A stretch of 64,000 nucleotides of DNA. Origin: Aeromonas aquatica (GTDB lineage Bacteria; Pseudomonadota; Gammaproteobacteria; Enterobacterales; Aeromonadaceae). Of this stretch, positions 1-64,000 are shown one piece after another. Under the pieces are notes generated by a model. It searched no databases. It was not told where the DNA came from and saw only the letters and a program-made list of their open reading frames with translations. The stretch spans positions 1-64,000 of the forward strand of contig NZ_JRGL01000118.1 in assembly GCF_000764655.1 (NCBI RefSeq), in the 5' to 3' direction. The number at the start of each line of letters is the position of its first letter. Position 1 is the first letter of the stretch. The position numbers were made by a program, and so were the translations under genes.

Positions 1-65
1 CTATTTCAGGACTAGACACTCCCTGGTGCGGTCAACCGGTTTTAGCAATCTGGCGCACACGAGAG

Positions 66-656
66 TCACTGCACAGCCTGCACCGTTGCGGGACCGGGTT
101 CATTGAGTTCGTCATCGGCCCAGTATTTGTAGCCCTGCAAGGTTGCCTGCAGCACCAGACCGCTCTGGGTCAGCTGATAGACGGTCACCTTCTTGGCATT
201 GGTGCTGCCCGTGGTATTGAGCAGCTCGCTGCCCTTGTCGCCGGAGCGCGCCGCCGCATCGGCCTGGGCGCCGGCCTCCCAGCCCACCTCGATAAAGTGC
301 TTCAACGCATCGGCGTCGTTGAACAGGATCAGGGCCCTGAAGTCCTTGATGCCAAGCCCCAGCCCCACACCGGCATTGGCCATGCTCATGTAGATGTCCT
401 TGCCACTCTGGTTGTCTCTCACCACGCCAAAGCCACTGCCCGCACTGACGAAGACCAGGCTGTTGTTGACGCTGGAGAAGACTGCGTAGCCCTTGGCCTG
501 CTGTACCTCATCGCGGATGCTCGCCTTCTCCTGATAGAGTTCGGTCAACACCTGTTCACGCATGCCCTGCACGTAGCCACGCTTCTCTTCCGGCGTGTCT
601 CCCTTGGCGGTGCAGCCGGCCAACAGGGCAACGAGCCCCCATATCCACCATCTCAT
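66..656 (-). CDS. SYLF/YSC84-like outer-membrane or periplasmic lipoprotein
   Basis: The 196-residue product begins with a short hydrophobic signal ending in a lipobox, LLAG followed by Cys15, so it should be lipidated and anchored in the envelope. The middle holds glycine-rich stretches (SAGSGFGV, then AGVGLGLGIKDFRALILF) typical of the SYLF/YSC84 lipid-binding family. Its role is not established; family members bind phosphoinositides in eukaryotes, and the bacterial function is largely unknown. An AAGGAG ribosome site lies seven bases before the ATG. It stands alone, next to nupC on the same strand, and the nupC terminator separates them. The family assignment rests on the glycine pattern and length only. 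Confidence 0.7.
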   Translation of the reverse strand: MRWWIWGLVALLAGCTAKGDTPEEKRGYVQGMREQVLTELYQEKASIRDEVQQAKGYAVFSSVNNSLVFVSAGSGFGVVRDNQSGKDIYMSMANAGVGLGLGIKDFRALILFNDADALKHFIEVGWEAGAQADAAARSGDKGSELLNTTGSTNAKKVTVYQLTQSGLVLQATLQGYKYWADDELNEPGPATVQAVQ

Positions 657-730
657 CCTGCTCTCCTTGGTCGTGATTCATTTTTATTCAGTCGTTCAGA
701 GCAGGATAAAATAGAAAAGTTCCGGGCTTG

Positions 731-764
731 GAAAAAATAAACCCCTGCCAGAGCAGGGGTTTAT
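731..764 (-). terminator. Rho-independent terminator of nupC
   Basis: Read on the minus strand, a GC-rich stem (AAACCCCTGC paired with GCAGGGGTTT, 4-base loop) is followed by a T-rich run. It lies about 20 bases beyond the nupC stop codon. Confidence 0.85.
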
Positions 765-784
765 CAGCATTATGATGGGATGGA

Positions 785-1990
785 TCAGATCATGATGCCA
801 GCGATCACGGCGGAGAGCAGGCTCACCAGAGTCGAGCCGTACACCAGCTTCAGACCGAAGCGGGAGACCATGTTGCCCTTCTCTTCGTTCAGCGCCTTCA
901 CCGCACCGGCGATGATGCCGATGGAGCTGAAGTTGGCGAACGACACCATGAAGATGGAGAGGATACCGACGGTACGCGGGGACAGTTCGGCAGCAATCTT
1001 GCCCAGATCCATCATGGCCACGAACTCGTTGGTCACCAGCTTGGTCGCCATGATGGAGCCGGCTTGCAGCGCCTCACCACTCGGGATACCCAGGATCCAG
1101 GCGATAGGATAGAAGATGTAGCCCATGACGTACTGGAAGTTGACGCCAAACGCCGCCTCGAACAGGTAGTTGATGAGCGCGATCAGGGCGATGAAACCCA
1201 CCAGCATGGCAGCCACGATCACGGCGACGGAGAAACCGGCCATGATGTATTCGCCCAGCATCTCGAAGAAGTTCTCTTTCTTCGGGCTGTGGTGCTCGTC
1301 GCCTTCGGCGAGGGCCTTGATGTCGGTGACCGAGTTATCCGGCTCGTAAGGGTTGATCAGCGACAGCACGATGAAGGTGCTGAACATGTTGAGCACCAGG
1401 GCGGCCACGACGTAGCGCGGCTCGATCAGCTGCATGTAGGCACCGACGATGGACATGGAGACGGTGGACATGGCGGTCGCCGCCAGGGTGTACATCTGCT
1501 TCTCGTTCAGGTGCGGCAAGGTGTTCTTGAGCGCAATGAAGTTCTCGGACTGACCGACGATCATGGAGCTGATGGCGTTGAAGGACTCCAGCTTGCCCAT
1601 GCCGTTGATCTTGGCCAGCACGGTGCCGATGCCACGAATGACGATGGGCAACAGGCGGATGTACTGCAGGATCCCGATCAGCACGGAGATGAAGACGATG
1701 GGCATCAGTACCATCAGGAAGAAGGAGAAGGCCCCCTCGTTGACCAGGCCACCGAACACGAAGTCGGTACCCTGTTTGGCAAATTCCATCAGCTTGGTGA
1801 AGCCGGCGGCGAAGCCACCCACTACCGCCAGACCCACTTCGGAGTTCAGCATGAACCAGGCCAGCGCCAGTTCCACCACCAGCAGCTGACCGATATAGCG
1901 CAGCTTGATCTGTTTCCAGTTGTGGCGGTTCGCCAGCAACGCCAGAGCGAGGACCATCACGAGTCCGAGCACAAAGTGAACGTATTCCAT
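785..1990 (-). CDS. nupC: NupC family concentrative nucleoside transporter
   Basis: The 401-residue inner-membrane protein has about ten hydrophobic segments and matches the NupC/CNT family, which imports nucleosides with protons or sodium. The [10 protein letters not shown] stretch and the run around residues 200-300 are family hallmarks. I chose the ATG at 1990 (MEYVHF) rather than an upstream in-frame start because the first 35 residues of the longer frame are polar and unlike the family, and AGGTG precedes this ATG. A strong terminator follows. The long AT-rich upstream spacer contains a CRP-like site. CRP control fits the family, since E. coli nupC is CRP/CytR regulated; its operation here is inferred. 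Confidence 0.9.
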
Positions 1991-2238
1991 ACCAGTAGCA
2001 CCTGAGTGAGTTGTAATTTTTTGACCGGCGCCATCATAGTGATTTGTGTATTTAAAAATCAGATAGCCATCACAATCTGCGGTAAAAATATGCACTCGAA
2101 ATAATACAAACGTTTTTAAATTAATTAATCATCAAGCGTGGTCATCGTTCAGTCGGAATAACCATAAATACTATATACAAAACATACGGTTGTATTTTAG
2201 TTAATCAATTTCAGACTATATATCTCCATGAATTGCAC

Positions 2239-2254
2239 TGTGACTCCGTTCACT
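2239..2254. promoter_or_regulatory. Candidate CRP binding site
   Basis: TGTGA, six bases, TCACT matches the CRP half-site pair TGTGA-N6-TCACA at nine of ten positions. It sits about 250 bp upstream of nupC and 285 bp upstream of dbpA. A role in nupC control is inferred from E. coli. Confidence 0.5.
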
Positions 2255-2480
2255 GCCATGCCCGTAATGGCAGGCTTGGCGTCATTGTATTTAATCAAAA
2301 TGAGTGAAAAACGTTTATCTGTTTTGCGCATAATTAGTCGCTGGCGATAATATGGCCTGTGATGGGGTGCCTGCGGCATCCTCGCCCGCACTTGCGACCC
2401 CTCCGCACCGGTCCTTGCCCCCATGGCAGGTGCAGGCGTTCAAAAATCCGCCACAATCCATCCCACGAGACGGCACTCTC

Positions 2481-2489
2481 TGGTATAAT
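2481..2489 (+). promoter_or_regulatory. Extended -10 promoter of dbpA
   Basis: TGGTATAAT is a perfect extended -10 (TGn plus TATAAT) 51 bases before the dbpA GTG. No strong -35 hexamer is visible, which is usual for extended -10 promoters. Confidence 0.6.
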
Positions 2490-2539
2490 GCGCGCCCTTG
2501 CGCACGGCGCAGCCCGTTTTCCCGAAATAGAGTCCTCTT

Positions 2540-3919
2540 GTGAACAACAGCGAATTTAGCAGCCTCAACCTCTCCCCCGCCCTGCTGGAGAACCTCGCCA
2601 GCCTGGGTTATCTGCAGATGACCCCGATCCAGGCCCAGAGCCTGCCCCTGGTACTCGACGGTAAAGATCTGATCGCCAAGGCAAAAACCGGCAGCGGCAA
2701 GACTGCCGCCTTCGCCCTCGGCCTGCTCTCCCGGCTCAACGTCAACCGGGTCGACGTGCAGGCGCTGGTGCTCTGCCCGACCCGCGAGCTGGCGGATCAG
2801 GTCGCCCAGGAGATCCGTCGTCTGGCCCGCGCCCTGCCGAACGTCAAGCTGGTGACCCTGTGCGGCGGCACCCCGACCGCACCGCAATCAGCCACCCTGG
2901 GCTTCGGTGCCCACATCGCCGTCGGTACCCCGGGCCGCATCCTCAAGCATCTGGAGCAGGGCACCCTGGAGCTGTCCAGCCTGGAGACCCTGGTGCTGGA
3001 CGAGGCAGATCGCATGCTGGACATGGGCTTTGGCGAAGACATCAACCGTGTCATCAGCTATGCCCCCGAGCGCCGCCAGACCCTGCTGTTCTCCGCCACC
3101 TATCCGGAAGGGATCGCCCAGATGAGCCGCGGTGTGCAGCGCAACCCGGTCGAGGTGAGCGTGGAGTCCCTGCACGAAGGCAGCGCCATCGAACAGAAAC
3201 TCTATGAAGTGCCCGCCGGTCAGCGACTCGATGCCCTCACCTGGCTGCTGAGCCACCATCAGCCGAGCTCCTGTGTGGTGTTCTGCAACACCAAGCGCGC
3301 CTGCAACGACGTGGCCGATCACCTGGCCGCCAAGGGCTTCTCGGCGCTGGCGCTGAACGGTGATCTGGAACAGCGCGAGCGGGATCAGGTGCTGGTACGC
3401 TTCGCCAATGGCAGCGCCACCATACTGGTCGCCACCGATGTGGCCGCCCGTGGGCTGGACATCAAGGAGCTCGGCGCCGTCATCAACTACGAGCTGACCT
3501 ATGATCCCGAGGTGCACGTGCACCGCATCGGTCGTACCGGTCGCGCCGGCCAGCAAGGCCTGGCCCTGAGCCTCTACCAGCCGAACGAAGCCCAGCGTGT
3601 CAACCTGATCGAGGAGTACCAGCAGGCTCCCATCCCGCAAGGGGATCTGGCCGGGATCGGCCGCGAGATCAAGCCGATAGCGCCGCAGATGGTGACCCTC
3701 TCCATCGATGCGGGCCGCAAGAGCAAGGTGCGCGCCGGTGACATCCTCGGCGCCCTGACCGGCGAAGGCGGCATCGCCGGTGCCGACGTCGGCAAGATCC
3801 AGATCTCGGAGCAATACTCCTACGTGGCGGTCAAGCGTCAGGTGGCGAGCGCCGCCCTCAAGCGGTTGCAGGAAGGCAAGATCAAGGGGCGCACCTACCG
3901 CGCCCGCAAACTGGGTTAA
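2540..3919 (+). CDS. dbpA: ATP-dependent RNA helicase DbpA
   Basis: The 459-residue DEAD-box helicase carries all core motifs in order: Q motif, AKTGSGKT (48-55), PTRELA, TPGR, DEAD (154-157), SAT, and HRIGRTGRAG. A C-terminal RNA-binding domain (about 385-459), including GDILGALTGEGG and ADVGKI, identifies DbpA among paralogues. This domain targets 23S rRNA hairpin 92 during 50S assembly. Length matches E. coli DbpA (457). The start is GTG at 2540; no other good start with the Q motif downstream exists. It is a single-gene unit with its own extended -10 promoter and a strong terminator 50 bases after the stop. Confidence 0.95.
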   Translation: MNNSEFSSLNLSPALLENLASLGYLQMTPIQAQSLPLVLDGKDLIAKAKTGSGKTAAFALGLLSRLNVNRVDVQALVLCPTRELADQVAQEIRRLARALPNVKLVTLCGGTPTAPQSATLGFGAHIAVGTPGRILKHLEQGTLELSSLETLVLDEADRMLDMGFGEDINRVISYAPERRQTLLFSATYPEGIAQMSRGVQRNPVEVSVESLHEGSAIEQKLYEVPAGQRLDALTWLLSHHQPSSCVVFCNTKRACNDVADHLAAKGFSALALNGDLEQRERDQVLVRFANGSATILVATDVAARGLDIKELGAVINYELTYDPEVHVHRIGRTGRAGQQGLALSLYQPNEAQRVNLIEEYQQAPIPQGDLAGIGREIKPIAPQMVTLSIDAGRKSKVRAGDILGALTGEGGIAGADVGKIQISEQYSYVAVKRQVASAALKRLQEGKIKGRTYRARKLG

Positions 3920-3969
3920 AGAGGAGGCCGGGCGGCACGTCTGCCCGACTCGTCACTGACCACAGCACG

Positions 3970-3997
3970 GGCGCCTCTTGCAGGCGCCTGTTTTTTA
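3970..3997 (+). terminator. Rho-independent terminator of dbpA
   Basis: A seven-base GC stem (GGCGCCT with AGGCGCC, loop CTTGC) is followed by G and six T. Confidence 0.9.
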
Positions 3998-4033
3998 TCA
4001 GGAATGTGCCATCCCATGGCACGGACAACAGAG

Positions 4034-4324
4034 ATGAACAAACAACCCCAAGCCGAGGTCAGCTGCCAGAACTGCGAAGCCTGCTGCTGCCGCCTCGAAG
4101 TGATGCTGTTTACCGATACCGGCGTGCCGGATCGCTATGTGGACGAGATAGAGGGACAGGTGCCCGTGATGCACCGGCTGGAAGATGGCTGGTGTGCGGC
4201 GCTGGATCGCAACACCATGATGTGCCGCATCTACGAGGTACGTCCACTCATCTGCCGCGAGTTCGAGATGGGCGAACCCGACTGCATCGATGAACGGGAC
4301 AAGTGGTTTATCACGCTGAACTAG
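4034..4324 (+). CDS. YkgJ-type cysteine-cluster protein
   Basis: This 96-residue protein has the zinc- or iron-chelating cysteine pattern of the YkgJ/CxxCxxCC family: CQNCEACCC near the N-terminus, then single cysteines in the MMCRIYEVRPLICREF and EPDCIDE stretches. The biochemical role of the family is unknown; metal binding is assumed. The ATG at 4034 is chosen because the cysteine cluster starts nine residues later; in-frame ATGs at 4004 and 4016 are possible alternatives. The last about 45 codons are repeated twice more immediately downstream as diverged fragments. Confidence 0.8.
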   Translation: MNKQPQAEVSCQNCEACCCRLEVMLFTDTGVPDRYVDEIEGQVPVMHRLEDGWCAALDRNTMMCRIYEVRPLICREFEMGEPDCIDERDKWFITLN

Positions 4325-4331
4325 CCGCACG

Positions 4332-4469
4332 GCGGCGCTGGATCGCCCCTCTTCATGATGTGCCGCATCCATGAGGTACGTCCTTTAATCTGCCGCGAGT
4401 TCGAGATGGGCGAACCCGACTGCATCGATGAACGGGACAAGTGGTTTATCACGCTGAACTAGCCGCACG
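4332..4469 (+). pseudogene. First extra copy of the ykgJ-like 3' end
   Basis: This 138-bp segment repeats the gene's final codons from GCGGCGCTGGATCGC through the stop and six bases beyond. Downstream of the ATGATG at 4355 the copy differs from the gene by one amino-acid change (Tyr to His) and two synonymous codon changes (CCA to CCT, CTC to TTA). A two-base gain just before the ATGATG breaks the frame. A 35-codon frame from 4355 remains open and ends on the same TAG. Confidence 0.85.
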
Positions 4470-4648
4470 GCGGCGCTGGATCGCCCCTCTTCATGATGTG
4501 CCGCATCCATGAGGTGCGTCTTTTAATCTGCCGCGCGTTCGAGATGGGTGAACCCGACTGCATCGACGAGCGGGACAAGTGGTTTATCACGCCGAACTCG
4601 CCACGACACCCGACGCCGATTGGGTACGCCATGTTCTATTGCAGTTAA
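4470..4648 (+). pseudogene. Second, more diverged copy of the ykgJ-like 3' end
   Basis: This tandem copy starts 138 bp after the first one. It carries further synonymous changes (GTA to GTG, GGC to GGT, GAT to GAC, GAA to GAG) and replacements (Pro to Leu, Glu to Ala, Leu to Pro). The stop TAG has become TCG, so the frame from 4493 runs on to 4648, giving a possible 51-residue peptide. No good ribosome site is seen; I treat it as a decaying remnant. Confidence 0.8.
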
Positions 4649-4725
4649 TAAAACGTTGCTGCTATCATCCGCGCCACCCAAGGTTCCACCTGCCGTAACC
4701 TTTCACACCGCCGCAAGGATCAGAG

Positions 4726-6123
4726 ATGAAAACTCACGATGCGAATCATTACCAACGGATCTGGCGCTGGCACTTCTACGCCGGGCTCTTCGTCGCGCCC
4801 TTCCTGATCCTGCTCTCCCTCACCGGCATGGTGTATCTGTTCAAGCCTCAGCTCGACAACATCATGTACCCCGAGCTGATGAAGGTGATCCCCGCTAGCC
4901 AAACCCTGAGCGCCGATGCCCTGCTGGCCAAGGCGATGATGGCCATGCCGGACGCCAGCCTCAGCAAGTACCTGCCCCCTGCGGCCCCCGATCAGAGCGC
5001 CCAGTTCATCGTCCGCCAGCAGGGCAGCGAACTGACCCTGTTTATGGATCCCGCCAGCGGCGCCCTGCTCGGCACCATGGACAACCAGTGGAATCTACAG
5101 GCGGTCGCCCGCGCCCTGCACGCGGAGCTGCTGATCGGCACCACGGGGGATCGCCTGATAGAGCTGGCCGCCGGCTGGGGCATAGTGCTGCTCATCAGCG
5201 GCCTCTATCTGTGGTGGCCGCGCAAGGGCCCCGGCGTCGGTGGCATCCTCTGGCCCAGAATGAGCCAGCGTGGGCGCCTCTGGTGGCGGGATCTGCATGC
5301 CGTGGTCGGCTTCTGGGGAGCGGGCTTCCTGCTGCTGTTGTTGCTGAGCGGCATGACCTGGACCGGCTTCTGGGGCGATCAGTTCGCCAACGTCTGGAAT
5401 CGCTTCCCTGCCGCCATGTGGAACGAGGTACCGAAATCCGCCCCCCTCACCCGCAGCCTCAACCAGGCTCACTCGCAGACCGTCCCTTGGGGGACTGAGA
5501 CCCTGCCCATGCCGAGCTCGCAGCCAGTCGCCGAGGGTCATGACCACAGCGCCATGAACCACGGCGACGGGCACGATGGCATGGTGATGCCAAGCCATCG
5601 CATCCCGCTGCAGCAAGTGGTGGAGATCGCCAGAGAGCGCAAGGTTACCCCGGGTTACAGCATCACCCCGCCCGCCGGTGAGAGCGGCGTCTACACCATC
5701 GCCCTGTTTGCCGACGATCCGCGCAACGACGCCACCCTGCACATCGATCAATACAGCGGCAAGGTGCTGGCCGACGTGCGCTGGCAGGATTACGGCCCGG
5801 TCGCCAAGACGGTGGAAACCGGCGTCATGCTGCACACCGGCAAGCTCTACGGCTGGCCCCACCAGCTCGTCATGCTGATCATCTGCCTGATGGTGTTGCT
5901 GAGTGCGGTGAGCGGCCTCTGGATATGGTGGAGCCGCCGCCCGCAAGGCCGGCTCGCCGCCCCCCCCCTGCCCGCCAAACTACCGCCGATGCGCGGTGCC
6001 ATCGCCGTGCTGGTGCTGCTCGGCGTCTGTTTCCCGTTGGTCGGTGCCTCCATGCTCGTCATCTGGCTGCTGGACAGCCTGATCTTTTCCCGCCGGGAAA
6101 CCGAAGCGGCGCAGACCAGCTGA
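4726..6123 (+). CDS. PepSY-associated membrane protein (iron-regulated type)
   Basis: The 465-residue inner-membrane protein follows the PepSY_TM plan. A first membrane helix starts near residue 15 (WRWHFYAGLFVAPFLILLS). A periplasmic PepSY segment, a second helix near 150, a third near 200 and C-terminal helices near 385 and 425 follow. Relatives are linked to siderophore and iron uptake or flavin-dependent reduction. A distinctive His/Met-rich loop lies at about residues 268-292 (EGHDHSAMNHGDGHDG), a likely soft-metal-binding insert. AAGGATCAGAG precedes the ATG. I do not see a clear Fur box. The gene is alone between the ykgJ remnants and a bidirectional terminator. Confidence 0.85.
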   Translation: MKTHDANHYQRIWRWHFYAGLFVAPFLILLSLTGMVYLFKPQLDNIMYPELMKVIPASQTLSADALLAKAMMAMPDASLSKYLPPAAPDQSAQFIVRQQGSELTLFMDPASGALLGTMDNQWNLQAVARALHAELLIGTTGDRLIELAAGWGIVLLISGLYLWWPRKGPGVGGILWPRMSQRGRLWWRDLHAVVGFWGAGFLLLLLLSGMTWTGFWGDQFANVWNRFPAAMWNEVPKSAPLTRSLNQAHSQTVPWGTETLPMPSSQPVAEGHDHSAMNHGDGHDGMVMPSHRIPLQQVVEIARERKVTPGYSITPPAGESGVYTIALFADDPRNDATLHIDQYSGKVLADVRWQDYGPVAKTVETGVMLHTGKLYGWPHQLVMLIICLMVLLSAVSGLWIWWSRRPQGRLAAPPLPAKLPPMRGAIAVLVLLGVCFPLVGASMLVIWLLDSLIFSRRETEAAQTS

Positions 6124-6167
6124 GCCATTTGGCATAAACGGCGGCCTTGGCCATCAGTTCTATTAAT

Positions 6168-6199
6168 GCAATAAGGGCTCCCATTAGGAGCCCTTATTA
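6168..6199. terminator. Bidirectional terminator between convergent genes
   Basis: A 12-base perfect stem (AATAAGGGCTCC with GGAGCCCTTATT-type arm, 4-base loop CATT) flanked by A/T runs separates the PepSY gene from the convergent minus-strand unit. Confidence 0.85.
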
Positions 6200-6211
6200 A
6201 TTTATTCATCC

Positions 6212-6430
6212 CTAGGCAGTGGCTTCCACCAGCCTGATGATCTTGCTGGCCTTCTCGAAGTGGTCGAGCTCATGGGTCTGGATCCACCAGGTGGCGGCCT
6301 CCATCAACAACGCCGGATCCTCATTCTTGTTGGCAAAGAAGGCGTAGAAGGAGACGCCAACCCCCTCCCCCTTCCGGGCGATTTTCTGGTGGCAGACCCG
6401 GATCATCTTCTCTCTCAGTGATGCGCGCAT
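6212..6430 (-). CDS. Small conserved protein, DUF6500-like
   Basis: The 72-residue soluble protein has a conserved-looking core (SFYAFFANKNEDPALLMEAATWW). I recall similar small proteins in Vibrio and Shewanella annotated DUF6500; that name is from memory and function is unknown. It begins only 13 bases after the stop of yjiA on the same strand, so it is probably the last gene of the btsT-yjiX-yjiA operon. The bidirectional terminator follows. Confidence 0.7.
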   Translation of the reverse strand: MRASLREKMIRVCHQKIARKGEGVGVSFYAFFANKNEDPALLMEAATWWIQTHELDHFEKASKIIRLVEATA

Positions 6431-6443
6431 CGGCGGATATTCC

Positions 6444-7457
6444 TCACTCTTGTGTCTGCAGAAAACCGGCTCGCAACTCGTCGACGGGCAGGTAGCGGCC
6501 GATGATCACCAGCTTTGAGCGCGGGATTTCCTCTCCCCAGGGGGAGCCATAATCGAACCCCGCCACCTTGTGCACCCCCTGCACTATCAGCCGGCGCGGC
6601 TCACCCGCGATGGCCAGCACCCCCTTGTAGCGCAGCATGTCATTGCCATGCTGATCTATGCACTGCTCCATGAAGGCGCCGATCCGCTTCAGATCCAGCT
6701 CGCCCCCCTCGAACAGCTGGGCCGAGATGGCGTCGTGCCAGGAGCGCGGCTGGGCCGAGAGCGGCGAGAAGGCCTCGAAGCCCTGGCGCCCGGCCCGCAC
6801 TATGTTGAGGCCAGGACTCAGGCCGAGCTCGTCGCTGAGGGTAAAAGCATCGAGATCCAGCCAGAGTTCGGCCGGGCACTCCCCCTGCACTATGTCGATG
6901 ATCTGCGCCCTGGGGTTGATCCTGTGAACGCGGGTGATGGCGGCCTCCCGCGTCCCCTCGTCCACCCTGTCGGTCTTGGTGAGCAGGATGCGATCCGCAA
7001 AGCCGAGCTGGGCCGCCGCCACCGGATACTCGTCCAACTGGCGGGCGATGTGCTCACAGTCGGCCAGGGTGATGACGGCGTCCAGGCGCAAGGCATCGCG
7101 CAACTCTTCTTCGACGAAGAAGGTCTGGATGATGGGGGCGGGATCGGCGAGCCCCGTGGTCTCGACGATCAGCCGCTCGAACTTCAGCTCTCCCGCCGTC
7201 CGCCGGGCCAGCAGATCGGCCAGCGCGGCCCTGAACTCACCGCGCACGCTGCAACAGACGCAGCCGTTGCTGAGCTCCACCACGCTGATCCCCGCCCCCC
7301 TTTGCAGCAGGTCTCCGTCGATATTGGCGGCGCCGAACTCGTTCTCAAGGATGGCCACGGAGGCGTTGGCCTGGTGGCGCAGGAAGTGGTTGAGCAAGGT
7401 GGTCTTGCCGGCGCCGAGAAAACCGGTCAGCAGGGTGACCGCTACAGCCTGGGTCAT
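6444..7457 (-). CDS. yjiA: YjiA-type COG0523/CobW zinc-binding GTPase
   Basis: The 337-residue protein has the P-loop GFLGAGKTT (12-20), the family metal motif CVCC (Cys66, Cys68, Cys69), and a C-terminal CobW domain. COG0523 GTPases act in metal (often zinc) delivery; the client here is unknown. The ATG at 7457 (MTQAVAVTLL) is preceded by AGGAC and matches E. coli YjiA. The gene follows yjiX and btsT in the E. coli order. A second copy of its first nine codons lies 85 bp upstream (7510-7542). Confidence 0.93.
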   Translation of the reverse strand: MTQAVAVTLLTGFLGAGKTTLLNHFLRHQANASVAILENEFGAANIDGDLLQRGAGISVVELSNGCVCCSVRGEFRAALADLLARRTAGELKFERLIVETTGLADPAPIIQTFFVEEELRDALRLDAVITLADCEHIARQLDEYPVAAAQLGFADRILLTKTDRVDEGTREAAITRVHRINPRAQIIDIVQGECPAELWLDLDAFTLSDELGLSPGLNIVRAGRQGFEAFSPLSAQPRSWHDAISAQLFEGGELDLKRIGAFMEQCIDQHGNDMLRYKGVLAIAGEPRRLIVQGVHKVAGFDYGSPWGEEIPRSKLVIIGRYLPVDELRAGFLQTQE

Positions 7458-7509
7458 GATGAAAGTCCTGTGGTGAGGGGATATATCTAGCCAGAGCCGA
7501 GAAGACCAT

Positions 7510-7542
7510 TCAAGCAAGGGTGACCACTACCGCTTGCGTCAT
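7510..7542 (-). pseudogene. Extra copy of the yjiA 5' end (micro-ORF)
   Basis: Starting at an ATG 85 bp upstream of yjiA, the sequence encodes MTQAVVVTL, Ala, stop, against MTQAVAVTL in the gene. Four of nine codons differ synonymously (ACG/ACC, CAA/CAG, GCG/GCT, CTT/CTG) and one changes Ala to Val. GGAG precedes this ATG, so the ten-codon frame could be translated. The homology stops after the ninth codon. Confidence 0.8.
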
Positions 7543-7573
7543 GATGGGCTCCGGTGATGGATGTATGAGGGGC

Positions 7574-7611
7574 CGTTGAGGTTTCATCGCGACAGCGCCG
7601 AAACCTCAACG
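7574..7611 (-). other. Intercistronic hairpin between yjiX and yjiA
   Basis: An 11-base perfect inverted repeat (CGTTGAGGTTT with AAACCTCAACG) encloses a 16-base loop just after the yjiX stop. No T run follows, so it looks like an mRNA-stability or processing hairpin rather than a terminator. Confidence 0.6.
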
Positions 7612-7615
7612 TCTC

Positions 7616-7813
7616 CTAACAGCAGCGTCCGCCATTCTTGCCGCCGTAGCGGGCATCCTGGCGTTCACGAAAGAACTCGTCGTGGCTCATGGGGGTCTGC
7701 TCTGGATGAGTCAGCCGCATGTGCTGCACGTAGTTGTCGTAATCGGGCACACCCACCATCAGTCTGGCGGTCTGCCCCAGATACTTGCCCGCCTTGGCCA
7801 GGGTATCGAACAT
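7616..7813 (-). CDS. yjiX: YbdD/YjiX family small protein
   Basis: The 65-residue protein matches the YbdD/YjiX (DUF466) family that accompanies CstA/BtsT transporters: it has the [17 protein letters not shown] stretch, [13 protein letters not shown] and a Cys-Cys C-terminus. Family members have been implicated in activity of the partner pyruvate transporter. It lies 61 bases downstream of btsT, separated by a perfect 11-base hairpin. Confidence 0.92.
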
Positions 7814-7839
7814 GCTAGCTCCTTGGGGCTATCGATGAG

Positions 7840-7863
7840 GGCCGGCACCCAGGGGTGCCGGCC
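7840..7863 (-). other. Intercistronic hairpin between btsT and yjiX
   Basis: A perfect 11-base GC stem (GGCCGGCACCC with GGGTGCCGGCC, two-base loop AG) lies between the btsT stop and the yjiX start, with no T tract. It probably marks differential stability or partial termination within the operon. Confidence 0.6.
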
Positions 7864-7874
7864 TGCTGACTCGC

Positions 7875-10001
7875 TTACTTGAGGCTGGGGGCCAGATCGC
7901 CGTCGTCATCAGACTCGGGCTGAGCCGCCCCCTTGCCCGCCGGCATCGGCTGATAAGGGGTCTCGTTGGCGGTCGGCTGCGGGTTTTGCAGCGCCTTGAG
8001 CGCCGTCTTCAGGGAGAAGGCGGCGAGCACCACCACCACCAGCATGAAGAACATCGTCAACCCCGCATCCAGCCGGTTGTTGAACACCAGCTGAGCCAGC
8101 TGGGATTCGGTGTACTGGGCCGGGATGCTGCCGCTGTCGATCATGGCCTGGAACTTGTTGGCGATGGCCAGGAAGCCGAGCTTGGGATTGTCGCTGAAGG
8201 TCTTCTCCCAACCGGCGGTCAGGGTACAGATCAGCAGCCAGCTGGTGGGCAACAGCGCCACCCAGGCATAGGCCTGACGCTTCATCTTGAACAGCACCAC
8301 GGCGCACAGCATCAGCGCCATGCCCGCCAGCATCTGGTTGGCAATACCAAACAGCGGCCACAGGGTATTGATGCCACCGAGGGGATCCACCACCCCCTGA
8401 TGCAGGAAGTAACCCCAGGCCAGCACGCACAGGGCAGTGGCCAGCAGGTTGGCCGGCAGGGAGTCGGTGCGCTTGAGGGAGGGCGAGATGACCCCCATCA
8501 GATCCTGCAGCATGAAGCGGGCGGCACGGGTGCCGGCATCCACAGCGGTGAGGATGAACAACGCCTCGAACAGGATGGCGAAGTGATACCAGAAGGCGAC
8601 GTTCATCAGGCCACCGAGGGCGCCGTGCAGTATGTAGGCCATGCCGACCGCCAGGGTCGGGGCGCCGCCGGCGCGGGAGATGATGCTCTGCTCACCCACT
8701 TCGCTCGCGATACGGGTCAGGGTCTCCGGGGTGATCTGGAAGCCCCAGCTGCTCACCACGGCGGCGGCGGAGACCACCACGTCGGCGGTGCCCGCCGGTG
8801 CCAGCACCGCCATGGGGCTGTTCATGGCGAAGTAGACGCCCGGATCGATGACGCAGGCCGCCACCAGCGCCATGATGGCGACGAAGGATTCCATCAGCAT
8901 GCCACCGTAGCCGATGAAGCAGGCCTGGTTCTCGTTGGCCAGCATCTTGGGGGTGGTACCGGAGGCGATCAGCGCGTGGAAGCCGGAGACGGCACCACAG
9001 GCGATGGTGATGAACAGGAAGGGGAACAGATCCCCGGCCCAGACCGGGCCCGTGCCATCGATGAACTGGGTCAGCGCCGGCATCTGCAGGGTCGGCTGGG
9101 TCACCAGTATGCCGATGGCCAGACCCACTATGGTGCCGATCTTGAGGAAGGTGGAGAGGTAATCCCGCGGGGCCAGCAGCAGCCAGACCGGCAGCACCGA
9201 GGCGACGAAGCCGTAGCCCACCAGCATCCAGGTCAGCTGCACGCCGTCGAAGTCAAAATAGGGCGCCCAGGTCTCGCTCTCGGCCACCCAGCCACCGGAG
9301 ACGATGGCGAAGATGAGGCACACCAGGCCGATGATCGACACCTCACCGATGCGCCCTGGCCTCAGGTAGCGGGTGTAGATCCCCATGAAGATGGCGAGCG
9401 GTATGGTGAAGGCCACGGTGTAGGTGCCCCAGGGGCTGTGAGCCAGCGCCTTGACCACTATCATCGCCAGCACCGCCAGGATGATCACCATGATCATGAA
9501 GGTGGCGATGAGGGCGATGACGCCGGCCGTCGGCCCCATCTCCGCCTTGACCAGCTCACCGAGGGAGCGACCATCGCGACGAGTGGAGACGAACAGCACC
9601 ATGAAGTCCTGTACTGCCCCCGCCAGCACCACCCCGGCCAGCAGCCAGAGCATGCCGGGCAGATAGCCCATCTGGGCCGCGAGCACGGGGCCGACCAGGG
9701 GGCCGGCACCGGCGATGGCGGCAAAGTGGTGGCCGAACAGCACCTTCTTGTCGGTCGGCACATAGTCCAGACCATCGTTGTGGCGCACCGCCGGCGTCAT
9801 GCGAGTGCCGTCCACCGCCAACACGTGCTTGGCGATAAACAGGCCGTAGTAGCGATAGGCGATCAGATAGACGCACACCGCCGCGACCACTATCCAGAGT
9901 GCGTTGATCTGTTCGCCCCGATTGAGGGCGATATAGCCGAGGGAGCTGGCACCGACCAGCGCCATCAGCATCCATCCCAGGTGTTTCCCTAACTTGTCCA
10001 T
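7875..10001 (-). CDS. btsT: BtsT-type pyruvate/H+ symporter (CstA family)
   Basis: The 708-residue membrane protein aligns well with E. coli BtsT (716) along its length: NDGLDYVPTDKKVLFGHHFAAIAGAGPLVGP near the N-terminus, the FITIACGAVSGFHALIASGTTPK region, and GTRAARFMLQDLMG. CstA/BtsT proteins import pyruvate (and peptides for CstA) under carbon limitation. The ATG at 10001 follows GAAGGGAG; an upstream in-frame start would add 46 polar residues. In E. coli BtsT is controlled by the BtsS/BtsR sensor pair, which is not present in this window. First gene of btsT-yjiX-yjiA-(small gene). Confidence 0.93.
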   Translation of the reverse strand: MDKLGKHLGWMLMALVGASSLGYIALNRGEQINALWIVVAAVCVYLIAYRYYGLFIAKHVLAVDGTRMTPAVRHNDGLDYVPTDKKVLFGHHFAAIAGAGPLVGPVLAAQMGYLPGMLWLLAGVVLAGAVQDFMVLFVSTRRDGRSLGELVKAEMGPTAGVIALIATFMIMVIILAVLAMIVVKALAHSPWGTYTVAFTIPLAIFMGIYTRYLRPGRIGEVSIIGLVCLIFAIVSGGWVAESETWAPYFDFDGVQLTWMLVGYGFVASVLPVWLLLAPRDYLSTFLKIGTIVGLAIGILVTQPTLQMPALTQFIDGTGPVWAGDLFPFLFITIACGAVSGFHALIASGTTPKMLANENQACFIGYGGMLMESFVAIMALVAACVIDPGVYFAMNSPMAVLAPAGTADVVVSAAAVVSSWGFQITPETLTRIASEVGEQSIISRAGGAPTLAVGMAYILHGALGGLMNVAFWYHFAILFEALFILTAVDAGTRAARFMLQDLMGVISPSLKRTDSLPANLLATALCVLAWGYFLHQGVVDPLGGINTLWPLFGIANQMLAGMALMLCAVVLFKMKRQAYAWVALLPTSWLLICTLTAGWEKTFSDNPKLGFLAIANKFQAMIDSGSIPAQYTESQLAQLVFNNRLDAGLTMFFMLVVVVLAAFSLKTALKALQNPQPTANETPYQPMPAGKGAAQPESDDDGDLAPSLK

Positions 10002-10259
10002 AAGTCTCCCTTCATCGTTTTTACATATACGTCCAGGTACGGTTACATCTCTATAGCAATCCCCCGAACGCCACAATCGGGGACCGTCACAAGTCGGCGA
10101 GCAGCCCCGAGAATTTATCAAAATTGCCGACCGGATCACGGCCGCTTGAGGAGGCGTGACATATATGAGACTGAATTAATTGGAAAAAATGGCGGGAAGA
10201 GCCACAAAAAAGCCCCTCGAAGGGGCCTTTCATACCAAGGATTGGACGCTTCGTTTTGC
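10002..10259. other. Spacer with btsT promoter region and menA terminator
   Basis: These 258 bases hold no gene. They contain the menA terminator at 10205-10228 and a CCCCGA/TCGGGG hairpin at about 10064-10082 in the btsT leader or promoter region. No confident BtsR or CRP site is visible. Confidence 0.6.
10205..10228 (-). terminator. Rho-independent terminator of menA
   Basis: On the minus strand a GGCCCCT/AGGGGCT-type stem with loop TCG is followed by six T, about 30 bases past the menA stop. Confidence 0.85.
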
Positions 10260-11165
10260 CTAGGAAAGCGCCAACCCGATGGCGAGCAGCAGGCTGAACA
10301 GGAAGGCGCTGATGGCGGTCTTCTTGAGGGCCCCGGTCAGCACCTCGCCATCGAAACTTTCCCGCAGGGTGCGGGCGGCATCGGCGAGGGGCTTCATGGC
10401 AGGCAGGAAGATCCAGGGCCAGAGGCTGGCGGGCTGGATCAGCAGGAAGGCGACGGTGGCGAGCAGCGCCGCCCCCAGCAGCAGCCAGTGGTAGGCGATG
10501 GCGCGGTTGCGACCGAGCCGCACCGCCAGGGTGATCTTGCCGCTGGCGGTATCTGTCTCGATGTCGCGCACGTTGTTGATGTTGAGCACCGCCGTCGCCA
10601 GCAGGCCGCAGGCGCCGGCCGGCAGCAGCAGATCCCACTGCAGGCTGTGGGTGAACAGGTAATAAGAGCCGAGCACCCCCAGCAGGCCGAAGAACAGGAA
10701 CACCGAGATATCGCCGAAGCCGCGATAGCCATAAGGAGTCTTGCCCACCGTGTAGGTGATGGCCGCAACGATGGCCGCACCGCCCAGCAGGACGAAGGTC
10801 AGGATCTGCTGCCAGGCCTCACCGAAGGCGCAGATCAGCAGGGCGAGCCCGCTCACCACCGCGGCCAGTGCGGTCAGCCCCATGGCCACACACATCTGCT
10901 GGCGGGTGATGAGACCTGAGACCACGGCGCGCTGGGGGCCGATCCGCTCGCCGTTATCGGCGCCGGACACCGCATCGCCGTAGTCATTGGCCAGGTTGGA
11001 GAGGATCTGCAGCAAGATGGCAGTCAGCAAGGAGAGGCCCATGATGGCACCGTCGAAGGCACCCCGGCTGGCAGCCAGTCCGGCGCCCAACAAAATAGAA
11101 GAACAGGCAAGGGGCAGTGTTCGCAAACGCGCCGCCAGCAACCACACAGAGAAGGTATTTGTCAT
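10260..11165 (-). CDS. menA: 1,4-dihydroxy-2-naphthoate polyprenyltransferase
   Basis: The 301-residue UbiA-superfamily membrane enzyme attaches the polyprenyl chain to 1,4-dihydroxy-2-naphthoate to form demethylmenaquinone. The first Asp-rich motif is visible in NLANDYGDAVSGADN, the second in NINNVRDIETD, and the GFGDISVFLFFGLLGVLG stretch matches MenA. I chose the ATG at 11165 (MTNTFS); the frame could extend to a TTG at 11183. It is divergent from menF, so the prenylation step is linked to the full head-group pathway, unlike E. coli where menA is elsewhere. Confidence 0.93.
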   Translation of the reverse strand: MTNTFSVWLLAARLRTLPLACSSILLGAGLAASRGAFDGAIMGLSLLTAILLQILSNLANDYGDAVSGADNGERIGPQRAVVSGLITRQQMCVAMGLTALAAVVSGLALLICAFGEAWQQILTFVLLGGAAIVAAITYTVGKTPYGYRGFGDISVFLFFGLLGVLGSYYLFTHSLQWDLLLPAGACGLLATAVLNINNVRDIETDTASGKITLAVRLGRNRAIAYHWLLLGAALLATVAFLLIQPASLWPWIFLPAMKPLADAARTLRESFDGEVLTGALKKTAISAFLFSLLLAIGLALS

Positions 11166-11375
11166 ATTGTGTTGGCCAAACAATCAGATATTGATCGTGT
11201 TAAGGGTTATCGAACCGGATTTAGGTATACTTGGCTCCGTGGGGGCTCAGGCTCCCTCGGGCAATTTACATGGACGAATGGGCAGATAATATATAGGAAA
11301 TCATCGCCCTTTGGCATCAACCTGCGCCATCCTCCCCCAGAGCGATTGCGACTATCCGGCTCAGACAAGACATCC

Positions 11376-12716
11376 ATGTTGGCTCAGACCCATATCAAGC
11401 AACAACTGGACGCCCTGCGTCACAACAATGTCAGTGGCTTCGTGCGGTTGCGCGTGGCGGCCCCGGTGCACTCCTTTCTGGGCTGGCTGACGGCGCAGAG
11501 CCTCTATCCCCGCATCTATTGGCAGGCACGCGGCCCCAAGAGTCCCGAATATGTCGCCCTCGGCCGCATCCATGAACTGAACCAGCCGCAGGATGTTCGC
11601 CGGGTCTGTGACAACACGGCCGCCAGCAGCGAAGACAGCCCCCGTTACTACGGCGGGCTGGCATTCGATCCGACCCAGCCCGGCTGGCCGGATTTTGGCC
11701 CCTGCCGCTTCGTGCTGCCGCGCATCGAGCTGGTGCGCCGGGGCGAGTGTGTCAGCCTCTGCCTGAACCTCTGGTTGCCCAAGCGGGAACGGGTGGCCGA
11801 CTTCGAGGCCGAGATGCAGGCCGCCCTGACCGCGCTGGATAGGTTGCAACCGGAAGCGCCCCTGCCGCCCCTGCACAAGCACGATTGGCAGCGAGAAGAT
11901 TGTCCCTCCCGTGCCCAGTGGCAGCAACTGGTGACCCGGGTCACGGCCCCCGAATTCCAGGCTCACACCCCCAAGGTGGTGCTGTCCCGGGAGAGCCGGC
12001 TCACCCATGGCGGCAGCACAGGCGAGGAGGCCGTTCCCTCCCCCTGGTCCCTGCTGGCCCAGTGGGCGCAACACGCTCAGGAGTGCTTCCACTTCGGTTT
12101 CCAATTCTCCCCCGAGCAGAGCTTCATCGCCTGCTCCCCCGAGCGACTCTATCGTCGGGAGGGGCGCCACCTGTTTACCGAGGCGCTGGCGGGCACCATT
12201 CGCCGCTCCGGTGACGAGGCGACCGATGCGGCCCTGGCCGCCGAACTGCTGGCCGACAACAAGAACCGGCTGGAGAACCGCCTGGTCCACGCCGACATCC
12301 TCAGTCGGTTGGCGCCGCTCACCACCAGCACCAGCCTGACCGAGCCGCGCATCCTCAAACTGCGGCTGCTGCAACACCTCAAGTGCGACATCGAGGCCGA
12401 GCTCGAACCCGGGGTGGGCGACTGGCAACTGCTGGATGCCCTGCATCCCACCCCGGCGGTGGGCGGCGCCCCGCGCGAGGCGGCGCTGGCCTTCATCCGC
12501 GCGTACGAGCCCCATGATCGCGGCTGGTACGCCGGCGCCTGTGGCATGCTAAGTCGGGAGACTTCGGAGTTTTCCGTCGCCATCCGCAGCGCCCTCGTCA
12601 GTGAGCAGGCCATCCACCTGTTCGCCGGGGCCGGCATAGTGGCGGGATCCGAGCCCGCCGCCGAGTGGGCCGAACTCGACAACAAGATAGCCAATGTGCT
12701 CTCCCTGCTGGGATAG
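11376..12716 (+). CDS. menF: Isochorismate synthase MenF
   Basis: The 446-residue chorismate-utilising enzyme converts chorismate to isochorismate, the first step to menaquinone. Signatures include FIACSPERLYRREG, EALAGTIRRSG, and the C-terminal HLFAGAGIVAGSEPAAEWAELDNK. The ATG at 11376 is chosen because the frame upstream (from 11169) reads through the menA-menF spacer and has no similarity to the family; the following MLAQTHIKQQL is a normal MenF start. Nearest -10-like element is TATACT at 11226. It heads the menFDHBCE operon, with 33 bases to menD. Confidence 0.93.
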   Translation: MLAQTHIKQQLDALRHNNVSGFVRLRVAAPVHSFLGWLTAQSLYPRIYWQARGPKSPEYVALGRIHELNQPQDVRRVCDNTAASSEDSPRYYGGLAFDPTQPGWPDFGPCRFVLPRIELVRRGECVSLCLNLWLPKRERVADFEAEMQAALTALDRLQPEAPLPPLHKHDWQREDCPSRAQWQQLVTRVTAPEFQAHTPKVVLSRESRLTHGGSTGEEAVPSPWSLLAQWAQHAQECFHFGFQFSPEQSFIACSPERLYRREGRHLFTEALAGTIRRSGDEATDAALAAELLADNKNRLENRLVHADILSRLAPLTTSTSLTEPRILKLRLLQHLKCDIEAELEPGVGDWQLLDALHPTPAVGGAPREAALAFIRAYEPHDRGWYAGACGMLSRETSEFSVAIRSALVSEQAIHLFAGAGIVAGSEPAAEWAELDNKIANVLSLLG

Positions 12717-12749
12717 CGTTTTCCATTGTTTCCTCACTGCGAGAGCCCT

Positions 12750-14483
12750 ATGCCCGCCAGTCCAGTGTCTGTGCATCAAGCGTTTGCCAGTCAACATGCC
12801 ACCTTCAACCACGTCTGGTCCTCCCTCCTGCTGGAGGAGCTCTATCGCCTCGGCGTGCGGGACATAGCGCTGGCCTCCGGCTCCCGCTCGGCGCCGCTCA
12901 CCATGGCCGCCGCCGCTCACCCCGGTTTTCGCCGCCACCTGCACTTTGACGAGCGGGGCCTCGGCTTCATGGCACTGGGCCTCGCCAAGGGCAGCGGCCG
13001 ACCGGTGGCGGTGATCATGACCTCGGGCACCGCGGTGGCGAACCTCTGGCCCGCGGTGGCCGAGGCGCAGCTGACCGGGGTACCGCTCATCATCCTCTCC
13101 GCCGACCGGCCCCCCGAGCTCATCGACAACGGCGCCAATCAGGCCATCGACCAGCAGGGGATCTTCGGGCGCTACCCCGTCTATCAGCAGAACCTGCCGA
13201 GCCCGACTCCGACCATACCGGCCGCCTTCGTGCTGAGCTCGGTGGATCAAGCCCTGGCCCAGCAGGCGCACACCCCCGGGCCAGTGCACTTCAACTGCAT
13301 GTACCCCGAGCCGCTCTATCCCGGCGACCACTATCTGGACTTTGCCGACTACCTGGCGCCGCTGGGCGACTGGCTGCGCTCGGACGCGCCCTGGAGCCCC
13401 TGGCTCGCGATCGAACCAGGCTGCCCCGTTCAACCCGACTGGGCCGAGCTGCAGGGCAAGCGCGGCGTCATCATCGCGGGGCGCATTCAGGATCCCCTAC
13501 AAGGGCAGGCGGTGGCCGAACTGGCGGAGCGCCTCGGCTGGCCGCTGCTGGCGGATCTGCAGAGCCAGATCCGCTTCGACAGCCGCAACCTCATCCACGT
13601 GGATCTCGCGCTGCAAGACGACTGCTTCGTCGCCGAGCTGGCCCGCGCCGAGGTGCTGCTGCAGTTCGGCGCCCGCCTCATCTCCAAGCGGCTCGGCCAG
13701 TTCATCAAGCAACACCCCTGGCAGGACTACTGGCTGGTGGACTCGCAACCGGCCAGGCTGGATCCGGACTACCGGCTGCGCCGCCGCCTGCTGTGCGAAC
13801 CCGCCGCCTTCGCCGCCAGCCATCCGCTCGCCACTCAACAGCCGCCCTGGCATCGGCTGGGGGAGCGCCAGCAACGGGCGACCCGCCAGATCCGCGCCGC
13901 CTGCGATCGCTTCTCCGAGCTCGGGGTCTGCCACCGCCTGAACGCGCTGATCGAAGGCCAGCTGTTCGTCGGCAACAGCATGCCGGCCCGGCTGATGGAC
14001 ATGCTCGGCGAACCCGGCAAGGGGCCGAGCCGGGTGATGACCAACCGCGGCGCCTCCGGCATCGACGGCCTGATCGCCACGGCCTATGGCTTCGCCCAGA
14101 GCCGCGATGAGCCAACCACCTTGCTGCTCGGGGATCTCAGCGCCCTCCATGACCTCAACAGCCTGGCCCTGCTCGGCAAGACGAGCCGTCCGCTGGTGGT
14201 GATCCTGCTCAACAACGATGGCGGCAGCATCTTCCGCATGCTGCCGGTGCCCACCGGCGATCGGCTGCTGGAGACCTACTACTGTCTGCCCCACGGCCTG
14301 CACTTCGAGCACGCCGCCGCCATGTTCGGCCTCCAGTATCGGGCACCGACTACCCTGGCCGAGTTTGAACTGGCCTACGCCGCCGCCCTGGAAAAGGGCG
14401 TAACCCTGATTGAAATCAAGGTACCGAGCCAGGAAGTGGCCGAGGATCTGAAGGCATTGGGAAGCGCGATCCGTGGCAGCTAG
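12750..14483 (+). CDS. menD: SEPHCHC synthase MenD (thiamine-diphosphate enzyme)
   Basis: The 577-residue enzyme condenses isochorismate with 2-oxoglutarate to SEPHCHC. The thiamine-diphosphate motif runs from [12 protein letters not shown] to [10 protein letters not shown]; the N-terminal substrate domain starts with [14 protein letters not shown], as in E. coli MenD. The ATG at 12750 is preferred to one 8 codons earlier. The final about 25 codons are present again in the 90 bases before menH, with mainly synonymous differences. The in-gene tail now ends in GGC AGC TAG. Confidence 0.93.
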
Positions 14484-14504
14484 AGCACAGGCAAGCATCA
14501 TCCA

Positions 14505-14583
14505 GATTGAAATCAAGGTTCCACATCACAGCGAACTGGCCGAGGATCTAAAGGCTCTGGGAGCGGCGATCCGTGGCCATTGA
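14505..14583 (+). pseudogene. Extra copy of the menD 3' end overlapping menH
   Basis: The segment encodes [19 protein letters not shown], then AAIRGH and stop, against [18 protein letters not shown], then SAIRGS in menD. Differences include GTA/GTT, CCG/CCA, CTG/CTA, GCA/GCT and TTG/CTG, all synonymous, plus one added codon. Its TGA (14581-14583) overlaps the menH start by 11 bases, the sort of overlap menD itself would be expected to have in an intact operon. It therefore looks like the original menD tail, displaced from the gene body. Confidence 0.85.
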
Positions 14584-15337
14584 AGCCAGAGAACAAGTGC
14601 CGCTGGTGCTGCTGCACGGCCTGCTCGGCGACGGTCACGACTGGCAGCAGGTTATCGATGCCCTGCCGGGGTGCGAATGCCATGCGCTGGATCTGCCGGG
14701 CCACGGCCACAACCAGCCTCTGCGGGTGAGCGGCTTCGAAGAGGCACATCAGTGGCTCTTCGGCGAGCTCAGAGCCCGTGGCATCGTGCGCTATCGGCTG
14801 GCGGGTTATTCCCTCGGCGGGCGGTTGGCGCTCTATCACGCGAGCCAGTCCCCCGCAGGGCTGCAGGCCCTGTTGCTGGAGAATTGCCATCCTGGCCTGG
14901 CCGCCGCCGAGCGCCCAGCCCGCATCGCCCACGACCAGGGTTGGGCCAGCCGCTTCGAGTGCGAACCGCTGGCCGAGGTATTGGCAGACTGGTACCGGCA
15001 GCCGGTGTTCGCGGATCTCGACGCCGCCGAGCGGGCCCGCCAACTAGCCAGGCGCCTCGGCAACGATGGCCAGGCCGTCGCCGCCATGCTGCGCGCCACC
15101 TCGCTCGGCAAGCAGCCGGATCTCGCCCCCTGGCTTCGGAATACCCGGTTGCCGGTGAGCTGGATCTCAGGCACAACAGATCAGAAATTCCATGCGCTGG
15201 CTTGCCAGTTGGTCGAGCAGGGCTGCAATATCAATCACTTGACGCTGGATGGCGGCCATAATCTGCACGCCAGCCAGCCAGAACGCTTCGCCGCCTGCCT
15301 GCGGGAGTGGCTGGCAAGCGACGCCGATCCGGCCTGA
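14573..15337 (+). CDS. menH: SHCHC synthase MenH (alpha/beta hydrolase)
   Basis: The 254-residue alpha/beta-hydrolase-fold protein removes pyruvate from SEPHCHC to give SHCHC. Visible are the oxyanion region LLHGLLGDGHDW, the nucleophile elbow GYSLGG (Ser87), and the catalytic His in LDGGHNLHASQPE. The start is GTG at 14573, inside the remnant menD tail. No later start leaves the LLHG region intact. Fourth position in menFDHBCE; 66 bases separate it from menB. Confidence 0.92.
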   Translation: MAIEAREQVPLVLLHGLLGDGHDWQQVIDALPGCECHALDLPGHGHNQPLRVSGFEEAHQWLFGELRARGIVRYRLAGYSLGGRLALYHASQSPAGLQALLLENCHPGLAAAERPARIAHDQGWASRFECEPLAEVLADWYRQPVFADLDAAERARQLARRLGNDGQAVAAMLRATSLGKQPDLAPWLRNTRLPVSWISGTTDQKFHALACQLVEQGCNINHLTLDGGHNLHASQPERFAACLREWLASDADPA

Positions 15338-15403
15338 CCTCAGCCGGACATCTTTGCCCCGGCCTGCGCGAGCGGGCTTATCACCCATAACAAGAGAGTG
15401 AAC

Positions 15404-16264
15404 ATGATTGAAGCAATGACAGAAGCGGAACTCTACGCACCCGTGACGTGGCAGGATTGCTCCGCCGGTTACGAGGACATCCTCTATCACAAGTCCCAAG
15501 ATGGCATTGCCAAGATCACCATCAACCGTCCCCAGGTGCGCAACGCCTTCCGCCCCCGCACCGTCAAAGAGATGCTGCAAGCCCTGGCCGATGCCCGCTA
15601 CGACGATCATATCGGCACCATCATCCTCACCGGCTTCGGCGAGAAGGCGTTCTGCGCCGGTGGCGATCAGAAGATCCGGGGCGACTACGGTGGATACCAG
15701 GATGACGAAGGCACCCACCACCTCAACGTGCTCGACTTCCAGCGCGACATCCGCACCTGCCCCAAACCCGTGGTGGCCATGGTGGCCGGTTACGCAGTCG
15801 GCGGCGGCCACGTGCTGCACATGATGTGCGATCTGACCATAGCGGCGGACAACGCCCAGTTCGGTCAGACCGGCCCCAAGGTCGGCTCCTTCGACGGCGG
15901 CTGGGGTGCCTCCTACATGGCCCGCATCGTCGGCCAGAAGAAGGCCCGCGAGATCTGGTTCCTGTGCCGCATGTACGATGCCAAACAGGCCCTCGACATG
16001 GGACTGGTCAACACAGTGGTGCCGCTGGCCGAGCTGGAGCGCGAAACCGTGCGCTGGTGCCGCGAGATGCTGCAGAACAGCCCGATGGCGCTGCGCTGCC
16101 TGAAGGCGGCGCTCAACGCCGACTGCGACGGCCAGGCCGGCTTGCAGGAGTTGGCGGGCAATGCCACCATGCTGTTCTACATGACCGAGGAGGGTCAGGA
16201 AGGGCGCAATGCGTTCAACGAGAAACGCCGTCCCGACTTCTCCAAATACAAGCGGAATCCCTGA
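15404..16264 (+). CDS. menB: 1,4-dihydroxy-2-naphthoyl-CoA synthase MenB
   Basis: The 286-residue crotonase-fold enzyme (E. coli 285) cyclises O-succinylbenzoyl-CoA. Oxyanion-hole segments are [16 protein letters not shown] and [15 protein letters not shown]; the conserved [19 protein letters not shown] stretch is diagnostic. ATG 15404 follows AGAGAG at good spacing; a GTG two codons earlier is less likely. Its stop overlaps the menC ATG by one base. Confidence 0.96.
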
Positions 16265-17193
16265 TGACACTCGCCCTCTATCGCTATCATCTGCCCTTTA
16301 CCCAGCCCCTGACCTTTCACGGCAAGGTGGAGGTGGCGCGAGAGGGCCTGTTGGTGCGCATCGGCGATGGCTGGGGGGAGATAGCCCCCCTGCCCGGCTT
16401 CTCCAGGGAGACGCTGGCCGAGGCGCAGACCGAAACCCTCGCCTGCCTGGCGCAACTGGCGCGGGGGCAAACCATAGCCCCCACGCTACCCTCGGTGCAA
16501 TTTGGCCTCGACTGTGCCCGCCGTCACTGGCCCGCACAGACGGCCTCCCTGCCCGAGCCCTATCCCCTCATTCAGGGCTCCCCCCAGGAGCTGCTCAAGC
16601 ACTGGAAGGAGTGGCTGCACCAGACTCCCAACAAGGCCAAGCTGAAGGTGGCCCGCTACCCCATGCGGGACGAGCTGGCGCTGATCCGCCTGCTGCTCGA
16701 TCGGCGCCCGACCCTCAAGCTGGTGCTGGATGCCAACCAGGGCTGGACCCGCGAGGAGGCCTGGGCCTTCTGCGGTCACCTGGATCCGAACCGGATCGAA
16801 TACCTGGAAGACCTGTGCGCCAGCTTCGACGACATCGCCTTCGTGGCGGCCCGCACCGGCATGCCGGTGGCGCTGGATGAACTGCTGACCCGGGGCGAAC
16901 CCTGGCAGCCCATCCCCCAGCTCAAAGCGCTGGTGCTCAAGCCCATGCTGCTCGGCGCCCTCGCCAACAGCGAGGCGCTGGTGGCCCGCGCCCGCGAGCT
17001 GCGGCTGAAGGTGATCGTCTCCTCCTGCTTCGAGTCCGGTGTCGGCCTCGGCCAACTCGCCCGCCTCGCCGGGGAGTGGGCACCGGATCAGGCCCCCGGC
17101 CTGGATACTCGCCGCTGGATGACCGGCGATCTGCTGGATAAACAGGGCCAACCCGACCTGAGTCTGCTCGAGCCCCTGTTCCACCGTGATTGA
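16264..17193 (+). CDS. menC: O-succinylbenzoate synthase MenC
   Basis: The 309-residue enolase-superfamily enzyme dehydrates SHCHC to O-succinylbenzoate. Catalytic lysine in KAKLKVAR, metal ligands in LVLDANQGW, EYLEDLC and ALDELL, and the second lysine in ALVLKPMLLG are all in order. It overlaps menB by one base and menE by eight, so the three are translationally coupled. Confidence 0.93.
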   Translation: MTLALYRYHLPFTQPLTFHGKVEVAREGLLVRIGDGWGEIAPLPGFSRETLAEAQTETLACLAQLARGQTIAPTLPSVQFGLDCARRHWPAQTASLPEPYPLIQGSPQELLKHWKEWLHQTPNKAKLKVARYPMRDELALIRLLLDRRPTLKLVLDANQGWTREEAWAFCGHLDPNRIEYLEDLCASFDDIAFVAARTGMPVALDELLTRGEPWQPIPQLKALVLKPMLLGALANSEALVARARELRLKVIVSSCFESGVGLGQLARLAGEWAPDQAPGLDTRRWMTGDLLDKQGQPDLSLLEPLFHRD

Positions 17194-18598
17194 GGCCAAG
17201 TCCCCCCTGATCGGGCAGGGCAGCGAGCCTTGCCCGGTACGCCACTGGGCAAGGGCGGCGCCGGAGCGGATCGCCATCCACGGCAACGAACCCCTCAGCT
17301 ACCGACAGCTGGATGCGCGGCTCAACGCCCTGTGCCGACAGCTTGGATCTGCTGGCCTGAGCAAAGGCGACAGGTTGACCGCCGTGGTACGAGGCGCTCT
17401 GGCAGATGTGTTGATTGCCTGGGCCTGTGTACGCAGTGGGATCGTCTTCTGCCCCCTCAATCCCGCCTTTCCCCTCCCCAGACAAGCCGAGCTGGCGGCC
17501 CAGCTAGGGGTTGCCGCCTTCTGGTCGGCAGGGGAGGTCCCGGACGGCCCCTGGCAGCCCCTGCGGCTGGATGTCGAGGCCGAGCTGGCCGCAAGGGAGG
17601 AGCCCTGGCCGCTGGATCCCGCGCAACTCGGCAATATGATCCTCACCTCCGGCTCCAGCGGCACGCCCAAGGCGGTGGTGCACCGCCTCGCCAACCATCT
17701 GGCCTCGGCCCGGGGCTCCGCATCCTTGATCCCGCTGGACGGCGACTGCGGCTGGTTGCTCTCCCTGCCGCTGTTTCACGTCGGTGGCTACGCCATCCTG
17801 TTCCGGGTCTTCCTGGCGGGGGCCAGCCTGGTGCTGGACGATCGCGGCCAGCCCCTCAAGGAGCGGCTCGAATGCCAGCCCGTCACCCATCTCTCGCTGG
17901 TACCGACTCAGCTCTGGCGCCTGCTGGCACAAGGCTTCGACCCCGCCCGCACCCGGCTGCGCGAGCTGCTGCTCGGCGGCGCCGCCATCCCAGAGCCGTT
18001 GGTGAGCCGACTCAGGGCCATGGGGCTCACCCCCAAGGTGAGCTACGGGCTGTCGGAGATGGGCAGCCAGGTCTGCACCGGACTGCCGACCGGGGCCGGC
18101 GTGGTCGGCAAGCCGCTGCCGGGGCGAGAAGTCTGCATCCGGCAGGGGGAGATCTGCGTGCGCGGCGCCACCCTGTTCGCCGGCTACTTCAAGGCCGGGC
18201 AGCTGGCGCGACCGCTCGATGAGGCCGGCTGGTTCCACACCCGCGACAAGGGCCACTTCACCCCAGCTGGCGAGCTGGTGGTGGAGGGGCGGCTCGACAA
18301 TCTCTTCATCTCCGGCGGCGAGAACATCCAGCCCGAGACCATAGAGCAGCGGCTGGTGGATCACGGCGCCGTTGCCCAGGCGCTGGTGGTCCCCATCCCG
18401 AGCGACGAGTGGGGCCAGCGCCCCGCCGCCTTTATCGACTGGCACGGCGAGCCGGTGCCCCATGACGAGCTGGCCGCCTGGATCCGCGCCGCCCTGCCCG
18501 GCTTCATGGTGCCGGACCGTTGGCTGCCCTGGCCGGATCTCGGTGGTAACCTGAAACCTTCCCGCACCAAGCTCGCCATGCTTGCCGCCTCGACCTGA
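17186..18598 (+). CDS. menE: O-succinylbenzoate-CoA ligase MenE
   Basis: The 470-residue acyl-CoA synthetase activates O-succinylbenzoate. The AMP-binding P-loop is LTSGSSGTPKAVVH; later motifs are SYGLSEMGSQVC and GRLDNLFISGGENIQPE, with the hinge typical of this superfamily. It starts at GTG 17186, overlapping menC by eight bases. It is the last gene of the men operon; a terminator lies about 95 bases downstream. Confidence 0.94.
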   Translation: MIEAKSPLIGQGSEPCPVRHWARAAPERIAIHGNEPLSYRQLDARLNALCRQLGSAGLSKGDRLTAVVRGALADVLIAWACVRSGIVFCPLNPAFPLPRQAELAAQLGVAAFWSAGEVPDGPWQPLRLDVEAELAAREEPWPLDPAQLGNMILTSGSSGTPKAVVHRLANHLASARGSASLIPLDGDCGWLLSLPLFHVGGYAILFRVFLAGASLVLDDRGQPLKERLECQPVTHLSLVPTQLWRLLAQGFDPARTRLRELLLGGAAIPEPLVSRLRAMGLTPKVSYGLSEMGSQVCTGLPTGAGVVGKPLPGREVCIRQGEICVRGATLFAGYFKAGQLARPLDEAGWFHTRDKGHFTPAGELVVEGRLDNLFISGGENIQPETIEQRLVDHGAVAQALVVPIPSDEWGQRPAAFIDWHGEPVPHDELAAWIRAALPGFMVPDRWLPWPDLGGNLKPSRTKLAMLAAST

Positions 18599-18690
18599 AG
18601 CCCGCACTCGGCATCCGCTGCCCGACCCTTCCGCCCGACTCGCCCCCTCTGATACTGACCCCCATATGGGACTAAGTCCTTGCTATCGAT

Positions 18691-18714
18691 ACAGCCCCTA
18701 ATGGGGCTGTTTTT
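18691..18714 (+). terminator. Terminator of the menFDHBCE operon
   Basis: An eight-base stem ACAGCCCC/GGGGCTGT with loop TAAT is followed by a T run. Confidence 0.9.
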
Positions 18715-18830
18715 GTGATGTCGCATGGGAAGGGGATGATTCCCCCGCCCCATCTGGCTGGTTGATGTTCTTTTGGAACCCAATACCTTGTCTGGTCCCC
18801 CACGCCCATCCATTCATCAAAGGGATCACC

Positions 18831-21575
18831 ATGAACCACCTGGGTACCCGGCTGCTGTTATTGGCAGCCCCCGGCCTGCTCGCCACCTCGGCGCTGGCCA
18901 ACTATTCCCCCGACTGGCAGCACTACCGGCTGAACGGCGAATCGAGCCGCCAGCTGGGGGATCGCCTCACCGAAGTCACCTATGAGCTGAGCGCAAGCGA
19001 TGCCGGCGTCCCCTATCAGCAGCTGAGGGTCTATCGCCGCTTCGACTGGCAGGCCACCAAGCTGGACGCCCTGGCCGAGCAGCAGTGCGGCGAGCCACAG
19101 CTCAGGGTCGAGCAGGGCTGGCAGATCCGCTATCGCAGTTGCGAGCAGGTGGTGCCGGTGGGCAAGGTCGTGCCGGCCAGCAGCTATGACTTTGGCTACG
19201 GCCTGAAGCAGGGGCGCTGGGAGCCACTGGCGGGCACCCCGACCGCCCCGCGCCAGGATACCCTGCCGCTGCCCGAGCGCCTCGTTCTCGGTCACAGCGA
19301 ACAGGAGCTGGATCGCTGCGAGCTCAACGCCCAGGGTCGCTGCGCCGAGCAGAGCTGGCAGTATCGACCGCAAGACTGGCAACAGCTGAGCGTGCTGGAG
19401 GAGACCCCCAACGAGCGGGACGGCCGCCTCGAGCAGATCTTCTTCCGCCTGCAGCCGGTGGCGGGCAGTCAGGCCGCCAGCCAGGTGCGTGAGCTGCACG
19501 TCTGGCGCCAGTACAGCTGGCTGCTGGACGAGGCCAGGGCCCAGCAGGAGTGCGACCAGCCCCAGACCCGCCAGGAGGGGGACAAGACCATCAGCTACCG
19601 GATCTGTCGCCAGACCCTGCCCGCCGGCAGCGAGGTGCAGGTGGTGCTGAAAGACAGCGGCTATCAATATCCTGTGGGTGGCAACGAGTGGCAGGCCCTG
19701 CCGGACACCCCCGAGTGGCAGGAGAGCCGGGTGCTCAATCGCCCCATCGTGCTGGCCAGCGTGGAGGAGCAGCTCGACTGCCGCCGCGCCGATGGCCGTG
19801 CCTGCTCTGAGCCGGAGCAGCCGGGCACGGATCTGCTGGACGCCGAGGCTGCCAGGATAGTGCAGGATGCCAGCGGCCAGCCCGCGCCTGTGTGGCAGGA
19901 GAACTATGGCCACGACGACCGCAAGCTGCTGGCCGTCTCCCGCGGCATCCAGAGCCTGCTGACGGCCAACCAGCCCACCCACCCGGCCATGAAGCTGCTG
20001 CTCGAATACGTGCGCGCCCACAACTACCACAACCATGGCAAGCACAGGGAAGACGGCACGGCCGCCGCCGAAGCGCTGGCCGAGGCGTTGACCGCGCTCG
20101 GCGCCCATCCGCTGCTCTATCCGGCACAGGCAAACGACGAGGTGGGGACCGTCATCGGCGCCTGGAGCATAGCCCTGCACGGCCAGTTCAGAAGCCCGGC
20201 GGTGCAGAGCCGCTTCGGCGCCTTGCTCGCTGAGTTCAACCAGATGCTGGCCTACAGCAGCCGTCATGCGAGCGAGATCAATGGCCGCCATGCCTGGGCG
20301 ACCGGCCTGTTCGATCTGCTCAACTTCCTCGATTTCGCCAGCGACTACGCCGAGCCCTTCGCCAACGACTTCCGCCAGCAGGATGGCGAGCTACGCCAGC
20401 AACTGCACGCCCTCGGCATGAGCGAACTCGCCCTGTGGAAGGGACGGGAGGGGGCGGATCTCTTCCTGCTCAACAACGTGCTGGATGCCTATACCCGCCT
20501 CTACCGGATCGCCCGTTACACCAGACCCGACGAGAGCGAGGGTTATCGCACGCTGCTGGATGACGCCGTCATCGCCCAGATCCGCCACCACGGCCTGATC
20601 CCAGGGGGTGCCCAGAATCCGGCGCTGCTGGAAGACATGTCCCTGACCCTCTCCACCTACTACTTGACCTACACGGATCGCACCGCCGAGGCCTGCATCA
20701 GCGGCGACTTTGCCGGCCTCTGCACCCCCATCCGGATGGAGGACGTGCTGCCGTTCGAGCACACCTGCTCGCCGACCCTGCGCCTGCGGGCCCAGGACTT
20801 GAGCCAGGATCAGGCAAGCAACATCTGCCGCGAGCTGGGGGCCGAGGAAGAGCAGTTCCATCGGCAGCTGGAGACCGGCGGACAGCCGGTGGCCGACGAC
20901 CATAACGAGGCCCTTGAGCTGGTGATCTTCGACTCCTCCGCCGACTGGAAACGCTATGGCAGCGCCCTGTTTGGTGGCGTCTCCACCGACAACGGCGGCA
21001 TCTATATCGAGGGGGATCCGGCTCGTCCCGGCAACCAGGCCCGCTTCTTCGCCTATGAGGCGGAGTGGAAGCGCCCCGCCTTCCAGGTGTGGAATCTGCG
21101 CCACGAGTACGTGCACTACCTGGACGGCCGCTTCAACCAGTACGGCAGTTTCGGCCACTACCCCCTCAACCGCACCACCTGGTGGTCGGAAGGGCTGGCG
21201 GAATTTGTCGCCCACGGCCAGTGCTTCGCCCGCGGCCTGGACAACGTGACGGCTCGCCCGGCCGGCGAGCGCCCCAGCCTCGCCGACATACTGCACCTGG
21301 ACTACGACAAGGGCGGCGAGATGGTCTACTCCTGGTCCTACACCGTGCATCGCTTCCTGAACGAGACCGGTCGCGGCGCCAGCTGGCTCGCCATGGCCCA
21401 GGCCCTGCGCAACCCGGATCAGGGGCAGGCGATGGGCGCCTTCGAGGCCGAGCTGGATCAGCTGATCACCGGTGACAGCGAGGCCTACCAGCAGTGGCTG
21501 GCAGGCGAATTGCTGCCCTGGTGGGAGTCCAACAAGGCGTCCGATGCCTGCAAGGGCAACGACTCAGCCCACTGA
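18831..21575 (+). CDS. Secreted M9-family collagenase-like metalloprotease
   Basis: The 914-residue product has a signal peptide (MNHLGTRLLLLAAPGLLATSALA) and a gluzincin zinc site: HEYVH at 758-762 and a third ligand Glu787 in WWSEGLAEF. This arrangement with the preceding FQVWNLRHEYVHYLDGRFNQYG matches M9 collagenases. The N-terminal part has two related blocks of about 150 residues (roughly 25-175 and 176-330). Each has a Trp/Tyr-rich start, two cysteines around an xYRxC motif, and a final DCRR/ELNAQGRC-like cysteine. They probably arose by internal duplication. AAAGGG precedes the ATG. Likely exported and acting on host or environmental protein; substrate not shown. Confidence 0.85.
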   Translation: MNHLGTRLLLLAAPGLLATSALANYSPDWQHYRLNGESSRQLGDRLTEVTYELSASDAGVPYQQLRVYRRFDWQATKLDALAEQQCGEPQLRVEQGWQIRYRSCEQVVPVGKVVPASSYDFGYGLKQGRWEPLAGTPTAPRQDTLPLPERLVLGHSEQELDRCELNAQGRCAEQSWQYRPQDWQQLSVLEETPNERDGRLEQIFFRLQPVAGSQAASQVRELHVWRQYSWLLDEARAQQECDQPQTRQEGDKTISYRICRQTLPAGSEVQVVLKDSGYQYPVGGNEWQALPDTPEWQESRVLNRPIVLASVEEQLDCRRADGRACSEPEQPGTDLLDAEAARIVQDASGQPAPVWQENYGHDDRKLLAVSRGIQSLLTANQPTHPAMKLLLEYVRAHNYHNHGKHREDGTAAAEALAEALTALGAHPLLYPAQANDEVGTVIGAWSIALHGQFRSPAVQSRFGALLAEFNQMLAYSSRHASEINGRHAWATGLFDLLNFLDFASDYAEPFANDFRQQDGELRQQLHALGMSELALWKGREGADLFLLNNVLDAYTRLYRIARYTRPDESEGYRTLLDDAVIAQIRHHGLIPGGAQNPALLEDMSLTLSTYYLTYTDRTAEACISGDFAGLCTPIRMEDVLPFEHTCSPTLRLRAQDLSQDQASNICRELGAEEEQFHRQLETGGQPVADDHNEALELVIFDSSADWKRYGSALFGGVSTDNGGIYIEGDPARPGNQARFFAYEAEWKRPAFQVWNLRHEYVHYLDGRFNQYGSFGHYPLNRTTWWSEGLAEFVAHGQCFARGLDNVTARPAGERPSLADILHLDYDKGGEMVYSWSYTVHRFLNETGRGASWLAMAQALRNPDQGQAMGAFEAELDQLITGDSEAYQQWLAGELLPWWESNKASDACKGNDSAH

Positions 21576-21603
21576 GGCGCAGAGGCAAACGAGGGGCCGG
21601 TTA

Positions 21604-21633
21604 CCTGCAAAGGCGACGGCTCCCCCCACCGAG
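21604..21633 (+). repeat. Possible remnant of the M9 protease 3' end
   Basis: CCTGCAAAGGCGACGGCTCC resembles the gene's last coding bases (CCTGCAAGGGCAACGACTCA), 58 bp downstream, and continues to CCCCAC against GCCCAC. It would encode CKGDGSPH against CKGNDSAH. The match is short and could be chance. Confidence 0.3.
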
Positions 21634-21649
21634 AAACCGACACATACAC

Positions 21650-21669
21650 GGGGCGGCCAGGGCCGCCCC
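21650..21669 (+). terminator. GC-rich hairpin after the M9 protease gene
   Basis: A nine-base perfect stem GGGGCGGCC/GGCCGCCCC with loop AG lies 75 bases after the stop. The following bases (TCATTC) are only weakly T-rich, so termination strength is uncertain. Confidence 0.6.
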
Positions 21670-21807
21670 TCATTCGAAACGAAGCCCCCCAGCGACAGTC
21701 TCTGCCCGAGTGACATTCCTCGCGGTCATCAAGCCTGACGCGGCACACCAAGTTGTAATAGAATGGCTCCCTGTCATTCCCTATTTCAGATCCGAACCGC
21801 ATCGCGC

Positions 21808-22713
21808 ATGAAGAAGTTTGCCAAGATCCTGCTCGCCTGCCTCTGCCTGCTGCTGGCCTCCGCCATCGCGCTGCTCGGCTACAGCGAGTGGACCGTCTCG
21901 GACGCCCGTCACTACACCTATGACGACGTCAATGCGGTGCCCTACAACCGGGTCGCCCTGGTGCTCGGCACCTCCAAATACCTGATCGGCGGCAGCCCGA
22001 ATCACTACTTCAAATACCGGATCAAGGCCGCCGCCGAGCTCTACAACAACGGCAAGGTGGACTACATTCTGGTCTCCGGCGACAACGCCACCGTGCAGTA
22101 CAACGAGCCGCGCCAGATGCGGCGCGCCCTGATCCAGGCCGGCATCCCGGCCAGCGCCATCTACAGCGACTACGCGGGCTTTCGCACCCTGGACTCCATA
22201 GTGCGGGCCAAGGAGGTGTTCGGCCAGGCTCAGTTCACCGTGGTTTCCCAGGCCTTCCACAACGAGCGCGCCATCTTCATCGCCCGTCACTTCGGCATCG
22301 ATGCAGTCGGCTTCAACGCGCTGGATCCCAGCGCCTATCAGGGGATCCGCACCCGGGTGCGCGAGGTGTTCGCCCGGCTGATGGGGTTGCTCGATCTCTA
22401 CGTGCTGGACAAGGGGCCCAAGTTCCTCGGCGAGCCCATCGTCATCGGCGGTCCCATCCCCTGCCAGGCCCTGAGCACCCTGGGCGCGAGCCAGCCCTGC
22501 CTGCCCATCCCGGCCAAGACCACTGCGGCGAAAGCGGCCCCGAGCAAGCCGCTCGACAAGGCCGTCGGTGTGGCCAGCGCGGCGGTGGCAACCAGCGCAG
22601 CGACCGTGACAAGCTCGGCAGCGGCGACGGCGACCACCGAGGCCAGTGCGGTAGCAGCGACAGATGCAGACAAGGCGACCAGTGCCGCAACGGCAACCCA
22701 CGCCGCCCCCTGA
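21808..22713 (+). CDS. sanA: SanA-like DUF218 envelope protein with Ala/Thr-rich tail
   Basis: The 301-residue protein has an N-terminal membrane anchor (residues about 3-22) and a DUF218 domain as in SanA/YdcF: VALVLGTSKYLIGG, YILVSGDN, and SQAFHNERAIFIARHFGIDAVGF. SanA affects envelope permeability to vancomycin in E. coli; the enzyme activity is unknown. Beyond residue 240, where E. coli SanA ends, it carries a low-complexity tail rich in Ala, Thr and Ser with repeated Ala-Thr pairs. ATG 21808 is chosen because hydrophobic residues start directly after MKKFAK. Confidence 0.85.
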   Translation: MKKFAKILLACLCLLLASAIALLGYSEWTVSDARHYTYDDVNAVPYNRVALVLGTSKYLIGGSPNHYFKYRIKAAAELYNNGKVDYILVSGDNATVQYNEPRQMRRALIQAGIPASAIYSDYAGFRTLDSIVRAKEVFGQAQFTVVSQAFHNERAIFIARHFGIDAVGFNALDPSAYQGIRTRVREVFARLMGLLDLYVLDKGPKFLGEPIVIGGPIPCQALSTLGASQPCLPIPAKTTAAKAAPSKPLDKAVGVASAAVATSAATVTSSAAATATTEASAVAATDADKATSAATATHAAP

Positions 22714-22721
22714 GCAGACAG

Positions 22722-22758
22722 AAACAAGAGACCCGCCTGATGGCGGGTCTCTTGTTTT
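22722..22758. terminator. Bidirectional terminator between sanA and sodA
   Basis: A 16-base perfect stem (AAACAAGAGACCCGCC and its complement, loop TGAT) with T run serves both convergent genes. Confidence 0.92.
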
Positions 22759-22779
22759 GGCAGGGGCAAAGCGCGGTGC

Positions 22780-23394
22780 TTACGCCAGCGCCAGCCGGTA
22801 GCGGCGTGCCACTTCCGGCCAGTTGATGACGTTGTAGAAGGCGGCGATGTAGTCGGGACGCTTGTTCTGATACTTGAGGTAGTAGGCGTGCTCCCACACG
22901 TCCAGCCCCAGGATGGGCACATTGCCCTGCATCAGCGGGCTGTCCTGGTTGGCGCTGCTCTCCACCTGCAACCTGCCCTCCCTGTTCACCGTCAGCCAGG
23001 CCCAGCCACTGCCGAAACGGCTCAACGCCGCCTGGGTGAAGGCCTGCTTGAAGGCATCCAGCCCCCCCAGATCCCGCACTATCGCCTCGGCCAACTCGCC
23101 ACCGGGCTCGCCGCCCCCCTGCGGACTCATCACCTGCCAGAACAGGCTGTGGTTGGCATGGCCACCGCCGTGGTTGCGCACCGCCCCCTGTACCTTGGCC
23201 GGCAGGCTGTCGAAGCTCAGTAGCAGCTCATCCACCGGCAGGGCCGAAAACTCGGGGGCCCCCTCCAGCGCGACGTTGAGGTTGGTGACATAGGTCTGGT
23301 GGTGACGGCTGTGATGGATCTCCATGGTCAGCGCGTCTATGTGGGGTTCCAGTGCGTCGTAGGCATAGGCGAGGGCAGGCAGGGTATGGCTCAT
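22780..23394 (-). CDS. sodA: Manganese superoxide dismutase
   Basis: The 204-residue enzyme (E. coli SodA 206) dismutates superoxide. Metal ligands are seen in [20 protein letters not shown] and [13 protein letters not shown]. The ANQDSPLM stretch with its Gln, and the GGGH sequence, fit the Mn rather than the Fe type. ATG 23394 has AGAGAG upstream; the longer frame is spurious. It lies 20 bases after an uncharacterised gene on the same strand that has a Fur-type operator in front, so the pair is probably an iron-repressed operon. Confidence 0.93.
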
Positions 23395-23414
23395 GTTCGT
23401 CTCTCTTGTTGTGA

Positions 23415-23894
23415 TCAGTGCAGTCGGGAGGCGGGCTCGGCCTGGCACAGGCATTGGCCGAGGCAGCGTTGAATGCCGTCGTGGGTGCCGTGCTTGCGCA
23501 CGAAGGCGAGCAGCTCGGTGCGGGTGTTGTGGCTATGGCGCGAGGCGGAGGCGCGCAGCGAGTCTGAGCAGGCGGGGGACTGGCTGGTGGCGAGCAGGCA
23601 GTCGTGCACGTGGCACAGTATGTCGGCGGCCCTGTCCGGCAGCGTCATGGCCACCAGCAGATCCGCCAGGTTGTGGTGCGCCACCACCAGTGCCGCCACC
23701 GCCTCGTCCGCATCCTGCCAGCAGGAGAACTGCTGGCGGGCCAGCCAGAGCGCCTGCTGGTAACAGTCGAGGGCCTTGGCATATTCGCCGGCATCGAAGT
23801 GACGGTTGCCGCAGAGGGTCTGCTGCTTCCAGTGCACCATGCTGTTGTCCGTCTCGGTGGCACCGACCCACCCTTTTACCCAGCTTGCTGTCAT
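23415..23894 (-). CDS. Uncharacterised Cys/His-rich protein co-transcribed with sodA
   Basis: The 159-residue protein has TPR-like helices: a clear repeat at about 30-60 ([24 protein letters not shown]), then [12 protein letters not shown]. It has many cysteines in the second half, ending CLGQCLCQ. No enzyme signature is seen. It precedes sodA by 20 bases and shares the Fur-like operator. Comparable small genes precede sodA in Pseudomonas (fumC-orf-sodA operon), so a role in iron-starvation or manganese adaptation is inferred. The ATG at 23894 is uncertain; an ATG at 23840 is possible. Confidence 0.75.
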
Positions 23895-23909
23895 GGCTCC
23901 ATCACCCAA

Positions 23910-23930
23910 GTGATAATAGTTATTATTTAA
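23910..23930 (-). promoter_or_regulatory. Candidate Fur box of the orf-sodA operon
   Basis: GTGATAATAGTTATTATTTAA contains the perfect inverted repeat ATAATA-GT-TATTAT and resembles the GATAAT-based Fur consensus. It ends 16 bases before the first ATG of the operon. Confidence 0.6.
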
Positions 23931-23974
23931 CTTATCTGGGGGACGAACACAAGGGATAGTTCAATCCCGGGCCT

Positions 23975-23990
23975 CTGCCCATATGGGCAG
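23975..23990. promoter_or_regulatory. Perfect 16-base palindrome upstream of the lipase gene
   Basis: CTGCCCATATGGGCAG is fully self-complementary and lies 128 bases before the lipase start and about 80 bases before the divergent orf-sodA start. It could be an operator for an unidentified regulator; no T run follows. Confidence 0.4.
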
Positions 23991-24118
23991 TGCTTTATCG
24001 GGATGGCCGGTTTAGTGATCGCAGCCACAGATACAGTCGAGTTCGGATACCATGCTGATGGCACTGGCATGACGCCGGTGGCTGCCCGTCGGCAGCCTTG
24101 GACACAAGGATGATGACA

Positions 24119-25030
24119 ATGAAGAGATGGCTGTTGATGCTGTTGTGCGCCCTGCCCATGCTGACTCAGGCGGCAGGCTATACCCAGACCCGTTACCCCA
24201 TAGTGCTGGTGCACGGGCTCTTTGGCTTCGACAAGTTGCTCGGGGTCGATTACTTCTACGGCATCCCCCAGGCCCTGACCCGGGACGGCGCCCGCGTCTA
24301 CGTGGCCCAGGTCTCCGCCACCCAGAGTTCCGAACTGCGCGGTGAACAGCTGCTCAAGCAGGTGCAGCAGGTGCTCGCCATCACGGGGGCCGAGAAGGTG
24401 AACCTCATCGGCCACTCCCACGGCGGCCCCACCATTCGTTACGTGGCCTCGGTCGCCCCCGAACTGGTCGCCTCCGCCACCAGCGTGGGCGGGGTCAACC
24501 AGGGCTCAGAAATAGCAGATCTGGTGCGCGCCAACGTCAAACCCGGCTCTGTGACCGAGCGGCTCGCGGTGGCGGCGGCTTCGGCGCTCTCCGGCGTCAT
24601 CTCCCTGCTCTCCGGTGGTAGCAAGCTGCCGCAGGATCCCCTCGCCTCCCTCGATGCCCTGACCAGCGCCGGCGCCCAGCGCTTCAACCAGCACTATCCG
24701 GAAGGATTGCCCAGCCGCTACTGTGGCGAGGGACCGCTGCAGGCCGCCAACGGCGTCTATTACTTCTCCTGGAGCGGGCGCGGCAACATGACCAACATCC
24801 TGGATCCGGTGGATCCGGCGCTGGCGCTGACCGGCACCTTCTTCAAGGAGCCCAACGACGGCCTGGTGGGGGTGTGCAGCAGCCACCTCGGCAAGGTGAT
24901 AGGTACCGGCTACCGGATGAACCACCTTGACGAGGTGAACCAGTCCTTCGGTATCCACCATCTGTTTGACACCGATCCCCTGACCCTCTATCGCCAGCAC
25001 GCCAATCGCTTGCAGGGGCTGGGGCTATGA
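24119..25030 (+). CDS. Secreted triacylglycerol lipase (family I type)
   Basis: The 303-residue enzyme has a signal peptide ending near residue 19 (TQAA) and the start YPIVLVHGLFGFDK typical of Pseudomonas-type true lipases. The nucleophile elbow is GHSHGG with Ser100; later come VNQGSEIAD, a Cys pair (SRYCGEG and VGVCSSH), the acid in NDGLVG, and the His in MNHLDEVNQ. Lipases of this family require a dedicated foldase, and the next gene encodes one. ATG 24119 is chosen for the signal peptide and AAGG spacing. It overlaps its foldase gene by four bases (ATGA). Confidence 0.9.
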   Translation: MKRWLLMLLCALPMLTQAAGYTQTRYPIVLVHGLFGFDKLLGVDYFYGIPQALTRDGARVYVAQVSATQSSELRGEQLLKQVQQVLAITGAEKVNLIGHSHGGPTIRYVASVAPELVASATSVGGVNQGSEIADLVRANVKPGSVTERLAVAAASALSGVISLLSGGSKLPQDPLASLDALTSAGAQRFNQHYPEGLPSRYCGEGPLQAANGVYYFSWSGRGNMTNILDPVDPALALTGTFFKEPNDGLVGVCSSHLGKVIGTGYRMNHLDEVNQSFGIHHLFDTDPLTLYRQHANRLQGLGL

Positions 25031-25779
25031 ACAGGAGCGTGCTGATACTGGCGCTGCTGTGCCCGGCCCTGCTGCTGGGGGTGCTGGCGATCTGCCCCAG
25101 TGCGGAGCCCTCCCTGGATGCGGCCCCCGAGCAGGGTGCGCTGCGCCATCAACTGGCCCAGCGCCTCGAGCAGGGAGAGGCGGGGGAAGGCGACGAGCTG
25201 ATGGCCCGCTACCAGCGCTTTCTCCAGGCCGAGGGTGGCCTGAGGGTGCCGACGGATCCCGGCCTCGCCAGCCTGCAACTGCTGTTCGATGAACGCGAGC
25301 AGTTGCGCCAGCAGCGCTTCAGCCCGGCCGAGCAGGAGCAGCTGTTTGCCGAGGATCGGCTGATGGAGCAGTGGACCCTGCGCCGCAAGGCGCTGGCAGA
25401 AGCGAGCGAGGCCGACAAGCAGGGGCTGGCCACCGAGCTGGAACTCTGGCTGGCGGAGCAGCCCCAATGGTTCAGGGAGGCCGACACCAACAGCCAGCTG
25501 CTGGGGGAGTTGCAGACCCTGGACCGGCTGGCACCGGCCGAGCGGGACGCCGTGCTGCAGGAGAAAGTGGGACAGGAGGCGGTGGATCGCCTGCACCAGC
25601 TGGATCAGAGCCGACAGGCGTTCGACCAGCAGCTGGCGGGCTATCTGGCGGAGCTGACCCCTCTTTCCGTCGATGACAGGGCCATGCAGCAGCAGGAAAT
25701 TCTGGCCCACTGGTTTCAACCAGAGCAATGGCGAAGGGTCGAGGCCCTGACCCGCCTAAAACTCGGGGAAACCCCATGA
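25027..25779 (+). CDS. lifO: Lipase-specific foldase (Lif) chaperone
   Basis: The 250-residue protein has an N-terminal membrane anchor (about 4-22) and a long charged helical body (LMARYQRFLQAEGG, RRKALAEAS, YLAELTPLSVDDRAMQQQEILAHWF), as in steric lipase chaperones that fold secreted lipases in the periplasm. It is shorter than Pseudomonas Lif (about 340), so either reduced or diverged. The ATGA overlap with the lipase gene supports 1:1 coupled synthesis. Identification rests on helical pattern plus context. Confidence 0.85.
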   Translation: MNRSVLILALLCPALLLGVLAICPSAEPSLDAAPEQGALRHQLAQRLEQGEAGEGDELMARYQRFLQAEGGLRVPTDPGLASLQLLFDEREQLRQQRFSPAEQEQLFAEDRLMEQWTLRRKALAEASEADKQGLATELELWLAEQPQWFREADTNSQLLGELQTLDRLAPAERDAVLQEKVGQEAVDRLHQLDQSRQAFDQQLAGYLAELTPLSVDDRAMQQQEILAHWFQPEQWRRVEALTRLKLGETP

Positions 25780-25807
25780 AAAAAGGGGCCAGATTGGCCC
25801 CTTTTTT
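25779..25807. terminator. Bidirectional terminator after the lipase operon
   Basis: A 12-base stem AAAAAAGGGGCC with GGCCCCTTTTTT, loop AGATT, overlaps the last base of the foldase gene and serves the convergent gene too. Confidence 0.9.
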
Positions 25808-25821
25808 CATCTCCTGCCGGC

Positions 25822-26520
25822 TCATTGCGGCTTGTTGGCGCCCGGCAGCGGCTGCCAGGTGAGGCGAGTCACCTGGGTGCCCTGCACCTCACACTTGAGG
25901 CAGAGATCCTGCCAGCCCTGGTCCTGGCGCAGGGAAACCTCCCCCTCCAGCCCCTGCTCGCTCACCTTGATCTTCGGGGGCTCGACCTGCACCTTGTCGC
26001 CCTTGGCCAGGGTCATCAGCTTGCCACTGCACAGCCACTGGGTCAGTTCGGCCCCCTTCAGCTTGACGCCCTTGGCGGCCTTCTGCTCCGCCGGGCTCGG
26101 CACAAACAGCTGGCTCAGCTCGGCGGCCCGCTTGGTGAGCCACTCCTGACGCTGCTGCATGCTCATCTTGCTGACAAACTCGGCTGGCTGGCCCTTGTCG
26201 TCCAGCCACTGGGTCAGGCTGCCCTTGTCGTCGAAGGCAAACTGGGCCGCAGGCTCTTTCACCCCGAACAGCTGGCCACCCTTGAAGTAGTAACGGCTCT
26301 CCCCCTCCAGCTTGCCCTGCTCATTCATGATGGGCACGGCGATGATGACGGGCTTGCCGTCGATCCAGGCCTTGATGTCCACCCCGTCGTGACTGAACAG
26401 GCGGGTGTCGAGGGCATTCTGTGCCCCCTTTTCCATCAGGGTGAACTGCTCGGCCAGGGTGGCGGCCAGCGAAGGCAGGGAACAGAGTCCCAGGGTCAGA
26501 GCGATCAGGGTATTGCGCAT
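25822..26520 (-). CDS. Exported protein of unknown function
   Basis: The 232-residue protein has a signal peptide (MRNTLIALTLGLCSLPSLAA) and a soluble, mainly beta-rich body with SRYYFKGGQLFGVKEPAAQFAFDDKG, which suggests a repeated beta-meander fold. Three cysteines lie in the last third (LCSG, LCLKCE). I do not recognise a family. It is probably co-transcribed with the thioesterase gene, 31 bases upstream on the same strand, which ends just before this ATG. Confidence 0.75.
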   Translation of the reverse strand: MRNTLIALTLGLCSLPSLAATLAEQFTLMEKGAQNALDTRLFSHDGVDIKAWIDGKPVIIAVPIMNEQGKLEGESRYYFKGGQLFGVKEPAAQFAFDDKGSLTQWLDDKGQPAEFVSKMSMQQRQEWLTKRAAELSQLFVPSPAEQKAAKGVKLKGAELTQWLCSGKLMTLAKGDKVQVEPPKIKVSEQGLEGEVSLRQDQGWQDLCLKCEVQGTQVTRLTWQPLPGANKPQ

Positions 26521-26551
26521 AAGTGTCCTGTGATGGGCCCGCGGGCCAGGA

Positions 26552-26947
26552 TTAACTCTCTACCAACCAGGCCCGCAGCCCCTCCCGGTGCGTCTCGCTC
26601 AGGGGACGGGATTGGCGGGTCCGGTAGTCAAAATGGATCAGGGTCGTCTCGGCGGTGACGGCCAGCTCGCCGCCCTGCCAGGCCTCCTGCCAGGCCGTGA
26701 AGGAGCTGGTGCCGATACGGCGCACTCCGGTCTTGATCGATACCTGCTGACCGTAAAACAGCTCCCGTTTGAACTGCACCCCATAGCCCGCGATGATCAG
26801 ATGCCAGTCATGCACATCCAGCTCGGGGGAGAAGAGACGGAACAGGGGATCCCTGGCCGATTCGAACCAGACCGCCGGCACAGTGTTGTTGATGTGGCCT
26901 AGGGCATCTGTCTCTTGAAAACGGGGTTGGATCTGCATTTCCAGCAT
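26552..26947 (-). CDS. Hotdog-fold acyl-CoA thioesterase (YbgC/4HBT type)
   Basis: The 131-residue protein has the 4-hydroxybenzoyl-CoA thioesterase core: RFQETDALGHINNTVPAVWFESARDPLF, with Asp in the usual catalytic place, then YGVQFKRELFYGQQVSIKT and AETTLIHFDY. Substrate is not evident. AAGGAG precedes the ATG at 26947; an ATG at 26938 is an alternative. It lies between sgrR (52 bases upstream) and the exported unknown, on the same strand. Confidence 0.85.
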   Translation of the reverse strand: MLEMQIQPRFQETDALGHINNTVPAVWFESARDPLFRLFSPELDVHDWHLIIAGYGVQFKRELFYGQQVSIKTGVRRIGTSSFTAWQEAWQGGELAVTAETTLIHFDYRTRQSRPLSETHREGLRAWLVES

Positions 26948-26998
26948 GGCTATTCGACTCCTTGTCGTGGGACCGCGCACAGGCTAGCGCGCCAACCG

Positions 26999-28738
26999 CT
27001 ACGACTCAAGCGTCCCGGCGTCCGGGTGGGAGCGAGCTCCGCTTTCCGGCTCCTGAGTCCCCTGTTCGGGTTTTAACCAGGCGCTGCGAAAATCGAACCA
27101 GCCGAGGGCCGTCATGCGCACCCCGTGCACGCCGACCCGGCTCTCCAGCTCCAGCCAGTGGTGAAACAGCGGCACAAACCAGTGCTGACGCTGCACCTCG
27201 GCCAGCAGGGCGCGCGGTCCCGGCTCGGCGCCGCCGGCGCGCCACTGCGTCAATCCCTGCCACAGGGCCGGCTGACGGCCCCAGACCCGCTGCAACAAAG
27301 GGGTGCCCAGCAACCAGGCATAGGGGGCGAACGCCTGCTCGTGTTCCAGGTTGAGGGTGCCGAGCCAGAGATCCACGTCCTCATCCTCCCCGCTCACCCA
27401 GCGGTCGTAATCCAGGGAGCGTACCTCCAGCCGGATGCCCTGCTCTGCCAACAGGCTGGCCATGGCACCGGCGCACTCGTTGAACTCCAGATGCTGGTTG
27501 AAGCAGGCCAGCACCAGCCGGGTCGGCAACTGCACCGGAGCCGGGTGCGGGGTCGGCAGGGGCTCGCGCCAGTGGGGCAGCAAGCCGAGGGCGCTGGTCC
27601 AGCCCCGTTGCAGCTCGGGGGCGACCCGCGCCATCAGGGCGATGGGGTTGAGCAGGGTCGCCAGCCACTGGCGCAGGGCCGGATCCTGCAGGACGGGGGA
27701 TCTGTCGTCCTGCAGCAGGAAGTAGCAGCCAGACTCGAGCTCGGACTCACCCCGCATGGTGCCGAGCTCGGGGTTGTCATGGCCAAGCTGCAGGTGGCTC
27801 TCCAGCCGCTCCGCCAGCTCCGGCAACATCCAGATGTCGATCTCGTCGAGCAGGGCGCGCAGGCCGAAGTAGTCGTCGAAGGCACTGAGGCACAGGTGCA
27901 GAGGATCGTTGGTGGTCACCCGGTAGGGGCCCGTGCCCACGGGTTGCAGGGCAAAGCCCGGTTCCCCCTTCAGCTCCCGGGGCAGCACGGCCGCCACCGG
28001 TTCGGCCAGCAGGTGGAGCAGCCAGGGATCCGGGCTGTCGAGATGCAAGTCCAGGGTTCGTGGCCAGGGGCTCTCCAGCCGCACGAGATGGGCGAACAGC
28101 GGCCGCTCGCGCAGGGCCAGCAGGCTCTCCATCACGTCCTCCACCCCCAGCTCGCGGCCGTGGTGAAAGCGCACCGCCGGCCGCAGATAGAAGCGCCAGT
28201 GGCAGGGGCCGAGCCGCTCCCAGTGGTGGGCGAGATCACCCTCGATTTCCCCATTTTCCTCATTTCGCCTAGTCAGGCCGTTGAAGATTTGGCGGCTCAG
28301 GTGGATTTCGGAGCGGCGCAAGGGATCCGTGGGCAGCAGCCGGGGCAGCGGGCGGTAGTAGGGCACCCGCAGGATCTGGCGCCCCGCCCGGGTGGCCTGG
28401 CCGAGCTGCTCGATGAGCAGCGGGGTGAGCAAGTCCAGCCGCCCCTCCGCCACCCGCACCGCCTGGGTCAGCAGCCCCTGTTGCAGCAGATCCCGCAGTC
28501 GGCGCCGGGTCAGGTTCTCCTGGTTGTCGAGCAGAGTCAGCCGGGAGCGGCGCCCCCGCCCCGCCTCGGCGGACCAGCTGAGCCAGCCCTGATCCTGCAT
28601 GCGGCGCAGCAGCAGACGGGCGTTGCGCGGGGTGCAGCACAGCAATTCGGCCACCTCGGCGAGGCTGAGATCTCGCTCGTCGGCACCCAGCTGTTGGGCG
28701 AGTCGTTGAAATTGCTGATGGAGGCGACCGGTCGGCAT
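26999..28738 (-). CDS. sgrR: SgrR-type transcriptional regulator
   Basis: The 579-residue protein joins an N-terminal winged-helix domain (about 1-115; SLAEVAELLCCTPRNARLLLRRMQDQGWL) to a solute-binding SBP_bac_5-like domain (about 165-490), which is the SgrR architecture. In E. coli SgrR senses sugar-phosphate stress and activates the sgrS RNA, whose transcript also encodes SgrT. Here a small gene encoding an SgrT-like peptide is divergent, 100 bases away, as sgrS/sgrT is from sgrR in E. coli. That context strongly supports the name. Confidence 0.88.
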   Translation of the reverse strand: MPTGRLHQQFQRLAQQLGADERDLSLAEVAELLCCTPRNARLLLRRMQDQGWLSWSAEAGRGRRSRLTLLDNQENLTRRRLRDLLQQGLLTQAVRVAEGRLDLLTPLLIEQLGQATRAGRQILRVPYYRPLPRLLPTDPLRRSEIHLSRQIFNGLTRRNEENGEIEGDLAHHWERLGPCHWRFYLRPAVRFHHGRELGVEDVMESLLALRERPLFAHLVRLESPWPRTLDLHLDSPDPWLLHLLAEPVAAVLPRELKGEPGFALQPVGTGPYRVTTNDPLHLCLSAFDDYFGLRALLDEIDIWMLPELAERLESHLQLGHDNPELGTMRGESELESGCYFLLQDDRSPVLQDPALRQWLATLLNPIALMARVAPELQRGWTSALGLLPHWREPLPTPHPAPVQLPTRLVLACFNQHLEFNECAGAMASLLAEQGIRLEVRSLDYDRWVSGEDEDVDLWLGTLNLEHEQAFAPYAWLLGTPLLQRVWGRQPALWQGLTQWRAGGAEPGPRALLAEVQRQHWFVPLFHHWLELESRVGVHGVRMTALGWFDFRSAWLKPEQGTQEPESGARSHPDAGTLES

Positions 28739-28838
28739 AAAAGAGGAAATCCTTGGTAGAGAAGTCGTCAGTTTTTACTTCCTCATTTTAGCTCAATACT
28801 GTTGTCGAACATGAGCACAACCTCACAGGAGCACCATC

Positions 28839-29015
28839 ATGAGCCAAGCATCTTCCCCCAAACCGAGCCAGATCCAGCAAACCCTGCGCCGTTACTTCCA
28901 GCGGATCCTGCCCCGCCCGTTGCCGTCAGTCGAGGATCCCATGGCCCAGCTCAACCGCCTGATGCAGTGGGACATGCACCAGATAGACGACAGGGAGTAT
29001 CGCCGCCGCCTCTGA
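28839..29015 (+). CDS. SgrT-like micro-protein divergent from sgrR
   Basis: The 58-residue product (MSQASSPKPS at the start, C-terminus DREYRRRL) has a good ribosome site (CAGGAG, then 7 bases, ATG). Its second half contains LNRLMQWDMHQIDDRE. E. coli SgrT, as I recall it, ends LEGLMQWDDRNSES, so LMQWD plus following acidic/Arg residues is shared. SgrT blocks the PtsG glucose transporter during sugar-phosphate stress. I do not see the conserved SgrS pairing region or a U-tract terminator in the 150 bases downstream. The gene may therefore be an SgrT protein without a classical SgrS RNA, or the RNA is too diverged to recognise. Confidence 0.6.
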   Translation: MSQASSPKPSQIQQTLRRYFQRILPRPLPSVEDPMAQLNRLMQWDMHQIDDREYRRRL

Positions 29016-29093
29016 TTGGGCCAGGACTCCGGGCAGGGAAGGGCGCCGCAGGATCACTGCAAGCCCCTGACAATGCTTTGCCGGATTGGGTGG

Positions 29094-29129
29094 TTTACAT
29101 CGGTGTAGGGCCTGCTAGATTGGACGTCT
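29094..29129 (+). promoter_or_regulatory. metY promoter overlapping a MetJ-type operator
   Basis: TTTACA and TAGATT, 16 bases apart (29094-29099 and 29116-29121), form a plausible sigma-70 promoter. GGACGTCT (29122-29129) matches the MetJ box AGACGTCT at seven of eight bases directly at the -10 end. Another GACGTC follows at 29149. Methionine repression of the downstream gene is inferred. Confidence 0.6.
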
Positions 29130-29170
29130 ATCCATCCATAATGGCGACGACGTCCAACAAGGAGTGTGTG

Positions 29171-30439
29171 ATGAAAGATGCGACCCTGGCCCTGCACCAC
29201 GGCTTTTCCCACGATCCCGCCACCAAGGCGGTGGCCGTGCCCATCTACCAGACGGTGGCCTACGAGTTCGACAGCGCCCAGCACGGGGCGGATCTGTTCA
29301 ACCTGGCGGTGCCTGGCAACATCTACACCCGCATCATGAATCCCACCAACGACGTGCTGGAACAACGGATGGCCGCCCTCGAGGGGGGTATCGCCGGTCT
29401 GGTGGTCTCGGCGGGTTCCGCCGCCATCACCTACGCCATCCAGGCGCTGACCGCCGCCGGCGACAATATCGTCTCCACCCCCCAGCTCTATGGCGGCACC
29501 TACACATTGTTCGCCCACATGCTGCCGAGCTTCGGGGTCGAGGTGCGCTTCGCCGCGGATGATAGCGCCGAGGCCATCGCCGCCCTCATCGACGACAAGA
29601 CCAAGGCGGTCTATTGCGAGAGCATCGGCAACCCGGCGGGCAACATCGTCGATCTTGCCGCCTTCGCCAAAGTCGCCCACGCCCGTGGCGTGCCGCTCAT
29701 CGTCGACAACACTGTCGCCACCCCTGTGCTGTGCAAACCCATAGAACACGGCGCCGACATAGTGGTGCACAGCCTCACCAAATATGTCGGTGGCCACGGC
29801 AACTCCCTCGGTGGGGTCATCGTCGACTCGGGCAAGTTCCCCTGGGCGGATCACCCCGCGCGCTTCCCCCAGCTCACCAGCCCGGAGCCCTCCTACCACG
29901 GGGTGGTCTACACCGAGGCGTTTGGCGCTGCGGCCTTTATCGGCCGGGTGCGCACAGTGCCCCTGCGCAACACAGGGGCGGCGCTGGCCCCCATGAACGC
30001 CTTCCTGCTGCTGCAGGGGCTGGAGACTCTGAGCCTGCGCATGGAGCGCCACGTGGACAACGCCCTGCGGGTCGCCCATCACCTTAAAGGCCACCCCAAG
30101 GTGGCCTGGGTCAGCTATGCCGGTCTGCCGGGCCATCCCCACTACCCGCTGGCGGAGAAGTACATGGGCGGCCGCCCCTCGGCCATCCTCTCCTTCGGTC
30201 TGAAGGAAGGGTATGAGGCCGGGGTCCGCTTCTACGACGCCCTCAAGATCTTCAAGCGGCTGGTCAACATAGGCGACGCCAAGTCCCTGGCCTGCCACCC
30301 CGCCTCCACCACCCATCGCCAGCTGAGCGAGGAGGAGCAAGCCAGGGCCGGAGTCAAGCCGGAGATGATCCGGCTGTCGGTGGGGATCGAAGCCATCGAG
30401 GACATACTGGCGGATCTGGATCAGGCGCTGGAGGCCTGA
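29171..30439 (+). CDS. metY: O-acetylhomoserine sulfhydrylase (MetY-type PLP enzyme)
   Basis: The 422-residue Cys/Met-metabolism PLP enzyme makes homocysteine from O-acetylhomoserine and sulfide. Seen are YTRIMNPTNDVLEQRMAALEGG near residue 55, the PLP-lysine in VHSLTKYVGGHG, and ACHPASTTHRQLSEEEQ near the C-terminus, typical of MetY. AAGGAG precedes the ATG at 29171. A MetJ-type operator overlaps its promoter. MetA in this window has Gly111, associated with succinyl-CoA use, so the acyl-homoserine substrate of this enzyme deserves testing. Confidence 0.9.
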   Translation: MKDATLALHHGFSHDPATKAVAVPIYQTVAYEFDSAQHGADLFNLAVPGNIYTRIMNPTNDVLEQRMAALEGGIAGLVVSAGSAAITYAIQALTAAGDNIVSTPQLYGGTYTLFAHMLPSFGVEVRFAADDSAEAIAALIDDKTKAVYCESIGNPAGNIVDLAAFAKVAHARGVPLIVDNTVATPVLCKPIEHGADIVVHSLTKYVGGHGNSLGGVIVDSGKFPWADHPARFPQLTSPEPSYHGVVYTEAFGAAAFIGRVRTVPLRNTGAALAPMNAFLLLQGLETLSLRMERHVDNALRVAHHLKGHPKVAWVSYAGLPGHPHYPLAEKYMGGRPSAILSFGLKEGYEAGVRFYDALKIFKRLVNIGDAKSLACHPASTTHRQLSEEEQARAGVKPEMIRLSVGIEAIEDILADLDQALEA

Positions 30440-30447
30440 GTCAGCAC

Positions 30448-30474
30448 AGAGCGGGCATCTGCCCGCTCTTTTTT
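30448..30474 (+). terminator. Terminator of metY
   Basis: A nine-base stem AGAGCGGGC/GCCCGCTCT with loop ATCT is followed by six T. Confidence 0.92.
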
Positions 30475-30540
30475 GCCTGCCGGTGAACCAGTCACCACGC
30501 CAGCACGTATCAGCCGCTTCCGCCACCCATCGAGGTTCCC

Positions 30541-31167
30541 ATGATAGTCCTGCACCACCTGAACAAGTCCCGCTCCCAACGCATCATCTGGCTGCTCGAA
30601 GAGCTGGGCCTGCCCTACCAGATCAAGGCCTACCAGCGCGATGCCACCAGCTTCCTGGCGCCCCCCGAGCTCAAGGCCATCCACCCCCTCGGCAAGTCAC
30701 CCGTCATCGAGTTCGACGGCCGGGTGCTGGCGGAGTCCGGCGCCATCACCGAGTACCTGATCGCCCGCCACGCCCCGGAGCGGCTGGCGCCAGCCACCGA
30801 CAGCCCCGACTACCCCGAGTACCTGCAATGGATCCACTTCGCCGAAAGCTCCGGCATCTTGCCGCTGCTGCTGGACATGTTCGTGCGCAAGGATGGCAGC
30901 CCGATGCGCTTCCTGCCGGGTTACACCAAGGCGGAGTGCGCCAAGGTACTGGGCTATCTCAATGAGGTGCTGGCCAGCCGCCACTATCTGGTGGGGGATC
31001 GCCTCTCCGGCGCCGACATCATGAACTCCTTCCTGGTGGATCTGCTGGCCCAGATCGGTCAGCTGGCCCAGTTCCCGCACCTTAAGAGCTACTGGGAACG
31101 CCTTAATACCCATCCGGCCCGCCAGAAGGCGGCCGCCCTGGAGCGCGAGCTGGATCAGAGCGCCTGA
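30541..31167 (+). CDS. Glutathione S-transferase family protein
   Basis: The 208-residue protein has the GST plan: an N-terminal thioredoxin-like domain with SRSQRIIWLLEELGLPY and the glutathione-contact LAESGAITEYL (about 65), then an all-helical C-terminal domain with GDRLSGADIMNSF. The active-site position in the N-terminus reads Lys-Ser-Arg-Ser, consistent with Ser-type bacterial GSTs. GAGGTTCCC precedes the ATG. Substrate is unknown. Confidence 0.9.
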   Translation: MIVLHHLNKSRSQRIIWLLEELGLPYQIKAYQRDATSFLAPPELKAIHPLGKSPVIEFDGRVLAESGAITEYLIARHAPERLAPATDSPDYPEYLQWIHFAESSGILPLLLDMFVRKDGSPMRFLPGYTKAECAKVLGYLNEVLASRHYLVGDRLSGADIMNSFLVDLLAQIGQLAQFPHLKSYWERLNTHPARQKAAALERELDQSA

Positions 31168-31189
31168 TCGACTGCCCGTGCCCTGGAAT

Positions 31190-31220
31190 GCAAAACGCCC
31201 CGACAATCGGGGCGTTTTGC
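31190..31220. terminator. Bidirectional terminator after the GST gene
   Basis: A 14-base perfect stem (GCAAAACGCCCCGA, loop CAA) with T runs on both strands. Confidence 0.92.
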
Positions 31221-31241
31221 GTTCAGGCCAGATCCTGAAGA

Positions 31242-31337
31242 TCACAGCGCGTGGGAGAGGATCCTGGCGACCTTGTCCGGATCTATGTCCTGCTGCTCCC
31301 CGAGCGAAGTTAGGCCGAAGCGCTTGAGGTTGGAGCA
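31242..31337 (-). pseudogene. Extra copy of the yqhD 3' end
   Basis: This 96-bp segment repeats the final codons of yqhD, including the TGA, at a 109-bp offset. It differs by one synonymous change (CTG to CTA for Leu). A 13-bp spacer separates it from the gene's stop. The near-identity marks the youngest of the repeated gene ends in this window. Confidence 0.93.
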
Positions 31338-31350
31338 CAGAACGCAGGGA

Positions 31351-32502
31351 TCACAGCGCGTGGGAGAGGATCCTGGCGACCTTGTCCGGATCTATGTCCT
31401 GCTGCTCCCCGAGCGAAGTCAGGCCGAAGCGCTTGAGGTTGGAGCAGATCGCCGGGATGCTGCTCTCCGTCAGGCCATAGTCGACGAGGCGGGTGCCCAC
31501 CCCCATCTGCTGGAAGAACTGCTCGGTGCGGATAATCGCCTCCTCGATGCGCAGCGCCCTGTCCTCCCGGTTGGAGTGCCAGACCCGCTCGGCAAACTGG
31601 GCCAGCTTCTCCTGCTTCTGGGCGGCCTGCTCCCGCAGCAAGGAGGGCAGCACCACCGCCAGGCTCTGGGCATGATCCAGCCCATAGAGGGCGGTCAGCT
31701 GATGGCCGATGGCGTGGGTAGACCAGTCCTGGGGCACCCCACGGCCGATGAGGCCGTTGAGCGCCAGGCTGGCGGCCCACATCAGGTTGGCCCGCACCTG
31801 ATAGTTGGTGGGCTCCTTCAGCGCCCTGGGCCCGTTGTCCACCAGCACCTGCAGCAAGCCTTCCGCCAGCCTGTCCTGCACCTCGCCACCCACCGGGAAG
31901 GTGAGGTACTGCTCGATGATGTGGACGAAGGCATCCACCACCCCATTGCCAATCTGGCGCGTCGGCAGGCTGTAAGTGGTGGTGGGATCCAGCACCGCAA
32001 ATTGCGGCAGCACCTGCGGGCTCATGAAGGAGAGCTTGGCATCCCCCCGGCTCACCACGGCGGCGGGATTGCTCTCGGAGCCGGTGGCGGGCAGGGTCAG
32101 CACGCAGCCAAGGGGCAGCGCCGCCTTGACCGGCGTCTTGTGCAGCAACAGGTCCCAGGGATCCTCCCCCTCGAAACAGGCGGCGGCGGCCACGAACTTG
32201 GTGCCATCCACCACAGAGCCACCGCCGACCGCCAGCAGGAAGTCGATGCGCTCGCGCTTCACCAGGGCGACCGCCTCCATCAACTGACTGTACTGGGGGT
32301 TGGCACCTATGCCGGAGAACTCCTGCCAATCCAGGCCAGCCAGGGCGTCACACAGCTGCTGATAGACCCCGTTTGTCTTGATGCTGCCACCGCCGTAGAG
32401 CACCAGCAGGCGACTGCCGCTCGGGATAAGCTCCGGCAGGCTGGCTATCTGGCCCTCCCCGAAACAGATGCGGGTGGGATTGGCATATTGGAAGTTGTAC
32501 AC
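31351..32502 (-). CDS. yqhD: NADPH-dependent aldehyde reductase YqhD
   Basis: The 383-residue iron-containing-alcohol-dehydrogenase family protein aligns along its length with E. coli YqhD (387), which reduces aldehydes with NADPH. Visible are VGGGSVVDGTKFVAAAA, LPATGSESNPAAVVSR, and metal ligands Asp/His in GNGVVDAFVHIIEQY, STHAIGHQLTALYGLDHAQ. I chose the GTG at 32502 (VYNFQYANPTR) because it aligns with the E. coli start and has GAGGG seven bases upstream; an ATG at 32526 has no ribosome site. Its 3' end is repeated downstream. Confidence 0.9.
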   Translation of the reverse strand: MYNFQYANPTRICFGEGQIASLPELIPSGSRLLVLYGGGSIKTNGVYQQLCDALAGLDWQEFSGIGANPQYSQLMEAVALVKRERIDFLLAVGGGSVVDGTKFVAAAACFEGEDPWDLLLHKTPVKAALPLGCVLTLPATGSESNPAAVVSRGDAKLSFMSPQVLPQFAVLDPTTTYSLPTRQIGNGVVDAFVHIIEQYLTFPVGGEVQDRLAEGLLQVLVDNGPRALKEPTNYQVRANLMWAASLALNGLIGRGVPQDWSTHAIGHQLTALYGLDHAQSLAVVLPSLLREQAAQKQEKLAQFAERVWHSNREDRALRIEEAIIRTEQFFQQMGVGTRLVDYGLTESSIPAICSNLKRFGLTSLGEQQDIDPDKVARILSHAL

Positions 32503-32748
32503 GGCAGAGCCCTCGGTTGAATGCATGCAGAAGGATTGTGCGCCCGCACTCGCGGGAGGTCAAAAAACGGGAGCGGGCTACCAAAATGGGGTGGTCAGGC
32601 ATTCGGTATGAGGTTCTCGGGTGTGACTTTGCTATGGTGTCACTGGGAGGAGGCGGCACAGCCCCTCCCCATCATCATGGCGCCAACGCCGTTTCGCCAT
32701 CGAGGCGCCTCTGACGAGGTGCCATCTCCCAGCCACAGGGTCTCAATT

Positions 32749-33333
32749 ATGAAACTGAAACACGCATGGATCGCCGGTCTGCTCAGCCTCTCCCCCACCG
32801 CCCTGGTGTACGCCGCCGAGGTGGCCACCAATGTGGCGATCGCCCCCGGCCAGGCCAGCCTGGCGGAAGAGGTGACAGCCAAGGCGACCATCACCGCCAT
32901 CGACACCGCGACCCGCAAGGTCAGCCTGAAGAATGCCGAAGGCCAGGTCTTCGATATCGTCGCCGGCGACGAGGTGACCGATCTGCAGAACCTCAAGGTG
33001 GGGGACGAGGTGGCGCTGCGCTACCTGCAACTGCTGGATCTGGAGCTGCTCAAGGGCACCGCCGGGGTGAGAAAACGGGTGGTGGAGGTCGAGGGGACCA
33101 AGGCCGCCGCGGGGGATAAACCCGCTGCCGGGGCCGGCATGCAGGTGACCATCTATGCGGACGTCATCGACGTCGACAAGGCGCAGCAGAGCATCAGGGT
33201 CAAGGGCGTGGACAAGACCCTCACCCTCAAGGTGAAGGATCCGGCGCAGTTCGCCCTGATCGCCAAGGGGGATCAGATCAAGGCGGTCCAGACCACCGCC
33301 ATCGGCATCGGAATAGTGCCGGAACAGAAATAA
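32749..33333 (+). CDS. Periplasmic protein of unknown function
   Basis: The 194-residue product has a clear signal peptide (MKLKHAWIAGLLSLSPTALVYAA). The body is alternating charged and aliphatic (ATITAIDTATRKVSLKNAEGQ, then VIDVDKAQQSIRVKGVDKTLTL), which suggests two similar beta-domains, about 45-95 and 130-185, probably an internal duplication. I recognise no family. It stands alone between yqhD, transcribed away, and a convergent gene. Confidence 0.75.
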   Translation: MKLKHAWIAGLLSLSPTALVYAAEVATNVAIAPGQASLAEEVTAKATITAIDTATRKVSLKNAEGQVFDIVAGDEVTDLQNLKVGDEVALRYLQLLDLELLKGTAGVRKRVVEVEGTKAAAGDKPAAGAGMQVTIYADVIDVDKAQQSIRVKGVDKTLTLKVKDPAQFALIAKGDQIKAVQTTAIGIGIVPEQK

Positions 33334-33355
33334 GGCCCTCGCCCTTCAACATCCA

Positions 33356-33377
33356 CAGGGAGGGCCAGCCCTCCCTG
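33356..33377. terminator. Hairpin between convergent genes
   Basis: A perfect ten-base stem CAGGGAGGGC/GCCCTCCCTG with loop CA. No T run follows on either strand, so termination is likely weak. Confidence 0.5.
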
Positions 33378-33473
33378 CTTCGTCCCCCTGCCTTGCCACT
33401 CTCTCGCCAGCCCCAGGGGCAATCCCTTGCCTCCATGACGTTCAAGATTGCCGTTTGGGCCTGACTCGCGGCG

Positions 33474-33908
33474 CTAGGCGATCTTCTCTTCCGATTTCTT
33501 GCCGGTGAGCTTGTCCATGGCCGCCTTGAGCATGGCGTCGCGCTGCTCGGTCAGGGCCTTGGTCTGCTGCTCCCGCTCCTCGCTCGACAACTGTTTGTTG
33601 TCGGCCACGCTCTTGATCTGACTCTCGAGATCGTCAAATTTCTTGCGATCGAAGCCCAGCGCCTTGTCCACCAGCTGCTGCACCAGCGCATTATTGGCGC
33701 CGCCACTCTGGCTCGCGCTCTTGCCGCTCCTGGCCAGATGTTCGTAAGTCAGCACCTGCTGCGCCTTGCCGGTCAGCACCTGGCTGGAGAGGCTGACCTG
33801 CTGATCCCAGCCGCCGCCCTGCTGGCTATCGTCGCCGCTGAGGGTCGCCAGGGCACGGCTATAGGATGCACTCTGGGCGAGTTGCTGGGTGTAGGGTTTG
33901 ATATCCAT
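33474..33908 (-). CDS. Hydrophilic protein of unknown function
   Basis: The 144-residue protein is soluble and charged, with a Gln/Ser-rich first half (MDIKPYTQQLAQSAS) and a helical Lys/Glu-rich C-terminal half (KSVADNKQLSSEEREQQTKALTEQRDAMLKAAMDKL) likely to form a coiled coil. No signal peptide and no family recognised. GGAG precedes the ATG at 33908. Confidence 0.7.
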   Translation of the reverse strand: MDIKPYTQQLAQSASYSRALATLSGDDSQQGGGWDQQVSLSSQVLTGKAQQVLTYEHLARSGKSASQSGGANNALVQQLVDKALGFDRKKFDDLESQIKSVADNKQLSSEEREQQTKALTEQRDAMLKAAMDKLTGKKSEEKIA

Positions 33909-34307
33909 GGGGACTCCAAGCTGCCGGCCGAGCCGGAAATCGGGGACAGACTCCCCGCCATGGTCAGGGCTCAGCAAGTAGCAGGCCAACTTGTCAGCAC
34001 ACTCCCGCCGACTTCCCCATCATTATTCTGCCTCTGCACCCAGCAACCACAGATGCCACCAACCATCTTTTCTTTTGCCGAACTAAACACAGGAATGAAC
34101 GGTAGATCACAAAATAAACAACCATGGAGGCATACCATGCCAGCGCACAATCTGGTCAGGACGCAGTATTGTGGATGATATGTTTGAAATATCAATAACA
34201 TGCAGACCCATTCTTCGGCATCAATGCAGTGCCGCACCCGGCCTGCGGCGATCCGCCTCTCATCCCCTCCCCTGACTCACACTCACCTCACAGCTTCAGG
34301 CACAATA
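33909..34307. other. Spacer with a possible leader peptide upstream of the C69 gene
   Basis: No established gene lies here. An AT-richer stretch around 34070-34200 includes a 13-codon frame, 34137-34178 (MPAHNLVRTQYCG), behind a GGAGG site five bases away. It could be a leader peptide or chance. No clear promoter hexamers are assigned. Confidence 0.4.
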
Positions 34308-35780
34308 ATGAAAAAACACACCTTGAGTCTCCTCTCCGCTACCCTGCTCAGCCTGCTTGGCACCAGTGCCGACGCCTGCACCGGCCTCATCGTCGGCAAG
34401 GGCGCCAGCGCGGATGGCAGCATCATGATCGCCAGAAACGAAGACTTCGGCATCAACAACTGGAACAAGTACCTCGCCTTCCACCCGGCCCAGCAGAACG
34501 AGGGCAAGCTATGGAAACTGGGCAATGGCCTGGAGGTACCCATGCCCAAGGCCTTCCTCGCCTACTCCTCCATCCGTGACTGGGATGCCGCCACCAGCGA
34601 TCCCGCCGGCAAGTATTACGAGGAGCGCGGCATCAACGAGTACAACGTCGCCCTCTCCGCCACCACCAGTGCCGAGGTCAACGACAAGGCCCAGAAAGCG
34701 GATCCGCTGATCGAAAAAGGGATCATAGAAGCCATCATCCCCACCCTGATCCTGCCCCAGGCCAAGAGCGCGAAAGAGGGGGTCGAGCTGCTCGGCCACT
34801 ATGTGGAGACCCATGGCGCCGGGGAGGGCAATAGCCTCTATCTGGCGGACGTGAACGAGGCCTGGTTGATGGAGATAGGCTCTGGCCACCACTGGATAGC
34901 GGTGCGGGTGCCGGACGACAGCTACGCCATGGTCGCCAACGGCCTGCGCATCCACGGGGTGAACCTGGACGACAGCCAGGTGTTGCACTCCCCCAAGCTG
35001 CTGGAGTTCGTGCGCGAGCACAAGCTGCTGGATAACGCCGATCCCAAGAACTTCAACTTCGCCAAGGCGTTCGGGGTGATCGCCGATCCTTACAACGTGG
35101 ACCGGGAATGGCTCGGCCAGCAACTGCTGAGCGCCTCCCACCAGCAGCCCACCCGTCAGGCGCAGTATCCGCTGTTCATGAAGCCGGATGCCCCCATCAC
35201 GGTGCCGGACGTGACCAAACTGCTCCGCGCCACCTATGATGGCACGGCGCTGGCGGGCAAGGCGGAGCGGCCGATCCGCATCGACCGCCAGCTCGAGTCC
35301 CACATCATCCAGCTGCGCAAGGAGATGCCCAAGGAGTTGCAGGGCCTCATCTGGCAGAGCTACGGCGTGCTGGCCGAGTCGGTGATGGTGCCGCTCTACC
35401 ACAGCCTGGAAACCTATCCCCTGCCCTATCGCAGCGGCAGTGACAGCTACTCGGATGATTCCGCCTACTGGCAGTTCCGCAGCCTGACCGCGCTCGCCAA
35501 CACCAACCCGGACAAGTACCTGCCGCTGCTGCGCGGCGTCTGGGGCAAGCAGAGCGAGAAGTTCTACAAGGAGGTGGCGGTGCTGGACAAGACCCTCAAG
35601 CAGACCTACGCCAGCGACAAGGCCACGGCGCTGCAACTGGCGGCCGACTACTCCTACGGCCAGCTGGAGCAGAACTATCAGCTGGCCAAAGAGTTGCGCT
35701 ACAAGCTGATGACTGATCTCACCAAGAGCACCGAGAAGAAATACTCGGAGGAGGAGTTCAAGAAGATCATGAGCCTGTAG
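34308..35780 (+). CDS. Exported C69-family dipeptidase
   Basis: The 490-residue protein begins with a signal peptide (MKKHTLSLLSATLLSLLGTSADA) followed at once by Cys24 of CTGLIVGKGASADGS. In C69 Ntn-hydrolases the catalytic cysteine becomes N-terminal after processing, so signal peptidase cleavage before Cys24 would create the active site. Further family features are MIARNEDFG, GGEGNSLYLADVNEAWLMEIGSGHHWIAVRVPDD, and the C-terminal CFI-like QSSYGV region. It should hydrolyse dipeptides in the periplasm. A lipoprotein alternative (Cys as lipobox) fits less well because the preceding residues are SADA. Confidence 0.85.
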   Translation: MKKHTLSLLSATLLSLLGTSADACTGLIVGKGASADGSIMIARNEDFGINNWNKYLAFHPAQQNEGKLWKLGNGLEVPMPKAFLAYSSIRDWDAATSDPAGKYYEERGINEYNVALSATTSAEVNDKAQKADPLIEKGIIEAIIPTLILPQAKSAKEGVELLGHYVETHGAGEGNSLYLADVNEAWLMEIGSGHHWIAVRVPDDSYAMVANGLRIHGVNLDDSQVLHSPKLLEFVREHKLLDNADPKNFNFAKAFGVIADPYNVDREWLGQQLLSASHQQPTRQAQYPLFMKPDAPITVPDVTKLLRATYDGTALAGKAERPIRIDRQLESHIIQLRKEMPKELQGLIWQSYGVLAESVMVPLYHSLETYPLPYRSGSDSYSDDSAYWQFRSLTALANTNPDKYLPLLRGVWGKQSEKFYKEVAVLDKTLKQTYASDKATALQLAADYSYGQLEQNYQLAKELRYKLMTDLTKSTEKKYSEEEFKKIMSL

Positions 35781-35794
35781 GGCGCATCAAAACA

Positions 35795-35820
35795 AAGAGG
35801 CCCCCCAGGGGTGCCTCTTC
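35795..35820. terminator. Terminator between convergent C69 and ydfG genes
   Basis: An imperfect stem (AAGAGGC and C-run paired with GGGG-GCCTCTT) is followed by T-rich sequence on the minus strand (TTTGTTTT). It lies 15 bases past the C69 stop and 25 past ydfG. Confidence 0.65.
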
Positions 35821-35842
35821 TCGTTTCAGCAGGGCGCCACAC

Positions 35843-36589
35843 TCAGCGACGGCTGATATTGAGCGGGCCGAAGGTCTGGGCCACCGGCATGATCTCGATG
35901 CTGTTGATGTTGACGTGGGCGGGCTGCTGGCTGACCCAGAGCACTGTGTTGGCGATGTCTTCCGGCTGGATCGCCTGCACCCCCTGATAGACGGTGGCCG
36001 CCTTGGCGTCGTCCCCGTGGAAGCGCACGTTGGAAAACTCGGTGCCGCCGCACAGGCCCGGCTCCAGGTTGGTGACGCGCACCGCGCTGCCCGCCAGATC
36101 GGCGCGCAGGTTCAGGCTGAACTGCTTCACGAACGCCTTGGTGGCGCCGTAGACGTTGCCGCCCGGATAGGGGTAGGTGCCGGCGATGGAACCAATGTTG
36201 ATCACGTGGCCGCGATTACGTTCGACCATGCCCGGCAGCAGCAGGCGGGTGAGCAGGGTCAGGCCGCTGATGTTGGTAGCTATCATCTGCTCCCAGTCTT
36301 CCAGATCCGCCTTGTGGGCGGGCTCGAGCCCGAGCGCCAGGCCGGCGTTGTTGACCAGCAGATCCACCTGCTGCCAGGCAGCCGGCAGGCCCTCGATGGC
36401 GGCCTTGGTGGCGGCCTTGTCCTGCACGTCGAACACCAGCGGCAGGAAGCCGGCGCCCAGCTCCTCGGCCAGGGCGGCCAGCCGCTCGGCGCGTCGACCC
36501 GTGCCTATCACCCGGTAGCCCGCGCTCACCAGCAGGCGACTGATCGCCTCACCGAAGCCGGACGAGGCGCCCGTTACCATTGCTATCAT
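35843..36589 (-). CDS. ydfG: NADP-dependent 3-hydroxy acid dehydrogenase YdfG
   Basis: The 248-residue classical short-chain dehydrogenase has exactly the length of E. coli YdfG. The cofactor motif is TGASSGFGEAI; Arg residues of GTGRRAERL favour NADPH; NNAG, Ser of INIGSIAG and the YGATK catalytic Tyr/Lys follow. YdfG oxidises L-allo-threonine, serine and 3-hydroxy acids, and reduces malonic semialdehyde. The ATG at 36589 matches E. coli. Confidence 0.92.
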   Translation of the reverse strand: MIAMVTGASSGFGEAISRLLVSAGYRVIGTGRRAERLAALAEELGAGFLPLVFDVQDKAATKAAIEGLPAAWQQVDLLVNNAGLALGLEPAHKADLEDWEQMIATNISGLTLLTRLLLPGMVERNRGHVINIGSIAGTYPYPGGNVYGATKAFVKQFSLNLRADLAGSAVRVTNLEPGLCGGTEFSNVRFHGDDAKAATVYQGVQAIQPEDIANTVLWVSQQPAHVNINSIEIMPVAQTFGPLNISRR

Positions 36590-36646
36590 CTGAACCTCCA
36601 TTATCTGAATCACTGTTGTTATCTATCTTGTTGAAACGAATAGTAT

Positions 36647-36886
36647 TCACTCATGATCCTGCGCCCTCATCCTGCGCTGGATGAAGATCAACAGGTGCAG
36701 CCCGAACAGGCCGCTGCCACCGAGAGCGAACAGCAAACCGGTAAGGGCATTGACCGAGACATCGGCACCCGCGCACCACCAGGCCAACCAGCCGAGCGCT
36801 CCTATGAGCAGGCTCTGACCAGCGCAGGCAGGACAACGCCCCAACTTGGCCCGGATGGCGGTGGCGAGGCAGTCATCACAACTCAT
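36647..36886 (-). CDS. Small membrane protein with zinc-ribbon start, DUF3624-like
   Basis: The 79-residue protein starts with a cysteine knuckle pattern, SCDDC and CPAC (Cys3, Cys6, Cys18, Cys21), followed by two hydrophobic segments (about 25-40, 45-68). This resembles the DUF3624 family of Vibrio/Shewanella/Aeromonas as I remember it. Function is unknown. GAGGAGG lies five bases before the ATG. Four additional copies of its ribosome site and first ten codons lie upstream in a 76-bp tandem array that reaches the end of the GNAT gene. Confidence 0.75.
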   Translation of the reverse strand: MSCDDCLATAIRAKLGRCPACAGQSLLIGALGWLAWWCAGADVSVNALTGLLFALGGSGLFGLHLLIFIQRRMRAQDHE

Positions 36887-37190
36887 GCCGCCTCCTCAAT
36901 GTCGAGGCTGCGCGGCTCATGCTGACCCCGAAGGCGGTGGCGAGACAGTCATCACAGCTCATGCCGGCTCCTCGATGTCGAGGCAGCGCGGCTCATGCTG
37001 ACCCCGAAGGCGGTGGCGAGACAGTCATCACAGCTCATGCCGGCTCCTCGATGTCGAGGCAGCGCGGCTCATGCTGACCCCGAAGGCGGTGGCGAGACAG
37101 TCATCACAACTCATGCCGGCTCCTCGATGTCGAGGCTGCGCGGCTCATGCTGACCCCGAAGGCGGTGGCGAGGCAGTCATCACAGCTCAT
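36887..37190 (-). repeat. Four-fold 76-bp array of the DUF3624-like gene's 5' end
   Basis: The ATG plus SCDDCLATA codons recur at exact 76-bp steps: ATGs at 36962, 37038, 37114 and 37190, besides the real start at 36886. Each unit carries GAGGAG before the next ATG. In each, translation would give 28 residues (MSCDDCLATAFGVSMSRAAS and eight more) and stop 11 bases inside the next unit. The outermost ATG (37190) overlaps the GNAT gene's TGA as ATGA. The whole array could therefore relay ribosomes from the GNAT gene to the DUF3624-like gene. Confidence 0.9.
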
Positions 37191-37660
37191 GCCGCCCCCT
37201 GTTCACCGGATCCCAGCGGCAGCACCAGACGGTGCGCATGCTGGCCCGGCCCATAGTAGTCGGGCAGCCTGAGCTGGGCACGAAAGCCCAGCCCCCGGTA
37301 GAGCGCGAGGGCCTCGGCGTTGGCATCGGCCACCTCGAGTCGGATGGCGCCCCAGCCGGCCGCCCTGCCCTCCGAAATGACCTGCTCCAGCAGGCGGCGG
37401 GCCCAGCCCTGGCGGCGCACCGTCCAGCGGATGGCGAGGGTCTGGATCACCAGTCGATCCCAGCCCCTGTGCTCCAGCACGCTGAGATAGCCCAGCAGCT
37501 GTTCCTTGTCGTCTTGCAGCAGCAGGGTGCGGCCCTTGGCCTGATTCAGCAGATAGTGCCAGCGGCTGCGGCCGAAGGCGACTTCGGGGGGAAAACAGTA
37601 GCGCTCAAGCCTGACGATGGCGCCCACATCATCGGCTCGGGCCGTGCGCACGGTCAACAC
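37187..37660 (-). CDS. GNAT family N-acetyltransferase
   Basis: The 157-residue protein has the GNAT core: a conserved LAIRWTVRRQGWARRLLEQVI acetyl-CoA loop (RRQGWA, about 83-88) and the C-terminal EALALYRGLGFRAQLRLPDYYGPGQHA. The substrate is not evident. The start is GTG at 37660 with AGGA upstream. It is divergent from a RimK-like ATP-grasp gene; GNAT, RLAN/ATP-grasp pairs recur in peptide-modification gene sets, so the two may act together. Its stop overlaps the first unit of the 76-bp array. Confidence 0.85.
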   Translation of the reverse strand: MLTVRTARADDVGAIVRLERYCFPPEVAFGRSRWHYLLNQAKGRTLLLQDDKEQLLGYLSVLEHRGWDRLVIQTLAIRWTVRRQGWARRLLEQVISEGRAAGWGAIRLEVADANAEALALYRGLGFRAQLRLPDYYGPGQHAHRLVLPLGSGEQGAA

Positions 37661-37845
37661 GGGGTGTCCTCGTTCGGTTATTTATCCTCAGCACCAACAA
37701 TGCGACTTGTATCACAGGTTACCAAGGCAGAATATTAGGCACTGTAACCTCTTGTTTCCCCTCGCGCCATTGTCGTGCTTGTCGGTGCATCGAAGCCCAC
37801 TGGGGATACTGCCGTCCTGGCAGTCTGATCCGTGGAGCCAACAAT

Positions 37846-39288
37846 ATGAGTACCTATGTCATCGTCGAGGAGCCAGGCGACTGGCCCTGCCATGCCGATT
37901 ATCTGCTGACCGCCCGCACCTACCTGCAGCACGGCCTGCCCACCACGGGGGGGCGGCCCCGCATCATCAACCTGTGCCGCTCGCTGGAGCACCTGAGCGC
38001 CGGTTATTACTGCTCCCTGCTGGCCCAGGCCCGCAGCCACCACTGCCTGCCGGGCTTGCAGGCCATCAGCGTGCTGCAACCCCAGCAGCCGCCCGCCAAG
38101 CTGTGGCGCAAGCTGCAGGGCTGGCTGGCCCGCCAGAGCGAGGACAGGATCCGGGTGCGCGCCATCTTCGGCCAGTGCGAGCAGAGCGAGCTGGCGGGGC
38201 TGGCCCGCTACTACTACGGCCTGAGCCAGCTGCCGCTGCAAGAGTTGACCCTCAAGCGCGGCCGCCACGGCTGGTCGGTGCGCCGGCAGCAGAGCCTCTC
38301 CCCGCAGGATCTGAGCCCACGCGAGCGGGAGCTGATGCTGCAACACGCCCAAGCGCTGGTCGGCGCGGGGGACGAGGAGCAGGCCGCCCCCCTCTATCAG
38401 CTCGCCATCCTAGTGGATCCCGATGACGGCCGCGCCAGCAGCGATGCCCTGGCCCTGACACGCTTCATCGAGGCCGCCGCCGCCCAGGGGATCCGGGCCG
38501 AGATCCTGGCACCGTCCGCCATCGAGCGGCTGCCGGAGTTCGACAGCCTCTGGCTGCGCGCCGAGACGGCGGTCGGCCACTACACCTTCGAGTTCGCCCG
38601 CCGCGCCGAGCAGCTCAAGATGCCGGTCATCGACAGCTCCCGCGCCATCCTCGCCTGCAGCAACAAGCTCTATCTCTACGAGCTGATGGTGCGCAGCGGC
38701 GTGCCCATGCCGCCGACCATGGTGGTGACCCGCCGCGGCCGCCACCAGGTGGACGAGCTGGTGCAGCGGCTCGGCCTGCCGCTGATGGTGAAGGTGCCCG
38801 ACGGCGCCCAAGGCCGGGATCTCGCCATGGCCGGCGACGAGCAGCAGCTCGCCCGCCTGCTGGACGAGGGACTGGGCCGCTCCGCCCTGCTGCTGGTGCA
38901 GAGCCGGATCCCCGCCGAATTCGACTGGCGCATCGGCTTTCTCGACGGCTCGCCGCTGTTCGCCTGCCGCCGCTTCCGGCCTGAGCCCGGCAACCGGATC
39001 CGCCGCCGCAAGCACCCCCTCGACATGAGCCGGATCGAGGCGCTGCCGCTCAACGAGGTGCCGGAGAGGGTGCTGCAGACAGCCCGCCGCGCCGTCCATC
39101 AGCTCGGCAACGGCCTGTTCGGGGTGGACCTGCGCCAGCAGGGACAGGGCTGCGTGCTGCTGGAAATCATCGACAATCCCTGGATACGTGGCGATATTGA
39201 AGACAGGGAGGCGAAGGACCTCTACGAGCGCCTGGCCAGGGCCTTCCGGCAACGGCTGGAGAACCGGGGACAGGGCGCGGCAGGATAA
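37846..39288 (+). CDS. RimK-like ATP-grasp ligase with N-terminal RLAN domain
   Basis: The 480-residue protein has an RLAN-like N-terminal domain (about 1-190; MSTYVIVEEPGDWPCHADYLL, INLCRSLEHLSAGYYCSLLA). A RimK-type ATP-grasp domain follows, about 270-470: SRAILACSNKLYLYELMVRSGVPMPPT, LPLMVKVPDGAQGRDL, and DLRQQGQGCVLLEIIDNPWI, which carries the Mg ligands. RimK relatives add amino acids to a peptide or protein C-terminus. Comparative work on amidoligases links RLAN-ATP-grasp genes to GNATs and predicts a peptide tag or natural product; that is inference here. Confidence 0.85.
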   Translation: MSTYVIVEEPGDWPCHADYLLTARTYLQHGLPTTGGRPRIINLCRSLEHLSAGYYCSLLAQARSHHCLPGLQAISVLQPQQPPAKLWRKLQGWLARQSEDRIRVRAIFGQCEQSELAGLARYYYGLSQLPLQELTLKRGRHGWSVRRQQSLSPQDLSPRERELMLQHAQALVGAGDEEQAAPLYQLAILVDPDDGRASSDALALTRFIEAAAAQGIRAEILAPSAIERLPEFDSLWLRAETAVGHYTFEFARRAEQLKMPVIDSSRAILACSNKLYLYELMVRSGVPMPPTMVVTRRGRHQVDELVQRLGLPLMVKVPDGAQGRDLAMAGDEQQLARLLDEGLGRSALLLVQSRIPAEFDWRIGFLDGSPLFACRRFRPEPGNRIRRRKHPLDMSRIEALPLNEVPERVLQTARRAVHQLGNGLFGVDLRQQGQGCVLLEIIDNPWIRGDIEDREAKDLYERLARAFRQRLENRGQGAAG

Positions 39289-39312
39289 CAAGCAGGATCG
39301 GCAGAGGTGGGT

Positions 39313-39849
39313 ATGATGACAACGCAGTGGTGGGACATAGCGCCCCTTGGCTGGAACAACATTCTGGCCTGTCTGGTGTGTGGCGGTCTGGTCGGGCTGG
39401 AGCGTCAGTTGCACGGCAAGCCGGTCGGCATTCGCACCTCCTCCCTCATCGTGCTCGGCACTTACTGCTTTCTCGCCATCGGCGCCGCCGTCAGCCCGCA
39501 GTCTGCGGATCAGGCGCGGGTGCTGGGTCAGCTCATCACCGGCATCGGCTTCCTCGGTGCCGGGGTCATGATGACCCGGGATGGTCAGGTGCTGGGGGTG
39601 ACCTCGGCCGCCACCATCTGGATGCTGGCCGCCCTCGGGGCCCTGATCGGCATGGGAATGCTGCACCAGGCCGTGCTGCTCACCGGCGTGACCCTGGGGA
39701 TCCTGGTGGGGGTTCACTACCTGGAGACCAGCTTCAAGAGCCTGCGCCGTGGCGTGCACAATCGGCTGGAGCACTGGCGCAACGGCAACGAGCGCGGCGT
39801 GCAGGCCCGCCCCCGTCAGGAGGAGCTCGGTGGCGGCCTCGAGAAGTGA
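39313..39849 (+). CDS. MgtC/SapB family membrane protein
   Basis: The 178-residue protein has the MgtC N-terminal membrane domain: LVCGGLVGLERQLHGKPVGIRTSSLI, ITGIGFLGAGVMMTRDG, and TSAATIWMLAALGALIG, with about four helices. It lacks the C-terminal ACT-like domain of virulence MgtC, ending in a charged tail. Family roles include magnesium stress and acid adaptation. Start is ATG 39313 with GAGG upstream; 39316 is equally possible. It follows the RimK-like gene by 24 bases and may be co-transcribed. Confidence 0.88.
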   Translation: MMTTQWWDIAPLGWNNILACLVCGGLVGLERQLHGKPVGIRTSSLIVLGTYCFLAIGAAVSPQSADQARVLGQLITGIGFLGAGVMMTRDGQVLGVTSAATIWMLAALGALIGMGMLHQAVLLTGVTLGILVGVHYLETSFKSLRRGVHNRLEHWRNGNERGVQARPRQEELGGGLEK

Positions 39850-39870
39850 CCCTACCGCCAGCTGGCAACA

Positions 39871-39896
39871 AAAAGGGCTCCTGCGGGAGCCCTTTT
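39871..39896. terminator. Bidirectional terminator between mgtC and amylase genes
   Basis: An 11-base stem AAAAGGGCTCC/GGGAGCCCTTTT with loop TGC and flanking A/T runs. Confidence 0.9.
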
Positions 39897-39909
39897 GCTG
39901 TTTGCCGTC

Positions 39910-41541
39910 TTATTGCAGCAGCAGGAAGCGGCCGGTGAGGGGCGGCAGATCTACCGTCAGGCTGCTGCCCCCCATGGCCAGGCGCTCGCCGCTCTGCAGA
40001 TCCACCAGGGCGCTGCCGCTGCGCAGCTTGGCCAGAGGCAGGCTGTAGCTCTGGGGCGTGGTGGAGACGTTGAGCAGGTAGACCACTTGCTCGGCCGCCG
40101 TCTGCTTGATGTCGCCATAGACACTGCCATCGGCCACCAGCTTGACTCGCTCCCCCTGATAGAGAGCGGGATGGGCGGCGCGCAAGGCCAGCAGCTCGCT
40201 GAGCCACTGCTTGAGCTCGGCCTGCTCGCCGCTCGGGGTGAAGCCGGTGACACCGGGCACCTTGCCGTCGCTGCGGGCCACGTGATCGTCGCACAATCCC
40301 TGGGCCGCACAGTTATCGGTCACCTGCTTGGCGAAGCCCGGCACCTCGTCCCCGAACTCCTCGCCGTAATAGAGGGTGATGGGACCGGAGCGGGCCGCCA
40401 GGAAGCTGAAGGCCGCCTTGTGGCGCTGCCAGTAATCCGCCGGGTTGAAGTTGCCGCGCTGGACCAGATCGCCGAAGCGCACCAGATCGTGGTTGCCCAG
40501 CATCAGGTTCGGCATGGCGTGGTTGGGGTAGTTTTCCAGCTTGTTCCAGCTGGCATCAAGCACGCTGGCCCCCTGCCCGCCCTTGCCGGACTCCTCCACC
40601 GCCAGCGCCTGCATCAGGCCGTAGCGCAGCGGGAAGTCGAACGCCGAGGGCAGCGCTGGGTTGTCGCTCGGGCCATAGGCCTCGTTGCGGATGTCGTCCG
40701 CCCCCTTCCACACCTCACCCACCAGGTAGCCGAGCGTGCCCCACTGCTGGCCTGCCGCCTTGCGCGCCGCGCTCGCCTGCTCCACCTCGGTGCGAATGGC
40801 GCGCCACTCGTCCAGCCCGAGTTGATAGGCCTGATCCAGCCGCCAGCCGTCGATGCCGTACTGCTCGACCCAGTAGCGTGCCACCTCCTTGAAGTAGGCG
40901 AGGCTCTCCGGCTTGCCGTAGTCCACCAGCTGGCCGGGGTAGCCGGCGCCGCCGCTCTTGAGGGCGGGCAGCCGTCCCTCGGGCGACGGCTTGCTCACCC
41001 CCACCTTGTTGACGTGGCCGAATACCCCGTCGAGGAACACATAGAGGCCGCGTTTGTGCGCCTCATCCACCAGGGTCTTGAGCCTGGCGTTGCTGCCGAA
41101 GTTGGGGTCGACGTTGAAGAAGTCGCAGGCGAAGTAGCCGGTGGCATCCAGCCTGTCGTCCCCGGCCTGGCCGGCGCAGGAGTCGAACACCGGGGTCAGC
41201 CAGATGGCGTTGACGTTGAGGCTCTTGATGTGATCCAGGCTGTCGATGATCCCCTGCAGATCGCCGTTGTGCTGGGAGGGACCATAGCCGACGCCGTAGT
41301 TGGCGGCGCCATCGCCGTCGACGAAGGACTCCACCATCAGCTGATAGGTTCGCAGGTTGCAGGCGGGCTGATCGGCGCCATAGCAGGCGCGGCTGGCCGT
41401 CGTCACCGGTGGCTGAGTGACCGGCGGATTGACCACAGGGGGCTGGGGCTCGGTGCTGGATCCACCACCCCCGCTGCCGCAGGCCGACAAGAACAAGGCA
41501 GCCCCGAGCAGGCCACCGTAGCGCAACGTTCCCTGTTTCAT
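39910..41541 (-). CDS. GH13 alpha-amylase family lipoprotein
   Basis: The 543-residue protein has a lipoprotein signal, LFLSAC with Cys21, then a Gly/Ser and Pro-rich linker (GSGGGGSS, PVVNPPVTQPPV). The GH13 catalytic residues are in place: nucleophile Asp236 in GWRLDQ, acid Glu276 in GEVWKG, Asp352 in GNHD. It should degrade starch or maltodextrin at the cell surface or periplasm. The conserved region I (usually DxxxNH) reads DGVFGH, an atypical form. ATG 41541 is chosen because MKQGTLRYGG starts the signal peptide. Confidence 0.9.
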   Translation of the reverse strand: MKQGTLRYGGLLGAALFLSACGSGGGGSSTEPQPPVVNPPVTQPPVTTASRACYGADQPACNLRTYQLMVESFVDGDGAANYGVGYGPSQHNGDLQGIIDSLDHIKSLNVNAIWLTPVFDSCAGQAGDDRLDATGYFACDFFNVDPNFGSNARLKTLVDEAHKRGLYVFLDGVFGHVNKVGVSKPSPEGRLPALKSGGAGYPGQLVDYGKPESLAYFKEVARYWVEQYGIDGWRLDQAYQLGLDEWRAIRTEVEQASAARKAAGQQWGTLGYLVGEVWKGADDIRNEAYGPSDNPALPSAFDFPLRYGLMQALAVEESGKGGQGASVLDASWNKLENYPNHAMPNLMLGNHDLVRFGDLVQRGNFNPADYWQRHKAAFSFLAARSGPITLYYGEEFGDEVPGFAKQVTDNCAAQGLCDDHVARSDGKVPGVTGFTPSGEQAELKQWLSELLALRAAHPALYQGERVKLVADGSVYGDIKQTAAEQVVYLLNVSTTPQSYSLPLAKLRSGSALVDLQSGERLAMGGSSLTVDLPPLTGRFLLLQ

Positions 41542-41665
41542 TGTTATCTTCCCGCTGTGGAGGTACAGGCGCAGGGTGCGCCTTACTGGGGTCATGATAA
41601 CCAGCGGAAAAAAACGGGTCTGTGACTGAAAACGTTATCTGGCTCAGTGGGTTAGCCAGCCATTC

Positions 41666-41938
41666 TCAGTGTGGATTGCGCTCGTTGAAGGCGCTGCGCT
41701 CGTCGACGGCCTTGATCAGGTGATAGACCTCCTGGGCGGCCAGCATGCAGCCTCCCGGCCATTCCAGCTGATGGCGACGATTGATGAAGACCCGGGCGAA
41801 GCGACGCTCCGAGTCGATGGCGGCAAACAGCGGTTGATCCCGCCAAGGGGCCAGATCCAGCGCCCCCGTGGTGCCATCCGAGAGCACCACGAACAGGCAC
41901 CACCCCTGCAAATACTCGACATCGAGAAAGACCGGCAT
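41666..41938 (-). CDS. DUF2442 domain protein
   Basis: The 90-residue soluble protein has the DUF2442 layout: FLDVEYLQGWCLFVVLSDGTTGALDLAPW, then FARVFINRRHQLEWPGGCMLAAQEVY. Function is unknown; in other bacteria the family is often beside toxin-antitoxin DUF4160 genes, but none is present here. Stand-alone; the next gene upstream is divergent. Confidence 0.82.
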   Translation of the reverse strand: MPVFLDVEYLQGWCLFVVLSDGTTGALDLAPWRDQPLFAAIDSERRFARVFINRRHQLEWPGGCMLAAQEVYHLIKAVDERSAFNERNPH

Positions 41939-42152
41939 GATAGCGGCTCCGATTGAGAGACTCCCGCGCCATTATAGGCACGCCCCCTTCCCCGCTTTGC
42001 AGTGGGGATCACACTTCTTCCAGCCGTTTATCTCGTACTGGTCCGAGGACTCCGTCACAATGAGGCCATTGCAGCGGCGGTGTCTGCGTCTTTTTCCTGT
42101 CCCGTACGCAACCTTTTCCAGGCCCCATGGTCATATCCCTGCAACATAAAAA

Positions 42153-42177
42153 AATGCCCGAGGACGGGCATAAAAAA
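42153..42177 (-). terminator. Orphan terminator facing the minus strand
   Basis: A seven-base stem ATGCCCG/CGGGCAT with loop AGGA is followed by a 7-T run on the minus strand. No minus-strand gene ends here; the gene to the right is on the plus strand. It could stop antisense transcripts, or be a leader element of the LTA-synthase-like mRNA read the other way (with A runs). Confidence 0.55.
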
Positions 42178-42200
42178 TCAGGTTTTTATCAGGAAAAACA

Positions 42201-44165
42201 ATGACAAAAATAAGGAATTGGCTGGGTCCATTTTGGCCCATTGCCATCTTTTCGGTGATCGCGCTACTCAGCCTCACCGCCAGCCGGGCAGCCCTCGGAC
42301 TCTGGCAACAGGAGCGCGTCGACGCCGTCGCCGGCTGGTCACAGATGCTGCTGCAGGGATTGCGCATCGACGTCGCCACCCTCTGCTGGCTGTGGGGCGT
42401 CCCCGCGGTCTTCACCCTGCTGCTGGCAGGCCCTCACGCCCTCGGCCGGGCCTGGCTCATGCTGATCCGGGTCTGGCTGACCCTGGGGCTCTGGCTGATG
42501 CTGTTCCTGGAGATCTCTACCCCCTCCTTCGTCACCGAATACGGGGTGCGCCCCAACCGCCTCTACATCGAATACCTCATCTACCCGAAAGAGGTGCTCG
42601 CCATGCTGTGGGCCGGTCGCAAGGGCGAACTGCTGCTGGCCCTGGTGTTCAGCACTGCGGTGCTGGGCGGCGGCTGGTGGCTCAGCGGCCGTTTGATGCG
42701 CGGACTCAGCTTCCCCCGCTGGTACCTGAGGCCCGTCTTCGCCCTGCTGATCCTGGCCATCGGTTTCCTCGGCGCCCGCTCCAGCCTGGGGCACAGAGCC
42801 CTCAACCCCGCCATGGTGGCCTTTGCCAGCGATCCCCTGATCAATGCCCTGGTGGTCAACTCCTCCTACTCCCTGTTCTTCGCCATCAAGCAGATGGGGG
42901 CCGAGGAGCACGCCGGGGAGTTCTATGGTGAGTTGCCAAGGGAGCGGATCCTGGCACTGGTGCGCCAGGAGAGCGGCCGCCCCGACCAGGACTTCAGCTC
43001 GGAGGCCTTGCCGAGCCAGACCTTCAACGAGGCCAGCTACGGCGGCAAGCCGAAGAACCTGGTGATCCTGCTGCAGGAGAGCCTGGGGGCCCAGTTCGTC
43101 GGCTCCCTCGGTGGCCTGCCACTCACCCCCCACATAGATGCGCTGTCGAAGGAGGGTTGGACCTTCAACCAGCTCTATGCCACCGGCACCCGCTCGGTGC
43201 GCGGCATCGAGGCCGTGCTGACCGGCTTCACCCCGACCCCGGCCCAGGCCGTGGTCAAGCTCGGCAAGAGCCAGACCAACTTTTTCACCATCGCGGACCT
43301 GCTGAAGCAACGGGGCTACAGCACCAGCTTCATCTACGGCGGCGAGAGCCACTTCGACAACATGCGCAGCTTCTTCCTCGGCAACGGCTTCAGCCACATC
43401 GTCGAGCAGAAGGACTTCGAGAACCCGGTGTTCGAAGGCTCCTGGGGCGCCTCGGACGAGGATCTGATGGCCAAGGCGGACGAGACCTTCCGGGCCCTGA
43501 GCAAGGAGGGCAAGCCCTTCTTCAGCCTGGTGTTCAGCTCCAGCAACCACGATCCGTTCGAATTCCCGGACGATCGCATCGCCCTCTACGAGCAGCCCAA
43601 GCAGACCCGCAACAACGCCGCCAAGTATGCGGATTACGCCGTCGGTGAATTCTTCAAGAAGGCCCGCCAATCGGACTATTGGAAAGACACTCTGTTCCTG
43701 GTCATCGCCGATCACGACAGCCGGGTCGGCGGTGCCAGCCTGGTACCCATCCCCCGCTTCCACATCCCCGGCGTCATCGTCGGCGAGGGGATAAAACCCC
43801 GCCAGGACGAGCGCGTCGTGAGCCAGATAGACATGGCGCCGACCCTGCTCTCCCTGATGGGGATCAGCGCCGACTACCCCATGCTGGGCAAGGATCTGAC
43901 CCGGATGCCGGACGACTGGCCGGGACGCGCCATCATGCAGTACGACAAGAACTTCGCCCTGATGCGGGGCAAGGACGTGGTGATACTGCAGCCGGAGCGG
44001 CCAGCGGAGGGTTATATCTACGATGCCGTCCGCCAGCAGTTGCGCCCGACCCCCCAGCCGGACGAGATAAAGGAGATGGCGCTGGGACTGGTGCTCTGGG
44101 GCAGCCTCGCCTACCAGCAGGGGCTCTACCAGACGGCGTCTGACAGTCGAATCGTGCTGAACTGA
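42201..44165 (+). CDS. LTA synthase / phosphoglycerol transferase family protein
   Basis: The 654-residue protein has about five N-terminal membrane helices (to about residue 215) and a large periplasmic sulfatase-fold domain: metal-binding KNLVILLQESLGAQFVGSLG, catalytic Thr/Ser in ATGTRSVRGIEAVLTG, GGESHFDNMRSFFLGNGF, and DHDSRVGG. Gram-negative members transfer phosphoglycerol or phosphoethanolamine to glycans or lipid A. Substrate unknown here. AGGA lies nine bases before the ATG. A strong terminator follows. Confidence 0.88.
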   Translation: MTKIRNWLGPFWPIAIFSVIALLSLTASRAALGLWQQERVDAVAGWSQMLLQGLRIDVATLCWLWGVPAVFTLLLAGPHALGRAWLMLIRVWLTLGLWLMLFLEISTPSFVTEYGVRPNRLYIEYLIYPKEVLAMLWAGRKGELLLALVFSTAVLGGGWWLSGRLMRGLSFPRWYLRPVFALLILAIGFLGARSSLGHRALNPAMVAFASDPLINALVVNSSYSLFFAIKQMGAEEHAGEFYGELPRERILALVRQESGRPDQDFSSEALPSQTFNEASYGGKPKNLVILLQESLGAQFVGSLGGLPLTPHIDALSKEGWTFNQLYATGTRSVRGIEAVLTGFTPTPAQAVVKLGKSQTNFFTIADLLKQRGYSTSFIYGGESHFDNMRSFFLGNGFSHIVEQKDFENPVFEGSWGASDEDLMAKADETFRALSKEGKPFFSLVFSSSNHDPFEFPDDRIALYEQPKQTRNNAAKYADYAVGEFFKKARQSDYWKDTLFLVIADHDSRVGGASLVPIPRFHIPGVIVGEGIKPRQDERVVSQIDMAPTLLSLMGISADYPMLGKDLTRMPDDWPGRAIMQYDKNFALMRGKDVVILQPERPAEGYIYDAVRQQLRPTPQPDEIKEMALGLVLWGSLAYQQGLYQTASDSRIVLN

Positions 44166-44180
44166 TGAGATTTAACAGAC

Positions 44181-44208
44181 AAAAAAACCGCCGAATGGCG
44201 GTTTTTTT
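44181..44208. terminator. Bidirectional terminator of the LTA-synthase-like gene
   Basis: A 12-base stem AAAAAAACCGCC/GGCGGTTTTTTT with loop GAAT. Confidence 0.93.
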
Positions 44209-44222
44209 CTTGTCTATGCTGC

Positions 44223-44693
44223 TTAAGGCTGAGTGAAGCAGGGCAAGGAGCGGCTGAACCTGTGCTCGAACACCAGGGAGGTCTCGAGGTGCACCACCTC
44301 TTCGCGCGAGGTGAAGTGATCGAACACGAAGTTGCGCAGGTGCTCGGTGTCGGCGACGCAGAGGTGCACCAGAAAATCGTCCTTGCCCCCCATGTGGAAC
44401 AGGCTGATCACCTCGGGCAGGGCCAGGATGGCATCGCGGAACGCATCGATGATCTGACGGCTGTGGCGCGCCAGCTGCAGGGAGACCATGGCCTGGATGT
44501 GGCCGCCCAGCGCCTGATAATCCACCTCGCAGTGCGCTCCCTTGAGCACCCCGTCCTGTTGCAGCTTGCGTACCCGCTCCAGGCAGGTGGATGGCGCCAC
44601 CCCGACCAGGGCCGCCAGATCCTTGTTGGTCATGCCCGCATCGCGAAACAGATGGGCCAGGATATCCAAGTCCAGTTGATCCAGGTTTCTCAT
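44223..44693 (-). CDS. Lrp/AsnC family transcriptional regulator
   Basis: The 156-residue protein has an N-terminal helix-turn-helix (LDQLDLDILAHLFRDAGMTNKDLAALVGVAPSTCLERVRKLQQDGVL, about 4-52) and an RAM ligand-binding domain (VSLFHMGGKDDFLVHLCVADTEHL). AAGGAG precedes the ATG at 44693. It is divergent from the small phosphatase gene; autoregulation and control of that neighbour are plausible. Ligand unknown, an amino acid by family analogy. Confidence 0.9.
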   Translation of the reverse strand: MRNLDQLDLDILAHLFRDAGMTNKDLAALVGVAPSTCLERVRKLQQDGVLKGAHCEVDYQALGGHIQAMVSLQLARHSRQIIDAFRDAILALPEVISLFHMGGKDDFLVHLCVADTEHLRNFVFDHFTSREEVVHLETSLVFEHRFSRSLPCFTQP

Positions 44694-44854
44694 CTCTACT
44701 CCTTGCTCGCTCAATTTTTTTAGACTCTGCCCGTAAACCGGGCCGAACACAACGCAGATTGACATCCTGAGCCGGGCCTCTATGCTCTGCCCCGCTCAGG
44801 TACGGCGCCAATGAGCTCATTTGACACCAAACAGGCCCCCCCACAAGGATCCCC

Positions 44855-45370
44855 ATGCACCCTTCTCACCCCTTCTGGAGCCTGGAGGTCCCCCGCCTCG
44901 ACGGGCAGTTGCTGCTCACCCCCTGCCCCGGCACCCAGCACGTGCCCATGCCGCACGCTCTCAGCCAGTTGCAACTGGCCGGTGCCCACGCCCTGATCAC
45001 CCTGATGACGGGTGACGAGCTGGCCGCGTGCGCGCTGACACGGCTTGGCAAGCAGGTGGAGGCCAGGGGCATGGGCTGGTTTCATCTGCCCATCCTGGAC
45101 GACGAGGCCCCCGATGCCGATTTCGAGCTAGCCTGGCAGCAGGCGTTGCCGCAGCTGATCGCGCTACTGCGGGACGGCAAGCAGCTGGCCATTCACTGCC
45201 GTGGGGGAAGCGGTCGCACCGGGCTGGTCGCCGCCCTCCTGCTGATGACGCTGGGTCAGCCACAGCGGGAGGCCATGGCCGCCATCCGGGCCCGTCGGCC
45301 CAACGCCTTCACCCTGGCTTGCCACCGCCACTGGCTGGATAGCCAGGCGGCGCGGCTGCAGGCCGACTAA
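44855..45370 (+). CDS. Small dual-specificity-type protein phosphatase
   Basis: The 171-residue protein carries the Cys-phosphatase P-loop HCRGGSGRTG with nucleophile Cys115 and Arg121; the catalytic acid Asp lies upstream in HLPILDDEAPD. It belongs to the CDKN3/dual-specificity phosphatase group. Substrate unknown. AAGGATCCCC precedes the ATG. It is convergent with metA. Its TAA at 45368-45370 overlaps the TAG of the outermost metA-tail copy on the other strand. Confidence 0.85.
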   Translation: MHPSHPFWSLEVPRLDGQLLLTPCPGTQHVPMPHALSQLQLAGAHALITLMTGDELAACALTRLGKQVEARGMGWFHLPILDDEAPDADFELAWQQALPQLIALLRDGKQLAIHCRGGSGRTGLVAALLLMTLGQPQREAMAAIRARRPNAFTLACHRHWLDSQAARLQAD

Positions 45371-45606
45371 GAGGGAGCCTTGGGCTGCGGGTAAGCGAAC
45401 ACCTTGCCGATGCCCTCCAGCCCACTGTCAGTGAGTTGGCTCGATGACATCTATGCCTTGGGCTGCTCGTAGGTGAACACCTTGCCGATGTCCTCCACCC
45501 AACTGCTAGTGAGCTGTCCCGATGGCACCTATGCCTTGGGCTGCTCGTAGGTGAACACCTTGCCGATGTCCTCCACCCAACTGCTAGTGAGCTGTCCCGA
45601 TGGCAC
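45367..45606 (-). repeat. Three tandem extra copies of the metA 3' end
   Basis: The last 20 or so codons of metA recur with an exact 78-bp (26-codon) period, stops at 45529, 45451 and 45367 beside the real stop at 45607. Two inner copies are identical ([21 protein letters not shown], stop); the outer one is diverged (QLTDSGLEGIGKVFAYPQPK, then APS). Each starts with GTG or ATG directly after the previous TAG, and the frame is never broken. Against metA, ACC/ACT, GAA/GAG and CAA/CAG are synonymous, while Tyr/Ser, Arg/Trp and Leu/Val are replacements. Confidence 0.92.
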
Positions 45607-46554
45607 CTATGCCTTGGGTTGCTCGTAGGTGAACACCTTGCCGATGTCTTCCAACCGGTAGCTGGTGAGCTGGTAGACGTAGTAGTTGAGCCAGTTGGAG
45701 AACAGCAGATGGCCATGACTGCGCCAGCTGGCCCGCGGCGTCTGGCCGGGATCGTTGTCCGGGTAGTAGTTGACCGGGATGACGGGGGTGAGCCCGGCCG
45801 CCAGATCCCGCTGATATTCGCCATCCAGGGTCAGGGCATCGTATTCCGGATGGCCGGTGACGAACACCTGACGACAATCCTTGGTCGCCGCCAGATAGAC
45901 CCCGGCTTCCTCTGACTCCGCGAAGATCTGCAGATCGGTGTGGGCGCGGATGAGATCCCCGTCGAACGCCGCATAGCGGGAGTGGGGGGCGACGAACTCG
46001 TCGTCGAAACCCCGCAGCAGCGCCTCGTGCTCATCGAGGCGATGGTGGCGATAGACCCCTGACAGCTTCTCGCCGTGGGTCTGTTTCTCCATGCCATACA
46101 AGGCCTTGAGCGCCGCCTGCACGGCCCAGCACAGGAACAGGGTCGAGGTCACATGCTGATGGGACCACTCGATGATCTCGACGATACGCGGCCAGTAGAC
46201 CACCTCTTCGAACTCCACCAGCCCGAGTGGCGCCCCCGTGATGATCATGCCGTCGTAGTTGTTGCCACGCACCTGCTCGAAGTCGTGATAGAAGTTCTCC
46301 AGGTGCGCCTGGGGCGTGTTCTTCGACTCCCGATCGTCGATGCGCAGCAGATCCACGTCCACCTGCAGCGGCGAGTTGGAGAGCATCCGCATCAGCTGGA
46401 TCTCGGTCTCGATCTTCTTGGGCATCAGGTTGAGGATGAGCACCCGCAGCGGGCGGATGTTCTGGGTGACGGCCCGGGATTCCGTCATCACGAAGATGTT
46501 CTCCTGCCCCAGCACTTCGGCGGCGGGCAACTGGTCCGGGATCTTGATCGGCAT
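45607..46554 (-). CDS. metA: Homoserine O-succinyltransferase
   Basis: The 315-residue enzyme starts methionine synthesis by acylating homoserine. Catalytic Cys142 (LFLCWAVQ), His235 and Glu237 (VTGHPEY) have E. coli numbering. Gly111 in [10 protein letters not shown] is the residue associated with succinyl-CoA preference, whereas Glu at that place marks acetyl-CoA users. A MetJ-type operator lies about 30 bases upstream. The C-terminal tail is repeated three times in the 3' spacer, so the present tail may not be the original one. Confidence 0.94.
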
Positions 46555-46580
46555 GCTGACTCCCTGTACTGCATCGGTAA

Positions 46581-46596
46581 ATATGTCTGGACATCT
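46581..46596 (-). promoter_or_regulatory. MetJ-type operator of metA
   Basis: Two adjacent eight-base boxes, ATATGTCT and GGACATCT, each match AGACGTCT at six of eight positions. They lie 27 bases before the metA ATG. An A/T-rich TTATTATAG element, a possible -10, lies just upstream. Confidence 0.65.
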
Positions 46597-46667
46597 AGAA
46601 GCCTATAATAAAGCGCCCAGCCTGTCATCAGTTACCTGCGCATTCGTCCTCCCTCGACGACACTGAC

Positions 46668-46695
46668 AACAAGGGCGCCTTTTGGCGCCCTTGTT
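46668..46695 (-). terminator. Hairpin after the Lys-Asn repeat gene
   Basis: A 12-base perfect stem AACAAGGGCGCC/GGCGCCCTTGTT with a four-base loop begins one base past the stop codon. The following bases lack a T run, so it may instead stabilise the mRNA. Confidence 0.6.
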
Positions 46696-46696
46696 G

Positions 46697-46993
46697 TTAC
46701 TTGTTTTTGTTCTTGTTGTGGCCTTTGCCAGGGTTGTTGTCCCCATGCACGCTGCTGTTTTCCTTGTTCTTGTTCTTGTTCTTGTTCTTGTTCTTGCCTT
46801 TGCCGTCGCACTCCTCATTGCTCATCTTGACGTTGCCTATCTCGACCGTCGAGCAGTTCTCATCGTGCTTGTCTTTCCACTCATCGACGTCATCGCCGTC
46901 TACGTTGATGCGCACATCGTTGGAGTTGATCTGCAAGCCAGCCCAGGCGGGGGTGCCTACCAGCAGGGCCAGCAACAAGGCTGCGTGTTTCAT
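46697..46993 (-). CDS. Small secreted protein with a Lys-Asn repeat tail
   Basis: The 98-residue product has a signal peptide (MKHAALLLALLVGTPAWA), a short acidic domain with two cysteines (Cys46, Cys60 region: ENCSTVEIGNVKMSNEEC), and a tail rich in Lys-Asn pairs. The tail includes (KN) repeats near 64-74 and a second block at the C-terminus, encoded by AAGAAC repeats. Function unknown. AGAAGG precedes it; ATGs at 46993 and 46999 are both possible. The hexamer repeat suggests length variation by slippage. Confidence 0.75.
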   Translation of the reverse strand: MKHAALLLALLVGTPAWAGLQINSNDVRINVDGDDVDEWKDKHDENCSTVEIGNVKMSNEECDGKGKNKNKNKNKNKENSSVHGDNNPGKGHNKNKNK

Positions 46994-47243
46994 GGTCATG
47001 ACCTTCTTTTTGAACAATTGAACAATTGGTGAGCATTTTACCCCACCTCTGTCATGGAACGTGACTGTTGCCACCGGAATACATGCCCACGCTTAAGCCA
47101 GGGTTCACCCTTGTTGCGCCTTGGTTAACAACGAGAGGCTCACCGTGCTGCCAGGACGGAGGGGATGTCGCCAGCGGCCGATGGATATTGCTACAATTGC
47201 AACCCCATCGGCGCCTGCCGCCACCCCGTTTCAAGGAGTTTGC

Positions 47244-48407
47244 ATGCGTATCGAGATCATCAGCACCGGTGATGAGATAGTGACCGGCCTGGTGGTGGAC
47301 ACCAATGCCGCCTGGCTCAGCGCCCTGTTGCTGGAGCAGGGCTGGCAGGTGCGCCGCCGGCTCACAGTCGGGGACAACCTCGCGGATCTGAAAGCCGTGC
47401 TGCAGGAGAGCGCCGGGCGCGCCGAGGTGGTGCTGGTGTGCGGCGGCCTGGGCCCCACCGCCGACGATCTCACCGCCCTGGCGGCGGCCGAGGCATTTGC
47501 CCAGCCGCTGACCCTGTTCCCGGACTGGCTCGCCACTATCGAAGCGCGCTACGCCAGCCGGGGCCGCCCCATGCCCCAGAGCAATGCCAAGCAGGCCTGG
47601 CTGCCCCGGGAGTGCGAGATCCTCGACAACCCGGTCGGCACCGCCTGCGGCTTCCTGGTCCATTATTCGGCCAGCCACGGCCAGAGCCAGCTGTTCTTCA
47701 CCCCGGGCGTGCCGTTCGAATTCAAGCAGATGGTGCGCGAGCAGATCCTGCCACGCCTGAAACGGCTGGCGGGGGATCAGACCGACACCGAGCTGCGCCG
47801 CTTCTACAGCTTCGGCATCTCGGAGTCGGCCCTCTCCGACAAGCTGGACGCCACCCCCTGGCCGAGCGGCATCGAGCTCGGCTATCGCTCCTCCATGCCG
47901 CTCATCGAGCTGAAACTCATCGGCCATGGGGCGGGCGCTGCCGATATGGAGGCCGCCGAAAGTCGACTGCTGGGGGAGATTTCACCCTGGCTGGTGGGAC
48001 GGGGAGAGGAGGATCCGGCGCGCCAGATCCTGGCCCTGCTGGGGGATCGCAACCTGACTCTTCGGGAGGGAGAGAGTCGGGGCGCCCTGCTCGGTTTTTG
48101 CCACGAGCATCCCCATCTTGAGGCGCACTTCGATGGGCGGCTCCCGAATGAGCTGGCGCAGTTAACCGGCACGGACACAGGGCTGAGCCTGACCATAGGC
48201 AGTGCGGGAGCGGACGGGGTGCCGCTGCTGCTGTGCACCGATGGCAAGGGGATTGGTCAGACCCTCAAGGTCAGCCACCCGGATCCACAGAGCGGTCGCA
48301 AGATCCTCGCCTTCGCCGCCCTCGACATGCTGCGCCGCCACCTGCTGGGGCTGCCGGTGATCGCCGACTACCTCACCCTCCCCAGAAGCGCGCAGCGCCA
48401 CAGCTAG
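47244..48407 (+). CDS. CinA-like / YfaY-type protein
   Basis: The 387-residue protein starts with the MoaB/MogA-like domain of CinA (STGDEIVTGLVVDTNAAWLSALL, VCGGLGPTADDLT, LDNPVGTACGF, FTPGVPFEFKQMV). It lacks the classical C-terminal amidase signature in a recognisable form, like E. coli YfaY (about 400 residues). Family members are linked to NAD salvage (pyrophosphatase) and nucleotide clean-up. AAGGAG lies five bases before the ATG at 47244. Monocistronic; a REP-like palindrome follows. Confidence 0.88.
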   Translation: MRIEIISTGDEIVTGLVVDTNAAWLSALLLEQGWQVRRRLTVGDNLADLKAVLQESAGRAEVVLVCGGLGPTADDLTALAAAEAFAQPLTLFPDWLATIEARYASRGRPMPQSNAKQAWLPRECEILDNPVGTACGFLVHYSASHGQSQLFFTPGVPFEFKQMVREQILPRLKRLAGDQTDTELRRFYSFGISESALSDKLDATPWPSGIELGYRSSMPLIELKLIGHGAGAADMEAAESRLLGEISPWLVGRGEEDPARQILALLGDRNLTLREGESRGALLGFCHEHPHLEAHFDGRLPNELAQLTGTDTGLSLTIGSAGADGVPLLLCTDGKGIGQTLKVSHPDPQSGRKILAFAALDMLRRHLLGLPVIADYLTLPRSAQRHS

Positions 48408-48411
48408 GCTC

Positions 48412-48450
48412 CTCATCCCCGCCCTTCTCCCGCGAGGGGAGAAGGGCGCC
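48412..48450. repeat. REP-like palindromic element
   Basis: CCTCATCCCC followed by CCCTTCTCCC-GCGA-GGGGAGAAGGG and GC forms a strong stem. Nearly the same 40 bases recur at 57754-57791. Such elements lie between genes here, consistent with a dispersed REP-type family. Confidence 0.7.
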
Positions 48451-48545
48451 GAGCGCCACCTCGGCCGAGCGCCGCCCGACCAACCCGGTGAGCCCCCGCG
48501 TTGGGTCGCGCGCAGCCAAACCCGATAGGCGGGATATCCCCGCGA

Positions 48546-49079
48546 TCAGAGCGCCGTCAGGCGGGCGAGCGCACTGAAGGCCGTCCCGCCATGCACCCAG
48601 TAACCGGCCAGCGCCAGGGTCAGTAGACAGAACGCCGTCTCGTAGCCACTGCCGCTCTTGAGCGGCAGCCAGGGCAGGCGATAACGCCGGCGCAGCGGCC
48701 AGAACAGCGGAATGCCCGCCGGGGTGAGCCAGTCCCCGAGCAGATGGCTCAGGTAGCCGATGATGAGCGCATCCTTCACCACCGCCGACAGCGTGCCGGG
48801 GGCCTGGAACTGCGCCAGCCCCCAGACCGCGATGCCGACCGCCAGCAGGCTATGGGTGAAGCCACGGTGACCGAACAGGCGGGAGAGCGGCCCCGAGATC
48901 CAGGGCAGGCGCCGGCCGAGCAGGGAGTTGGGGTGGTCGAGATCCGGCAGCAGGGCGCTGGCCAGGGCGACGGGCACCAGCTGCCAGAGGCTGGCATCGG
49001 CCAGGGCCGGGGTGAGCTGCAGTTGATGGGCAAGCAGGGTGCAGGTAACGGAAAACAGCAGGTGGCCTTGGGCGGTCAT
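48546..49079 (-). CDS. YdjM-type membrane-bound metal-dependent hydrolase
   Basis: The 177-residue membrane protein matches E. coli YdjM closely: TAQGHLLFSVTC at the start, LLPDLDHPNSLLGRRLPWIS, GHRGFTHSLLA, IGYLSHLLGDWLTPAGIPLFWP. Conserved Asp/His residues suggest a metal site; YdjM is LexA-regulated in E. coli. I found no clear LexA box upstream. A 7-base inverted repeat (CGGTACT/AGTACCG at about 49114-49136) is present. Confidence 0.88.
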   Translation of the reverse strand: MTAQGHLLFSVTCTLLAHQLQLTPALADASLWQLVPVALASALLPDLDHPNSLLGRRLPWISGPLSRLFGHRGFTHSLLAVGIAVWGLAQFQAPGTLSAVVKDALIIGYLSHLLGDWLTPAGIPLFWPLRRRYRLPWLPLKSGSGYETAFCLLTLALAGYWVHGGTAFSALARLTAL

Positions 49080-49316
49080 GGATGGGTTCGATGAAGCAAG
49101 AGATGGACGGATGCGGTACTGGCCCGGCGAGTACCGGGCGGCAGATTAGAATCCCTCCCACCGTAATGAGCAAGACGAATGTTGCTCAAACCTCACTTTC
49201 ACAGTCATTTATTCCACCAAATGCCCGTGTCACACATCAATTGCGCCTCATACGGCGCCAAATTCACCGCCAGACAAGGGGGTCGGACGGCCTGAGGGAG
49301 CTGGCCGCCCCCCAGG

Positions 49317-50411
49317 TCAATCCAGGCTCTTCTTGAAGCGGTGGGCGGCCAGGGTCAGCATCAGCAGGGTGAAGCCCAGCAGCCAGAGCACGTCCGGCAG
49401 CAACTCCGACAGCTCCCCGCCCCGCAGCACCACTCCCCTGATGATCCGCATGAAGTGGGTGGCGGGCAGCACCTCGGCGATCCACTGGGCCGGGGCCGGC
49501 ATCCCCTCGTAGGGGAACATGAAGCCCGACAACAAGATGGACGGCAGCAGGATAAACACCGTCATCTGCATCGCCTGCAACTGGGTCTGGGCCAGGGTGG
49601 AAATGAGCAGCCCCAGGGTCAGGCTGGCGGCGATAAACAGCAGGGTCGCCAGCAACACCTGGCTCAGGGCGCCGTTGATGGGCACCGCGAAGATGAAGTG
49701 GCCGAGGCCGAGGATGATGGCGACCTGGATCAGTCCCACCCCTATGTAGGGCAGGATCTTGCCGATCATCAGCTCCATCGAGCCGACCGGGGTGGTGATG
49801 AGCAGCTCCAGATTGCCGCGCTCCCGTTCGCGCACTATGGCCGCCGAGGTAAACATGATCATGGTCATGGTGAGGATCACCCCGAGCAGGCCGGGCACTA
49901 TGTTGACCGCCGAGCGGCGGGCCGGGTTGAAGTAGAGCACCGTCTCGAAGGTGGGGGGGACAGGCTTGAGATCGGGCTTGAGCACGGTCAGCGGCATGGT
50001 GCGCAAGCCGAGCAGAGCCCCCGCTATCATGGTGTCCGAGCCATCCACCAGCCACTGGCCCGCGCTCTCGCCGGTGCTGAGTCGACGGTCCAGATCCGTG
50101 GGCAGCACCAGCACGGCCCGCACCTCCCCCCGGGTCAGGGCGGCTTCCGCCTGCTGGATACCGACGTAACGCTGCTTGATGCTCACCACCTGGCTCGCCT
50201 CCACCGCCTCCGCCAGCAGCCGCCCCGGCACGCTCTGGCTCATGTCCACCAGCCCGGCCGGGATCTGGCGCACGTCGCTATTGATGGCGTAGCCAAACAG
50301 CAGCAGCTGGATCAGCGGGATCATCACCACCATCCCAAACGTGAGCCTGTCCCGCGCCAGCTGCCTTAGCTCCTTCTGGGTAATTGCCCAGAGCCGCCTC
50401 AGACCGTCCAT
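49317..50411 (-). CDS. ABC-2 type transporter permease
   Basis: The 364-residue permease has a first membrane helix near residue 26-45, a large periplasmic loop, and five helices after 170, with the motif ERERGNLELLITTPV typical of ABC-2 exporters (YhhJ/YbhS-like). It is the permease of a three-gene exporter with the ATPase and HlyD-like genes upstream. Start is ATG 50411 (MDGLRRLW). A second copy of its first 30 codons lies upstream (ATG at 50536) and abuts the ATPase gene. Confidence 0.9.
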   Translation of the reverse strand: MDGLRRLWAITQKELRQLARDRLTFGMVVMIPLIQLLLFGYAINSDVRQIPAGLVDMSQSVPGRLLAEAVEASQVVSIKQRYVGIQQAEAALTRGEVRAVLVLPTDLDRRLSTGESAGQWLVDGSDTMIAGALLGLRTMPLTVLKPDLKPVPPTFETVLYFNPARRSAVNIVPGLLGVILTMTMIMFTSAAIVRERERGNLELLITTPVGSMELMIGKILPYIGVGLIQVAIILGLGHFIFAVPINGALSQVLLATLLFIAASLTLGLLISTLAQTQLQAMQMTVFILLPSILLSGFMFPYEGMPAPAQWIAEVLPATHFMRIIRGVVLRGGELSELLPDVLWLLGFTLLMLTLAAHRFKKSLD

Positions 50412-50536
50412 CGGCTTGCCCTCACGGTTCGACGTGGCGGGATCATCACCGCCAGGGTGCCAAAGGTCAGCCTGTCCCGCGCCAACTGCCTTAGCTCCTT
50501 CTGGGTGATGGCCCAGAGCCGTCGCAGACTGTTCAT
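50399..50536 (-). pseudogene. Extra permease 5' end forming a 45-codon relay frame
   Basis: The frame starts MNSLRRLWAITQKELRQLAR against MDGLRRLWAITQKELRQLAR in the gene. Synonymous differences include GCA/GCC, ATT/ATC, CTG/TTG, CTC/CTG, ACG/ACC, GGG/GGC. Replacements are few (Asp/Asn, Gly/Ser, and others after codon 26). Its ATG overlaps the ATPase TGA as ATGA. After about 33 homologous codons it runs out of register and stops with TGA at 50399, 13 bases inside the real permease gene. It could thus couple ATPase and permease translation. Confidence 0.88.
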
Positions 50537-51462
50537 GCCCTGGGCTCCTGACCGGTGCAGCTGACGAAGACGTCTTCCAGGCTAGGCCTGACCAGGGCCA
50601 TGGCGGCGCCGGCCAGGGCCGGACAGGCCTGCTGCAGCCAGGGCACGGGATCCGCCAGCGACTTGTCCACCAGCACCCGCAGCCGCTGACCGAGCTGGGC
50701 GGCGGAGCGTACCGGCGCCAGTTGCAGCAGCTGCTGCTTGAGCAGCCGCAGATCCTCCGCCTGCACCTCCACCACCCGGGTATTCATGGCCTCCATCAGA
50801 GCCTGGGGCGAGCCCTGAGCCCGCACCTTGCCCGCCTCCATGATGGCGAGCCCGTGGCAGCGCTCCGCCTCGTCCATGTAGTGGGTGGTGACCAGGATGG
50901 TGGTGCCCCCTTCGCTCAAGTCGAACAGCTTCTCCCAGAAGTCGCGCCTGTTCTGGGGATCCACCGCCGAGGTGGGCTCGTCGAGCAGCAGCAGATCCGG
51001 GCGGTGGATCACCGCCGCCGCCAGCGCCAATCGCTGCTTCTGGCCGCCGCTCATGGCCCCGGCCCGGCGCGTCGCCAGCGCCGTCAGCTCATAGGTGGCG
51101 AGCAGCTCGTGCAATCTGGCGGTCAGAGTCCCACCGCTCATGCCGTGGATGCGCCCCATAAACTCCAGGTTCTCCCAGCCCGTCAGCTCGTCGTAGAGGG
51201 AGAACTTCTGGGTCATGTAGCCCATCCGGCGGCGCAGCGCCTCGGCTTGCTTCGGGATGGCGAGCCCCAGTACTTCTATCTCCCCACTGGAAGGGGTGAG
51301 CAGGCCGGTCAGCATCCGCAGGGTGGTGGACTTGCCGCAGCCGTTGGGACCGAGAAAACCGTGGATCTGGCCGCCGGGGACGCGCAAATCCAGCCCGTCC
51401 ACGGCGAGAAAATCGCCGAAGCGGCGGCTGACGCCCTGCGCCCGGATCGCGAACTCATTCAT
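50533..51462 (-). CDS. ABC transporter ATP-binding protein
   Basis: The 309-residue ATPase has Walker A GPNGCGKSTT (about 39-48), the Q-loop MTQKFSLYDELT, the signature MSGGQKQR, Walker B LLLLDEPTSAVD, and a switch His in LVTTHYMDEAERC. It is the motor of the drug/lipid-type exporter. Its start overlaps the HlyD-like gene by eight bases; its stop overlaps the relay frame by ATGA. Confidence 0.93.
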   Translation of the reverse strand: MNEFAIRAQGVSRRFGDFLAVDGLDLRVPGGQIHGFLGPNGCGKSTTLRMLTGLLTPSSGEIEVLGLAIPKQAEALRRRMGYMTQKFSLYDELTGWENLEFMGRIHGMSGGTLTARLHELLATYELTALATRRAGAMSGGQKQRLALAAAVIHRPDLLLLDEPTSAVDPQNRRDFWEKLFDLSEGGTTILVTTHYMDEAERCHGLAIMEAGKVRAQGSPQALMEAMNTRVVEVQAEDLRLLKQQLLQLAPVRSAAQLGQRLRVLVDKSLADPVPWLQQACPALAGAAMALVRPSLEDVFVSCTGQEPRA

Positions 51463-52426
51463 CGCCGGGTTCCGCTTGCAGGGGCAGGCCGCTTGGCAGC
51501 TCTTGCGCCGTGGGCAGGTCGATCTCCGCCAGATAGACCAACCGGGCCCTGTCCTGCTCGTTGAGGGCGTAGTAGGGGGTGAAGGCGGGCTCCCTGGAGA
51601 TCCAGCGCAGCCGCCCGGTCAGGGGCTCGGGCACGCCGTCCACCCGCACCCGGATGGCCTGGCCAATCTGGTAGCTGGCCAGCGCCGTCTCGGGCACATA
51701 GACCCGGGCGTAGGGCGCCTGATCCGCCTGGATGGCCGCCAGCACGGCACCGACCGGGACGCGCTCTCCCAGGTTGTAGGGCAGGCTGTCGAGCCGACCG
51801 CTGCGGGTCGCTGTGATGGTCAGATCCGCCAGCTCCCGCTCGGCCAGTGCCACGTCGGCCCTGGCGGCCGCCAGCTTGGCGCTGGCCTCGTCGATGTCCT
51901 CGACCCGCACGCCCCGGCTCAGTTTGTCGAGCTGCTGATGGGCGCCATCCCGTTCGGCCAGGGCGCCGTCACGCTCGGCCCGCGCCTTGTCGAGTTCGGA
52001 GGGGCTCTGCAGCTTCTGCGCCACCAGCCGCTCGGTACGTTGGAAGCTGCGTTCCGCCTCCCTGAGGTTGGCCTGCGCCTTGTCGAGGCTGGCGCGGGCG
52101 GCGGCGATGTCCTCCGGCCGCTCACCATTGGTCATGCGAGCCAGGGCCGCCCTGGCGCTGGCCTCCTCGGCACGGGCCCGGGCCAGCACCGCCTGCTGGC
52201 GGCGATCGTCCAGCTGCACCAGCAGGCTGCCCTCCTCTACCCGACTCCCCTCTGCCACCGGCAAGGCCCGGACTATCTCGTTGGCGGTGGCGGTCAGCAG
52301 CACCCGATCCCGCTCCAGGGTACCCAGCGCCATCCCCTGGTTATCGGGCTGGCAGGCGGTGAGCAGGCTAACCACCAACGGCAGGGAGAGGGGCAGCAGG
52401 ATCCGCAACAGGGGGGGACGCGACAT
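51455..52426 (-). CDS. HlyD-type periplasmic adaptor lipoprotein of an ABC exporter
   Basis: The 323-residue adaptor has a lipoprotein signal, SLLTAC with Cys25 (approximate), then a biotinyl-lipoyl-like segment (ANEIVRALPVAEGSRVEEGSLLVQLD), a coiled-coil hairpin (about 80-190) and a beta barrel (ITATRSGRLDSLPYNLGERVPVG). It links inner-membrane ABC permease to an outer-membrane channel. AGGA precedes ATG 52426. First gene of the adaptor-ATPase-permease operon. Confidence 0.88.
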   Translation of the reverse strand: MSRPPLLRILLPLSLPLVVSLLTACQPDNQGMALGTLERDRVLLTATANEIVRALPVAEGSRVEEGSLLVQLDDRRQQAVLARARAEEASARAALARMTNGERPEDIAAARASLDKAQANLREAERSFQRTERLVAQKLQSPSELDKARAERDGALAERDGAHQQLDKLSRGVRVEDIDEASAKLAAARADVALAERELADLTITATRSGRLDSLPYNLGERVPVGAVLAAIQADQAPYARVYVPETALASYQIGQAIRVRVDGVPEPLTGRLRWISREPAFTPYYALNEQDRARLVYLAEIDLPTAQELPSGLPLQAEPGDE

Positions 52427-52653
52427 GGGGTTCCTCGCACAGGCCGTCATCGCATTTCGCCGACGGCCTCACAGATAGGGATGGACACAATGGACATGGC
52501 TATCGCCAGCATACCCTCCGTCACGAACAATTTCCTCAGTCCAGCTCACTCATTTGAGTTCAGCTCGTTGACCCGGAAAGAGAAATGCCAGAATACTGCG
52601 GTTCAGGGCCGCCAAGAGGGCAAGCCGGATTTGGATAACCAGGGAGGATCCCG

Positions 52654-54318
52654 GTGTTAAGCAAAGAGTGGTTTCAGCTGTCAACGGACATGACCTATGT
52701 CTGCCTGCGCATCGCCCCCGGCCTGGTCCAGCCCGTCACCGAGGCCGAGGTCCTGACCCTGCTGCTGGCCTCCAACTGCCGGCGCTACCAGCCCCTGACC
52801 GAAGGGATCCGCCAGGCCGTCGCCCTGCTCAACGCCCTGCTGACCAATCCGGACGTCCCCTCCCATGCCCCCGTGCCCATCGCCCAGCGCCAGGATGCCC
52901 GGCTGCTGATCCAGGTCGAGCAGGACAAGATGAGTGCCAGCGCCCAGATCACCGCAGACTGGGGCGGCCAGCCCCTGACCCTGAGCCAGTTGCAGGCCGC
53001 CGTGGCGGCGAGCGAGATCAGGCTGGGGCTCGACGAATCCCGGCTCGCCAGCCTCGTCCAGACCGCGAGGGAGGCTGCCCCCGGCACCCGGCTCAGGCCC
53101 GTCATCGCCCTGGGCAGAGCGGTCGAGCACGGTCTGGATAGCCGGCTCGAGCGGCTGGTGGAGACCCCGGCCGAGCGGATCCTCAGGCCCCAGGAGCGGG
53201 ATCATGGCAAGGTGGACATGCGCGATCTCGGCACCCTGCTCACCGTCAAGGCGGGCACGCCGCTGATGCGGCGCCATCCCCCGACTCAGGGGATCGACGG
53301 TTTCACCGTGACGGGCCAAACGCTGCCGGCCAGAGCGGGCAAGGAGAGCGCCATGACGGCGGGGGAAGGGGCCTGCCTCGCCCCCGAAGACCCGGATCTG
53401 CTGCTGGCGACACGCCCCGGCCTGCCCTGCCAGGAGCGGGCCGGCATGAGGGTCGATGAGGTGCTGAGCGTCAAGCAGGTCGACATTCGCCACGGCCACG
53501 TCATCTTCGAAGGCTCCTTGCTGGTCACCGGGGATGTCATGCCCGGCATGCGGATCAAGACCAGCGGTGACGTGGTGATCGGTGGCTTCGTCGAGGGGGG
53601 CTATATCGAATCGGGCGGCACCATCACGGTGCGCAACGGCATCATCGGCCGCAAGCAGGAGGAGGATGAGTACCTGTGCCACCTGAACGCAGGGGGCGAG
53701 ATCCACGCCAGCTATGCCCAGTACGCCAGGCTGGAGGCCGATGGCGACATCCATATCCAGAGCCAGCTCAGCCACAGCTATTGCCGCAGCGGCCAGGATC
53801 TCAAGGTCGGGGACAGCGCCATGCGCAAGGGTCACCTGATCGGGGGCGTCAACATCGCCAACCGGCTGATCATGGCCCCGGTGCTCGGCGCCTCGGCACA
53901 GAACCGGACCCGGCTGCAGATCCTCGGCGGCTACTTCAGCCACAAGGAGCAGGAGCAGGCCCTGCGTCAACGCAAGCAGGCCTGCCGGGAGCAGCTCGAC
54001 AAGCTGCAGGATCTCATCCTGCGGCTGCTGCAACTGCCCCGGGAGAAGCGCAGCCCCGAGACCCTGCAGAAGATCAAGACGCTGCGCAGCCAGCAACTCG
54101 AGGAAAGCAAGTCGCTGGACGAGCAACTGGCCAGCGTCCAGGCCGAGCTGCAGGCGCTGATGGCCAACATGGACATCATCGCCACCCAGCGGCTGTTCCC
54201 CGGTGTCGAGGTGGAGATGGCCCACCATCACAACAGGGTCGACATAGAGCACGGCCCCATCCACTTCGCCATCCGGGAAGATCAGTTGCAACTGACCCCC
54301 TATCAGGGCCACCGCTGA
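52654..54318 (+). CDS. FapA / DUF342 family protein
   Basis: The 554-residue protein has the FapA architecture. The N-terminal half has the TRLRPVIALGRA region. A central beta-helix-like repeat follows (KQVDIRHGHVIFEGSLLVTGDV, GDVVIGGFVEGGYIESGGTITVRNGIIG), then a C-terminal coiled coil at about 425-500 (HKEQEQALRQRKQACREQLDKLQ). FapA regulates a flagellar kinase pathway in Vibrio; no flagellar gene is nearby, so the role is open. GTG 52654 follows AGGGAGG. Confidence 0.8.
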   Translation: MLSKEWFQLSTDMTYVCLRIAPGLVQPVTEAEVLTLLLASNCRRYQPLTEGIRQAVALLNALLTNPDVPSHAPVPIAQRQDARLLIQVEQDKMSASAQITADWGGQPLTLSQLQAAVAASEIRLGLDESRLASLVQTAREAAPGTRLRPVIALGRAVEHGLDSRLERLVETPAERILRPQERDHGKVDMRDLGTLLTVKAGTPLMRRHPPTQGIDGFTVTGQTLPARAGKESAMTAGEGACLAPEDPDLLLATRPGLPCQERAGMRVDEVLSVKQVDIRHGHVIFEGSLLVTGDVMPGMRIKTSGDVVIGGFVEGGYIESGGTITVRNGIIGRKQEEDEYLCHLNAGGEIHASYAQYARLEADGDIHIQSQLSHSYCRSGQDLKVGDSAMRKGHLIGGVNIANRLIMAPVLGASAQNRTRLQILGGYFSHKEQEQALRQRKQACREQLDKLQDLILRLLQLPREKRSPETLQKIKTLRSQQLEESKSLDEQLASVQAELQALMANMDIIATQRLFPGVEVEMAHHHNRVDIEHGPIHFAIREDQLQLTPYQGHR

Positions 54319-54441
54319 GGGCCGCCCACTCTCTCGCCTTGGCGGGATCACGGCATGGCGTGATCCCGGCGGCGATTTTCGCTACACTCGGCCTCCCCCA
54401 GGCCCCATCGGGCGGGCCGGCCAGACTCAGGTAGTGAGAAG

Positions 54442-55251
54442 ATGTACAAGCTGATCGCATTGGATATGGATGGCACCCTGTTGACCCAGCAAGGTCAGAT
54501 CACCCCCCGCACCCACGCCGCCATCGCGGCCGCGCGCGCCAGGGGCGTCACCGTAGTGCTGACCTCGGGCCGCCCGCTGGAAGGCATGACGGCCTATCTG
54601 GCCGAGCTCGGTCTCACCGGACCGGATGACTACGTCATCTGCTACAACGGCGCCCTGGTGCAGAAAGTCGCGGACCAACGCATCATCCGCAGCCAGCTGC
54701 TGACCGGCAGCGATGCCAGCGCCATCGCCCACCTGGCCGATGAGCTGGGGGTGAACATCCACGGCTTCTCCGTGCGCCAGGGCCTCATCAGCCCCAGGGT
54801 CAGCACCTATACCGAGCACGAGTCCCGCCTTGTAGACATGCCCATCAACCTGGTGGACTTCGCCACCCTGCCCGCCGACGAGCAGATCATGAAGGTGATG
54901 ATGATAGACCCGGAGCCCCAGCTCTCCCGCGCCATCGCCCAGCTGCCCGCCGAGCTCTACCAGCGTTACACTGTGGTGCGCAGCTCCCCCTACTTCCTCG
55001 AGTTCATGAACAAGCAGAGCAACAAGGGCACCGGCGTCGCCGCCCTGGCCGAGCATCTGGGCATCACCGCAGACGAGGTGATCGCAGTGGGGGATGCGGG
55101 TAATGACCGCCACATGATCGAATACGCCGGGCTAGGGGTTGCCATGGGCAATGCCACCGACGAGATCAAGGCGCTGGCGCAGCACATCACCAGCCGCAAC
55201 GACGAGGAAGGCGTGGCCAGGGTGATCGAGCAGTTCGTGCTGAATGCCTGA
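54442..55251 (+). CDS. yidA: Sugar-phosphatase YidA (Cof-type HAD)
   Basis: The 269-residue HAD hydrolase (E. coli YidA 270) starts KLIALDMDGTLL, with nucleophile Asp9 region; TSGRPLEGM, VMMIDPE, NKGTGVAALAEHLGI and AVGDAGNDRHMIEYAGLGVAMGNA complete the Cof pattern. YidA hydrolyses sugar phosphates such as erythrose-4-phosphate. Preceding GAGAAG is a modest ribosome site. Stand-alone with a terminator after it. Confidence 0.93.
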   Translation: MYKLIALDMDGTLLTQQGQITPRTHAAIAAARARGVTVVLTSGRPLEGMTAYLAELGLTGPDDYVICYNGALVQKVADQRIIRSQLLTGSDASAIAHLADELGVNIHGFSVRQGLISPRVSTYTEHESRLVDMPINLVDFATLPADEQIMKVMMIDPEPQLSRAIAQLPAELYQRYTVVRSSPYFLEFMNKQSNKGTGVAALAEHLGITADEVIAVGDAGNDRHMIEYAGLGVAMGNATDEIKALAQHITSRNDEEGVARVIEQFVLNA

Positions 55252-55622
55252 TCCCCGCCGGGGCACCCGAGGGTGCCCCGCATGTTTCACCACAGAATCT
55301 GCATGTTTAATATATCCACCACGATAACCTGCCCAATCCCCTCCGATACGCGCACAGCCCCCTGATACTGGGACTCAAGCTAGCTCAGCCGCCACAAGAT
55401 TTAACATTAACGCATCATTTCGTTTGACATATTGAACGGCCTTGGCAGACTGGGATCAGGATCCAGGCTGTCATTGCCCAGGCTGACCGACGATTCTGGC
55501 ACCGCGGCGCGACCCGGATCCCATGACCATGCCTTGAGGCATGCCCTTGCTGCTTAGCCGCCGCAAGGGCCTTCCCAAGGCGCAGGATGAGACACCACAG
55601 CCAAGGATAGCCAAGGTGACCT
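55252..55622. other. Spacer between yidA and the PuuD-like gene
   Basis: No gene is seen in these 371 bases. They contain the yidA terminator (55260-55279), an AT-richer stretch with a TTGACA hexamer at 55424, and a CATGCC/GGCATG hairpin at 55528-55543 in the presumed leader of the next gene. Confidence 0.55.
55260..55279 (+). terminator. Terminator-like hairpin after yidA
   Basis: A nine-base stem GGGGCACCC/GGGTGCCCC with loop GA is nine bases past the stop; a short T run (GTTTC) follows. Confidence 0.7.
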
Positions 55623-56399
55623 ATGCCCAGCCCCGCCCCCCGTACCGATCGTAAACCCGTCGTCCTGATGACCATGGGCGCCCAGCCCCGTAACGGTCAC
55701 CCCTATCAGGTCATGACCCACAAATACATCACTCCCCTGGTGGAGATCAGCGGCTGCGTGCCCCTGCTGGTGCCGACCTGCTGCGGTGCCGAGGATCTGG
55801 AGCAATATCTGGATCTGGCGGACGGCGTCTACCTGAGCGGCGCCGGCTCCAACATAGATCCCGCCCTCTACGGCCAGGAGAACCTGACCCCGGAGAAACC
55901 CCAGGACAGGGACAGGGATCTGTTCGATATTCCGCTGGTGCGCGCCGCCATCGACAGGGGCTTGCCGCTGCTCGGCATCTGCCGCGGCATGCAGGAGATC
56001 AACGTGGCCCTCGGCGGGGACATTCATCAGAAGGTCTATAACGAGCCCGGCTATGCGGATCACCGGGAGGACGCAGAGGATCCGGTGGAGGATCAATATG
56101 GCCACAGCCATCAGGTCAGCCTGGTGCCCGGCAGCTGGTTCGCCGAGCTGATGGGAGAGGAGCAGATCCCGGTCAACTCCCTGCACGGTCAGGGGATCAG
56201 GACGCTGGCCAAGGGACTGGCACCGCTGGCCTACGCCGAGGATGGCTTGATCGAGGCCATTTATGCCCCCGCCTTGCCCCAGTTCACCCTGGCGGTGCAG
56301 TGGCACCCGGAGTGGAAGGCGAGCGAAAACCCTCACTCCATCAAGCTGTTCGAGGCCTTCGGCGCCGCCTGCCGCGAGCGCAGACAACAGGCTGGCTAG
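55623..56399 (+). CDS. PuuD-like gamma-glutamyl-gamma-aminobutyrate hydrolase family protein
   Basis: The 258-residue class I glutamine-amidotransferase-like enzyme has nucleophile Cys120 in GICRGMQE and the His228/Glu230 pair in QWHPEW, plus YLSGAGSNIDPALYG. PuuD family members hydrolyse gamma-glutamyl-GABA in putrescine breakdown, but no puu genes are nearby, so substrate is uncertain. AAGGTG lies before the ATG. Confidence 0.88.
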   Translation: MPSPAPRTDRKPVVLMTMGAQPRNGHPYQVMTHKYITPLVEISGCVPLLVPTCCGAEDLEQYLDLADGVYLSGAGSNIDPALYGQENLTPEKPQDRDRDLFDIPLVRAAIDRGLPLLGICRGMQEINVALGGDIHQKVYNEPGYADHREDAEDPVEDQYGHSHQVSLVPGSWFAELMGEEQIPVNSLHGQGIRTLAKGLAPLAYAEDGLIEAIYAPALPQFTLAVQWHPEWKASENPHSIKLFEAFGAACRERRQQAG

Positions 56400-56533
56400 T
56401 CGCCTGATCCTTACGCTGGCCTGCGCCCATAGGGCGCAGGCCAGCACAACGCTTGTAAGCTGTTCACCTCTCTTCGTCAGCCACGCCGGCATGGCAAACG
56501 GGCGATGGCGTAGCACCGACGCCATGCGCTAGC

Positions 56534-56962
56534 ATGGTGCGCATCAGCCACCACCGGGATCCCCTCATGTTACTGATGGCCCTGGCCTTGAGCGCCAGCC
56601 TGCAATTCGATTGCCCACCCCAGATAGCGAGCCGCCAGCAACTGCTCTCCCCTACCACCGGTTGGCAGGGGGTGACTCGGGACCGGGAGGGAAAGCCGAG
56701 CCAGACGCTGCGCCACCGATTGGAGGCGCTGGCCCTGTTCGACGGTGAGCCGGGGGAATTGGCACAGCTGAAACCGGACAACGGCGACAGCGCCGAGACA
56801 CACTACTGGAGCCTGACGGGGGACGGGGCTCGCCCCCTCTATCTGGTCTGCCACTATCAGGACAGCGCCATCACCCTGCAGCAGGCGCTGCCCTCGGGCA
56901 TCACCTATTGCCGGGTCAATCAGACGGACTGGGGCCCCAGCGGCCTTATCTGCCGCAAGTAA
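56534..56962 (+). CDS. STY0301-like exported protein
   Basis: The 142-residue product has a hydrophobic stretch LMLLMALALSASL, then DCPPQI. Later come HRLEALALFDGEPGELAQLKPD, LVCHYQDSAITLQQALPSGITYCRV, and a C-terminal Cys. This matches the STY0301 family as I remember it; function unknown. The start is uncertain: 56534 gives a charged n-region; ATG 56567 is the alternative. Three to four cysteines could form disulfides in the periplasm. Confidence 0.75.
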   Translation: MVRISHHRDPLMLLMALALSASLQFDCPPQIASRQQLLSPTTGWQGVTRDREGKPSQTLRHRLEALALFDGEPGELAQLKPDNGDSAETHYWSLTGDGARPLYLVCHYQDSAITLQQALPSGITYCRVNQTDWGPSGLICRK

Positions 56963-56991
56963 CTCACGCAATTCACTCACGCCGGCAAGGC

Positions 56992-57702
56992 TCAGAGCAG
57001 CAGTTCCGCCAGCTCGCCGAGGGCACAGATCTCCACATCCGGCAGCAGTCGCAGCCGTTGGTGGGGCTGATTGCGCTCATTGAGCCAGGCGGCCCGAAAG
57101 CCGTGCAGACGGGCCCCCAGCACATCGGTCTCGGGATCGTCCCCCAGGTGCAGTATCTGGTCGGGGGGCAGCTTGAGGGCTGCCTGCGCCTGCAGGAACA
57201 TGTCCGGTGCCGGTTTCATCCGGGCGCCGGCTCCCGCCTTGCAGACCAGGGTGAAGTAGTCGCTCAAGCCGGCCTGCGCCAGATCCAGGTTGCCGTTGGT
57301 GATCACCACTAGCGGATAGCGCTCCGCCAGTCTCCCAAGCAGCGCGTGGGTCGCCGCGCTCACCACTATCTTCGAGCGCTCGGCGAGAAAGCCGGCGAAC
57401 ACCTGCTCCGCCTCCCGCTCGGCCAGCTCCAAGGGCATGCCGCCCTGCGTCATGGCCACACGGATGCAATGCTGGCGCGCCAGGCTGACGTCCTGGCATA
57501 GTTCGGGATGGGCGAGCAGTTGCTCGCGCTTGAGCGCCAGCCAGCGCGGCTTGTCCAGCATGGCGGTGGCCAGGTATGAGCTGCGCAGGTGCGCCAGCAT
57601 CCACTGCTCGGCCCGCAAGATAGCGGGGCCGTTGTCATAGAGGGTGTCATCGAGATCGAACGAGATGGCGGCCACCGGCTGCCAACGACGATAAAACTGC
57701 AT
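56992..57702 (-). CDS. yigB: HAD family hydrolase YigB
   Basis: The 236-residue HAD hydrolase starts with ISFDLDDTLYDNG (nucleophile Asp), later TNGNLDLAQAGL and HLGDDPETDVLGARLHGFRAAWLN. It matches E. coli YigB, which dephosphorylates 5-amino-6-ribitylamino-uracil phosphate in riboflavin synthesis and FMN. In E. coli the order is dapF-yigA-xerC-yigB, the same as here. AGGAG precedes the ATG. The xerC-yigB spacer is expanded to 432 bases by repeats. Confidence 0.92.
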   Translation of the reverse strand: MQFYRRWQPVAAISFDLDDTLYDNGPAILRAEQWMLAHLRSSYLATAMLDKPRWLALKREQLLAHPELCQDVSLARQHCIRVAMTQGGMPLELAEREAEQVFAGFLAERSKIVVSAATHALLGRLAERYPLVVITNGNLDLAQAGLSDYFTLVCKAGAGARMKPAPDMFLQAQAALKLPPDQILHLGDDPETDVLGARLHGFRAAWLNERNQPHQRLRLLPDVEICALGELAELLL

Positions 57703-57753
57703 GCTTACTCCTCTTGGTGGGACAAGATTTCCGCAGATCCATTGACTTGCCCC

Positions 57754-57917
57754 CTCATCCCCAACCCTTCTCCCGCGAGGGGAGAAGGGCGCAGATCGGC
57801 GATTGCGGATAGATCGTGGTTAACCGGTGGCCAAAAAATACGTGGTCGATGGCCGCCTTCGGCATTAACACAACCTCAATCGGCCCCCCTCCCTTTGGGA
57901 GAGGGGCAGGGTGAGGG
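57754..57917. repeat. Paired REP-like palindromes
   Basis: CCCTTCTCCC-GCGA-GGGGAGAAGGG (within 57754-57791) repeats the element after the CinA-like gene. CCCCCTCCCTTTGGGAGAGGGGC with GGGTGAGGG (57885-57917) is a related palindrome in opposite orientation. About 95 bases separate them; the pair could be one mobile REP doublet. Confidence 0.65.
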
Positions 57918-57952
57918 AAACAGGGCACCGAACCATTCGAGCACTGCACCTT

Positions 57953-58134
57953 TTACTCATCTTCCGGGGTCGCGGCATCCCGCTTGGCCCTGGCGAGTTG
58001 GACGCTGTCATTCCCTCGGATAACAGGTCACCGCCATACAAGGTCACTCATCATCCGGGGTTGCGGCATCCCGCTTGGCCCTGGCGAGTTGGACGCTGTC
58101 ATTCCCTCGGATAACAGGTCACCGTCATACAAGG
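57953..58134 (-). repeat. Two tandem 91-bp copies of the xerC 3' end
   Basis: Each unit has the last 13 codons of xerC ([12 protein letters not shown] and stop) plus a shared spacer. Stops lie at 58135 (gene), 58044 and 57953, exactly 91 bp apart. The inner copy is identical; the outer one has GCA to GCG (Ala), GAT to GAA (Asp to Glu) and a TAA instead of TGA stop. The outer copy, next to yigB, therefore looks like the tail of a different xerC allele. Confidence 0.92.
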
Positions 58135-59112
58135 TCACTCATCATCCGGGGTTGCGGCATCCCGCTTGGCCCTGGGGTGGGCATTGTCATACACCTTGGC
58201 CAGGTGCTGGAAATCGAGGTGGGTGTAGATCTGGGTGGTGGAGAGATCCGCGTGCCCCAGCAGCTCCTGCACCGCCCGCAGATCGCCGGAGGATTCCAGC
58301 ATGTGGGTGGCAAAACTGTGGCGCAGCTTGTGTGGGTGGACGTGGGCGTTGAGCGCCTGCTTGTTGCCCCAGCCATCGAGCCGCTCCTGCACAGATCGCG
58401 CCGACAACCGCTGCTTGCGCTGGGAGACGAACAGCGCCTCGGCCTCATCCCCCGCCAGCAGTGGCCTCACTTTGAGCCACTTCTGCAGCCACTCCACCGC
58501 CATCCGCCCCATGGGCAGCACCCGCTCCCGCGAGCCCTTGCCGGTCACCCTGAGCTGACGTTCATCGAGTTTGATGTCCACCAGGTTGAGCCCCACCAGC
58601 TCGGCCAGGCGCAGGCCGGAGGAGTACATCAGCTCCATGATGGCGCGATCCCGCACCGCCAGCGGATCCTGCTCGTCGGTGATGTTGAGCAGCTGGTACA
58701 TCTCGTCCACGTCGAGATTCTTGGGCAGCGGTCGCCCCTGCTTGGGGGTCACTATGCCCCGGGCCGGGTTGGCGGCGAGCCGCCCCTGACGCACCTGCCA
58801 GTCGCAGAAGCTGCGCAGGGCCGAAACCTTGGTGGCGAGCGAACGGGGCGCCAGCCCCCCCTTGTGCATCCGGCTCACCAGGCTGCGCACCTGGCTCGCC
58901 TCGAGCCGGCCCCAGTCATCGAGACCGAGGCGCACCAGCTCCGCCGTCATGGCCTGCAGGTGCGCCTCGTAGTTGCTGCGGGTGTGGGGGCTGAGCTGGC
59001 GCTCGACCCTCAGGTATTCGATAAAGGCCGCCAGCTCATCGGCTAGCGCGGCCGGCAGAGGCTCGGCGGCAGGCGCCGCCTTGGTGGGTGATCTGGCGGG
59101 CTCCCTAGCCAC
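58135..59112 (-). CDS. xerC: Site-specific tyrosine recombinase XerC
   Basis: The 325-residue recombinase acts with XerD at dif to resolve chromosome dimers. Catalytic residues: Arg in [12 protein letters not shown], Lys in [25 protein letters not shown] (His, Arg), His in [15 protein letters not shown], and Tyr296. An N-terminal extension of about 25 Pro/Ala-rich residues exceeds E. coli XerC (298). It starts at GTG 59112, overlapping the DUF484 gene by eight bases. Its last 13 codons are duplicated twice downstream. Confidence 0.93.
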
Positions 59113-59785
59113 GGGTCAGCTCGGGCAGACGCTGCTGCAGCAGGCGACCCAGCTGGCCCAGCAGCAGGGTGTCGTTGTGGGGGGCGAAGTGGCTGGGATC
59201 CGAGCTGGCGAAGGCCAGCACGCCGAACTCCCCGAGCCTCATCAGAGCCACAGAATTGACCAGCACGTCGTTGCCAAACAGCGTCTGTTTCTCGCTCTGG
59301 TTGAGCCGGCCGAAGTAGTAATCCGTCCCCGGCAGGCGCTGACCCAACAATTGATCGAGCTGCTTGCCCTCTGCCAGGAAGCGCTGCTCAGAGCCGCTGA
59401 GCTGGAATTTTTTCGGGTTGAGCCAGAGTCGCAAGCCGGTCAAGCGCAACCGCTGCACGAAGGCCTTGCCCAGGAGCACGCTCGCCTCGAACAGGGTCCG
59501 GCAGCCATAGAGCTCACCATAGAGGTCCGCATAGACCCGGAAGATCCGCTCGTTCTCGCTGGCGATCCCCATCAGCTCGGTGATCTCCTGCTCCAGCTGC
59601 TCGATGCGCTCGCGCTGCCTGTCCATCTGGCGCTCCACCAGGGAGACGGTGCCCTTCTGCTCATGGGGAATGCGGATCCGGTCCAGCATGGCCGCGTGGC
59701 GCTGGAAAAACTCGGGATAACGGGCCAGGTACTCCAGCACTGTGGCTTCGTCCATCAGTGATTCCTGCCGTTTGAGTTCGCTCAT
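59105..59785 (-). CDS. DUF484 family protein (YigA)
   Basis: The 226-residue protein has the DUF484 pattern: [51 protein letters not shown], and a GAF-like C-terminal half ([29 protein letters not shown]). A coiled coil covers about 50-80. Function unknown; in gammaproteobacteria it usually lies between dapF and xerC, as here. Overlaps xerC by eight bases. Confidence 0.88.
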
Positions 59786-59821
59786 AACTTGGTTGGTCCA
59801 TCATAGAAAAAGGGCACGGGG

Positions 59822-59888
59822 CCCTGACATTATCGTTGTGCAGAGGGGGCTTGCGCCCCCTTTATCTTTCCCTCCCGGCGGGAGAGGG
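59822..59888 (-). other. Two hairpins in the dapF-DUF484 spacer
   Basis: On the minus strand, CCCTCTCCC-GCC-GGGAGGG-like and GGGGGC-GCAA-GCCCCC stems lie in the 103-base spacer. Neither has a T run. The first resembles the REP-like palindromes. Partial termination or mRNA processing between dapF and the downstream genes is possible. Confidence 0.5.
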
Positions 59889-60719
59889 TTACAGCTCTAT
59901 CTGGCCATCGAACACGTGCTCGGCCGGTCCCGTCATGTAGACCGGCTGGCCCGGCCCCTTCCAGGCGATAGTCAGCTTGCCCCCCGGCAGGCTGACGGTG
60001 ACCCGCTCCTTGAGCTTGCCCTGGCTGATGCCGATCACCGCGGCGGCGCAAGCGCCTGTGCCGCAGGCCAGCGTCTCCCCCACCCCGCGCTCGAACACCC
60101 GCAGCTTGATCTCGGTGGCGTTGACCATCTCCATGAAGCCAACGTTGACCCGCTCGGGGAAACGCTCGTGCCGCTCCATGATGGGACCCAGGGTCGATAC
60201 AGGCGCATCGTCCACCGAGGGCACTTCGATGACGCAATGGGGGTTGCCCATGGAGACCACGCCACACATCACGGTGTGTTCCTGGGCCCGCAGCAGGTAG
60301 GTTTTTTCCGCCTTCTGGGCGCGAAACGGCACCTTGCCCGGTTCAAACTGGGGGACCCCCATGTTGACCGTGACCTGGTTTTCACCCTCGAGCTGCAGTG
60401 TGATGCGGCCACGGGCGGTGCTGACGCCGATCCTGTCCCGGTTGATCAGCCCCTTCAGGCGCACGAAACGGGCGAAACAGCGGGCGCCGTTGCCACACTG
60501 CTCCACCTCGCTGCCATCGGCATTGAAGATCCGGTAGTGAAAGTCGAGCTCGGGATCATAGGGCGGCTCCACCAGCAGCAGCTGATCGAAGCCGATGCCG
60601 AAGTGGCGATCCGCCAGCTTCTTGATGATGTCGTTACTGAAGAACACCTTCTGGGTGACGCCGTCCACCACCATGAAGTCGTTACCCAGGCCATGCATCT
60701 TGGAAAAATCTATCAACAT
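59889..60719 (-). CDS. dapF: Diaminopimelate epimerase
   Basis: The 276-residue enzyme converts LL- to meso-diaminopimelate for lysine and peptidoglycan. Catalytic cysteines are Cys75 ([10 protein letters not shown]) and Cys219 (ACGTGACAA), each in the usual motif. Start [14 protein letters not shown] is typical. It lies 121 bases after lysA on the same strand. Confidence 0.96.
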
Positions 60720-60840
60720 CCTGCATTCCTGTACCGTTGATCAGGCGCTCACGCAGTGAAACGCCGTCTGCCAGCCCTGCCAACCTCCCTCCGCGCAAGG
60801 GGAGAGAGGGGTTGTCGTTACCATCTCACGACGCGGGTTT

Positions 60841-62091
60841 CTAGGGTAGCAAATGCTCACCGCGCCAGAGATCGGTCAGCTGCTCGCGTTCCCGGATGAG
60901 ATGAGCCTGGTCACCGTCCACCAGCACCTCGGCCGCGCGGGGACGGGTGTTGTAGTTGGAGGACATGGTGAAGCCGTAGGCGCCGGCGGAGCGGACCGCC
61001 AGCAGGGAGCCCTCACCTATGGCCAGGGTACGCTCCTTGCCGAGGAAGTCGCCGGTCTCGCACACCGGGCCAACCACGTCGTACAGCGCAGGCTCGTGGG
61101 TCGTGCGGCTGTCCACCTCGATGATGTTCATCCAGGCGCCGTAGAGGGAGGGGCGCAGCAGATCGTTCATGCCGGCGTCGATCAGCGCGAAGTTGCGGGT
61201 CTCGCCAGGCTTGAGGAACTCGACCCGGGTCAGCAGCACGCCGGCGTTGGCGACGATGGCACGGCCCGGCTCGAACAGCAGGGTCAGATCCCGACCCGCC
61301 AGCTTCTGCTTGAGCGCCTCGGCATATTCGGTGGGGTGCGGTGGCTGCTCGGCGCCATAGTTGACCCCCAGGCCACCGCCCACGTCCAGGTGATGGATGT
61401 GAATGCCTTCGGCGGCCAGCTCGTCGATGAGCCGCAGCAGCTTGTCCGCCGCCTCCATAAAGGGATTCAATTCTGTGAGTTGAGAACCGATGTGGCAATC
61501 CACCCCCTTGATCTCGATGTTCGCCATGGTCGCCGCCTTGCGGTAGATGGCGGGGGCCTGCTCGATGGGGATGCCGAATTTATTCTGCTTGAGGCCGGTA
61601 GAGATATAAGGATGGGTGCCGGCGTCGATGTCCGGATTGACCCGTACCGAGACCCGCGCCACCTTGCCCATGCTGCCGGCCACCCGGTTCAGGCGCTCCA
61701 GCTCGGCTTCAGACTCCAGGTTGAAGCAGAGGATCTCTTTCTCCAGTGCGAGGCGCATCTCGGCCTCGCTCTTGGCGACGCCGGAGAAGACCACCTTGGC
61801 CGGATCCCCCCCCGCCGCCAGCACCCTGGACAGCTCCCCGCCGGAGACGATGTCAAACCCTGAACCCAGACGGGCAAGCAGGTTCAGCAGCGCCAGGTTG
61901 GAGTTGGCCTTGACCGCATAGCAAATCAGATGGGGAATATCGCCGGCCGCCTGATCGAAGGCGTGCCAGTGACGCTCCAGAGTCGCGCGGGAGTAGACAT
62001 AGAGCGGTGTGCCGTATTGTTCGGCGAGCTGTTGCAGGGGAAGCTGCTCTGCCTGCAGCTGGCCGTCGGCGTCGTAGTTAAAGTGATCCAA
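60841..62091 (-). CDS. lysA: Diaminopimelate decarboxylase
   Basis: The 416-residue PLP enzyme makes lysine from meso-diaminopimelate. PLP lysine is in ICYAVKANSNLALL; HIGSQLTE, GGGLGVNYG, EPGRAIVANAG and CETGDFLG follow. The apparent start is TTG at 62091 (L/M-DHFNYDADGQL), behind AGGAAGGAACC; no ATG lies near enough without losing the conserved start. It is of the Pseudomonas/Vibrio type rather than E. coli type and sits between lptM and dapF. Confidence 0.94.
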   Translation of the reverse strand: MDHFNYDADGQLQAEQLPLQQLAEQYGTPLYVYSRATLERHWHAFDQAAGDIPHLICYAVKANSNLALLNLLARLGSGFDIVSGGELSRVLAAGGDPAKVVFSGVAKSEAEMRLALEKEILCFNLESEAELERLNRVAGSMGKVARVSVRVNPDIDAGTHPYISTGLKQNKFGIPIEQAPAIYRKAATMANIEIKGVDCHIGSQLTELNPFMEAADKLLRLIDELAAEGIHIHHLDVGGGLGVNYGAEQPPHPTEYAEALKQKLAGRDLTLLFEPGRAIVANAGVLLTRVEFLKPGETRNFALIDAGMNDLLRPSLYGAWMNIIEVDSRTTHEPALYDVVGPVCETGDFLGKERTLAIGEGSLLAVRSAGAYGFTMSSNYNTRPRAAEVLVDGDQAHLIREREQLTDLWRGEHLLP

Positions 62092-62111
62092 GGGGGCGGT
62101 TCCTTCCTAGA

Positions 62112-62321
62112 TTATTGCGGCGCGGCCTCGGAGGCCGGTTTGGCGGTCGCAGGCGAAGCGGCTTGCGGCGTACTCTCTGTCTTGGGCGACGCTGGTTTTG
62201 GCTGCTCGGCGGGAGCCGGTTGCTCCGGCGGCGGCATGTAAAGCGGCCCCGTCAGACCACAGGCGCCCAACCCGAGGGACAGAAATGCGGCCAACAGGCA
62301 CTTGGTGAACTGGCTGGTCAT
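62112..62321 (-). CDS. lptM: LptM (YifL)-type LPS-assembly lipoprotein
   Basis: The 69-residue lipoprotein has signal and lipobox LGACGLTGPLYMPP, the conserved CGLxGPLY core of LptM, then a Pro/Ala-rich tail. LptM assists LptD oxidation and assembly in E. coli. It overlaps nothing but ends 20 bases before lysA and heads the lptM-lysA-dapF-DUF484-xerC-yigB unit; divergent from cyaY, as in enterics. Confidence 0.9.
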   Translation of the reverse strand: MTSQFTKCLLAAFLSLGLGACGLTGPLYMPPPEQPAPAEQPKPASPKTESTPQAASPATAKPASEAAPQ

Positions 62322-62353
62322 AATGGTTCGCTGCGAAAAAATTTTTGGCCCTC

Positions 62354-62359
62354 TATAAT
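62354..62359 (+). promoter_or_regulatory. -10 element of cyaY
   Basis: TATAAT lies 36 bases before the cyaY ATG. On the other strand the same region offers TTGCTT-N17-ATTATA for lptM. No strong -35 for cyaY is seen. Confidence 0.5.
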
Positions 62360-62394
62360 CGCACTCACATTGTTAAAAGCAACAGGATAAACCG

Positions 62395-62709
62395 ATGAAG
62401 GATCACGAGTATCACGCCCTGACAGACACCTTTTTCCAGTATGTGGAAGACGTTATCGACGAGGGGTATCCGGATATCGACTGTGAACGGGCCGGCGGTG
62501 TGCTGACCTTAAGTTTCGAGAACAAGACCAAGGTCATCATCAACAAGCAGGAGCCCCTGCACCAGGTCTGGGTCGCCACCCGGGAGAACGGCTTCCACTT
62601 CGAACTGCGCGGGGAGAGCTGGATAGACAACCGCTTCGGCGAGGAGCTCAAGGCCCTGCTGACCCGCGCCTGCACCACCCAGGCCGGCGAGCCAGTGGTC
62701 TTCCCATGA
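62395..62709 (+). CDS. cyaY: Frataxin homologue CyaY
   Basis: The 104-residue acidic protein matches CyaY: YHALTDTFFQYVEDVIDEGYPDIDCE with its acidic first helix, LTLSFENKTKVIINKQEPLHQVWVATRENGFHF, and a C-terminal helix. CyaY binds iron and regulates IscS in Fe-S assembly. It overlaps the next gene by ATGA. Confidence 0.95.
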   Translation: MKDHEYHALTDTFFQYVEDVIDEGYPDIDCERAGGVLTLSFENKTKVIINKQEPLHQVWVATRENGFHFELRGESWIDNRFGEELKALLTRACTTQAGEPVVFP

Positions 62710-63359
62710 TAGATCTGCATCCCGACGGTGCCCGCCACGCCGTGATCTGGCTGCACGGGCTGGGGGATTCCGGCGCCGGATTGGCCCCCTTGGTGGACGC
62801 GCTGGACTTGCCCGCCTCCCTGCCGGTGCGCCACCTGCTGCCAGACGCTCCCGAGCGGCCCATCACCATCAACATGGGCCACAAGATGCGCGGCTGGTAC
62901 GACATCCGGAGCTTCGAGCACCCGGCGGATCGCGCCGTGGAGTCCCATGTGCGGGAATCTGCCGCAAGCATCCAGGGCTTGCTGGACAGCCTGATCGCCG
63001 AGGGCTTCGCCCCCGAGCGCATCATCTTGGCCGGCTTCTCCCAGGGGGGCGTCATCGCCTCCTTCACCGCCCTGCGCTGCCCTCACCCCCTGGCGGGCTT
63101 GCTCTGCATGTCCACCTACCTGGCGGCGCCCGACGCCTTGCTAGCAGAAATGAGTGAGGCCGCCCGTGCCCTGCCCATCTGCTACATGCACGGCATCTAC
63201 GACGATGTAGTGGCGCTCTCCATGGGCTGGGAGGCGAAGAACCGGCTGGAAGCGGCCGGCCTCAGCCCCGAGTGGCACGAGTACCCCATGCGCCACGAGA
63301 TCTGCCGGTCCCAGCTCACCGATATCCGTGCCTGGCTGCTGGCTCGCCTCGACGCCTGA
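62706..63359 (+). CDS. Carboxylesterase / phospholipase-type alpha/beta hydrolase
   Basis: The 217-residue enzyme has the acyl-protein-thioesterase-like fold: IWLHGLGDSGAGLAPLV, LPDAPERPITINMGHKMRGWYDI, GFSQGG with nucleophile Ser117 (approximate), GIYDDVV (Asp) and a C-terminal His (YPMRHEIC). Natural substrate is unknown. Coupled to cyaY by a four-base overlap. Confidence 0.9.
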   Translation: MIDLHPDGARHAVIWLHGLGDSGAGLAPLVDALDLPASLPVRHLLPDAPERPITINMGHKMRGWYDIRSFEHPADRAVESHVRESAASIQGLLDSLIAEGFAPERIILAGFSQGGVIASFTALRCPHPLAGLLCMSTYLAAPDALLAEMSEAARALPICYMHGIYDDVVALSMGWEAKNRLEAAGLSPEWHEYPMRHEICRSQLTDIRAWLLARLDA

Positions 63360-63379
63360 CACCGGATCACGCATACGAC

Positions 63380-63402
63380 AACGGCCTGCATAGCAGGCCG
63401 TT
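63380..63402. terminator. Terminator between the esterase and cyaA genes
   Basis: A ten-base stem AACGGCCTGC/GCAGGCCGTT with loop ATA and a short T run; convergent genes flank it. Confidence 0.75.
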
Positions 63403-63433
63403 TGCATTGGAGTCGTGGAGCGTCAGCAGCACA

Positions 63434-64000
63434 TCATCCTACTTCCCGCGCCGGGCCCGGATTGTCTCGCTGTGGGCTCTGGCTGCGGTAGGGGATCACC
63501 GCCAGCACCTCGCCCTGCTGCACGATTTCGTAGTACTGGGGCAGGTTGAAGTTGCTGAACTGGCCCGCGTTGCTGAAACGCTCGTGGCCCGAGGTGTAGA
63601 AGCGGTTCACTCCCTGCACCAGCTCATCCTTGTTGCCGGCGAAGTGCTGGTAGATCTCCACCCGATTCGCCTCGTCCAGGATATAGATGTTGGTGCCCGC
63701 ATTGCGGGTGTCAAAGAAGAACTGCACCAGCCCCTCGCTGGCGTAGGCATCGACGATGCCGGGCAGGTGCTGGCTGTGGGTCTTGTCGAGCCGCAGCGGC
63801 AGGTGATCCAGCTTGTTGTGGGAGATGTGGCGGTAGAAGTCGATGGCATTTTCCAGCTTCTTGACCGAGACCCCGCGCCGCTCGAAGAAGATGCCGTACT
63901 TCTCTTTGCCGAGGGCCAGGGTCTTGACCAGCTGCTGCTTGTCGCGGGCGAGGCGTAGCTCGATGCACTCGGCCAGCAGTTGCTGGAAGCGGGAGCGCAC
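63434..64000 (-). CDS. cyaA: Class I adenylate cyclase CyaA, C-terminal part
   Basis: The frame is open to the window edge; 188 codons of the C-terminus are present. [35 protein letters not shown], then [31 protein letters not shown] and [11 protein letters not shown] match the regulatory C-terminal domain of enterobacterial CyaA, which responds to EIIA-Glc. The catalytic half lies outside. The cyaY neighbourhood is as in E. coli. The true start is off-window. Confidence 0.9.

What the first reader, a model, noticed from the sequence alone, without database searches (positions are those of the whole stretch)
4332..58134. Recurring tandem copies of gene ends in spacers: a shared but unexplained process
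At eight clear loci in 64 kb, one end of an intact gene is present again in the adjoining spacer. These are extra 3' ends at ykgJ-like (4332-4606), menD (14505), yqhD (31242), metA (45367) and xerC (57953), and extra 5' ends at yjiA (7510), the DUF3624-like gene (36887) and the ABC permease (50399). A ninth, at the M9 gene, is weak. Two features stand out. First, in diverged copies the differences are often synonymous codon changes, so each copy was under protein-level selection before it came to lie beside the other. Second, the outermost copy often keeps what looks like the ancestral contact with the neighbour (ATGA overlaps at the permease and DUF3624 loci, the menH start, a stop overlap at metA). 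The in-gene end is then the newcomer. This fits replacement of gene bodies by incoming alleles that leaves the old end behind, or attachment-like scars of elements that rebuild a gene end. Later slippage would explain the exact 76-, 78- and 91-bp arrays. I know of no description of this pattern.
Basis: partly seen in the sequence, partly recalled or inferred. Interest (0 to 1): 0.85.

Follow-up and report, generated by a model that had tools for sequence, protein, structure and literature searches.

The report
Gene-end copies shuffled between Aeromonas species
In Aeromonas bacteria the last or first stretch of many ordinary genes is repeated in the gap beside the gene; the repeats look like short tandem duplications at gene borders that survive because they harm nothing, decay slowly, and are passed between species by recombination, and why this genus has so many is unknown.

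Summary
All eight named loci carry real tandem copies of a gene end (self-BLAST E 4e-6 to 2e-123); the ninth (M9) is marginal. The phenomenon is genus-wide: 19 such arrays in 800 kb of random stretches from six other Aeromonas genomes, against none in 900 kb from 22 other gammaproteobacterial genomes after two false hits were set aside. The same loci carry copies in some species and not in others. The nearest relative's gene end is closer to the in-gene end in 25 of 36 tests and to the spacer copy in 8, so the in-gene end is usually native. Spacer copies mostly decay like pseudogenes (spacer-side changes 45 synonymous, 73 non-synonymous; 36 frameshifting against 9 in-frame gaps). Import by homologous recombination is nonetheless clear at xerC, yqhD and DUF3624. 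No cargo, shared motif or distant partner was found, so attachment scars are unlikely. Best reading: border-spanning tandem duplications, tolerated because genes stay intact, partly homogenised and spread between species by recombination. The genus-specific excess is unexplained.

The parts
4034..4324 (+). ykgJ-like gene (CxxCxxCC zinc/iron-chelating domain), in-gene 3' end
   Evidence: Pfam PF03692
4332..4605 (+). two spacer copies of the ykgJ 3' end, unit 136-137 bp
   Evidence: copies in 13 of 29 genomes examined
6444..7457 (-). yjiA/CobW-family GTPase gene
   Evidence: PF02492, PF07683
7486..7546 (-). spacer copy of the yjiA 5' end, frameshifted; 28-bp linker at 7458-7485
   Evidence: linker 28/28 identical in G009, outer copy absent in G011
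12771..14483 (+). menD
   Evidence: TPP enzyme domains
14502..14577 (+). spacer copy of the menD 3' end, overlapping the menH start
   Evidence: similar copy and linker in A. tecta
31351..32502 (-). yqhD-like iron alcohol dehydrogenase
   Evidence: PF00465
31240..31348 (-). spacer copy of the yqhD-like 3' end
   Evidence: 99% to the in-gene end; linker identical in G022 and G023, copy absent in G011
36647..36886 (-). DUF3624 gene
   Evidence: PF12292
36887..37190 (-). four spacer copies of the DUF3624 5' end, 76-bp units, each an open 28-codon mini-ORF closing 11 nt past the next start
45607..46554 (-). metA
   Evidence: PF04204
45377..45606 (-). three spacer copies of the metA 3' end, 78-bp units
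49317..50411 (-). ABC-2 permease gene
   Evidence: PF12698
50412..50536 (-). spacer copy of the permease 5' end; open 45-codon mini-ORF starting at the upstream gene's ATGA and closing 13 nt past the permease start
58135..59112 (-). xerC
   Evidence: PF00589, PF02899
57955..58134 (-). two spacer copies of the xerC 3' end, 91-bp units
   Evidence: score 23 against shuffle maximum 21

Best explanation
The spacer copies are short tandem duplications (units about 60-170 bp) that straddle a gene border. Birth (inferred): slippage or unequal exchange at a few bases of microhomology duplicates a segment reaching from inside the gene end to near or past its terminus; such a duplication leaves the gene intact, whereas one inside a gene is mostly removed by selection, so survivors sit at gene ends. 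Afterlife (partly shown): unequal recombination between in-gene end and spacer copies adds and deletes units and keeps the terminal coding part alike, while linkers drift and outer copies decay. Spread (shown at several loci): homologous recombination carries repeated-end alleles between Aeromonas species. The two copies of the end can serve as homology arms on either side of the foreign linker (inferred), leaving the recipient's old end outermost in some cases. In operons the 5'-end copies seem held open as short coupled ORFs so that translation reaches the real start (open frames shown, coupling inferred). The cause of the genus-wide excess is not known.
For: Same loci, different units, presence/absence among congeners. 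Two junctions are readable by eye as few-base microhomology: yqhD TGATCCC with interior GCATCCC; A. rivipollensis menD, where the junction itself makes the stop codon. The coding fraction of units is near that of random duplications kept when not wholly inside a CDS: median 0.71 against 0.62. Outer copies decay: 36 frameshifting gaps against 9 in-frame; spacer-side changes 45 S / 73 N. Homogenisation: the own in-gene end is the (joint) closest of all in-gene ends in 17 of 31 copy-bearing cases over four loci. Interspecies transfer: A. rivipollensis (G022) xerC outer end and the bases after its stop equal the single in-gene end of its sister G023, while its own in-gene end differs; the window's yqhD neighbour gene is 93-95% to G023/G022 but 88% to sister A. 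eucrenophila, which lacks the copy; a 44-nt DUF3624 linker core is identical in the window and G018 although gene body is 69% and neighbour 81% alike; the yjiA linker is identical to that of G009 (88% body) and the outer copy is absent in the sister. Permease: 8 of 8 outer copies in the six copy-bearing genomes (of 14 examined) are open and close 4-13 nt past the next start.
Against: In two-copy arrays the match usually stops at the stop or start codon: within 6 bp in 15 of 20 3' cases and 7 of 13 5' cases, against 8% for random duplication segments, and most linkers match neither native spacer (6 of 27 with z>2) nor gene interior (1 of 27). A plain recent duplication would carry matching spacer. 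I must assume that linkers are old or foreign while the coding part is refreshed; not shown locus by locus. 14 of 31 copies are not closest to their own in-gene end. The coding fraction differs slightly from the null (P about 0.03) and gene-terminus arrays exceed it (55 of 65 against 55%). No fresh event was seen between strains of one species. The rate difference from other genera has no explanation here.
Confidence: 0.68

Rival explanations
1. Gene-end replacement: incoming alleles recombine into the gene body and join illegitimately at the other end (homology-facilitated illegitimate recombination), so each copy is born as foreign end plus foreign linker plus displaced native end.
For: Explains matches flush with the stop codon and unmatched linkers. 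Outer copy closer to the nearest relative in 8 of 36 tests. xerC: G022 outer end equals G023's in-gene end; G017's outer end resembles the in-gene end of G036, and A. caviae's that of A. taiwanensis (read by eye).
Against: Inner end is closer to the nearest relative in 25 of 36 tests. Linkers are alike among some copy-bearing alleles but in the loci I read did not resemble the downstream spacer of single-copy species (by eye). The import cases are equally explained by ordinary double crossover with a donor that already had the repeat.
Confidence: 0.17
2. Attachment-like scars of small mobile elements that rebuild a gene end and were later lost.
For: Outer copy keeps the native contact; matches are flush with gene termini.
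Against: No same-strand pair 0.4-20 kb apart with one copy mostly coding and the other mostly non-coding in 12 syntenic regions (pairs under 400 bp, E<=1e-4), and no excess of shared 6-8-mers among 20 chosen linkers; linkers up to about 70 bp; many unrelated target genes; both 5' and 3' ends.
Confidence: 0.04
3. The copies are functional elements, for example coupled upstream mini-ORFs, kept by selection.
For: Permease: 8 of 8 outer copies open and closing at the next start; DUF3624 in the window: 4 of 4 mini-ORFs.
Against: Other copies carry frameshifts (36 frameshifting gaps in all; the yjiA copy stops after 10 codons); many species lack copies. Open frames at operon borders can be a constraint on surviving copies, not their reason.
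Confidence: 0.06
4. Assembly or masking artefact.
For: The window's genome is a 171-contig draft; one apparent hit in the controls was an N-gap artefact.
Against: Same arrays in single-contig genomes such as G009, G014, G023, G036; diverged copies are not expected from misassembly.
Confidence: 0.01

Closest known systems
rhs C-terminal tip displacement (Jackson et al. 2009, PMC2935791; abstract read)
   Same: Gene ends are replaced by laterally acquired ones through homologous recombination and old ends remain as dissociated remnants.
   Different: There it concerns a gene family with variable tips; here ordinary genes whose old and new ends encode nearly the same sequence, both 5' and 3' ends, many loci per genome.
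Tandem repeats / VNTR (minisatellite) loci of bacteria (general knowledge)
   Same: Head-to-tail units of 60-170 bp, variable copy number, similar units.
   Different: The unit contains a gene terminus and recurs at orthologous gene ends in many species, with diverged copies and interspecies exchange.
Merodiploids made by transformation (Johnston et al. 2013, PMC3784515; abstract read)
   Same: Repeats pair alternatively during transformation and unequal crossing-over gives tandem duplications.
   Different: Duplications there are about 100-900 kb; here about 0.1 kb, and no transformation was observed.
Homology-facilitated illegitimate recombination (start of abstract in a listing, PMC3240628)
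   Same: Homologous join at one end and illegitimate join at the other could leave a displaced gene end.
   Different: Not needed for most loci; no fresh one-sided join seen.

Membership tests
Bacterial tandem duplication / VNTR | head-to-tail repeat units at one place | tested here: met
Bacterial tandem duplication / VNTR | copy number varies between related genomes | tested here: met
   metA 0-3 extra copies, permease 0-2; between species only, no strains of one species compared
Bacterial tandem duplication / VNTR | whole unit, spacer part included, alike between copies | tested here: inconclusive
   true for multi-copy arrays; in two-copy arrays linker and native spacer are mostly unrelated
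rhs-type end displacement | in-gene end is the acquired one, remnant is the older native one | tested here: not met
   as a general rule: inner closer to nearest relative in 25 of 36, outer in 8, tie in 3; met at single loci such as G022 xerC
Attachment scars of mobile elements | cargo or integrase between the two ends in some genome | tested here: not met
   no coding/non-coding pair 0.4-20 kb apart in 12 regions; other genome parts not searched
Attachment scars of mobile elements | common sequence motif at the sites | tested here: not met
   no excess of shared 6-8-mers among 20 linkers
Homology-facilitated illegitimate recombination | one homologous and one illegitimate junction in a fresh event | not testable with these tools
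   needs several strains of one species

The most novel reading that the evidence does not exclude
In Aeromonas, duplicated gene ends form a self-spreading class of allele: end-linker-end carries its own two homology arms, so fragments of 100-250 bp suffice to insert it into any relative with a single end, and the genus has a mutation or recombination peculiarity that makes or keeps such alleles at about a hundred loci per genome, letting species swap the termini of housekeeping genes.
Probability: 0.3. Interest if true: 0.75.

Novelty: new variant of a known kind. Interest (0 to 1): 0.5.

Why it matters
If the genus-wide excess holds, Aeromonas offers many natural records of short recombination between species, at gene ends where such events are easily overlooked. 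It also warns annotators and typing schemes that gene ends can be duplicated and mosaic, and shows how small tandem duplications may act as portable insertion alleles. Eight answered searches of the held open-access papers (one search found no paper, the others gave capped listings of which I saw titles and starts of abstracts) showed no description of the pattern; most subscription papers are not held.

Tried and rejected
Mobile-element scars: no distant partner and no common linker motif. Plain recent tandem duplication for every locus: rejected for two-copy arrays because linkers mostly match neither spacer nor interior. In-gene end as general newcomer: rejected by the nearest-relative test. 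General protein-level selection on spacer copies: rejected by polarised changes, with a small residual synonymous excess (45 of 118 against 26%, P 0.002) that I cannot assign. Assembly artefact: rejected. The donor spacer as source of the linker was judged by eye only. I built no formal trees; closeness was judged by pairwise identity. No strain-level comparison was made. Gene calls come from a small codon-usage caller written here, not from annotation; and the counts built on it use only genes above a score cut-off, which drops DUF3624 from those tables. Counts of arrays: in the random Aeromonas stretches 24 arrays touch a spacer, 21 of them a gene end; the stricter gene-terminus list has 20, of which I dropped one protein-internal repeat (G023, stretch 8, 6363), leaving 19. 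In the controls 8 touch a spacer, 2 of them a gene end; I dropped both, one an N-gap artefact and one a 64%-identity repeat over two genes. One-sided P: 19 against 0, 6e-7; 19 against 2, 4e-5; 21 against 2, 1e-5; 24 against 8, 0.001. P values for this comparison used 720 kb for the Aeromonas side by mistake; the true total is 800 kb and one search replaces them.
Full report
OBSERVATION. Each has one copy in the end of an intact gene and one or more in the neighbouring spacer. Pfam supports the eight gene names. The M9 case is marginal. The window lies in a 171-contig Aeromonas genome whose nearest relative among the regions compared is G011, about 93% alike over this region. Contig lengths identify G011 as A. 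eucrenophila CECT 4224, and G017, G032, G022, G031 and G007 as A. lusitana, A. tecta, A. rivipollensis, A. taiwanensis and A. dhakensis.

HOW COMMON. In the syntenic region of ten congeners and one A. caviae record the same kind of array occurs, 0 to 10 outside genes per region, often at the same genes (ykgJ, yjiA, menD, yqhD, metA, permease, xerC, dapF) but with other units and copy numbers. In random 20-kb stretches of six single-contig Aeromonas genomes, 800 kb in all, 24 arrays touch a spacer and 21 a gene end; by the stricter gene-terminus criterion there are 20, and 19 after dropping one protein-internal repeat. In 900 kb from 22 other genomes (seven of the same family, one of the order, thirteen of the class, and E. 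coli K-12) eight arrays touch a spacer; two of these reach a gene end, one being an N-gap artefact and one a 64%-identity repeat over two genes, so I count none as genuine. The density is thus far above that of relatives (19 against 0, P 6e-7; 21 against 2, P 1e-5; all spacer arrays, 24 against 8, P 0.001). The window is denser still (8 in 64 kb), which partly reflects how it was chosen. The controls were sampled at two stretches or fewer per genome, E. coli at two 50-kb stretches.

ANATOMY. In two-copy arrays the match covers roughly 20-105 bp of the gene end and stops within 6 bp of the stop codon in 15 of 20 3' cases and of the start codon in 7 of 13 5' cases, against 8% expected for random duplicated segments. 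Between the copies lie up to about 70 bp of linker, which mostly match neither the native spacer (6 of 27 with z above 2) nor the gene interior (1 of 27). Yet the coding share of the whole unit (median 0.71) is near what random duplications would show if only those not wholly inside a gene survived (0.62; P about 0.03). That null model predicts that 55% of survivors contain a gene terminus; 55 of 65 do. Gene-end location is therefore largely what selection against intragenic duplications would leave, with an excess that fits longer survival of the coding part.

WHICH COPY IS OLD. For 36 gene-end tests in the syntenic regions the nearest relative's in-gene end is closer to the in-gene end in 25, to the outermost spacer copy in 8, equal in 3. 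So the in-gene end is usually native. Polarised with relatives, in-gene changes are 43 synonymous to 7, spacer-side changes 45 to 73, and sites variable among relatives 38 to 7. The spacer copies therefore decay nearly neutrally, with 36 frameshifting gaps against 9 in-frame, and the synonymous look comes mainly from the constrained side and from shared variation. A small excess on the spacer side remains (P 0.002) and suits ends that once were in genes.

RECOMBINATION. Several loci show transfer between species. (a) xerC: A. rivipollensis has an outer end identical over its last stretch and beyond the stop to the only in-gene end of its sister G023, while its own in-gene end carries two synonymous changes there, one further change upstream, another stop and a linker that by eye resembles that of the window. 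In one search this locus nevertheless counts as 'inner closer', because the interior side of the copy has decayed. (b) yqhD: the window shares linker and copy with G022 and G023 but not with its sister A. eucrenophila, and its neighbour gene is 93-95% like theirs but only 88% like the sister's, while the yqhD body is 95% like the sister's. (c) DUF3624: a 44-nt linker core is identical in the window and G018 where gene body and neighbour are 69% and 81% alike. (d) yjiA: the linker is 28 of 28 identical to G009 (body 88%) and the outer copy is absent in the sister. Homogenisation is also visible: for ykgJ, metA, xerC and permease the own in-gene end is the (joint) closest of all in-gene ends in 6 of 13, 3 of 5, 3 of 7 and 5 of 6 copy-bearing genomes. 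Presence in that test was 13 of 29, 5 of 30, 7 of 30 and 6 of 14 genomes, lower bounds because decayed copies (for example metA in G011) fall below the cut-off.

OPERON BORDERS. At the permease, all eight outer 5' copies in the six copy-bearing genomes (window, G009 two, G036 two, G014, G007, G024) are open and close 4-13 nt past the next start codon, with unit lengths all 2 mod 3; the four DUF3624 copies of the window close 11 nt past the next start. I take this as a constraint: copies between coupled genes persist only if translation is handed on. The yjiA copy, which stops after ten codons, shows no such constraint.

MECHANISM. Shown: tandem structure, polymorphism among species, decay of spacer copies, interspecies transfer at several loci, similarity to own ends in about half of cases. 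Inferred: birth by slippage at microhomology (readable by eye at yqhD and at A. rivipollensis menD, where the junction itself creates the stop codon), and spread in which the two end copies act as homology arms. Unexplained: why Aeromonas has so many. No cargo, motif or distant partner points to a mobile element.

KNOWN RELATIVES. The closest description found is C-terminal displacement in rhs genes (PMC2935791, abstract), which works alike at single loci but fails here as a general rule because the in-gene end is usually native. Transformation-made merodiploids (PMC3784515, abstract) show how repeats and transformation give duplications, at a thousandfold larger scale. Eight answered paper searches (capped listings, one empty) showed no description of gene-end copies in Aeromonas.

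Noticed in passing
57703-57863: Part of a dispersed repeat with CCCTCACCC / GGGAGAGGG-type inverted sequences, with matches at many places in many of the Aeromonas genomes searched (capped list); similar sequence lies between the ATP-binding gene and the permease in G011, G017 and G032, next to what look like short permease-start remnants (by eye).
   Followed up: partly
28838-29016: Rfam match to SgrS RNA (48.7 bits, gathering 37) overlapping a 58-codon ORF, upstream of the gene at 29141-30439.
   Followed up: no
30541-31167: Gene beside yqhD is 93-95% identical to G023/G022 but 88% to the sister A. eucrenophila (measured over 30600-31160): likely recombination import.
   Followed up: partly
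G023 syntenic region 55738-56196 (joined from L100-L103): Spacer copies of a HAD-family phosphatase 5' end (family and DMDG motif named from recall) in which the motif is replaced while flanking bases are intact.
   Followed up: no
L132, L133 (NZ_AP026896.1): A 4.94-Mb A. caviae record listed as a plasmid looks like a chromosome.
   Followed up: no
G022 syntenic region 57818-58321; A. caviae L133: Duplication spanning the ends of two convergent genes (offsets 250 and 156 bp), apparently at the same gene pair in two species; in G022 the outer copy is nearer to the sister G023 for the + strand gene.
   Followed up: partly
L296 (A. bivalvium menD): A menD 3'-end array with a linker that looks unlike those of the window and A. 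tecta (by eye).
   Followed up: no
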